Source: Bacteroidales bacterium (lineage in GTDB: Bacteria; Bacteroidota; Bacteroidia; Bacteroidales; UBA932). Taken from it: 34,428 nucleotides of DNA. Position 1 is the stretch's first letter, and every line of letters begins with the position of its first letter. Below, in pieces: positions 1 through 34,428 of the stretch. The notes beneath the pieces were generated by a model, which worked only from the letters and a program-made list of their open reading frames with translations, was not told the DNA's origin and made no database searches. The stretch lies in NCBI GenBank assembly GCA_017482565.1, contig JAFUMO010000056.1:1-34428 (forward strand), given 5' to 3'. The position numbers and the translations under genes are program-made.

Positions 1-353
1 TGTTGCTTCGTGGTATCGACAAAAAAGAGATCAAGAGAGGTCAGGTTATCGCAAAACCTAACACAATCACTCCTCATAAGAACTTCACTGCTGAGATCTA
101 TGTATTGAAGAAAGAAGAGGGTGGACGTCACACTCCATTCCACAACAAATATCGTCCTCAGTTCTTTATCCGTACTTTGGATGTAACTGGTGAGATTCTT
201 CTTCCAGAGGGTGTAGAGATGGTAATGCCTGGTGATAACGTAACTATCAATGTAGAGTTGATCTACCCGGTTGCTATCAATGAGGGTCTCCGTTTCGCAA
301 TCCGTGAGGGTGGTAGAACAGTAGGTGCTGGTCAGGTAACTAAAATTAGCTAA
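1..353 (+). CDS. tuf: Elongation factor Tu, C-terminal part (5' end outside window)
   Basis: EF-Tu carries aminoacyl-tRNA to the ribosome as a GTP complex. Only the last 116 or so residues are here, in the frame that starts at base 3. They form most of domain III, and the early part reads [15 protein letters not shown]. The [13 protein letters not shown] stretch and the C-terminal [13 protein letters not shown] are typical of bacterial EF-Tu, and the gene ends with TAA at 351-353. The GTPase domain lies upstream of the window, so apparent starts inside the fragment are not real. The gene leads into tRNA-Trp, secE and nusG, the usual order in Bacteroidota. The identification is secure. Confidence 0.97.
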
Positions 354-376
354 TTCCCAACCACACAATAAATAAA

Positions 377-398
377 GGGCTTCCCTAACCGGAAGCCC
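377..398 (+). terminator. Hairpin between tuf and tRNA-Trp
   Basis: GGGCTTCC (377-384) and GGAAGCCC (391-398) form a perfect 8-bp stem around a 6-base loop. It sits 23 bases after the tuf stop and 6 bases before the tRNA. The following bases are ATATTTAGG, a poor U-tract, so it may be a weak terminator or an RNA-processing and 3'-stabilising structure rather than a full stop. Confidence 0.6.
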
Positions 399-404
399 AT
401 ATTT

Positions 405-475
405 AGGGGCATAGTTCAAGGGTAGAATAGCGGTCTCCAAAACCGTTGATGGGCGTTCGAATCGCTCTGCCCCTG
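405..475 (+). tRNA. tRNA-Trp (anticodon CCA)
   Basis: The cloverleaf can be drawn by hand. The acceptor stem is AGGGGCA (405-411) with TGCCCCT (468-474), and the discriminator is G475. The anticodon stem is GCGGT (430-434) with ACCGT (442-446) around the loop CTCCAAA, giving anticodon CCA at 437-439. The T-stem is GGGCG (451-455) with CGCTC (463-467) around TTCGAAT. The 3' CCA is not fully encoded (GCA follows), so it would be added after transcription. A tRNA-Trp between tuf and secE is the standard Bacteroidota arrangement. Confidence 0.96.
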
Positions 476-477
476 CA

Positions 478-499
478 AACCAAAGGTTACGGTTTGGTT
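478..499 (+). other. Small hairpin downstream of tRNA-Trp
   Basis: AACCAAA (478-484) and TTTGGTT (493-499) can pair as a 7-bp stem with an 8-base loop. It begins two bases after the mature tRNA end and is followed by CAATTTTAATC. It could be a tRNA trailer processing structure or a weak terminator. No clear promoter is visible between it and secE. Confidence 0.35.
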
Positions 500-550
500 C
501 AATTTTAATCAAGTAACAGCAAGGCTTCCAATTGTTGTTATATTAATTAA

Positions 551-751
551 ATGGTAATGAACAAATTAACTTTGTATTTCAAAGACTCTTACTTAGAGTT
601 ATCCAAAAAAGTAACATGGCCTTCATGGGCGCAGCTCCAGAGCTCTGCGATAGTAGTGATGGTAGCTTCTGTTATTTTTGCATTGGTCGTATTTGGAATG
701 GACATCGTGTTCAGGAACATTATGACTTTTATCTATAACATGCTGTACTAA
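551..751 (+). CDS. secE: Protein translocase subunit SecE
   Basis: SecE is the small essential membrane subunit of the SecYEG channel in the inner membrane. The 66-residue product has the single-TM form: a short amphipathic N-terminal part containing ELSKKVTWPSWAQL, the conserved SecE signature, then one hydrophobic segment at about residues 32-50. The start may be ATG at 551 or ATG at 557 (MNKLTLYF); the latter gives 64 residues and the sequence does not decide. Only two bases separate the stop from nusG, so the two genes are co-transcribed. Confidence 0.95.
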   Translation: MVMNKLTLYFKDSYLELSKKVTWPSWAQLQSSAIVVMVASVIFALVVFGMDIVFRNIMTFIYNMLY

Positions 752-753
752 TC

Positions 754-1314
754 ATGAGTGAGATTGCCAACAAGAAGTGGTATGTTGTTCGCGCAGCCGG
801 TGGAAAGGAAAAGAAAGCGAAGGAGTATATAGAGAACGAGATCAAAAGATTAGGACTCACAGATTATGTTTCCCAGGTTTTGATTCCTACTGAAAAAATC
901 TATCAGGTAAAGAACGGCAAGAAGGTAAGTATGGAGAGGATTTTCTATCCTGGCTACATCCTTATTGAAGCTGTCCTTACGGGCGAGATCCAGCATATTA
1001 TCAGAAACCTTCCACACGTTTCAGGTTTCCTTACCGAAAAACAGGGGGGTAAAGATAAAGAGCCTTCTCCACTCCGTCAGTCTGAAGTAAACAGAATTCT
1101 CGGTAGAGTTGATGAGCTTCTTGATAAAGAGGAGGAGAACATTACACCTTTTGTAGTTGGTGAGGCAGTAAAAGTTGTGGATGGACCTTTCAACGGTTTT
1201 GACGGTACAATTGAGGAAATCTTGGAGGACAAGAAGAAACTCAAGGTAATGGTTAAGATTTTTGGAAGGAAGACAATATTGGAGTTGAATTTTGTTCAAG
1301 TAGTTAAAGAATAA
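754..1314 (+). CDS. nusG: Transcription antitermination/elongation factor NusG
   Basis: NusG binds RNA polymerase, keeps it processive and links it to Rho and to the ribosome. The 186-residue protein begins with KWYVVRAAGGKEKKAKEYIE, the start of the NGN domain, and has YPGYILIEA followed by LPHVSGFL in the core. The C-terminal KOW domain has VVDGPFNGFDGTIEEI at about residues 140-155. A charged linker at about 95-130 is slightly long, as is common in Bacteroidota. It sits between secE and rplK in the classic operon. Confidence 0.97.
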   Translation: MSEIANKKWYVVRAAGGKEKKAKEYIENEIKRLGLTDYVSQVLIPTEKIYQVKNGKKVSMERIFYPGYILIEAVLTGEIQHIIRNLPHVSGFLTEKQGGKDKEPSPLRQSEVNRILGRVDELLDKEEENITPFVVGEAVKVVDGPFNGFDGTIEEILEDKKKLKVMVKIFGRKTILELNFVQVVKE

Positions 1315-1327
1315 TTAAAGTAGTATT

Positions 1328-1774
1328 ATGGCTAAAGAAATTGCCGCATTCATTAAATTGCAGATTAAAGGTGGCGCAGCAAATCCATCACCTCCTGTAG
1401 GACCTGCTCTTGGTTCCAAGGGTGTAAACATTATGGATTTCTGCAAGCAGTTTAATGCCCGTACACAAGACAAGGCCGGTAAGGTGTTGCCAGTAATTAT
1501 CACTGTGTTCAGTGATAAATCTTTTACTTTTGTAGTAAAACAACCACCAGTAGCTGTACAGTTGAAAGAGGCTGCCAAGGTACAGTCAGGTTCTGCTGAG
1601 CCTAACCGTAAGAAGGTTGCTTCAGTTACTTGGGAGCAGGTACGCGCAATTGCTCAGGACAAGATGCCTGACATGAATGCATTTACCTTGAAATCAGCTA
1701 TGAGCATGGTTGCAGGTACTGCAAGGAGCATGGGTATAACCGTAGAGGGAACTTTTCCAGCTGACGTAAACTAA
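1328..1774 (+). CDS. rplK: 50S ribosomal protein L11
   Basis: L11 forms the GTPase-associated centre of the large subunit with 23S rRNA and the L10-L12 stalk. The 148-residue protein has the diagnostic N-terminal run [20 protein letters not shown] at about residues 17-36, with the proline-rich switch between domains. The C-terminal rRNA-binding domain ends with [12 protein letters not shown]. The length is normal for the family. The gap to nusG is 13 bases and the gap to rplA is 16 bases, so it belongs to the same operon. Confidence 0.97.
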
Positions 1775-1790
1775 TTAATCACAACACGCA

Positions 1791-2492
1791 ATGAGTAAGC
1801 TTACTAAAAATCAGAAAATAGCTAACGCTAAGATTGAGGCTGGCAAACAGTATAAGGTATCTGAAGCATGCGCTTTGGTTAAAGAGACTTCTCTTGCCAA
1901 ATTTGACGCATCTGTAGATATTGCTGTTCGCTTGGGTGTAGATCCTCGTAAGGCAAATCAGATGGTCCGCGGCGTTGTGACTCTTCCACACGGAACAGGA
2001 AAACAGACCCGCGTACTTGTACTTTGTACACCCGACAAAGAGGAGGAGGCTAGAAATGCCGGTGCCGACTTTGTAGGTTTGGATGAATATATTGAGAAAA
2101 TCAAGGCTGGTTGGACAGATGTTGACGTTATCATCTGTACCCCTTCTGTAATGGCTAAGATTGGTCCTATCGGTAGAATTCTTGGTCCTAGAGGTTTGAT
2201 GCCAAACCCTAAGACAGGTACAGTTACCATGGAGGTAGGCAAGGCTGTTACTGAGGTTAAGGCCGGTAAAATTGACTTTAAGGTAGACAAACAGGGTATT
2301 GTTCACGCCGGTATCGGTAAAGTGTCTTTTGATGCTGCCAAACTTGCTGAGAATGCCAATGAGTTCCTTAACACAGTTATCAAACTTAAACCACAAGCAC
2401 TTAAAGGTACTTACGTTAAGAGTGTATTCCTCTCTTCAACTATGGGCCCTGGAATTTGTGTTGATTGCAAAACAATCGGTGCTGCTGAATAA
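1791..2492 (+). CDS. rplA: 50S ribosomal protein L1
   Basis: L1 binds 23S rRNA at the mobile L1 stalk, helps release tRNA from the E site, and in many bacteria represses its own operon. The 233-residue protein has the two-domain L1 pattern. It includes [13 protein letters not shown] near residue 60 and the highly conserved [18 protein letters not shown] at about 127-144. The C-terminal end [13 protein letters not shown] is also typical. Nothing suggests unusual length or a disrupted reading frame. An L1-binding leader was not identified, because the spacers around rplK and rplA are very short. Confidence 0.97.
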
Positions 2493-2512
2493 TTAAAAAA
2501 TTAGATTAGATT

Positions 2513-3037
2513 ATGAGAAAAGAGGATAAAGCTCAGATTATTGAATCTATGGCAGCACAGCTTAAGGAGACTCCTAACTTCTATGTTGCTGATGTAGAGG
2601 GATTGAATGCGGAGGCTACCACAAAGCTCAGACGTGCTTGCTTTGAGAAGGATATCAAACTTGTAGTAGTTAAGAATACCTTGTTCTTCAAAGCTTTGGA
2701 GATGAATCAGGTAACTGACTACGAGCAGTTTGCGGGCGTATTAAAAGGCTCAACAGCAGTAATGTTCTGCAACACTGCCAATGCTCCGGCAAAGCTTATC
2801 AAGGAGTTTGGTGCCGAGGGCGGCAAACCTGCACTCAAAGGTGCCATGGTTCAGGATTGCACTTATATTGGTGCTGAAAACCTTGAGACACTTGTTAACA
2901 TCAAGTCTCGTGAGGAACTTATCGGTGACATCATCGGCTTGCTACAGTCACCTGCACAGAACGTTATCTCAGCTCTTACATCACAGGGCGGTGGCAAGAT
3001 TGCAGGTATTGTAAAAACACTATCAGAAAAAGAGTAA
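2513..3037 (+). CDS. rplJ: 50S ribosomal protein L10
   Basis: L10 anchors the L7/L12 dimers to the large subunit. The 174-residue protein starts MRKEDKAQIIESMAAQLKET and has the L10 core with TKLRRACFEKDIKLVVVKNT (about residues 37-56) and FAGVLKGSTAVMF. The C-terminal helix that binds L7/L12 is the last 25 or so residues. Only 20 bases separate it from rplA, too little for an E. coli-style L10 leader. Autoregulation, if present, must act elsewhere. Confidence 0.96.
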   Translation: MRKEDKAQIIESMAAQLKETPNFYVADVEGLNAEATTKLRRACFEKDIKLVVVKNTLFFKALEMNQVTDYEQFAGVLKGSTAVMFCNTANAPAKLIKEFGAEGGKPALKGAMVQDCTYIGAENLETLVNIKSREELIGDIIGLLQSPAQNVISALTSQGGGKIAGIVKTLSEKE

Positions 3038-3063
3038 TAATAACACATTAAAATTATAAAATC

Positions 3064-3438
3064 ATGGCAGATATCAAAAAATTTGCAGAAGAGTTAGTTA
3101 ACCTTTCAGTAAAAGACGTTCAGGAGCTTGCTAAAGTTCTTAAAGAGGAGTACGGAATTGAGCCGGCTGCTGCTGCAGCTGTAGTTGCAGCTCCTGCTGC
3201 TGCTGGTGCAGCAGCTGCTGCTGAGCAGACTGAGTTTGATGTAATCCTTAAATCAGCTGGTGCAGCTAAACTTGGTGTTGTAAAAGTTGTAAAAGAGATT
3301 ACAGGTTTGGGTCTCAAAGAGGCTAAAGATCTAGTTGACGGTGCTCCTAAGGCTATCAAGGAGAAAGTATCTAAAGCAGAGGCAGAGCAGGTTAAAGCTC
3401 AACTAGAAGAGGCTGGTGCTGAGGTTGAGGTTAAATAA
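3064..3438 (+). CDS. rplL: 50S ribosomal protein L7/L12
   Basis: L7/L12 dimers form the flexible stalk that recruits translation factors. The 124-residue protein has the N-terminal dimerisation helices, then an alanine-rich hinge at about residues 34-55. The C-terminal factor-binding domain contains [20 protein letters not shown] and [18 protein letters not shown]. The hinge is long and almost pure Ala, Val, Pro and Gly, which explains a Gly/Ala-rich antisense reading frame here that is not a gene. It is the last ribosomal gene before a strong terminator-like hairpin. Confidence 0.97.
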
Positions 3439-3468
3439 ATGTCAACCCCCGTTTAGCGGGATATAGTC

Positions 3469-3515
3469 AGGTTTAGGGCGAAATAGGCCCTAAACCTTTT
3501 TGTCGTTTTTTTAAG
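3469..3515 (+). terminator. Terminator/attenuator between rplL and rpoB
   Basis: AGGTTTAGGGC (3469-3479) and GCCCTAAACCT (3487-3497) form a perfect 11-bp stem with a 7-base loop. It is followed by TTTTT, then GTCG, then a second run of seven T. A weaker CCCG/CGGG hairpin precedes it at 3448-3460. It lies between two genes that are normally co-transcribed. In E. coli the same junction has a partial terminator that sets the ratio of ribosomal protein to polymerase subunit, so an attenuator role is a reasonable inference. No good TAnnTTTG box was found between it and rpoB. Confidence 0.85.
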
Positions 3516-3540
3516 TTTATTTTCAACCAACCAATAAACA

Positions 3541-6500
3541 ATGTCGCAAAATATAAATAATCAGCGGATTACATTCGCGACTTCAAAATCCCTCCTTGAC
3601 TACCCGGATTTTCTGGAAGTGCAGCTGAAGTCTTTCAAGGACTTTTTCCAGCTGGATACCACTGCAGAGAATCGTAGAAACGAAGGTTTGTTTAAGGTTT
3701 TTCAGGAGATCTTTCCAATTACAGATACCCGAAACAATTTTGTTCTGGAGTTCATTGATTACTTCATTGACCCACCACGCTATTCTATGGACGAGTGTCT
3801 GGACATGGGACTAACTTACAGCGTTCCATTGAAGGCCAAGTTGAAGCTATACTGTACAGATCCTGAGCATGAGGATTTTGATACAGTTATCCAGGATGTG
3901 TATCTGGGAACTATCCCTTACATGACACCAAAAGGTACTTTCATCATAAACGGTTCTGAGCGTATAGTAGTTTCACAGCTCCACCGTTCACCCGGTGTCT
4001 TCTTCGGACAGAGCATGCATGCCAACGGCACAAAGCTTTACTCTGCCAGAATTATCCCGTTCAAGGGTTCATGGATTGAGTTTGCAACTGACATCAATAA
4101 TGTCATGTATGCTTACATCGACCGTAAAAAGAAATTGCCTGTAACCACCTTGTTGAGGGCTATAGGTTTTGAAAGTGACAAGGATATCCTTGATATCTTT
4201 GGTTTGGCTACTGAGGTTAAGGTTAACAAGACCAACCTCAAGAAATGCATTGGCAGCAAGCTTGCTGCCAGGGTCCTCAAGACTTGGAACGAGGACTTCG
4301 TGGATGAGGATACCGGAGAGGTTGTTTCAATTGAGCGTAACGAGATTATCATTGACAGGGAGACAATCCTTGAGGAGAGCCATATTGATGACATCCTTGA
4401 TTCTGATGTAAGCACTATACTTATCCACAATGAGGATGCAAATTCAAGTGATTTTGCAATTATCCACAATACCCTTCAGAAAGATCAATGTAACTCTGAA
4501 ATAGAGGCCATTTTCTATACATACAGGCAGCTGAGAAACTCAGAACCACCTGACGAGGCTACCGCAAGGGACGTTATTGACAAGCTCTTCTTCTCCGACA
4601 AGAGATATGACCTTGGAGAGGTTGGCCGTTACCGTCTCAACAGGAAACTTAACCTTGGAACCCCTAACGATGTTAGGGTACTTACCAAAGCTGACATCAT
4701 TGAGATTATCCGCTATCTGATACAGCTTATCAATGCCAAGGCTACAGTTGATGACATTGACCATTTGAGCAACAGAAGGATCAGGACCGTTGGCGAGCAG
4801 CTTGCAAACCAGTTCAGCGTTGGTCTTGCACGTATGGCAAGGACAATCAGGGAGAGGATGAACGTGAGGGATAATGAGGTGTTTACCCCAATTGACCTCA
4901 TCAATGCAAAGACACTCTCTTCTGTAATCAACTCGTTCTTCGGTACCAGCCAGCTTTCACAGTTCATGGACCAGACAAACCCTCTTGCTGAGATGACCCA
5001 CAAGAGAAGGCTTTCTGCCTTGGGACCTGGAGGTCTTTCAAGGGACAGGGCCGGCTTTGAGGTTCGTGACGTACACTATACACACTATGGCCGTCTGTGT
5101 CCTATTGAGACACCGGAGGGTCCTAACATCGGTCTTATCTCTTCTTTGTGCGTTTATGCAAGGATCAATGAGCTAGGTTTCATTGAGACCCCGTACAGGA
5201 AGGTTGAGAACGGTGTAGTTGACCTTTCTCCAAAGGGATGTGTCTACATGAGCGCTGAAGAGGAGGAGGATAAGGTTGTTGCACAGGCAAACGCACATAT
5301 TGATGAGAACGGAAACTTCACTGACGAGAGGATCAAGTGCCGTTATGAGGCAGATTATCCTGTTGTAGGGAAGGAGAGCGTGCATCTTATGGACGTTGCC
5401 CCTAACCAGATTGCTTCAATTGCAGCTTCGCTGATCCCATTCCTCGAGCACGATGATGCAAACCGTGCGCTGATGGGATCCAACATGATGCGCCAGGCCG
5501 TTCCTGTTGTGAAGCCGGAGGCTCCTATCGTGGGTACAGGACTTGAGGCAGCCGTTGTAAGAGATTCAAGGACTCAGGTTTCTGCAGAGACATCCGGTGA
5601 GATTGTTTATGTGGATGCCAATGAGATACATATAAGATATGACAGGACTGAGGAGGAGAAGTTTGTAAGCTTTGATCCTGAGATTACTGTATACAAGCTT
5701 CCTTTGTACAGGAAGACAAACCAGAGCACTTCAATCCACCTGAAGCCTATAGTGAAGAAGGGTGACAAGGTTGTGAAGGGGCAGATCCTTACTGAGGGTT
5801 ATGCAACCCAGAAGGGTGAGCTTGCTTTGGGACGTAACCTCAAGGTTGCATACATGCCTTGGAAGGGTTATAACTTTGAGGATGCGATTGTGCTTTCAGA
5901 GAGAATCTTGAGGGAGGACATCTTCACCTCTATCCATGTTGACGAGTATATCATGGAGGTAAGGGATACCAAACGTGGTATGGAGGAGCTTACTGCAGAT
6001 ATCCCTAACGTGAGTGAGGAGGCAACCAAGGATCTTGATGAGAACGGCATCATCAGGATTGGTGCCAATGTTGAGCCTGGAGATATCCTTATAGGTAAGA
6101 TTACCCCTAAGGGAGAGAGCGATCCTTCTCCGGAGGAGAAACTTTTGCGTGCAATCTTCGGTGACAAGGCCGGTGATGTGAAGGATGCTTCACTGAAGGC
6201 TTCTCCATCTTTGTCGGGAACCATCATTGACAAGAGATTGTTTGCAAGGGTTGGCAAAGAGGCCAATACAAAGAAAGGCAAGAGCAATACCAAGACTCAG
6301 GTTCAGCAGGCTGAGGAGACATTCAACCGTAAAGTGGGTGTCTTGAGGGACAGGTTCCTCGACAAGCTTGAGGTACTTGTTAAGGGCAAGCTTTCTGAGG
6401 GTGTGAGCGACCTTTATGGCGTTGAGATACTGGCCAAGGGTGAGAAGTTTACAAGGGAGCTTCTTGATTCAATTGACTATGAGAACATCAATCCTACAAA

Positions 6501-7362
6501 ATGGACTGAGGACAAGCATGCAAACGGTCTTATAAAGACCCTTATCAACAATTATCTGATTGCGCATAAGGAGTTTGATGCAGAGCTCAAGAGGATCAAG
6601 TATAATCTCACTATAGGTGATGAGCTTCCTACCGGAATCATGCAGCTTGCCAAGGTTTATGTTGCCAAGAAGAGAAAGATCAGGGTTGGTGACAAGATGG
6701 CGGGACGCCACGGTAACAAGGGTATCGTTGCCAAGGTTGTAAGGGATGAGGATATGCCTTTCCTTGATGACGGTTCAATTGTGGATATAGTTCTTAACCC
6801 TCTTGGTGTGCCTTCACGTATGAATCTGGGCCAGATTTATGAGGCGGTTCTCGGATGGGCAGGAAAAGAGCTTGGTGTGAAGTTCGCTACACCTATCTTT
6901 GACGGTGCAAGCCTTGATGACATTTGCAAATATACTGACAAGGCCGGTCTTCCAAGATACGGCAAGACATATCTGAGCGACGGCGGTACAGGCGAGAAGT
7001 TTGACCAGCCGGCTACAGTAGGTGTGACTTACATGATCAAGTTGGGCCACATGGTTGATGACAAGATGCATGCCCGTTCTATCGGACCATACTCACTCAT
7101 CACCCAGCAGCCTCTCGGTGGTAAGGCGCAGTTCGGAGGCCAGAGGTTTGGAGAGATGGAGGTTTGGGCACTTGAGGCATTCGGTGCATCAAATATCCTT
7201 CAGGAGATCCTTACAATCAAGTCTGATGACGTTGTGGGACGTTCAAGGGCTTATGAGGCTATTGTAAAGGGTGATCCTATGCCTTCTCCAGGTATCCCTG
7301 AGTCGTTGAATGTATTGTTGCATGAGCTCAGAGGATTGGGTCTAAGCGTAAATTTGGACTAA
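3541..7362 (+). CDS. rpoB: DNA-directed RNA polymerase beta subunit
   Basis: RpoB forms one pincer and much of the active-site wall of RNA polymerase. The 1273-residue product is full length for Bacteroidota. The rifampicin region starts at Q471 (E. coli 510 equivalent), with S473, Q474, D477, H487 and S492. These match the sensitive residues at E. coli 512, 513, 516, 526 and 531, so this allele looks rifampicin-sensitive. Other landmarks are [12 protein letters not shown], the [14 protein letters not shown] catalytic block near residue 1050, and [20 protein letters not shown] near the C-terminus. Two exact TTATCCACA words (4421 and 4460) encode IHN and are probably coincidental. The start ATG at 3541 gives the expected N-terminus. 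Confidence 0.98.
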
Positions 7363-7394
7363 TTGGTTTTTGATAATTTGAAATAACGAACAAT

Positions 7395-10300
7395 ATGTCG
7401 TCTTTTAAGAAAGAGATTAAGGTTAAAAGCAATTTCAACCGAATTACTATAGGGCTGGCTTCGCCGGAGGAGATTCTTGACAGGTCTTCCGGTGAGGTTC
7501 TCAAGCCAGAGACTGTGAACTACCGTACTTACAAGCCTGAGAGGGACGGTCTGTTCTGCGAGAGGATCTTCGGTCCTTCAAAGGACTACGAGTGCCATTG
7601 CGGCAAGTACAAGAGGATCCGCTACCGCGGAATCATCTGCGACAGGTGCGGTGTTGAGGTTACAGAGAAGAAGGTACGTAGGGAGAGAATGGGTCACATT
7701 ACCCTTACTGTACCGGTAGCGCATATTTGGTATTTCCGTTCAACTCCTAATAAGATAGGTTATCTCCTTGGCATACCCACCAAGAAGCTTGATGCAATCA
7801 TCTATTATGAGAGATACGTAGTCATCCAGCCAGGTCTTGCGGCAGAGAGCGGTGTAAAGGAACTTGATCTCCTTACAGAGGAGGAGTACCTGAACGTTCT
7901 TGATACCCTTCCAAGGGAGAACCAGATGCTTGATGATTCAGACCCTAACAAGTTTGTTGCAGGCATGGGTGCGGAGGCAATCTATACATTGCTCTGCAAG
8001 GTTGACCTTGATGACCTTTCATACAGCCTGAGAAGCAGGATTGAGACAGAGACTTCACAGCAGAGGAAAGCTGATGCTCTCAAGAGATTGAGCGTAATTG
8101 AGGCTTTCAGGGAGAGCAAGGATGTTAACAAGCCTGAGTGGATGATCCTTAAGGTGATTCCTGTTATCCCGCCTGAGTTGAGGCCATTGGTTCCGCTTGA
8201 TGGAGGAAGGTTTGCAACTTCAGACCTCAATGACCTTTACAGAAGGGTAATCATAAGGAACAACCGTCTGAAGAGACTCATTGAGATAAAGGCTCCTGAG
8301 GTTATCTTGAGGAATGAGAAACGTATGCTGCAGGAGGCTGTGGATTCATTGTTTGACAACTCAAGGAAGTCAAATGCAGTGAAGACTGAGGCCAACAGGA
8401 CATTGAAGTCATTGTCAGACAGCCTTAAAGGAAAACAGGGACGTTTCCGTCAGAACCTGTTGGGTAAGAGGGTTGACTACTCTGCGCGTTCGGTTATCGT
8501 TGTAGGCCCTGAGCTTAAGATGCATGAGTGCGGTCTTCCTAAGTTCATGGCTGCTGAGCTTTACAAGCCGTTCATTATCAGGAAGCTGATTGAGCGTGGA
8601 ATTGTAAAGACAGTTAAATCTGCAAAGAAGATTGTAGACAGGAAAGATCCTGTAATCTGGGATATTCTGGAGAATGTGATGAAGGGCCATCCGGTTCTTC
8701 TGAACCGTGCCCCTACCCTCCACAGATTGGGTATACAGGCATTCCAGCCTAAGCTTATTGAGGGCAAGGCTATCCAGCTCCACCCGCTTGCATGTACGGC
8801 GTTCAATGCCGACTTTGACGGTGACCAGATGGCAGTGCACCTTCCTCTTGGAAATGCTGCAGTGCTTGAGGCACAGCTGCTCATGCTTGGCTCACACAAT
8901 ATCCTTAACCCTGCCAACGGAGCCCCTATCACAGTTCCTTCACAGGATATGGTGCTTGGTCTGTATTACATTACAAAACCAAGGCCGGGTGCGAAGGGAG
9001 AGGGCATGAACTTTTATGGCCCTGAGGAGATTATAATTGCCCACAATGAGGGCAGGCTTGACCTCCATGCCATGGTAAATGTAAGGCTTCCTAAGGTTAT
9101 GGCTGACCCTTCACAGGGTTACCACATGGTACAGACAACTGCCGGCCGTATCCTTGTAAACCAGCTTGTGCCTGTTGAGGTTGGCTACATAAACGAGATC
9201 CTTACCAAGAAATCGTTGAGGGACATTATCGGTAACGTACTTAAGGTTTCAGGTGTAGCAAGGACTTCACAGTTCCTTGACGATATCAAGAACCTCGGTT
9301 ATATGATGGCATTCAAGGGCGGACTTTCATTCAACTTGGGTGATGTGATTATCCCTGAGGAGAAGGCCAAGCTTGTGAGTGACGGTTACGCTCAGGTTGA
9401 GAGCATCCAGGCTAACTACAACTTAGGTCTCATCACCAACAATGAGCGTTACAACCAGGTGGTTGACATCTGGACAAACACCAATGCCAAGCTTACAAAC
9501 ATTGTGGAGAAACAGATCTCTACAGACAACCAGGGATTCAACCCTGTATATATGATGCTCCACTCAGGTGCCCGTGGATCAAAAGAGCAGATCCGTCAGC
9601 TGTGCGGTATGCGTGGATTGATGGCAAAACCTCAGAAATCAGGTTCTACAGGAGCTGAGATCATTGAGAACCCTATCCTTTCGAACTTTAAGGAGGGACT
9701 TTCAGTATTGGAGTACTTCATCTCTACCCACGGTGCCCGTAAAGGTTTGGCCGATACTGCGTTGAAGACAGCTGATGCAGGTTACCTCACACGTAGGCTT
9801 GTTGACGTGTCACATGATGTGATCATCAATGAGGAGGATTGCGGCACATTGAGGGGCCTTGTGGCTACAGCCATCAAGAACAAGGATGACATTGTTGAGA
9901 GCCTGTATGACAGGATTCTAGGAAGGACAACAGTACACGATGTATATAATCCTCTTACCGGTGAGAAGATCATTGGTGCAGGTGAGGAGATTACTGAGGA
10001 TATAGCCGCACTCATTGAGTCATTGCCAATTGAGGCTGTTGAGATCCGTTCGGTACTCACTTGTGAGAGCAAGAAGGGTGTTTGTGCAAAATGTTACGGA
10101 CGTAACCTTGCAAGAGGCCGTATGGTTGAGAAAGGTGAGGTTGTGGGTGTAATTGCAGCACAGTCTATCGGTGAGCCTGGTACACAGCTTACCCTCCGTA
10201 CATTCCACGTGGGTGGTACTGCATCAGGTAGTGTTTCTGAGAGTGAGATCAAATCAAAATACGAAGGTAAGGTTGAGTTTGAGGAGCTCAGGACAATTAC

Positions 10301-11672
10301 AAAGAGTGATGCAAACGAGACAAGGGAGATTGTTATAGGCCGTACAGCAGAGATGCGCATTGTAGACCCTAACACAGGCATCACATTGTCCCAGTACAAC
10401 GTGCCTTATGGCGCCGACCTGTACAAGAAGGACGGTGAGCTTGTTTCAAAAGGTGACCTTATCTGTAAATGGGACCCATATAACGCAATTACAATTACCG
10501 AGCTTGCGGGTAAGGTAATGTATGACGGCCTTGTTGAGGGTGTAACCTTCAGGGAGGAGTCTGCGGATGAGTTCTCATTGCATAGGGACAAGGTTGTGAT
10601 TGAGAGCAGGGACAAATCAAAGAACCCATGTATCAGGATTGTTGATGCAGATGGCAATGAGTTGAAACAGTACAACTTGCCTGTGGGTGCGCATATTATG
10701 GTAGAGAACGGCCAGGAACTTGTTGCCGGAGACATCCTCATCAAGATTCCTCGTGCAATCGGCAAATCCGGTGATATCACCGGAGGTCTTCCTCGCGTTA
10801 CCGAGCTGTTTGAGGCACGTAATCCTTCCAACCCTGCAATAGTGTCTGAGATTAACGGAGAGGTTCTCATGGGCAAGATTAAGAGGGGTAACAGGGAGAT
10901 TATAGTGAAGTCAAAGACCGGAGAGGAGAAGCGTTATCTGGTTCCACTTTCAAAACAGATTCTTGTACAGGAGAACGATTATGTACGTGCAGGCATGCCG
11001 CTTTCAGACGGTGCAATAGCTCCGGCAGACATACTTGCAATCCAGGGCCCTACAAAGGTTCAGGAGTACATTGTGAATGAGATACAGGAGGTTTACCGTC
11101 TCCAGGGTGTAAAGATCAATGACAAGCACTTTGAGATTATTGTAAGGCAGATGATGCGCAAGGTTGAGATTGTTGATCCGGGTGATACAAGATTCCTCCC
11201 TGAGCAGCTTGTTGACAAATGGGAGTTCATGCAGGAGAATGATGAGATTTGGGACAAGAAGGTTATTCTTGATGCCGGAGACTCACAGAACCTGAAGGCA
11301 GGCCAGATTGTTTCCGTAAGGAGATTGAGGGATGAGAACTCAATGTTGAAACGTCAGGACCTCAAGCTTGTTGAGGCAAGGGATGCGGTTCCTGCAACTT
11401 CAAACCAGGTTCTCCAGGGTATTACCAGGGCAGCCCTCAAGACAAGCAGCTTCATGTCTGCAGCTTCATTCCAGGAGACTACCAAAGTTCTTAGCGAGGC
11501 GGCTATCCACGGTAAGGTTGATACTTTGGAGGGTCTTAAGGAGAACGTTATCTGCGGTCATCCTATCCCAGCCGGTACAGGCCAGAGGGAGTATGAGAAA
11601 CTTGTTGTTGCCTCAATGGATGATTACCAGAGAATGGTTAAGGCAAAACAGGCTAAGGAGCAGGCAGAGTAA
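7395..11672 (+). CDS. rpoC: DNA-directed RNA polymerase beta' subunit
   Basis: RpoC carries the catalytic magnesium site of RNA polymerase. The 1425-residue protein has the N-terminal zinc site with C67, C69, C82 and C85, and the catalytic loop NADFDGDQ with D473, D475 and D477. The second zinc site has C816, C890, C897 and C900. The trigger-loop region [15 protein letters not shown] follows. It starts 32 bases after rpoB and ends at a strong terminator. The subunit is a single polypeptide, as expected for Bacteroidota, with no sign of split or truncation. Confidence 0.98.
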
Positions 11673-11693
11673 GACTCTCAAATACATAAAGAG

Positions 11694-11726
11694 ACCGGGG
11701 ACCGAGGGGTTTCCCGGTTTTTTTTT
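11694..11726 (+). terminator. Intrinsic terminator after rpoC
   Basis: ACCGGG (11694-11699) pairs with CCCGGT (11713-11718). The loop contains a second small stem, ACC (11701-11703) with GGT (11708-11710). Nine T residues follow (11718-11726). It lies 21 bases after the rpoC stop and ends the polymerase operon. Confidence 0.85.
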
Positions 11727-11781
11727 ACCCCAAAACCCCGTGGCATGGGACTGGAGTTGCAGCGGAGAACAGGGATTTTAT

Positions 11782-11789
11782 TATATTTG
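11782..11789 (+). promoter_or_regulatory. Bacteroidota -7 promoter box upstream of the carbonic-anhydrase-like gene
   Basis: TATATTTG matches the TAnnTTTG -7 consensus exactly. A possible -33 TTG lies at 11757-11759, 22 bases upstream, which is slightly wide. The predicted start of transcription would be near 11796, about 13 bases before the ATG at 11809. It follows the rpoC terminator directly, so it is a sensible place for a new promoter. Confidence 0.65.
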
Positions 11790-11808
11790 TGCTTTAATAC
11801 TTTTAAAA

Positions 11809-12324
11809 ATGGCAATAATCAGAGAATTAAGGGGATTTGTACCTAAGTTTGGCAAGGACTGTTTCATTGCAGAGAATGCGGCAATCATAGGTGATGTTAC
11901 AATGGGTGATGACTGCAGCATCTGGTATGGAACTGTACTCAGGGGTGATGTGAATACAATAAAGATTGGAAACAGGGTGAACATCCAGGACGGTGCGGTA
12001 GTGCATACCCTGTATGAGAGGTCTGTAAGTGAGATAGGTGATGATGTATCAGTGGGACACAATGCAATCATCCATGGAGCAAAGATTGGCAACAATGTCC
12101 TTATAGGCATGGGGGCAATAATTATGGACAATGCCGTTGTTCCCGACAATACCATAATTGCTGCAGGTGCCGTGGTGCTGAGCAATGCAGTGCTGGAGCC
12201 GGGCGTTTATGCAGGGATACCTGCCAAGAAGGTGAAGGATACCTCTGAGGCAGTATATCAGGCTGCACATAAGAATGCACAGGGCTACCTGATGTACAAG
12301 GAGTGGTACAAGGAAGAGGAATAA
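11809..12324 (+). CDS. Gamma-class carbonic anhydrase family protein (left-handed beta-helix hexapeptide repeats)
   Basis: The 171-residue protein begins MAIIRELRGFVPKFG and is built of hexapeptide repeats such as IGDVTM, IGNRVN and IGNNVL, which fold as a left-handed beta helix. Three histidines sit at the expected metal positions: one in QDGAVVH and two in VGHNAIIHG. The end AGIPAKKVK is typical of the YrdA/PaaY/CaiE group. Carbonic anhydrase activity is possible but unproven for this branch, so no symbol is given. The frame is open far upstream into rpoC, but the true start is ATG 11809, behind a good -7 box. The next gene begins 23 bases downstream and may be co-transcribed. Confidence 0.9.
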   Translation: MAIIRELRGFVPKFGKDCFIAENAAIIGDVTMGDDCSIWYGTVLRGDVNTIKIGNRVNIQDGAVVHTLYERSVSEIGDDVSVGHNAIIHGAKIGNNVLIGMGAIIMDNAVVPDNTIIAAGAVVLSNAVLEPGVYAGIPAKKVKDTSEAVYQAAHKNAQGYLMYKEWYKEEE

Positions 12325-12347
12325 ACAACAATACAAACTTTATATTT

Positions 12348-13463
12348 ATGAAAAAATTATTTCTAATTGCCGCTGTTGCAGGTCTTGCAGCCTGTACAGC
12401 ACAGCCTGAGACAGGTTATACAGTTAATGTAACTGCAACAGGTGACCTGGCACAGCTGCCAACTGACACACTTATCTTTACAGGCGGTACAAGAAAGTCT
12501 CCTGTAGTTGATACACTTGTACTTGTGGAGGGAAAATGTACAATTAAAGGTGAGACAGACACCCCAACCTATTATTCACTTGCCTTCAAGGGACAGAAGA
12601 GGGCTTTCAACAGGTTCTTCCTTGAGAATGAAAAATTTGACATAACCTTTGATGCAGCTAAACCAGCCGAGGCTGTTGTTGAAGGCGGTACCATACAGGC
12701 TTTCATCAATGACTATACAGCAAAACGGGAGGAGCTTTATGCTGCTTACGGCATTGATTCCCTGATGAGGGGATATCCAAAGGCTACTGAGGAGGAGAAG
12801 GCTGGAATTGAGAAGATATACAACAAATGGCAGGATGAGTGCGAGGCTATGCAGAATGCATATATGGCAGAGAACCCTGTCTCAGACTACACTTTGGGCT
12901 ACATAGCATCAGAGGTTGGCAATCTTCCAATTGAGGAGGTTGAGGCAAAATTGGCCGCTTTTGATTCTATCCCTGCTTTTGCAGAGAACCTTGTGCTCAA
13001 GGAGGCAAAGGAGACTGCAGCCCTAATCAAGTCACTGCAGCCAGGCAACCAGGCTCCTGATTTCGTTCAGAATGACCCTGACGGCAAGCCTGTAAAGTTC
13101 TCTGATATCTACTCAAAGAACAAGCTTACTATGGTTGATTTCTGGGCAAGCTGGTGCGGACCTTGCCGTGCTTTCAATCCGGAGCTGGTGAAGATCTACA
13201 AGAAATACCATAAGAAGGGTTTTGAGATTCTTGGCGTTTCAAATGACAATACCCACGAGGCATGGGTTAAGGGCATCAAGGATGACAAGCTTGTATGGCC
13301 ACAGGTTTCAGACCTTAAGGGTTGGGACAATGAGGTTGGAAAGATGTACTATGTCAGATATATCCCTCAGAACATCTTTGTAGACCAGAACGGTAAAATT
13401 GTAGGCAGACAGATAGACAAGCCTGAAGTTGAAAAGTTCATAGGAGACTTCCTTAGCAAATAA
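12348..13463 (+). CDS. DUF4369/TlpA-like thiol-disulfide oxidoreductase lipoprotein
   Basis: The 371-residue protein starts MKKLFLIAAVAGLAAC, a lipoprotein signal with the lipobox cysteine at position 16, so it is probably anchored in the envelope. Residues about 25-130 resemble the DUF4369 beta domain found at the front of many Bacteroidota thioredoxin-like proteins. A helical linker follows. The C-terminal thioredoxin domain has the active site WASWCGPCRAFNPEL and the cis-proline region YIPQNIFVDQNGKIV. The likely role is reduction or exchange of disulfides in the periplasm; the substrate is unknown. The frame extends upstream of 12348, but only this ATG gives the signal peptide. Confidence 0.92.
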   Translation: MKKLFLIAAVAGLAACTAQPETGYTVNVTATGDLAQLPTDTLIFTGGTRKSPVVDTLVLVEGKCTIKGETDTPTYYSLAFKGQKRAFNRFFLENEKFDITFDAAKPAEAVVEGGTIQAFINDYTAKREELYAAYGIDSLMRGYPKATEEEKAGIEKIYNKWQDECEAMQNAYMAENPVSDYTLGYIASEVGNLPIEEVEAKLAAFDSIPAFAENLVLKEAKETAALIKSLQPGNQAPDFVQNDPDGKPVKFSDIYSKNKLTMVDFWASWCGPCRAFNPELVKIYKKYHKKGFEILGVSNDNTHEAWVKGIKDDKLVWPQVSDLKGWDNEVGKMYYVRYIPQNIFVDQNGKIVGRQIDKPEVEKFIGDFLSK

Positions 13464-13489
13464 TCGTCTTCCCGATAAAAATACACAGG

Positions 13490-13517
13490 CACCCCTCCCC
13501 CCGAGGGGTGTTTTTTT
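13490..13517 (+). terminator. Intrinsic terminator after the TlpA-like gene
   Basis: CACCCCTC (13490-13497) and GAGGGGTG (13503-13510) form a perfect 8-bp stem around CCCCC, followed by seven T. It lies 27 bases after the stop at 13463. Confidence 0.92.
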
Positions 13518-13555
13518 ATCCAATTTTTATGGTTGTGGAAGGTGAGCAGGAAAAA

Positions 13556-13682
13556 AAGAGGGGGTGACTCGAAAGGTGGAAATTTAAGGCTTGCACAGGT
13601 GAGGAAACCGGAGTTTACTTACGTAAATGAGGATTTCCGAGGCAAGCGTAACGCAAAATTTACCCTTTTGAGTCACCCTCTT
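13556..13682. repeat. 127-bp nested palindromic element (MITE-like or structured repeat)
   Basis: The whole stretch folds on itself. The outer arms are AAGAGGGGGTGACTC (13556-13570) and GAGTCACCCTCTT (13670-13682), with a 2-base bulge. Further in, GAAAGG pairs with CCTTTT, and AAATTT (13580-13585) with AAATTT (13656-13661). GCTTGC (13589-13594) pairs with GCAAGC (13642-13647), and GGAAA (13603-13607) with TTTCC (13634-13638). At the centre TTTAC (13614-13618) pairs with GTAAA (13623-13627). It lies between convergent genes, so it is not needed as a promoter. A 78-residue reading frame crossing it is not believed. No transposase is present. A non-autonomous mobile element or a structured RNA or terminator are both possible. 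Confidence 0.7.
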
Positions 13683-13707
13683 ATTGTGTTCCGTTATGTA
13701 CGGTGGA

Positions 13708-14979
13708 TTACTCTTCGTTGCGGAAGATTGTCTGAACCCTGTCCGGTCCGAGGGAAATTACTGAAATAGGGACATTCAGTTCTTTCTCAATGAATCTTAC
13801 ATAGTTCATGAACTCAAAAGGAAGCTCCTCCTCACGGGTTACCTGTGAAAGGTCCTTGTTCCATCCCTTGAACTCCTTGTATATAGGCTCAACCTCAGCA
13901 TAGGTGTCGTAAGGAACCTGGTCTGTCTCAACTCCGCCAACCCTATATCCGGTAGCAACCTTGATGGTCTCGAAGGTGTCAAGCACATCGGCCTTCATCA
14001 TGATGAGCTCGGTTACACCATCCAGCATGATTGCGTATTTGAGGGCAGGAAGATCCAGCCATCCGGTCCTCCTTGGACGTCCTGTGGTTGCACCGAACTC
14101 GAATCCCTTCTTCCTCAGCTCCTCACCGGTCTCATCATTGAGCTCTGTAGGGAACGGACCGCTGCCCACTCTTGTACAGTATGCCTTGAAGATGCCGTAT
14201 ACCTTGCCAATCTTGGTAGGGGCAACGCCCAAACCGGTACATACGCCTGCGCATGTTGTTGAAGAAGAGGTGACAAACGGATATGAACCGAAGTCAACAT
14301 CAAGCATTGTACCCTGTGCGCCCTCAGCAAGAATCTTCTTGTTGTCTGCAAGGTATTTGTTTGCAACATACTCGCCGTCAACAAGGTTGAAGGTCTTAAG
14401 GTACTCTATTGCCTCCATCCACTCGCTCTCCTTCTCGTCTGCATTGTACTCGTAGTCGAACTGAGCCAGGTAAGCAATATGCTTGTTCTTGAGCTTGAGG
14501 AACCTGTCTGCAAAGTCATCAGCAAGCACATCGCCCACTCTCAAGCCGTTACGGCCTGTCTTGTCCATATATGTAGGTCCTATACCCTTGAGGGTTGAAC
14601 CGATTTTTGATTTTCCTTTGGCAGCCTCTGATGCTGCATCAATGATCCTGTGGGTAGGGAGGATGAGATGTGCTTTCTTTGAAATCATTACCCTTTCCCT
14701 TACAGGTACTCCGGTAGCCTCAATCTCCATACACTCTTCTCTAAAGATGATAGGGTCAATTACAACACCGTTTCCGATGATGTTGGTTGCATTTTTCCTG
14801 AATACACCTGATGGGACAGTGTGAAGGACATATTTCTTTCCTTCAAAATGCAATGAATGGCCTGCATTAGGTCCTCCCTGGAATCTGGCAATTACAGGAT
14901 ATGAGTTGGCAAGAACATCCACGATTTTGCCTTTACCCTCGTCGCCCCATTGAAGGCCCAGTACTACATCTACTTTCAT
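13708..14979 (-). CDS. purA: Adenylosuccinate synthetase
   Basis: PurA converts IMP, aspartate and GTP to adenylosuccinate, the first committed step from IMP to AMP, in the cytoplasm. The 423-residue protein starts MKVDVVLGLQWGDEGKGKIV, with the GDEGKGK phosphate-binding loop. It has the IMP-site stretches GGPNAGHS and GIGPTYMDK, and a C-terminal region ending ISVISLGPDRVQTI. The length matches the family. It is the last gene of the minus-strand run, 33 bases after ssb, and converges on the palindromic element at 13556-13682, which may stop its transcript. Confidence 0.97.
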   Translation of the reverse strand: MKVDVVLGLQWGDEGKGKIVDVLANSYPVIARFQGGPNAGHSLHFEGKKYVLHTVPSGVFRKNATNIIGNGVVIDPIIFREECMEIEATGVPVRERVMISKKAHLILPTHRIIDAASEAAKGKSKIGSTLKGIGPTYMDKTGRNGLRVGDVLADDFADRFLKLKNKHIAYLAQFDYEYNADEKESEWMEAIEYLKTFNLVDGEYVANKYLADNKKILAEGAQGTMLDVDFGSYPFVTSSSTTCAGVCTGLGVAPTKIGKVYGIFKAYCTRVGSGPFPTELNDETGEELRKKGFEFGATTGRPRRTGWLDLPALKYAIMLDGVTELIMMKADVLDTFETIKVATGYRVGGVETDQVPYDTYAEVEPIYKEFKGWNKDLSQVTREEELPFEFMNYVRFIEKELNVPISVISLGPDRVQTIFRNEE

Positions 14980-15012
14980 AAATCTGCGTTATATAGGTTT
15001 TAAATTGTTTCT

Positions 15013-15441
15013 TTAGAATGGAAGGTCATCTGACGGGTCATCATCTGCAGGGATTGTAACCTGCTGCTGTATTGGAGCTGCAGCCGTTTCGGCAGGGGAT
15101 ACAGATGCGGCACCCTTCCTGTCCAGAAGCCTTATGTTGTCTGCAACTATCTCTGTAGTGTACCTCTTTGCTCCTGTCTGGTCTGTCCAGCTGCGGGTAC
15201 GTATCTTTCCCTCCACAAAAATCTGTGCACCTTTCCTGATGTATTTTTCAGATAGGTCTGCAAGGTTCCTCCAGCACACGATATTATGCCACTCGGTCTG
15301 ATCCTGCAGCTCACCAGTCTTTGCACGGTATCTTTCTGTGGTGGCCAGGGTGAAGGACGCAACGGCTGAACCTGACTCCAGATGCCTTACCTCAGGGTCC
15401 TTGCCCACATTGCCTATAAGCATTACTTTGTTGAATGACAT
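15013..15441 (-). CDS. ssb: Single-stranded DNA-binding protein
   Basis: SSB coats single-stranded DNA during replication, repair and recombination, and recruits partners through its C-terminal tip. The 142-residue protein has the OB fold at about residues 3-105, with the opening FNKVMLIGNVGKDPEVRH and the central TEWHNIVCWRNLADLSEKYI. A short Ala/Pro/Gln linker leads to the acidic end DDDPSDDLPF, the expected partner-binding tail. A perfect DnaA box lies 68-76 bases upstream of the start in the ssb-aroE spacer. The protein is chromosomal in type; nothing suggests a phage or plasmid SSB. Confidence 0.97.
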   Translation of the reverse strand: MSFNKVMLIGNVGKDPEVRHLESGSAVASFTLATTERYRAKTGELQDQTEWHNIVCWRNLADLSEKYIRKGAQIFVEGKIRTRSWTDQTGAKRYTTEIVADNIRLLDRKGAASVSPAETAAAPIQQQVTIPADDDPSDDLPF

Positions 15442-15508
15442 TCCTAAAATGTTTTAACGGCTAAAATTACAACTTTATTTGCATATAGGAGCAAAAAAAA
15501 GGCAAAAG

Positions 15509-15517
15509 TTATCCACA
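15509..15517 (+). promoter_or_regulatory. Perfect DnaA box upstream of ssb
   Basis: TTATCCACA is an exact match to the strong DnaA box. It is in the 102-base spacer between aroE and ssb, both on the minus strand, and is 68 bases from the ssb start. DnaA regulation of ssb is an inference. No clear promoter was found beside it. Confidence 0.45.
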
Positions 15518-15543
15518 TGGGCGAATTGTCCCTTTTCCTGTCT

Positions 15544-16356
15544 CTATAAGCCCATCACATCTTTCATGGCAGGGGCATATGGTTCCTCTCCGGTAAAGAG
15601 CCTGAAAGCCGGTATTGCCTGGTTGTAGAGCCAGTGGCGACCGTCTATGTATGTGCCCGCCCCGCTGCAGTTCAGGTTAGGGTGTGCATAATTGGCTTCA
15701 AAGACAATCTTTCCCTCAAGGGAAACCCCCTCCAGAGGTGCAATTTTCATGGAGAGGTTATATACAATTATGTCTGCCTGCCCAAGCATGAGAGGTATCT
15801 TCTCCAGGGGGATATACTCTGCACCTATCTTTTCTGCAAAGGGTGCGGCGGTGTGGAAACTCCTGTTGGCAAAATACACCTGCATCCCCATATCCTTCAC
15901 GGCCAGGGCGGCAGCCTTGCCAGCCCCGCCTGCCCCAATTACAATTGCAGTGAGTCCGTTTCCATGGAGGGAGGTATCCGCCCTGCCGGTTGTGCTGCCG
16001 TGTGCCCTTGCCGGCCCGGGGCTTTTTGTAAGGAATTCCTCAAGGGTGTTCCTTACCCCATAGTAATCTGTGTTGTAGGAGTGGAGTTTCCCCTCCCTTG
16101 AGACAATGGTATTGGCACTCCCGAGCGTTGAGGAAATGTTGTCGGGAAGAGAGACATATTGCATAACTTCATCCTTGAAGGGGGATGTTATGTTGATTCC
16201 TGTAAATCCCTCTCCTGTAAAGCGTTCCATTGCTTCCTTGCAGGTAGGTGCCTCAATGAGTGAATATGAGTGGGGGCCATCCCCGTAGGCGGCCTTGAAG
16301 AGGGCCGGGCTCTTGGAGTGGGAGATGGGGTTGCCTATAAGTCCGCATTTTGCCAT
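15544..16356 (-). CDS. aroE: Shikimate dehydrogenase
   Basis: AroE reduces 3-dehydroshikimate to shikimate with NADPH in aromatic amino acid synthesis. The 270-residue protein has the substrate motif NPISHSKSP (residues 9-17), the catalytic pair K61 (in SPFK) and D97 (in NTD), N82, and the nucleotide-binding loop GAGGAGKA at 141-148. The family is usually nearer 245-250 residues in this phylum. The excess is a Gly/Ser/Thr/His-rich linker at about 111-134, between the substrate and NADP domains. The upstream gene on this strand, the permease, ends 12 bases before its start, so it is probably co-transcribed with the export operon. Confidence 0.95.
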   Translation of the reverse strand: MAKCGLIGNPISHSKSPALFKAAYGDGPHSYSLIEAPTCKEAMERFTGEGFTGINITSPFKDEVMQYVSLPDNISSTLGSANTIVSREGKLHSYNTDYYGVRNTLEEFLTKSPGPARAHGSTTGRADTSLHGNGLTAIVIGAGGAGKAAALAVKDMGMQVYFANRSFHTAAPFAEKIGAEYIPLEKIPLMLGQADIIVYNLSMKIAPLEGVSLEGKIVFEANYAHPNLNCSGAGTYIDGRHWLYNQAIPAFRLFTGEEPYAPAMKDVMGL

Positions 16357-16368
16357 TTTCCTTTCTCT

Positions 16369-18582
16369 TTATGGATTGTGCTGCTGCAAATTTACAATTT
16401 TCCGGGCGTAAAGGAGGAAAATTGCTCCATAAATGAGTGTCTGGAGGGCAAGAATCCATAATTGTGGTGCAATATCCTGCAGGGTACACCCCATTGAGTT
16501 CAGCCGGATATATCCCATAATGCCGGGCGAGGTGGGGAAAAAGTAGCCGGCCACCTGCCAGAAATGTGGAATCTGCACCATTGGGAATGAGGTCCCAGAC
16601 AGGAATATGAGCCCCACCGAGAAGAATGGGACATAGAGCATAACCTCTTCTGAATCCTTCAGCAGCAGCCCTGCCGCACCGGTAAAGGCGGTTGAGGCGG
16701 CCGTGAACAGGAGCATGTACAGCGCAAGTTCCACAGGATTGGCCAGATGAGGAAGATTGAATATCCGCGGCAGCAGGCCGGTGAGGAAGAAGGAGAGGAG
16801 AAAATATCCTCCGGCCAGCATGGGGAGGAACTTGAGTGGGTGTATGGTATGGCTTCCGGCCAATATGCCTCCGCTCATGAGCAGGGTTTGGAAGAATATT
16901 ACAATTATGGCTATTGGGAGGAGGTATGAGCCGTATCCCCCGTTACTATTGTAGATTGGGACACTCCTTGTGGTGAAGGAGGGGGTTTGTGCCATGATGA
17001 GCTGCTGCTGGAGCGGGAGGTTCTTTACTACATTGGTGCGGAGGGTGTTGTTCAGTTCCTGCATGGTGGCGGCAACTGCTTTCTGTATGGTGAGGTAGTA
17101 GAGGAATGAGGTGGTGGTCTCAAATACGGCAAATGGAGCCTCTATCCCTTGTGCAGAGTTGGCTGCAAAGCCATCGGGGATTATGACCAATCCCTTTGCC
17201 CTGCCTGATTTCATGAGCTCCCCGCCTTGCCTTATGTCTGTACATTCAGCAAGGATTGTTACACCTTGAGTGGCTTCCAGGTTCCTGAGATATTCTCTGC
17301 TGAGGTGGCTGCGAGAGTTGTCTATGGCTGCCACCGGTACTTCAGTTACAATGTTGGGGTGGTACATGAGGCCGTAGAGGAACCCGTATCCGAGGGTTCC
17401 GCCCAGCATTACCAGGGCGGTGCCCCACATTACAGGGAGGGGCTTCCCCCTATCCTTCATTATGGAGCCTTTTAGCAGCGGTGTTGCACACAGGCATATT
17501 GCAATGGTGGCGGTGAGGGCGGCATAGCTTACCCAGCTGTATGCCAGCCCGGCCCCGTTGTAAAGGAATGACTGGTTTGCCAGTACAAAGTGCCTGATGG
17601 GTAAGAGGTGGCACAGTGCCCTGAATGCGGGGTACATGTTTTCAACAGGGAATGTCACCCCTGATGCCGTTGCCCCCAGTGCCCCTATCATTGAGGCTAT
17701 GCTTATTGCAATGGAAACTTTAGGGATTATGGAGATGATTGCGGCTCCAAGGGATATTGTGGCGGCAACCAGCAGCAGGGAGCTGATGTTTGCGGCAAGG
17801 AGGTTCCCCTGTACCGGAATTCCTTTCAGACAGAAGAATACATAGTTGGCAATGAGTGTCTGGGTGAAGAATATGGAGGCGTAGGGGAGGAGCTTCCCTC
17901 CAAGAGCCTTGAGAATACTCCCGTTTCCACTGCGGAGCCACTCCCTGTTCATGTCTGTCCCTATTATATATACTGTGAACACCAGTATGAATATCTGGAG
18001 GAAGATGAAGAAGAACGGATAGGAGAGGAATATGCCGTAGTTGAGGGTGCTGTTGTATGTAGAGGTGAAGATGCCGCTGGTGGGGAGTGTTATGGCTCCC
18101 TTCTGGGCATCTGTTATCCCGGCGGCATCCCCGCTTTTGGCCACAAGGGAGGCTGAACTGCCCCCAAGAGCCTTTACAAATGCCCCCTGTATCTCGCCGC
18201 CTGCTGCCAGCAGGACGTAATGGTAGTAGCAGGTTATTGTTGGGACATTGCCGCTGTGGAGCTCTTCAGTGAAGTTCTCAGGTATTACAATGTAGCCGTA
18301 AATCTCCATTCTCTGCATGGCCTCCCTGGCCTGGGCTTCGTTGCTGAAGATGTGCTGCGGCTTTATCTCCAGTACCGGTGAGGCCTTGGCACTTTCAATG
18401 ATGCTGCGGGATGCAGGGGTATTGGAGCAGTCTGCAACGCCTGTGGGAAGGTTTTCAATCCTGCCGTTCCCGAATATTGTAGCCATGAAGATGAGGGATA
18501 TCAAAGGTATTGCAACGGCTGCAATGAAATGTCTCCTGCAGCCGGATATCCGTTCCAGTTCCCTGTAAAGTGCCTGTTTCAT
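16369..18582 (-). CDS. Fused double ABC-2 type permease (export system)
   Basis: The 737-residue membrane protein consists of two similar halves, about 1-374 and 375-737. Each half begins with one TM segment (about 20-38 and 381-400), followed by an extracytoplasmic domain of 130-150 residues containing YIVIPENF or LVIIPDGF. Five or so TM segments close each half. This is the ABC-2 membrane (YhhJ/YbhR-like) fold, normally encoded by two adjacent genes. No ATPase gene is next to it. HlyD-like and TolC-like genes lie immediately upstream in the same direction, so it most likely forms the inner-membrane part of a three-component exporter. The substrate is unknown. Confidence 0.9.
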   Translation of the reverse strand: MKQALYRELERISGCRRHFIAAVAIPLISLIFMATIFGNGRIENLPTGVADCSNTPASRSIIESAKASPVLEIKPQHIFSNEAQAREAMQRMEIYGYIVIPENFTEELHSGNVPTITCYYHYVLLAAGGEIQGAFVKALGGSSASLVAKSGDAAGITDAQKGAITLPTSGIFTSTYNSTLNYGIFLSYPFFFIFLQIFILVFTVYIIGTDMNREWLRSGNGSILKALGGKLLPYASIFFTQTLIANYVFFCLKGIPVQGNLLAANISSLLLVAATISLGAAIISIIPKVSIAISIASMIGALGATASGVTFPVENMYPAFRALCHLLPIRHFVLANQSFLYNGAGLAYSWVSYAALTATIAICLCATPLLKGSIMKDRGKPLPVMWGTALVMLGGTLGYGFLYGLMYHPNIVTEVPVAAIDNSRSHLSREYLRNLEATQGVTILAECTDIRQGGELMKSGRAKGLVIIPDGFAANSAQGIEAPFAVFETTTSFLYYLTIQKAVAATMQELNNTLRTNVVKNLPLQQQLIMAQTPSFTTRSVPIYNSNGGYGSYLLPIAIIVIFFQTLLMSGGILAGSHTIHPLKFLPMLAGGYFLLSFFLTGLLPRIFNLPHLANPVELALYMLLFTAASTAFTGAAGLLLKDSEEVMLYVPFFSVGLIFLSGTSFPMVQIPHFWQVAGYFFPTSPGIMGYIRLNSMGCTLQDIAPQLWILALQTLIYGAIFLLYARKIVNLQQHNP

Positions 18583-18634
18583 ATATTTGTATCTTGTGCC
18601 GTATTGTGTCCCGGGTTATTCTCCGGAATACTTG

Positions 18635-19636
18635 TCATTTGCCGTTGTAGTGTACAATCACGCTCATCCCAGGGCGGAGCTGTGAAGCCTCTTTTGAGTG
18701 CCCTGAAGGACGGGCCTTTACCTTGAAGGTAACCAGATTGTATGAGCCGCTCTGGCGGCTGCTCTGCCAGGTTGCATAGCTCCCCATAGGGCTTGTGTAA
18801 TATACTTCAAATACCATTTCCTTGTTGTCCAGGGCAGGAACTTTTCCCTTGAACTTTTTTCCTTGGCTGAAGTGGTGCAGCAGGTCTTCCCGGATGTTCA
18901 GCACAACGTGGATGTCATCCAGTACAAGCAGGTTCATTATGGAGCCGCCCGGCATTACAAGCTCCCCTTCAGAGGGGTATATTTCAGAGATCATCCCGTC
19001 TGCCGGGGCTGTGAGGCGGCTGTCCCTGAGCAGGGCCTTCACCTCATCCAAGCTGCCTTGTGCAGCATCCACAAGTGCCTGTGCGGCATTCTTGTCCTCT
19101 TGTCGGGAACCTTCTTGTGCCATCTCATATTGGTAGAGGGCAGCTTTCTCTGCAGCTTGGGCTGTCTGTGCCAGGGCTGCAGCCTCATCCCTGCGCTGCA
19201 GGGTTACAACACTGTCCCGGTATAGTCTTTCAACCCTTTCAAGTGTGGTTGCGGCGAGGTCTGCCTGGGATCTGGCAGCCATCCATGCCTCCCTAAGGGT
19301 GGCAATTACCTGTTCCCTGGCCCCCTTGTCTATTTTCCTGCTCTCGTAAGCAGCGGCATCCTTCATGGCTGAAGCGCTCATCATCAGAGCGTCAGCCTCG
19401 GGGCTGTTTATAAGTACAAGGGTGTCACCGGCCTTTACCATATCTCCCTCTTCCGTATAGAATTTCCCAATCCTGCCAAGGAGCTTCCCAGATATCTTTA
19501 TCTGTGTGCATTCCACTTCCCCCTGCAGTATGGTGGGGGAGTCCTTATATAGCACCATCCCGAATATTGAGATGATGGCTGCCAGAACAACAATCAGGGT
19601 TGTTATTTTAAGCAGCAGCTTGTTGTCCGTATTCAT
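18635..19636 (-). CDS. HlyD-family periplasmic adaptor (membrane fusion protein)
   Basis: The 333-residue protein has one N-terminal TM segment (about residues 9-29), which anchors it in the inner membrane. A lipoyl-like half-domain follows, including GKLLGRIGKFYTEEGDMVKA. A long Ala/Glu/Arg-rich coiled-coil hairpin spans about 65-195. The second lipoyl half is DSRLTAPADGMISEIYPSEG, and a beta-barrel end closes with LRPGMSVIVHY. Such adaptors bridge an inner-membrane permease and an outer-membrane TolC channel. The gene lies between the TolC-like and fused permease genes, with gaps of 67 and 52 bases. Confidence 0.93.
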   Translation of the reverse strand: MNTDNKLLLKITTLIVVLAAIISIFGMVLYKDSPTILQGEVECTQIKISGKLLGRIGKFYTEEGDMVKAGDTLVLINSPEADALMMSASAMKDAAAYESRKIDKGAREQVIATLREAWMAARSQADLAATTLERVERLYRDSVVTLQRRDEAAALAQTAQAAEKAALYQYEMAQEGSRQEDKNAAQALVDAAQGSLDEVKALLRDSRLTAPADGMISEIYPSEGELVMPGGSIMNLLVLDDIHVVLNIREDLLHHFSQGKKFKGKVPALDNKEMVFEVYYTSPMGSYATWQSSRQSGSYNLVTFKVKARPSGHSKEASQLRPGMSVIVHYNGK

Positions 19637-19703
19637 TGTGAGGTGTTTTTGTTTTCAGTTGTCATTGTTGAGGTTACAATTAGTTCAGTTGTCGCATTCC
19701 CGG

Positions 19704-21224
19704 TTATCTTGTTTCCTGTTGTCTTGCAGCTGTTGTAGGGTTCAAGGTATTGTGCAGCCGGATGAATTCTCCGGTATCTGCACTCAGGGCAAGAAGGTTT
19801 GCAAGTGATGTGCAGTATTGCCATCCGGCAAGGTCAAGGGCGGTCCTGGCCTTTGTGAGGGTGGTGCGGGCGGCAACCACGTCAGTTGAGGTACACATCC
19901 CTTCAGAAAAGCTTTTCTCCCTTTCTCTGAGCAGTTCTTCGGCCAGGATGATGCTCTTGCGGAGTGTCTTCATATTATATGATGCATCCTCCATATTTCC
20001 CCTCAGGGCAAGGGCAGCTGTAAGCAGGTCTTTTTCCGCCTGGTCTGTGGTGTATTCCATCTGCCGCTCTTCAATGCGCCCTGCCTGTATCTCCTTCTCC
20101 CTGGCCAGCCCGTCAAACAGGTCCCACTGCATTGCAACTCCAACTATGGTGCGGGGGAGGAGGTTTTTGGGAATATTGTTGGAATGGAGGTTCTGCCGGG
20201 CAAAGAGGGCAAAATTGGGAATGTACCCGCTCTGGGCAATCTTCCGCTTGTTTTCCAGTATCTTGCCCTGTGCATGGAGTATCTTCAGTTGCGGGTTATA
20301 CTGCATTATGCGGCTGCTGATCAGAGAGATTGGGGGGATTGAGTCAAGGGTGAAGAAACTACCTTGGGGAATGATGCCGGAAAGTTCTTTCCCAAGTATG
20401 GCATTCAGTGCCTGTGCGGCAACTCCTGTGCTTTGCCTGGTGCTCTCATATTCTCTTGAAGCTTCATCAGCAGCTACCTGCACAACCAGATATTCTGCCT
20501 TGTTGATGAATCCTTCCTCCTTGAGTCTCAGTGCATTCTTCTGTAGCTTCCTTATGTACTGCAGGTTTTCCTGCTGCATCTGTTCCACCTGCAGAGCAAG
20601 CTTGAGGGTGTAATACGCGTTCAGCATGAGGGCCCTCTGCCCATTCTCTGTAAGAGTGTTGAGGTACCCGGCAGATTCTACCAGGGAGTTCCCTATCCTC
20701 CCTGCATAAATCCTCTTGCCACCGGTAATCAGGGGCCATAAGGCCACAGCATCAACTGATGTTACATTTTTCCCGACAAGTGGTACAGACAGTGTGGCGG
20801 AGGAGAGCCCTGCCACTACCTGCTGCAGTTGGGGGAGCAGCTGCTGCAGAAGCTGTTCCAATCCCGCGGCATTTCCGGCAAGGTCCTGCAGGATCCCCTG
20901 GGCAAGCTCTCCCATGTTGGCATCGGCTGTTATCTCATTTGAGAAGTGGATGTATCCTCCTGTGGCCCCTATAGATGGGTACCATGTGGCCTGTAGCTGC
21001 TGTTTGCGGGCCCTTGCCGCTTCAACTGTACTCCTGGAAATCTTCATTGCATTGTTGTTCTGCTCCAGGATAGTGGCAGCTTCTTCAAGGGAGAGAGGAT
21101 ATCCTCCTGCAGGTATTCCGGTATCGTGGGGTGGTACAGGAGATTGCCCCATAGCTATGCCGGGCACCAGCAGCGCTGCCGCTGCAGCTCCCCATAATGC
21201 TGCCGATAAAAAAAATTGTCTCAT
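19704..21224 (-). CDS. TolC-like outer-membrane efflux protein
   Basis: The 506-residue protein starts MRQFFLSAALWGAAAAALLV, a signal peptide probably cut after GIAMG. It has the two-fold helical repeat of the TolC/OprM family, with the openings LSLEEAATILEQNNNAMKIS and, in the second half, ISSRIMQYNPQLKILHAQ. Long coiled-coil helices and a late DLFDGLAREKEIQ element fit a trimeric outer-membrane channel. The open frame runs 30 codons further upstream, but those lead into the palindromic element and lack a signal sequence, so ATG at 21224 is chosen. It heads the HlyD-permease operon. Confidence 0.92.
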   Translation of the reverse strand: MRQFFLSAALWGAAAAALLVPGIAMGQSPVPPHDTGIPAGGYPLSLEEAATILEQNNNAMKISRSTVEAARARKQQLQATWYPSIGATGGYIHFSNEITADANMGELAQGILQDLAGNAAGLEQLLQQLLPQLQQVVAGLSSATLSVPLVGKNVTSVDAVALWPLITGGKRIYAGRIGNSLVESAGYLNTLTENGQRALMLNAYYTLKLALQVEQMQQENLQYIRKLQKNALRLKEEGFINKAEYLVVQVAADEASREYESTRQSTGVAAQALNAILGKELSGIIPQGSFFTLDSIPPISLISSRIMQYNPQLKILHAQGKILENKRKIAQSGYIPNFALFARQNLHSNNIPKNLLPRTIVGVAMQWDLFDGLAREKEIQAGRIEERQMEYTTDQAEKDLLTAALALRGNMEDASYNMKTLRKSIILAEELLREREKSFSEGMCTSTDVVAARTTLTKARTALDLAGWQYCTSLANLLALSADTGEFIRLHNTLNPTTAARQQETR

Positions 21225-21274
21225 AAGCTTCCGTTTGCTTAAAGACAATTTTATGTGCCGGTTTGTTTCTTGTA

Positions 21275-21395
21275 ACGTTGTCCTTTTGTACAATTCATTG
21301 AAAATGAATTGCATAAAAACAGCATATACAGGATTTCCGTATATGCTGTTTTTTCAAACAACTGAAGGCCAGTTGTTTGTACAAAAGGACAACGT
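21275..21395. repeat. 121-bp palindromic element A: inverted termini plus three internal hairpins
   Basis: ACGTTGTCCTTTTGTACAA (21275-21293) and its exact complement (21377-21395) close the element as a 19-bp perfect inverted repeat. Inside are three more hairpins: CAATTCATT with AATGAATTG (21291-21311), AAAAACAGCATATAC with its 15-base complement (21315-21353), and CAAACAACTG with CAGTTGTTTG (21355-21379). Folded, it is a four-way, cloverleaf-like structure. It lies between the methyltransferase stop and the TolC-like start. The core CGTTGTCCTTTT is shared with element B at 24071-24197. The flanking TAA on both sides (21273-21275 and 21395-21397) could be a target duplication, but element B does not show the same. 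Confidence 0.75.
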
Positions 21396-21401
21396 AAAAA
21401 A

Positions 21402-22331
21402 CTACTGCCTCTGCCGTACCGCCTCGTAGCAGAGCACCGCTGCTGAGACTGAGACGTTAAGGGAATCAAGCTCCCCGAGCATAGGAATCTTTATTTTGGC
21501 ATTTGAGGCCTTGCGCCAGAAATCTGTAAGGCCGGTGGATTCGGTCCCCATCACTATGGCGGTTGGGGCGGCCATATCTGTATTGTAATACCACTCGGAG
21601 TCCTGCAGCTGGGCGGTGAAGATGTTTATGTTGTTTGCACGGAGCCATTCCAGGGCCTCTTCATTGGTACATGCCACAACCTGGTTGGTAAAGATGCCTC
21701 CAAGGCTGGAGCGGATGAGGTTGGGGTTGTAGAGGTCTGTGAGCGGGTCACATACCAGTACGGTATCTATTCCGCATGCATCGGCAGTGCGGAGGAGGGC
21801 ACCCAGGTTTCCAGGCTTCTCCACGCTCTCAACTACAAGCACAAGAGGCTGTTCCCATTTTTTGCCGAACCTGACATCCTGCAGGGAGAGCTTCTTCTCT
21901 TCCACCACTGCAACCATCCCTTCTGTATTTTCCCTGTAGGCAATCTTTGAGTATACGGTAGGGGTGAGGGAGAAGAGGGCAGGCAGGTTATCCTGTCCGT
22001 GGTCCGCTTTGCCGGCATGGGAACATGTATCGTGGAGTTCTCCTGTCCCGGCTGCTGTGCTGCCGGTGTTGCGGGAAGAGGAGAGGGTACCGGATTCTCC
22101 GTCATGGACGGGATTTGTCGGGAAGAGGGCTACAACCTGCTGTGGGGAAACTATCCGGCTGTTGAAGAAGATGCTCCTTATGGTGAAGCCGTTCCTGATG
22201 CAGGCGGATATTTCGCGTACCCCTTCCACTACAAAGAGCTTGCGGGTGCGGCGTTCCCTGGATTTTTCCAGCAGTGCGGCTGTCTCCTTTATCTTTGGGT
22301 TCTGTGCAGATGTTATTTCCTGAATGTTCAT
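21402..22331 (-). CDS. SpoU/TrmH-family RNA 2'-O-methyltransferase
   Basis: The 309-residue protein is a SPOUT-fold enzyme that methylates rRNA or tRNA ribose using S-adenosylmethionine. The N-terminal substrate-binding domain has ITSAQNPKIKE and LFVVEGVREI. The SPOUT motifs are EKPGNLGALLRTADACGIDT (about 171-190), IVMGTESTGL (about 258-267) and the C-terminal IPMLGELDSLNVSVSAAVLC. Start ATG 22331 (MNIQEITSAQ) is preferred to the longer frame, which would cover the lysS terminator. A low-complexity insertion of roughly 45 residues (about 71-117) separates the two domains. The exact nucleotide substrate cannot be told from sequence. Confidence 0.92.
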   Translation of the reverse strand: MNIQEITSAQNPKIKETAALLEKSRERRTRKLFVVEGVREISACIRNGFTIRSIFFNSRIVSPQQVVALFPTNPVHDGESGTLSSSRNTGSTAAGTGELHDTCSHAGKADHGQDNLPALFSLTPTVYSKIAYRENTEGMVAVVEEKKLSLQDVRFGKKWEQPLVLVVESVEKPGNLGALLRTADACGIDTVLVCDPLTDLYNPNLIRSSLGGIFTNQVVACTNEEALEWLRANNINIFTAQLQDSEWYYNTDMAAPTAIVMGTESTGLTDFWRKASNAKIKIPMLGELDSLNVSVSAAVLCYEAVRQRQ

Positions 22332-22369
22332 CTCAAGTGCTTGTATGTGAGGCCTTGCGGCGTGGCTGT

Positions 22370-22403
22370 AAAAAAGCCCGGCTGCTCTGTGCGATGCCGG
22401 GCT
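22370..22403 (-). terminator. Intrinsic terminator after lysS
   Basis: On the plus strand AGCCCGGC (22375-22382) and GCCGGGCT (22396-22403) form an 8-bp stem preceded by an A-run at 22370-22375. Read on the minus strand this is a GC-rich hairpin followed by six U. It begins 17 bases after the lysS stop and ends before the methyltransferase start at 22331. Confidence 0.9.
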
Positions 22404-22420
22404 GAAGTTTTTCAAGTTGG

Positions 22421-23935
22421 TTATTTGTAGCTCTCCGGCCTCATCTGAGGGAAGAAAAGTACATCCTGGATTGTTGTCTGTCCTGTCATGAACATGGTGA
22501 GGCGGTCAATTCCTATACCCATGCCGGATGTAGGAGGCATACCGTACTCGAGGGCGCGTACAAAGTCCATATCAATGTACATTGCCTCGTCATCACCCTT
22601 GTCCTTGAGCTTCAGCTGGTCCTCAAAGCGGGCAAGCTGGTCTATAGGGTCGTTCAGTTCACTGTAGGCGTTGGCAAGCTCCTTGCCGCATACGAACAGC
22701 TCAAAGCGCTCTGTGAGGTTTGGCTTGCTCCTGTGGCGTTTTGTGAGCGGAGACATTGATACGGGGTAGTCTGTGATGAAGGTTGGCTGTACAAGGTGCT
22801 TTTCGCAGTACTCTCCGAATATTGCATCAATGAGTTTGCCCTCACCCATCTTCTCGTCAACCTCAACATGGAGTTTCTTGCAGGTCTCGCGCAGCTCGGC
22901 CTCGCTCATCCCCTCAATGTCAACCCCAGCATACTCCTTTATTGCCTCAAGCATAGGGAGCCTTCTGTAGCCGGCGGCAAAGTCAACCTCAGTACCGTTG
23001 ATGTTTACTTTGGTTGTACCGTTTACGGCTGTTGCAACGGTTGCAAGCATCTCCTCTACAAAGTCCATCATCCAGTTATAGTCCTTGTAAGCAACGTATA
23101 TCTCCATACATGTGAACTCAGGGTTGTGGGTCCTGTCCATGCCCTCATTGCGGAAATTCTTTGCAAACTCATACACTCCCTTGTAGCCGCCTACGATAAG
23201 GCGTTTCAGATACAGCTCGTTTGCTATACGCAGGTAAAGAGGCATATCCAACGTGTTGTGGTGGGTGATGAACGGCCTTGCAGTTGCACCTCCGGGGATA
23301 GGCTGGAGGATAGGGGTCTCAACCTCAAGGCATCCTCTCTCGTCAAAGAAGCGGCGCATGGTTGATATTATCTTAGACCTCTTCATGAAAGTCTCCCTTA
23401 CCTGCGGGTTAACGATGAGGTCCACATATCTCTGGCGGTATCTCAGCTCCGGGTCAGAGAATGCGTCAAACACCTCTCCGTCCTTCTCCTTCACAATAGG
23501 GAGTACCCTCAGAGACTTGCTCAGCACAGTAAGTTCCTTTGCGTGTACGGATTTCTGGCCTGTCTGGGTAACGAATGCAAAACCCTTGATCCCAATTATG
23601 TCACCGATATCAAGAAGCTTCTTGAATACGGTGTTGTACATTGTCTTGTCCTCACCGGGGCAAATCTCGTCCCTCTTCACATAAATCTGAACCCTTCCTT
23701 TCTCATCCATCAGCTCAATGAATGCCGCTGCTCCCATAATCCTGCGGCTCATGATACGTCCTGCAATGGCCACATCCTGGAAGTTCCCCTCCTCAGGATT
23801 ATACCTTTCACGGATATCCTCTGTAGTTGCATTTATGGGGTACATTGCAGCCGGATACGGCTCAATCCCCAATTCCCTCATCTGTGCAAGAGCATTGCGC
23901 CTGTTAAGCTCCTGCTCGTTCAAATTCAATTCCAT
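22421..23935 (-). CDS. lysS: Lysine--tRNA ligase (class II)
   Basis: LysS charges tRNA-Lys with lysine. The 504-residue protein starts [20 protein letters not shown]. The N-terminal OB fold contains [20 protein letters not shown]. Class II motif 1 ([17 protein letters not shown]), motif 2 ([19 protein letters not shown]) and motif 3 ([12 protein letters not shown]) are all present, with the family end [12 protein letters not shown] longer frame to 24046 exists, but its extra 37 residues are hydrophobic, unlike the family, and pass through the promoter region. The gene is divergent from recJ across a 309-base spacer. Confidence 0.97.
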
Positions 23936-23956
23936 ATATGTCAAATCTTTAATTAT

Positions 23957-23964
23957 CAAAAGTA
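23957..23964 (-). promoter_or_regulatory. Possible -7 promoter box for lysS
   Basis: On the minus strand this reads TACTTTTG, an exact TAnnTTTG match, 21 bases upstream of the lysS ATG. No good -33 element was found at the expected distance, so the call is tentative. Confidence 0.45.
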
Positions 23965-24070
23965 CTTTCTTCCCGACAATTCTGCCGGAAAGATACAGAA
24001 ATGCAAAAATAACATTTTTTTGCACAAAAGTCCCTCTTTCCGCCAAAATCCTCCGTACCAGCTCCGGAAC

Positions 24071-24197
24071 TTATCGTTGTCCTTTTTTTTAACAGTCAGA
24101 TTTTAAATGGATTATAAATGGGGTTTGTTGTAAATATTGAACATGCTATTTTCTATAAGACTGGAAATCTGACTGTTGGAAAAAAGGACAACGATAA
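24071..24197. repeat. 127-bp palindromic element B with long inverted termini
   Basis: TTATCGTTGTCC (24071-24082) pairs exactly with GGACAACGATAA (24186-24197). The inner arm AACAGTCAGATTT (24091-24103) pairs exactly with AAATCTGACTGTT (24165-24177), and a T-run and an A-run join them apart from a two-base mismatch. The arms total about 33 bp and the centre (24104-24164) is AT-rich with no strong fold. The core CGTTGTCCTTTT is the same as in element A at 21275. Because it lies between divergent genes it is not placed to terminate either one, which favours a mobile or regulatory origin. Confidence 0.75.
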
Positions 24198-24207
24198 ATG
24201 AGGTGGG

Positions 24208-24238
24208 TTGTGGATAAAGAATAAAATTCTTATCTTTG
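24208..24238 (+). promoter_or_regulatory. recJ promoter with embedded DnaA box
   Basis: TTG (24208-24210), a 20-base spacer and TATCTTTG (24231-24238) match the Bacteroidota -33/-7 pattern well. The predicted start of transcription (about 24243-24247) falls on the recJ ATG at 24245. TGTGGATAA (24209-24217) is a perfect DnaA box on the minus strand, overlapping the -33 element, so DnaA could compete with polymerase. That role is an inference. Confidence 0.65.
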
Positions 24239-24244
24239 TATGTT

Positions 24245-25987
24245 ATGGAAATTAATAATATAGGCAGAAAGTGGATAGTTAAGGAGCCGGGGAATCCGGC
24301 AACGGTGCGCAGGCTGGCACAGGAGCTGGGGATAGATCCGGTTCTGGCGAACCTGTTGGTACAGAGGGGGATTACAACGTATGAGGAGGCGAGGACCTTT
24401 TTTAGGCCAGACCTTTCCATGCTGCATGACCCGTTCCTGATGAAGGATATGGACAAGGCGGTTGCCCGTTTGCACAAGGCAATAGAGGATAATGAGAAGA
24501 TTCTGGTTTATGGTGATTATGATGTGGACGGTACATCCGCGGTTTCGCTGGTATATACTTTCCTCAGTACAATTACCAGGAACCTGGAGTATTATATTCC
24601 TGTGAGGTATGATGAGGGCTACGGCATTTCTTACAAGGGAATAGACTGGGCGCATGAGGGGGGATATACCCTTGTGATTGCGCTGGATTGCGGCATAAAG
24701 GCGGTGGAGAAGGTGCAGTACGCCAAGGAGAGGGGGATTGACTTCATAATCTGTGACCACCATCTTCCGGATGAGACCTTGCCTGAGGCTGCAGCAATCC
24801 TGGACCCGAAGAGGGAGGATTGCCATTATCCTTTTGATGATCTGTCGGGATGTGGAGTGGGTTTCAAGCTGGTTCAGGGGTATGCCAAGAAGTATGGTAT
24901 CCCTTTTGAGCAGATTGTGAACCTGCTGGATCTGGTGGCGGTGAGCATTGCTACAGACCTGGTTTCCGTAACGGGAGAGAACAGGGTGCTGGCTTTTTAT
25001 GGGCTAAAGCAGCTCAACGAGGCTCCCCGCAAGGGGCTCCTTTCAATGATAAAGCTTTCAGGCCTTGAGAAACATACGATTTCCATAGATGACATAGTGT
25101 TCAAGATTGGGCCGAGGATAAATGCGGCTGGCAGGATGGAGAGCGGCCGTATGGCGGTGGATCTCCTTACCTCAAGACGTGAGGAGGAGGCCCTGAACAT
25201 AGGCAACGAGATAAACAAGCACAACAACGAGCGCAAGAATGTGGACCGGGAGATTACAGTTGAGGCAATTGAGATGGTGAAGCGTTCGCCGGATTTTGAG
25301 AAGCGCAAATCAACAGTGGTGTACAACTCGCAGTGGCACAAGGGTGTTGTGGGTATAGTTGCAAGCCGTCTGGTTGAGGCGTATTACAAGCCTACAATAG
25401 TGCTTACAAACTCAAACGGATTTGTTACCGGTTCGGCAAGGAGCATACCGGGTTTTGACCTCTATGAGGCTATAGAGAGCTGTTCAGACCTGCTGGAGAA
25501 CTTCGGTGGCCATATGTATGCTGCCGGCATGACTCTCAAGGAGGAGAATCTGGCAGAGTTCTCGGAGAGATTTGAAAAATATGTGGCCCAGAAGATTACC
25601 AAAGAGGTGCTCACACCTATAGTGAACATTGATTCATTCTTGGACTTCAAGCAGATAACCCCCAAGTTCTTCAGGATATTGAAGCAGTTCCAGCCGTTCG
25701 GGCCCGGGAACAGTTCTCCGGTGTTCGTTACAGAGAATGTATATGACAACGGAAACGGAAGGATTGTGGGGAGCGACAACGGCCACCTGAAGCTGGAGCT
25801 TATACAGGAGGATGAGCCTTACAGGTATATTTCAGCAATAGCATTCAACAAGAGCGAACATTTCAGCCACATGCAGGGTGGTAATCCTGTAGATATCTGC
25901 TATTCGATAGCGGAGAACTACTACAGGGGGATTGCAAACCTCCAGCTGAGGATTAAGGATATCAGGAACAGGGAAGATTTCATATAG
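24245..25987 (+). CDS. recJ: Single-stranded-DNA-specific exonuclease RecJ
   Basis: RecJ degrades single-stranded DNA from 5' to 3' in recombination and mismatch or base-excision repair. The 580-residue protein has the DHH phosphoesterase motifs. DYDVDGT has D91, D93 and D95; a later Asp is in ALDCGIKAV; and D171-H172-H173 lead DHHLPDE. The DHHA1 part has SARSIPGFDLYEAI and GGHMYAAGMTL. A C-terminal OB-type domain follows. A TTG at 24236 would add three residues but lies inside the -7 box, so ATG 24245 is chosen. The start may be leaderless. It is followed after 3 bases by parC. Confidence 0.95.
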   Translation: MEINNIGRKWIVKEPGNPATVRRLAQELGIDPVLANLLVQRGITTYEEARTFFRPDLSMLHDPFLMKDMDKAVARLHKAIEDNEKILVYGDYDVDGTSAVSLVYTFLSTITRNLEYYIPVRYDEGYGISYKGIDWAHEGGYTLVIALDCGIKAVEKVQYAKERGIDFIICDHHLPDETLPEAAAILDPKREDCHYPFDDLSGCGVGFKLVQGYAKKYGIPFEQIVNLLDLVAVSIATDLVSVTGENRVLAFYGLKQLNEAPRKGLLSMIKLSGLEKHTISIDDIVFKIGPRINAAGRMESGRMAVDLLTSRREEEALNIGNEINKHNNERKNVDREITVEAIEMVKRSPDFEKRKSTVVYNSQWHKGVVGIVASRLVEAYYKPTIVLTNSNGFVTGSARSIPGFDLYEAIESCSDLLENFGGHMYAAGMTLKEENLAEFSERFEKYVAQKITKEVLTPIVNIDSFLDFKQITPKFFRILKQFQPFGPGNSSPVFVTENVYDNGNGRIVGSDNGHLKLELIQEDEPYRYISAIAFNKSEHFSHMQGGNPVDICYSIAENYYRGIANLQLRIKDIRNREDFI

Positions 25988-25990
25988 GAT

Positions 25991-28705
25991 ATGCAGGAAG
26001 ACGAAGTTACAGACAGAGAAGATGCGGTAGAGGAGATTGTGGAGGGGCAGGATGGCAGTACCGGCAAATACGAGAAGCTCATAAAGGACGGTGAGAACAA
26101 GTACAAGCTCACCGGAATGTACAAGGACTGGTTCCTTGATTATGCTTCATACGTTATTCTGGAGCGTGCCGTACCGCATATTTCAGATGGTTTCAAGCCG
26201 GTGCAGAGGCGTATAATGCACGCAATGAAGAACATTGATGACGGCCGCTATAACAAGGTGGCTAACATCATAGGACAGACCATGCAGTATCATCCGCACG
26301 GGGACGCATCTATTGGGGATGCCCTTGTACAGCTTGGGCAGAAGGACCTCCTTGTGGATTGCCAGGGTAACTGGGGAAACATCCTCACTGGAGACAGTGC
26401 TGCTGCGCCCCGTTACATTGAGGCCCGCCTGAGCGAGTTTGCAAAGGAGGTGGTGTTCAACCCTAAGACAACCGAGTGGATGAACTCATACGATGGCAGG
26501 AACCAGGAGCCTGTGAACCTCCCTGTGAAGTTCCCGCTGCTGCTGGTGCAGGGGGTTGAGGGAATTGCAGTGGGCCTGGCCTCAAAGATCCTTCCGCACA
26601 ACTTCAATGAGGTTATAGATGCGGCAATAGCCCATTACAGGGGAGAGGAGTTTGAACTCTATCCTGATTTCCCGACAGGGGGACTCATAGACTGCAGCAA
26701 GTACAACCGAGGCCTCCGCGGAGGGGCAGTGAAGGTGAGGGCAAAGATTTCCAAGCTGGACAAGAAGACCCTTGTAATTACGGAGATACCTTTCGGGAAG
26801 AGCACTTCCGTGCTCATTGAGAGCATTCTCAAGGCAAATGACAAAGGGAAGATAAAGATAAAGAAGGTGGATGACAACACGGCTGCCGAGGCGGAGATTG
26901 TAATCCATCTGCACAACGATATCTCTCCGGACAAGACCATAGACGCACTCTATGCGTTCACCGATTGTGAGGTGTCACTCTCTCCTAACTCCTGTGTGAT
27001 CATGGACAAGCACCCGCACTTCATAGGGGTGGATGAGATTCTCCGCTACAGTGCAGACTACACCAAGGAGCTCCTGCGCAGGGAACTGGAGATAAGGCTG
27101 GCGGAGCTGGAGAACGAATGGCATTATTTCTCGCTTGAAAAGATATTCTTTGAGAACAAGGTATACCGTATCCTGGAGCAGGAAGCCCGTACATGGGAGG
27201 CCCAGCTGGATGATGTCCACAATAAGATGCTGGAGTTCCAGCACCTTGTACACCGCCCTATAGTTATGGAGGACATTCTCAAGCTGGTGGAGAAGCCGGT
27301 ACGCAAGATCTCCAGGTTTGACGTGAAGGCAGTGGATGAGAAGATTGCCAGACTTGAAGAGGAGATGAAGGTTGTAAGGCATAACCTTGCTCACCTTGTG
27401 GAGTTTGCAATCGCCTACTTTGAGAGGCTGAAGAAGAAATACGGTGAGAAATACCCAAGGCTCACACAGATAAGCAACTTTGAGACAATTGAGGCAACCA
27501 AGGTGGTTGTGGCAAATGCCAAGCTGTATGTGAACCGCTCCGAGGGATTTGTGGGAACAGACCTCAAGAAGGATGAGAATGCGGAGTATCTGTGCGAGTG
27601 CTCGGACATAGATGACATCATAGTGTTCCTCAAGAATGGAAAATATATTGTAACCAAGATACAGAACAAGGCATTCATAGGGAAGGATATCCTGCATGCT
27701 GCGGTATTTGTGAAGAATGATACCCGTACCATCTACAATGTGGTATACAAGGACGGCAAATACTCGGCAGACGGCAAGACGGGGACCGTATATGCAAAGA
27801 GGTTCTCGGTTACAAGCGTCACCAGGGACAAATGGTATGACCTAACCCAGGGCAAGCCTGATTCCTCAATAGTATGGTTCTCAGCCAACCCTAACGGAGA
27901 GGCTGAGGTGCTCAAGGTGTTCCTCAAGCCGAGGCCCAAGCTCAAGAAGCTCATCCTTGAGTACGATTTTGCGGAGCTGGCAGTAAAGGGCAGGGGTTCA
28001 ATGGGAAATATCCTCTCAAGGAACCCTCTTCACAAGGTGCAGCTCAAGTCCAAGGGAAAATCCACCATCGGCGGCAAGCCGGTGTGGTTTGATGAGGACA
28101 TCAACCGACTGAATGAGGACCAGCGCGGTATCCTGTTGGGAGAGTTCCAGGCCGGTGACCGCATACTTGTAATCTGCAAGGACGGAACATTCTATACAAC
28201 CAACTTTGACTTGAGCAACAGGTACCAGGGGGATATCCTGAAGGTGGAGAAATATGATTCACAGAAGACCTACAGTGCAATATACATAGATGGTGAAACA
28301 GGATTCCATTATATAAAGAGGTTCTCGTTTGAGCCTAATGACAACATGCCGGTGCTCTTCATCTCCGATGCTCCGGGTTCACGCTTTGTTGAACTCTCGG
28401 AGGACCTGCATCCCCAGGCACTCATCACCTTCGGCGGCAAGCATGCCAAGAGGGAGGCAGAGGCAGTGGATGTGGAGGAATTCATCGGGAAGAAAGGCTT
28501 CAAGGCCAAAGGAAAAAGGGCAACCACATTTGAGGTGGAGGGGGTGAAGTTCATAGAGCCGCTGCAGAAGGAAGAGCCTGAAGATGTGAATCTTCCCGAC
28601 AGCAATCCGGAAGGGGCGGCACCTGAGGCAGATGTGCAGCAGCATGGAGAAGAGGGGTTCGCACCGGGGAGTACTATAGAGTTTGATGAACCAACACTGT
28701 TTTAG
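25991..28705 (+). CDS. parC: DNA topoisomerase IV subunit A (ParC/GyrA family)
   Basis: This subunit cuts and rejoins DNA to separate linked daughter chromosomes. The 904-residue protein has the winged-helix core with catalytic Y142 (in PRYIEARL). The quinolone region is YHPHGDASIGDALVQLGQ, in which Ala and Asp occupy the positions equivalent to E. coli GyrA 83 and 87. After the coiled-coil and tower region, the C-terminal part has beta-pinwheel-like repeats (about 545-830) and lacks an obvious GyrA box, which fits ParC rather than gyrase. The tail (about 860-904) is acidic and low-complexity. parE is not in the window. A separate gyrA elsewhere would confirm the assignment. Confidence 0.92.
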   Translation: MQEDEVTDREDAVEEIVEGQDGSTGKYEKLIKDGENKYKLTGMYKDWFLDYASYVILERAVPHISDGFKPVQRRIMHAMKNIDDGRYNKVANIIGQTMQYHPHGDASIGDALVQLGQKDLLVDCQGNWGNILTGDSAAAPRYIEARLSEFAKEVVFNPKTTEWMNSYDGRNQEPVNLPVKFPLLLVQGVEGIAVGLASKILPHNFNEVIDAAIAHYRGEEFELYPDFPTGGLIDCSKYNRGLRGGAVKVRAKISKLDKKTLVITEIPFGKSTSVLIESILKANDKGKIKIKKVDDNTAAEAEIVIHLHNDISPDKTIDALYAFTDCEVSLSPNSCVIMDKHPHFIGVDEILRYSADYTKELLRRELEIRLAELENEWHYFSLEKIFFENKVYRILEQEARTWEAQLDDVHNKMLEFQHLVHRPIVMEDILKLVEKPVRKISRFDVKAVDEKIARLEEEMKVVRHNLAHLVEFAIAYFERLKKKYGEKYPRLTQISNFETIEATKVVVANAKLYVNRSEGFVGTDLKKDENAEYLCECSDIDDIIVFLKNGKYIVTKIQNKAFIGKDILHAAVFVKNDTRTIYNVVYKDGKYSADGKTGTVYAKRFSVTSVTRDKWYDLTQGKPDSSIVWFSANPNGEAEVLKVFLKPRPKLKKLILEYDFAELAVKGRGSMGNILSRNPLHKVQLKSKGKSTIGGKPVWFDEDINRLNEDQRGILLGEFQAGDRILVICKDGTFYTTNFDLSNRYQGDILKVEKYDSQKTYSAIYIDGETGFHYIKRFSFEPNDNMPVLFISDAPGSRFVELSEDLHPQALITFGGKHAKREAEAVDVEEFIGKKGFKAKGKRATTFEVEGVKFIEPLQKEEPEDVNLPDSNPEGAAPEADVQQHGEEGFAPGSTIEFDEPTLF

Positions 28706-29248
28706 ATGATAATAACATTCTGCGGTTTTATGGGTTGTGGCAAAAGCACTCTGGGAAGGGGGCTTGCGGCAGCCTGCAACTGCAGGTTCATTGATTTGGA
28801 CGATTATATAGAGGCCAAATGGGCCATGAGTGTCTCCACAATCTTTGAGAGGAAGGGGGAAGAGTGGTTCAGGCAGGAGGAGTGTGCCTGTCTGGAGGAG
28901 ATAGTGGACGAATATGAGTATCTCAACTCCAAGGAGCAATATACGCTGGTGCTTGCATTGGGAGGAGGTACTGTAACATACGCCCCAAGTGCGGCCATAG
29001 TGAGGGAAAAGACCAGCTGCTTCTACCTGCAGTGCCCAAAGGAGGTCCTTCTTTCACGCCTGATAAAGAACAACTCCAGAAGGCCGCTCCTTGCAGGCAA
29101 GACTCCGGAGGAGATGTCCCTGGCGATAGACAACATGATGGCCCGCAGGGAGGGGATATACATCTCAATCGCCCACCAGATATATCCGTCCGGGATAAAG
29201 AAGCTTGCCGCACAGATTTCAGATTTCAAGGAGATGATCCAGGGATAA
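28706..29248 (+). CDS. aroK: Shikimate kinase
   Basis: AroK phosphorylates shikimate with ATP, a later step of the same pathway as AroE. The 180-residue protein has the Walker A loop GFMGCGKST (residues 7-15), the shikimate-binding Asp in FIDLDDYIE, Arg in EWFRQEE, and LALGGGTV. RRPLLAG forms the lid. The ATG at 28706 directly follows the parC stop at 28703-28705 with no spacer, so translation is probably coupled. The three genes recJ, parC and aroK appear to be one operon, ending in the hairpin at 29266. Confidence 0.95.
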   Translation: MIITFCGFMGCGKSTLGRGLAAACNCRFIDLDDYIEAKWAMSVSTIFERKGEEWFRQEECACLEEIVDEYEYLNSKEQYTLVLALGGGTVTYAPSAAIVREKTSCFYLQCPKEVLLSRLIKNNSRRPLLAGKTPEEMSLAIDNMMARREGIYISIAHQIYPSGIKKLAAQISDFKEMIQG

Positions 29249-29265
29249 GGCTTGTGCAGAAAACA

Positions 29266-29295
29266 GAAAATGGAACCCGCCAAGGTCCCATTTTC
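29266..29295. terminator. Bidirectional hairpin between aroK and era, copy 1 of a dispersed repeat
   Basis: GAAAATGGAACC (29266-29277) pairs with GGTCCCATTTTC (29284-29295), except for one A-C mismatch that becomes G-U on the minus-strand RNA. The loop is CGCCAA. It lies between convergent genes, 17 bases after the aroK stop and one base before the era stop codon, and U-rich bases follow on the minus-strand side. A second copy at 33936-33965 has identical arms and an inverted loop. Confidence 0.75.
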
Positions 29296-29296
29296 G

Positions 29297-30202
29297 TTAG
29301 TATATGTAGCCGAATTTCTTGAGCTCCTTTTTGCTTTCCCTCCAGTTGGGGTTCACCTTCACGAACATCTTGAGGAAGACCTTCTTCTCAAAGAATTTTT
29401 CCATGTCCCTCCTGGCCTGGGTGCCCACCCTCTTGAGGGCGAGGCCTCTCGGCCCTATGATGATTCCCTTCTGGGATTCCCTTATCACGTTAATTATTGC
29501 ACTGATGTTGTATATCTCCTCATTCTCTTCAAATGCGTCAATTACAACTTCGGTGCAGTATGGTATCTCCTTGCTGTAGTTGAGGAGGATCTTCTCCCTG
29601 ATTATCTCTGAGGCAAAGAAGCGCATGCTCTTGTCGGTGAAGACATCACGGTCGTACCATGCGTGCTGTTTTGGGAGGAGTTCCACAATCCTGTTCAAAA
29701 GCACATCCACATTGAACTTGTTGAGGGCAGAGATTGGAAGGATCTCCGCTTTTGGTACTGTTGCGTGCCATTTCTCCACAAGCTCAATCACTTTCTCCTG
29801 CTTTGTCTCATCAATCTTGTTGATGGCAATGATTACAGGGCACTCAACTTTATTGAGCTTCTCTATGTACTCAATGTTCTTGTCCATCTTCTCAACCACA
29901 TCAGTTACATAGAGGATGATGTCTGCATCACCTATGGCGGTATCCACAAACTCCATCATGCTCTCCTGTAGCATGTAGTTGGGCTTGAGTATGCCCGGGG
30001 TGTCTGAGAATACAATCTGGTAATCCGCCCCGTTTACTATACCCATAATGCGGTGCCTTGTGGTCTGTGCCTTGGCCGTAACAATGGAGAGCCTCTCTCC
30101 CACGAGGGCATTCATAAGGGTTGATTTGCCTACGTTAGGATTACCTATTATGTTTACAAAGCCAGCTTTGTTGATCTGGTCCATTCCGTTTTCCATTTCC
30201 AT
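29297..30202 (-). CDS. era: GTPase Era
   Basis: Era is an essential GTPase that binds 16S rRNA during small-subunit assembly. The 301-residue protein has the G1 loop GNPNVGKST (residues 20-28), the G3 motif DTPG, the G4 motif NKID, and the RNA-binding KH domain near the C-terminus with IIIGPRGLALKRVG. The start at 30202 gives MEMENGMDQINKAG; ATG at residue 3 or 7 is also possible. It lies 14 bases after the pseudouridine synthase on the same strand, a plausible ribosome-maturation operon. Confidence 0.96.
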   Translation of the reverse strand: MEMENGMDQINKAGFVNIIGNPNVGKSTLMNALVGERLSIVTAKAQTTRHRIMGIVNGADYQIVFSDTPGILKPNYMLQESMMEFVDTAIGDADIILYVTDVVEKMDKNIEYIEKLNKVECPVIIAINKIDETKQEKVIELVEKWHATVPKAEILPISALNKFNVDVLLNRIVELLPKQHAWYDRDVFTDKSMRFFASEIIREKILLNYSKEIPYCTEVVIDAFEENEEIYNISAIINVIRESQKGIIIGPRGLALKRVGTQARRDMEKFFEKKVFLKMFVKVNPNWRESKKELKKFGYIY

Positions 30203-30216
30203 AGTCCGGCGGAGTT

Positions 30217-31395
30217 TTACTCGAATGATCCCATTTTCAGCATTGATACCTCAAGGTCTGTAAGGAATCTCCACTGCCCCCTACGGAGGTTCTTCTTGGT
30301 GAGCCCTGCGAAATATACCCTGTCCAGCTTCTTCACCTTATAGCCGAAGTGCTCGAACATCCTCCTTACAATCCTGTTCCTTCCAGAGTGTATCTCAACT
30401 CCAACCTGGGACTTGTCCTCATCTATGTATGAGAGGGCATCCGCCTGGATGAAGCCGTCCTCAAGCTGCACTCCGTCCAGCAGTGCCTGGAAATCAGAGC
30501 CCTTGAAGTTCTTGTCCAGGAATACGTGGTAGATTTTCTTCTTCTCAAATGAAGGGTGGGTAAGCTTGTCGGCAAGCTCTCCGTCGTTGGTAAGGAGAAG
30601 CACGCCGGTAGTGGCCTTGTCCAGTCTTCCTACAGGATACACCCTCTCAGCACATTTGCCCTCAACCAGCTGCATTACTGTGCGCTCTGCGTGAGGATCG
30701 CTCATCGTGGTTACAAAATCCTTAGGCTTGTTCATTACAATATAAACTTTCTGCTCACCCTTGATGCGCTCGTCATTGAACCTCACCACATCCTTAGGAT
30801 ATACCTTTGTGCCAAGCTCTGTGATTGTAACGCCGTTAACGCTTACAAGGCCTGCCACAATGTAGTCATCTGCCTCCCTTCTTGAACAGATGCCTGAATT
30901 TGCAATGTATTTGTTGAGCCTTACACCCTCATCTGCCTTTGCTTTTGGAGCCCTCTGTGCAGGGGTGTAGTTCTGTACTCCCTTGTAGTTCCTTCTCTCC
31001 TCAAGAGTCTTGCCTACCATTCCATAGGCCCTTTTGCCTGTGAACTCCTTCTCTCCGAAGCTCCTGTTGCCCCTCTTCTCCTCAAAGTCCCTCTCTCCGC
31101 GGAAAGAGACCTTCCTTGCAGGCTTGCCGAAGCTTCTCTCTCCCGACGAATTTTTGCCGTAAGGCTTTGCACCTCTGGCATCCTTGCCGGAATGCTTCTC
31201 ATCCCTGAAGGAGCCTCCTGCAGGTCTTGAACCTCTTGCTGATGAATATTTACGCTTTGCTGGGCTCTCTGCAGCCGAGTTGTCAACTGAGCCTTCTGCG
31301 GCTGAGTAGCGTCTGGCAGGTTTTCTGCCGTTTGTCATTCCTGTACGTGCGGCACCTCTTGCGCCACCACGTCTGCTGTTTGTTTCGTTTCTCAT
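30217..31395 (-). CDS. RluB/RsuA-family 23S rRNA pseudouridine synthase with long basic N-terminal tail
   Basis: The 392-residue protein converts specific uridines in rRNA to pseudouridine. Residues from about 157 onwards form an S4-like RNA-binding domain (VRLNKYIANSGICSRREADD) and the catalytic domain with GRLDKATTGVLLL, whose Asp is the nucleophile. HSGRNRIVRRMFEHFGYKV closes the fold. The first 155 or so residues are disordered, rich in Arg, Lys, Gly and Ser, with imperfect repeats around SFGEK, SFRGE and SFGKP. Such tails occur in Bacteroidota homologues and probably add non-specific RNA binding. RluB specificity is likely but unproven, so no symbol is given. Confidence 0.92.
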   Translation of the reverse strand: MRNETNSRRGGARGAARTGMTNGRKPARRYSAAEGSVDNSAAESPAKRKYSSARGSRPAGGSFRDEKHSGKDARGAKPYGKNSSGERSFGKPARKVSFRGERDFEEKRGNRSFGEKEFTGKRAYGMVGKTLEERRNYKGVQNYTPAQRAPKAKADEGVRLNKYIANSGICSRREADDYIVAGLVSVNGVTITELGTKVYPKDVVRFNDERIKGEQKVYIVMNKPKDFVTTMSDPHAERTVMQLVEGKCAERVYPVGRLDKATTGVLLLTNDGELADKLTHPSFEKKKIYHVFLDKNFKGSDFQALLDGVQLEDGFIQADALSYIDEDKSQVGVEIHSGRNRIVRRMFEHFGYKVKKLDRVYFAGLTKKNLRRGQWRFLTDLEVSMLKMGSFE

Positions 31396-31418
31396 CTATA
31401 TATCTAAAAAATAGGGCG

Positions 31419-31426
31419 CAAAGTTA
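31419..31426 (-). promoter_or_regulatory. -7 promoter box for the pseudouridine synthase-era operon
   Basis: On the minus strand this reads TAACTTTG, an exact TAnnTTTG match, 24 bases upstream of the ATG at 31395. No clear -33 element is seen. The start of transcription would be near 31413. Confidence 0.55.
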
Positions 31427-31466
31427 TGCTAATCTGCGATATTTTCCTACTTTTACTGAATAATTT

Positions 31467-32738
31467 GTGGAGGACCAGGCTGTGAAGAATCTATTTAATG
31501 TACCGCCCCTTGTGAGGGAGAATCTGGATGTGGCGTTGAAATCCATAAGGAGCAACAGGTTGAGGTCGCTCCTTACAATCTTCATCATTGCAATAGGCAT
31601 AACATCCCTTGTAGGGATACTTACCGCTACTGATGCCCTCAAGAGGGAGGTGTTCTCCAGTTTTGAGAAGTTTGGCACAACATCATTCTCGATAGTTTCC
31701 AGGTATTATTCCGTTGAAGGGGGAGAAAGGGAGAGGGTGAGGAACAGTATGGCAATCACATACAGCCAGGCAAGGATGTTCAAGGAGAACTTCACCGGTG
31801 AGTGCCTGGTTTCCATACATTGCACAGCCTCTTCCGGTGCAACCATAAAATACGGGGGAGCAAGCACCAATCCTACCATTGCAGTGATTGCCGCGGATGA
31901 GAATTATCTGAGGTTTTCTAACCTGGGGATAGCCAGAGGGAGGGGAATCAGCGCAAATGATGACAGATTGGCCTCTTTTGTGTGTGTAGTGGGAAGCGGT
32001 GTGGTGAATACCCTGTTCGGGAGGCATGAGGACCCTCTGGGGAAGGTAATTTCAGTGCAGGGGGTGAGGTTTGAGATTATAGGTGTTCTGGAGGCTGCGG
32101 GTGCCTCGCTTGGGGGAAGCATGGACAACCGGGTTATTATTCCGGTGTCATCTGCCAGGACATACTTCATGAGTGACAATACCTCATTTACCGTGGGGGT
32201 ACTCCCTCTGGAGTTCGGCTCGGGAGAGGATTACCATGGGATGGCGGAGCAGCTGATGCGTTCGGTGAGGAGGCTCTCGCCTATAGACGGTACAGATTTC
32301 CGTATCAGCAGCAGCGATGCAATGCTTACTGAGCTGAATGAGGTTATGGGGGTAATTACAATAGTATCAGCGGTGATAGGTCTCATTACGCTGCTTGGGG
32401 CAGCCGTTGGGCTGATGAACATTATGCTGGTTTCGGTAAAGGAGCGTACAAGGGAGATAGGTACCCGCAAGGCGCTGGGGGCTTCCGCAAAGATGATAAA
32501 GGAGCAGTTCCTGTTTGAGTCTGTGGCAATAAGCCAGATTGGGTGTGCCCTGGGAATTGTTATGGGAATCCTCTCTGGCAATGCGGTTGCAATGCTCATG
32601 AGGGCGTCGTTCATCATCCCGTGGGTATGGATGCTTGCCGCAATTGCTGTATGCCTGGCTGTTGGGGTTGCCAGCGGCTATCTGCCGGCAGTAAGGGCAT
32701 CAAGACTTGATCCGATAGAGGCATTGAGGTACGAATAA
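31467..32738 (+). CDS. MacB/FtsX-type ABC transporter permease
   Basis: The 423-residue protein has one N-terminal TM segment (about 31-52, TIFIIAIGITSLVGIL), a large periplasmic domain (about 60-290) of the MacB_PCD type, and three C-terminal TM segments. The FtsX-domain motif VKERTREIGTRKALGA and the end RASRLDPIEALRYE are typical. Such proteins pair with an ATPase of the LolD/MacB type; none is adjacent, so it must use one encoded elsewhere. The start is GTG at 31467 or GTG at 31482. The latter has GGAGG 8 bases upstream, an unusual Shine-Dalgarno match for this phylum. A stop at 31461 rules out anything longer. Confidence 0.9.
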   Translation: MEDQAVKNLFNVPPLVRENLDVALKSIRSNRLRSLLTIFIIAIGITSLVGILTATDALKREVFSSFEKFGTTSFSIVSRYYSVEGGERERVRNSMAITYSQARMFKENFTGECLVSIHCTASSGATIKYGGASTNPTIAVIAADENYLRFSNLGIARGRGISANDDRLASFVCVVGSGVVNTLFGRHEDPLGKVISVQGVRFEIIGVLEAAGASLGGSMDNRVIIPVSSARTYFMSDNTSFTVGVLPLEFGSGEDYHGMAEQLMRSVRRLSPIDGTDFRISSSDAMLTELNEVMGVITIVSAVIGLITLLGAAVGLMNIMLVSVKERTREIGTRKALGASAKMIKEQFLFESVAISQIGCALGIVMGILSGNAVAMLMRASFIIPWVWMLAAIAVCLAVGVASGYLPAVRASRLDPIEALRYE

Positions 32739-32751
32739 TCCATTTATTAGC

Positions 32752-32759
32752 TATATTTG
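32752..32759 (+). promoter_or_regulatory. -7 promoter box for exbB-exbD
   Basis: TATATTTG is an exact TAnnTTTG match, 34 bases upstream of the ExbB ATG and 13 bases after the permease stop. No convincing -33 element lies at the usual distance. Confidence 0.55.
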
Positions 32760-32793
32760 CCACCTGATTTGAAATAAAAACTTACATTACAAT

Positions 32794-33480
32794 ATGCTTT
32801 TTACATTACTGCAGGCAAATGTTGCCGCTGAAGCCGTTGCTACGGAAGAGCTCAATTTTTCCCTTATAGATATGGCGTTCAAGGGTGGATGGCTCATGAT
32901 TCCGCTATTTCTGCTTTCAATTGTCACAATCTACATCTTCTCAATGAAATGGTGGGCTATAAACAAGGCCTCCAAGGTTGACAGGAACTTTATGGACCAG
33001 GTAAGGGAACTTGTACAGGACGGCAAGCCTAAAGCTGCGCTGGCATTGTGCAACGATACAGACACACCGGTTGCCAGACTTGTGGCAAAAGGGATTGAAA
33101 GGATAGGGCGTCCTCTCCAGGATATTCAGATTGCAGTGGAGAATGTGGGTACCGTAGAGACCAGCAAGCTGGAGAAAGGTTTGCCTATGCTTGCCACAAT
33201 TGCCGGCGGAGGCCCTATGATAGGTTTCCTCGGTACAGTTATGGGTATGGTGCAGGCTTTCTTCAATATGGCCCAGGCAGGGAGCAACATAGACATCACT
33301 CTGCTGTCGGGAGGAATATATACTGCAATGGTGACTACCGTTGCGGGCCTTATTGTAGGTATCATGGCATTCTTCGGATACAACTTCCTCACTTCAAGGG
33401 TGTCTGATGTGGTATTCCAGATGCAGTCCACCACAGTTGAGTTCTTGGATATGCTGCAGGAGCCTGTAAGGAGACAGTAA
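32794..33480 (+). CDS. exbB: ExbB/TolQ/MotA-family proton channel protein
   Basis: ExbB forms the pentameric proton channel that powers TonB-dependent transport in the inner membrane. The 228-residue protein has three TM segments: about 31-50 (GGWLMIPLFLLSIVTIYIFS), about 134-158 and about 166-190. The conserved GGGPMIGFLGTVMGMVQAF and GIYTAMVTTVAGLIVGI stretches line the channel. It is followed after 15 bases by exbD. ExbB is preferred to TolQ because the pair stands without tolA, tolB or pal genes, but the two cannot be fully told apart by sequence alone. Confidence 0.9.
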   Translation: MLFTLLQANVAAEAVATEELNFSLIDMAFKGGWLMIPLFLLSIVTIYIFSMKWWAINKASKVDRNFMDQVRELVQDGKPKAALALCNDTDTPVARLVAKGIERIGRPLQDIQIAVENVGTVETSKLEKGLPMLATIAGGGPMIGFLGTVMGMVQAFFNMAQAGSNIDITLLSGGIYTAMVTTVAGLIVGIMAFFGYNFLTSRVSDVVFQMQSTTVEFLDMLQEPVRRQ

Positions 33481-33495
33481 CGGAGGGGATAGGTT

Positions 33496-33909
33496 ATGGC
33501 AATAAAACAACGGACCAAGATCAGTGCAGAGTTCAGCATGTCCTCAATGACGGATATAGTGTTCCTGTTGCTCATCTTTTTTCTGGTGACTTCCACATTG
33601 ATAAACCCCAATGCTCTGAAGCTGCTCCTTCCAAAGAGCACAAACCAGATAACCGCAAAGCAGCAGACAAGCGTTTCAATAAAGCATTACCTGCACAACA
33701 ATACCTTCTCGTTCCATATAAACGGGGACAAGAGGCCTGTAAGGGTTGATGAAGTTGAGCCTATGCTCCAGCAGCTGCTGCAGGATGAGGAGGACCCTAC
33801 ATTCTCCATCTATGCAGACAAGACAGTGCCCATTGAGCAGGTTGTGAACATGATGAACATAGGGAAGCGCAACAAATACAAGGTTATCCTGGGAACTTCT
33901 CCGGAGTAA
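33496..33909 (+). CDS. exbD: ExbD/TolR-family biopolymer transport protein
   Basis: ExbD works with ExbB to turn proton flow into motion of TonB. The 137-residue protein has a short cytoplasmic N-terminus, then one TM segment at about 18-36 that begins with the conserved Asp in SSMTDIVFLLLIFFLVTST. The periplasmic domain includes FSIYADKTVPIEQVVNMM. The usual next gene in many Bacteroidota, tonB, is absent; a hairpin and an Rpn-type gene follow. The ATG at 33496 gives the expected start. Confidence 0.91.
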   Translation: MAIKQRTKISAEFSMSSMTDIVFLLLIFFLVTSTLINPNALKLLLPKSTNQITAKQQTSVSIKHYLHNNTFSFHINGDKRPVRVDEVEPMLQQLLQDEEDPTFSIYADKTVPIEQVVNMMNIGKRNKYKVILGTSPE

Positions 33910-33935
33910 TTTGAGAAAATATAATATGCTTAACA

Positions 33936-33965
33936 GAAAATGGAACCTTGGCGGGTCCCATTTTC
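33936..33965 (+). terminator. Hairpin after exbD, copy 2 of the dispersed repeat with inverted loop
   Basis: GAAAATGGAACC (33936-33947) and GGTCCCATTTTC (33954-33965) are the same arms as copy 1 at 29266, including the single A-C mismatch. The loop is TTGGCG, the exact reverse complement of the copy 1 loop. The 3' arm runs on into CTTTAT, so it can act as the exbBD terminator. Confidence 0.75.
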
Positions 33966-34110
33966 TTTATACCTTCTCTCCTATAGTTACTTCCGAAACG
34001 GAAAAATCCTTCAATTCCAAAAAAAGAAATTGCAGAAACAGCAATTGTATTTTGCGAGGTGAAAGTTTTTCTTTTTCAACAATTTTTTACGCTAAGTTTT
34101 TACGAATCTG

Positions 34111-34142
34111 TTGCGTTTTCTCCTTTTACTTCAATAGGTTTG
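34111..34142 (+). promoter_or_regulatory. Promoter for the Rpn-type gene
   Basis: TTG (34111-34113), a 21-base spacer and TAGGTTTG (34135-34142) match the Bacteroidota -33/-7 pattern. Transcription would start near 34148, about 24 bases before the ATG at 34172. Confidence 0.55.
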
Positions 34143-34171
34143 CTCCTGTTAACCTTTAAAATTTGAGAGGC

Positions 34172-34428
34172 ATGAGGACGAAGAAAATTGAAAGCCGCAA
34201 GGGCAGTATGACAAGATGTAAAGACGGCAGATTATTGAGGCCTTTCCTGGATTGGGCATTCAAGTACCTGTTCGGGACACCGGAAAACAAACCTAATCTG
34301 ATAGCATTTCTGAACCTGATGCTGATGCCGGAATCACCTATTGTGGATGTGGAGTTCATGAACAACGAGTCATTGCCGGATTCTCCGGAAATGAAGGAGT
34401 GCGTATTTGACATCATATGCATAAACAA
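34172..34428 (+). CDS. Rpn-family PD-(D/E)XK nuclease/putative transposase, N-terminal part (runs off window)
   Basis: About 85 codons are present before the window ends. After a basic lead (MRTKKIESRKGS), the sequence LDWAFKYLFGTPENKPNLIA followed by FLNLML is the hallmark N-terminal region of the Rpn/PDDEXK_2 family. The later VFDIIC carries the first Asp of the nuclease core. Members are often annotated as transposases; E. coli RpnA is a DNA nuclease that promotes RecA-independent recombination. The catalytic E-x-K part lies beyond the end, so integrity cannot be judged. The start ATG at 34172 follows a good promoter. Confidence 0.85.
   Translation, partial: MRTKKIESRKGSMTRCKDGRLLRPFLDWAFKYLFGTPENKPNLIAFLNLMLMPESPIVDVEFMNNESLPDSPEMKECVFDIICIN

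Follow-up and report, generated by a model that had tools for sequence, protein, structure and literature searches.

The word in the window and in the assembly

The analyzed DNA, called the window here, is a stretch of 34,428 nt that forms one contig (C48) of a Bacteroidales assembly of 70 contigs (2.10 Mb, 89% complete). It carries ordinary genes, among them rpoB and genes for shikimate dehydrogenase, efflux proteins, an rRNA methylase, a tRNA synthetase and a topoisomerase subunit, and sites described below fall inside them. Homologues were found for the first of these ORFs, which we take to encode RpoB; its best match among the matches listed had 79% identity and came from Bacteroidales. 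The 10-mer TTCCCGACAA occurred seven times in the window (four copies on the minus strand and three on the plus strand), at every position given in a preliminary description of this DNA. All seven copies lay in ORFs of at least 100 aa, one more coding copy than had been counted. The coordinates of these and related sites are listed in Table 1.

Table 1. Sites of the word and its variants in the window
Feature	Position	Strand	Context
Exact TTCCCGACAA, dialect A site	6211..6220	-	Inside the presumed rpoB ORF 3541-7362
Exact TTCCCGACAA	12140..12149	+	Within ORF 11368-12324 (ATG near 11809 the likely start), which by eye resembles a hexapeptide-repeat protein
One-mismatch copy TTCCCGATAA	13469..13478	+	Fits degenerate TCCCGAYRR
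Exact TTCCCGACAA	16139..16148	-	Shikimate dehydrogenase ORF 15544-16356
Exact TTCCCGACAA	19100..19109	-	HlyD-family membrane fusion protein ORF 18635-19636
Exact TTCCCGACAA	20770..20779	+	Outer membrane efflux protein ORF 19704-21314, gene on opposite strand
Exact TTCCCGACAA	22115..22124	-	SpoU rRNA methylase ORF 21402-22415
Exact TTCCCGACAA	23970..23979	+	Class II tRNA synthetase (D/K/N family) ORF 22421-24046, gene on opposite strand
Core TCCCGACA	24843..24850	-	Absent from the preliminary list
TTCCCGACAG	26669..26678	+	DNA topoisomerase A-subunit ORF 25991-28705; A or G at last position normal for the motif
Degenerate site TCCCGATG	28483..28490	-	DNA topoisomerase A-subunit ORF 25991-28705
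TTCCCGACAG	28593..28602	+	DNA topoisomerase A-subunit ORF 25991-28705
Degenerate site TCCCGACG	31141..31148	+	
Core TCCCGACA	33305..33312	-	

Dinucleotide shuffles of the window gave a mean of 0.09 copies of TTCCCGACAA, and none of 100 shuffles reached seven. Twelve places in the window matched TTCCCGACAA with at most one mismatch; the three one-mismatch copies reported previously were present, and two further copies (5363-5372 and 30566-30575) had been missed. The degenerate form TCCCGAYR had 14 sites in the window versus 2.4 expected. Seven of these 14 lay outside the 12-24 kb interval, so that the clustering there suggested by the preliminary description was not marked. The copy that it had placed in a methyltransferase is in a gene for an rRNA methylase (SpoU) and not for a DNA methyltransferase.

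The excess was not confined to the window. The whole assembly contained 164 copies of TTCCCGACAA, divided equally between the two orientations (82 + 82), versus 11 (9 + 2) for the backwards control, which bore out the earlier statement that the count is far above chance. The core TCCCGACA was present in 639 copies, about one per 3.3 kb. In 24 genomes from other families of the order, TTCCCGACAA occurred 2-23 times each (325 in total versus 190 for the control), and nothing comparable to the excess was seen in them.

The natural unit of the word and codon control

Motif analysis was performed with a 434-kb sample (20 stretches of 20 kb plus the window) of the genome containing the window (G000). 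The strongest words in this sample overlapped TCCCGACA and CTTCCCGACA, and the base after TCCCGACA was A or G. The natural unit was TCCCGAYRR with a weak T-rich 5' flank, shorter and more degenerate than the 10-mer originally taken as the unit. Beyond this flank there was no conserved context, and the copies are therefore not pieces of one longer repeat. The motif is non-palindromic and in this respect is not a HIP1-like word. Among the one-base variants in G000, changes in the first six bases (TCCCGA) were near or below expectation; the tolerated changes were C7 to T (35 versus 13.8 expected) and A8 to G (26 versus 3.7).

A similar tolerance was observed in G034, where TCCCGACAG occurred 133 times versus 8.5 expected. 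Variants of TCCCGACAG at positions 1, 2, 4, 5, 6 and 9 were near or below expectation, whereas any base was tolerated at position 3, T at position 7 and G at position 8; position 9 was G. At the core positions, exact copies thus far exceeded one-base variants, although all 27 one-base variants together (165) outnumbered the 133 exact copies. For the 10-mer itself, a large surplus of exact copies over one-base variants had been proposed as support, and the 434-kb sample gave the reverse (40 exact copies versus 100 in all 30 variants). TTCCCGACAA was also at background in G034 (8 copies) and G001 (5 copies) despite 750 and 465 cores, respectively.

Synonymous codons were then shuffled within 335 ORFs of the G000 sample. 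In G000 genes TCCCGACA was seen 104 times versus 7.4 in the codon shuffles (14-fold), which agrees with the earlier argument that codon constraint does not explain the word. In G034 genes, the corresponding values were 108 versus 5.8 for TCCCGACA and 101 versus 2.1 for TCCCGACAG. An unrelated control word, ACAGCCCT, was 1.9-fold over the shuffles in G000, which indicates the size of error to expect in this baseline, and 1.1-fold over them in G034. The over-representation is real and genome-wide, and goes beyond codon and composition effects.

Dialects of the word within the genus

We searched 39 genomes of the genus, and drew the line for a dialect at more than 200 copies, a threshold of our own. 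Dialect A was found in 13 of the 39 genomes, which had 229-985 copies of TCCCGACA, 2.2-31 times the backwards control (lowest in G022); the other 26 had 11-154 copies. Dialect B, represented by ATCGCYGAG, reached 274-817 copies in 11 of the 39 genomes (control 5-20) and 2-34 copies in dialect A genomes. Neither word exceeded 200 copies in 15 genomes, some of which kept a weak excess over the backwards control (the B word in G013, 83 versus 2; the A word in G002, 154 versus 38). When 13 genomes were sampled for their leading 8-mer, it was part of ATCGC[CT]GAG in G003, G004, G017, G021, G026, G027 and G032; G010 and G001 showed the A word, G002, G008 and G029 showed no clear word, and G015 showed a repeat. 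The palindrome ATCGCGAT was also over-represented in the dialect B samples G004, G017, G026 and G032 (e.g. 22 versus 5.1 in G026).

In dialect B genes, TCCCGACA was at the shuffle expectation (7 versus 7.0), whereas CTC[AG]GCGAT was seen 104 times versus 13.9. Conversely, the dialect B word CTC[AG]GCGA was rarer in the genes of the 434-kb G000 sample than in codon shuffles (7 versus 27.4), as if avoided, and its form TCRGCGAY had no site in the window versus 2.1 expected. Written with the T-rich side first, A reads TC-N-CGA-Y-R and B reads TC-NN-CGA-T/C, where G predominates at the second spacer position. Both dialects contain the halves TC and CGA, which lie one base apart in A and two bases apart in B.

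In an RpoB tree built from 30 of the 39 genomes, ten dialect A genomes shared a clade with G015 and G020, two further dialect A genomes, G034 and G001, branched off basally in the dialect B-containing group, and species with neither word were scattered. The dialects are phylogenetically structured; an ancestral A that was replaced by B in one lineage and lost several times would fit this tree. A third dialect, CATCTGAAC in G015, was considered and rejected as locally clustered repeats (46 copies of ATCTGAAC in 74 kb, but 153 of CATCTGAAC genome-wide). Both in G015 and in G030, where the clusters are tight, CATCTGAAC occurred in dense local clusters in both orientations and is apparently a local repeat.

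Orientation, spacing and turnover of the sites

The sites lay mostly inside genes and in both orientations. Intergenic DNA was nevertheless enriched in sites, with 12.9% of them in 6.8% of the sequence, and 20.7% in 9.1%. Relative to the gene strand, dialect A sites were split 57:51 and 53:58; one dialect B pattern was split 95:99, and another leaned antisense (91:119, p 0.06). With GC skew in the sampled stretches as a proxy for the replication strand, the bias was not significant for A (92:116, p 0.11) or B (64:74); sites in stretches with a skew below 0.03 were omitted, so that 88 of 124, 120 of 140 and 138 of 212 sites were used. The word thus showed no significant strand bias, as had been anticipated. 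G034 is a single contig of 2.23 Mb, and all 21 stretches sampled from it contained 3-10 core sites per 20 kb, with no origin or terminus zone of sites seen among them.

Only the exact core in G000 was clearly evenly spaced (none of six control words was as even). Evenness was weaker for the G034 core (3 of 50 control words were as even) and absent in G016, in dialect B and, for the degenerate motif, in G034. Being only partial, evenness was dropped as evidence for uptake.

The 13 dialect A genomes contained 63 inverted pairs of sites with gaps of 2-20 bp versus 14.5 expected; several of these genomes are close relatives that share pairs, so that neither genome nor pair counts are independent. 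Elsewhere, one pair was found in G015 and none in the other 25 genomes; the backwards control gave one each in G030 and G062. G010 had the most core copies, yet only one inverted pair versus 2.1 expected. Some pairs form perfect short-loop hairpins (e.g. at position 5307 of G034 stretch L128). As regards placement expected of terminators, 5 of 13 sampled pairs lay between ORFs and 8 of 13 inside mechanically called ORFs.

In 101 kb aligned between G000 and G016 (82.6% identity), 6 of 15 sites were kept versus 20% of 1294 control sites, a count from which at least three further changed sites had been dropped for gaps or ends. This conservation was not significant, as control words reached 0.53 at the 95th percentile. 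Turnover of sites between the two genomes is visible.

Contents of large site-poor gaps

For the three largest gaps each of G000 and G016 and the two largest of G034, a subset of the ORFs was scanned; the scan covered gap regions only. Six of these eight gaps looked mobile, defense-related or surface-variable, and two held ordinary genes. Among the 20 G000 stretches of 20 kb, only one was free of TCCCGACA (the chance of at least one is about 7%). This stretch (L006, G000:C4:1-20000) is a conjugative transposon with TraG, TraJ, TraM, ArdC and Rep3 domains, and it retained three degenerate sites versus a mean of 10.3 per stretch. The transposon also carries a KilA-N protein and a FimA-like fimbrillin; ArdC is an antirestriction domain and Rep3 an initiator. 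Two neighboring G016 gap stretches contained AAA_24, T5orf172 and a sub-threshold prophage tail domain, and appear to be phage-like.

The remaining gaps included a glycosyltransferase cluster, a NACHT/KAP cluster and a Cas9-Cas1 locus, and two G000 gaps held SusCD, LPS-transport, rotamase and Rho genes. The Cas9 and Cas1 genes lie at 9282-19090 of L125 (G034:C1:940001-960000). The G034 samples also contained 12-mers at about 50 copies, possibly from its CRISPR array. An island of GC 0.31 at 6384-17530 of L136 (G034:C1:2200001-2220000) encodes a 1447-aa NACHT-domain protein and a KAP NTPase, and possibly serves defense. In this small set, mobile, defense or variable-surface DNA accounts for most of the large site-poor gaps.

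Competence genes and search for a possible receptor

Of the competence genes whose presence the preliminary description had proposed to check, comEC and dprA were each present in 38 of the 39 genomes of the genus. Its type IV pili were not recovered: no PF00437 (T2SSE/PilB/PilT) match exceeded the cut-off in any of the 39 genomes, compared with 13 of 14 control genomes, and short sub-threshold matches occurred in 31 of the 39. Because the pilus ATPase was searched for with PF00437 and not found, the word is not a member of the known DUS/USS type IV pilus systems. ComEC and DprA were present irrespective of the word, with no correlation. The ComEC frame in G000 (L017, 7138-8226) is short, with 362 aa, and may be devoid of the C-terminal nuclease-like domain of longer ComEC proteins. 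HHH_3 proteins were present in 39 of 39 genomes, although this profile also matches other proteins, such as one in G061 that is DNA ligase-like by eye; a 366-aa ComEA-like frame (L253) was among them.

A candidate receptor was a frame of 550-710 aa that carries a single HHH domain close to its start; by eye, the start resembles a signal peptide and the remainder an outer-membrane barrel. Its absence in species with neither word was suggested by the HHH_3 search, and gene presence as a guide to the receptor was abandoned when a full-length profile found the protein in 38 of 39 genomes, with weak matches in G008 and G035; only G001, a dialect A genome, had none. The protein evolves fast (52% identity between G000 and G016, versus 98% for RpoB between the same genomes); its tree left out G006, G013 and G062 (3 of 30 loci) as well as G008. 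It is a candidate only, because its presence does not follow the word. As the competence genes and the barrel-like candidate also occur in species with no strong word, no gene that we found tracks it. A pair of a TonB receptor and a lipoprotein as in Riemerella was likewise sought; the pair in L018 is SusC/SusD-like and was rejected, and the scan of the sampled stretches for such pairs gave two receptor candidates only.

Discussion

The word described here is probably bound by a sequence-specific component that identifies DNA as of the cell's 'own kind', most likely as a DNA uptake sequence in natural transformation; judged from the sequences, we put the probability of this reading at about 0.55. 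The preliminary description had proposed either an uptake-like signal or a dispersed protein-binding site. That proposal fits most of the sequence tests, but its 10-mer unit, variant ratio and clustering were corrected or not borne out, and its type IV pili were not found with PF00437.

An unlikely alternative is an intracellular protein, either chromosome-organizing or of the nucleoid, that binds the word and that changed its preferred spacing by one base from one lineage to another. Such a protein would suit the strict bipartite motif in both orientations, and the presence of at least three core sites in each of the 21 stretches around the G034 chromosome. However, sites of ParB, MatP and SlmA show origin or terminus zones, and the G034 stretches showed neither; several lineages are without a strong word, and the excess of short-gap inverted pairs is not expected for a protein of this kind. 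About as unlikely is a Chi-type site read by a putative AddAB/RecBCD-like nuclease of the genus and marking self DNA for recombination repair. Chi is likewise a short, non-palindromic and species-specific self-marker, and the density of the core, its thinness in some mobile DNA and the lineage-specific words are in keeping with it. Chi acts with polarity, however, and usually favors the leading strand, whereas the word had no significant strand polarity by the skew proxy on sampled stretches. The inverted pairs also argue against Chi, and a switch of words would leave hundreds of old sites unread.

A methyltransferase target like the cyanobacterial palindrome, presumably HIP1, and favored through methylation or repair, is very improbable: the word is not a palindrome, and a methyltransferase is not expected to need a T-rich flank past the core. 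The precedent for it is an over-represented palindrome with a methyltransferase site, as tabulated for a cyanobacterium (PMC1939737). There is a negligible chance that codon usage, base composition or a dispersed repeat produced the word as an artefact, since even with an imperfect shuffle baseline, to which the control word points, the excess over codon-preserving shuffles was 14- to 47-fold, backwards controls were low, the copies shared no context past the motif, and the word was at background in sister species of similar GC.

A DNA uptake sequence can be compared with known systems. The best-known genome-wide uptake words are those of Neisseriaceae and Pasteurellaceae, in which DNA is taken up through type IV pili. 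The DUS-binding protein of Neisseriaceae is ComP, a type IV minor pilin, and the USS of Pasteurellaceae consists of a core plus a T-rich flank, in which it resembles the word here. According to the cited sections of PMC3630211, DUS are bound by a DUS-specific binding protein, are non-palindromic, occur in very many copies, form dialects that follow phylogeny, and are missing from some family members, all but the first as seen here; the DUS dialects share a short core, CTG, as TC and CGA are shared in this genus. Unlike Neisseriaceae, the genus showed no type IV pilus ATPase above the PF00437 cut-off, and its dialects differ not only in bases but also in how far apart the halves stand. The USS, like the word, occurs in both orientations and largely in coding DNA (65% in H. 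influenzae, as cited in PMC1939737), but it is a different word in a different phylum with different envelope machinery. Even spacing of the USS has been both claimed and doubted in the same source, and here evenness was only partial.

Within the Bacteroidota, competence that does not rest on a known type IV pilus has been reported (PMC8459023, PMC11532111). As summarized there, transformation of R. anatipestifer requires ComEC, DprA, ComF, RecA, an HHH protein, two predicted surface proteins and a DUF1343 protein (PMC8459023), and P. gingivalis requires ComEA and ComEC, with the outer-membrane step unassigned (PMC11532111). The genus resembles Riemerella and Porphyromonas in belonging to the Bacteroidota, in ComEC with DprA or ComEC with ComEA, in HHH proteins, and in an outer-membrane step that is not attributed to a type IV pilus, as far as the cited parts of these papers describe it. 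R. columbina prefers its own DNA, and the k-mer table for it and two others lists only A/T-rich top words, with no uptake word established in the cited part of the paper (PMC7965970). In the open-licence literature, searched by title or abstract (subscription papers and preprints fall outside this scope), we found no description of an uptake word in Bacteroidota; one paper there, on Chi density, concerns other species.

If the word serves uptake, free DNA of the same species or of a species with the same dialect would be bound through it and would cross the outer membrane without a type IV pilus. The DNA would then be handed to a ComEA-like helix-hairpin-helix protein, ComEC and DprA, and be recombined, and the word would accumulate through biased uptake. 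At slightly less than even odds, this Bacteroidales genus, in which no type IV pilus was detected, may represent a separate origin of self-recognition by uptake sequences, with at least two dialects that arose within the genus, their halves one or two bases apart, and sister species that may be partly closed to each other's DNA. Self-recognizing transformation would then have evolved more than once, and the finding would point to a yet-unseen outer-membrane DNA receptor. The word would also serve as a sequence barcode that shows among which Bacteroidales species DNA is exchanged.
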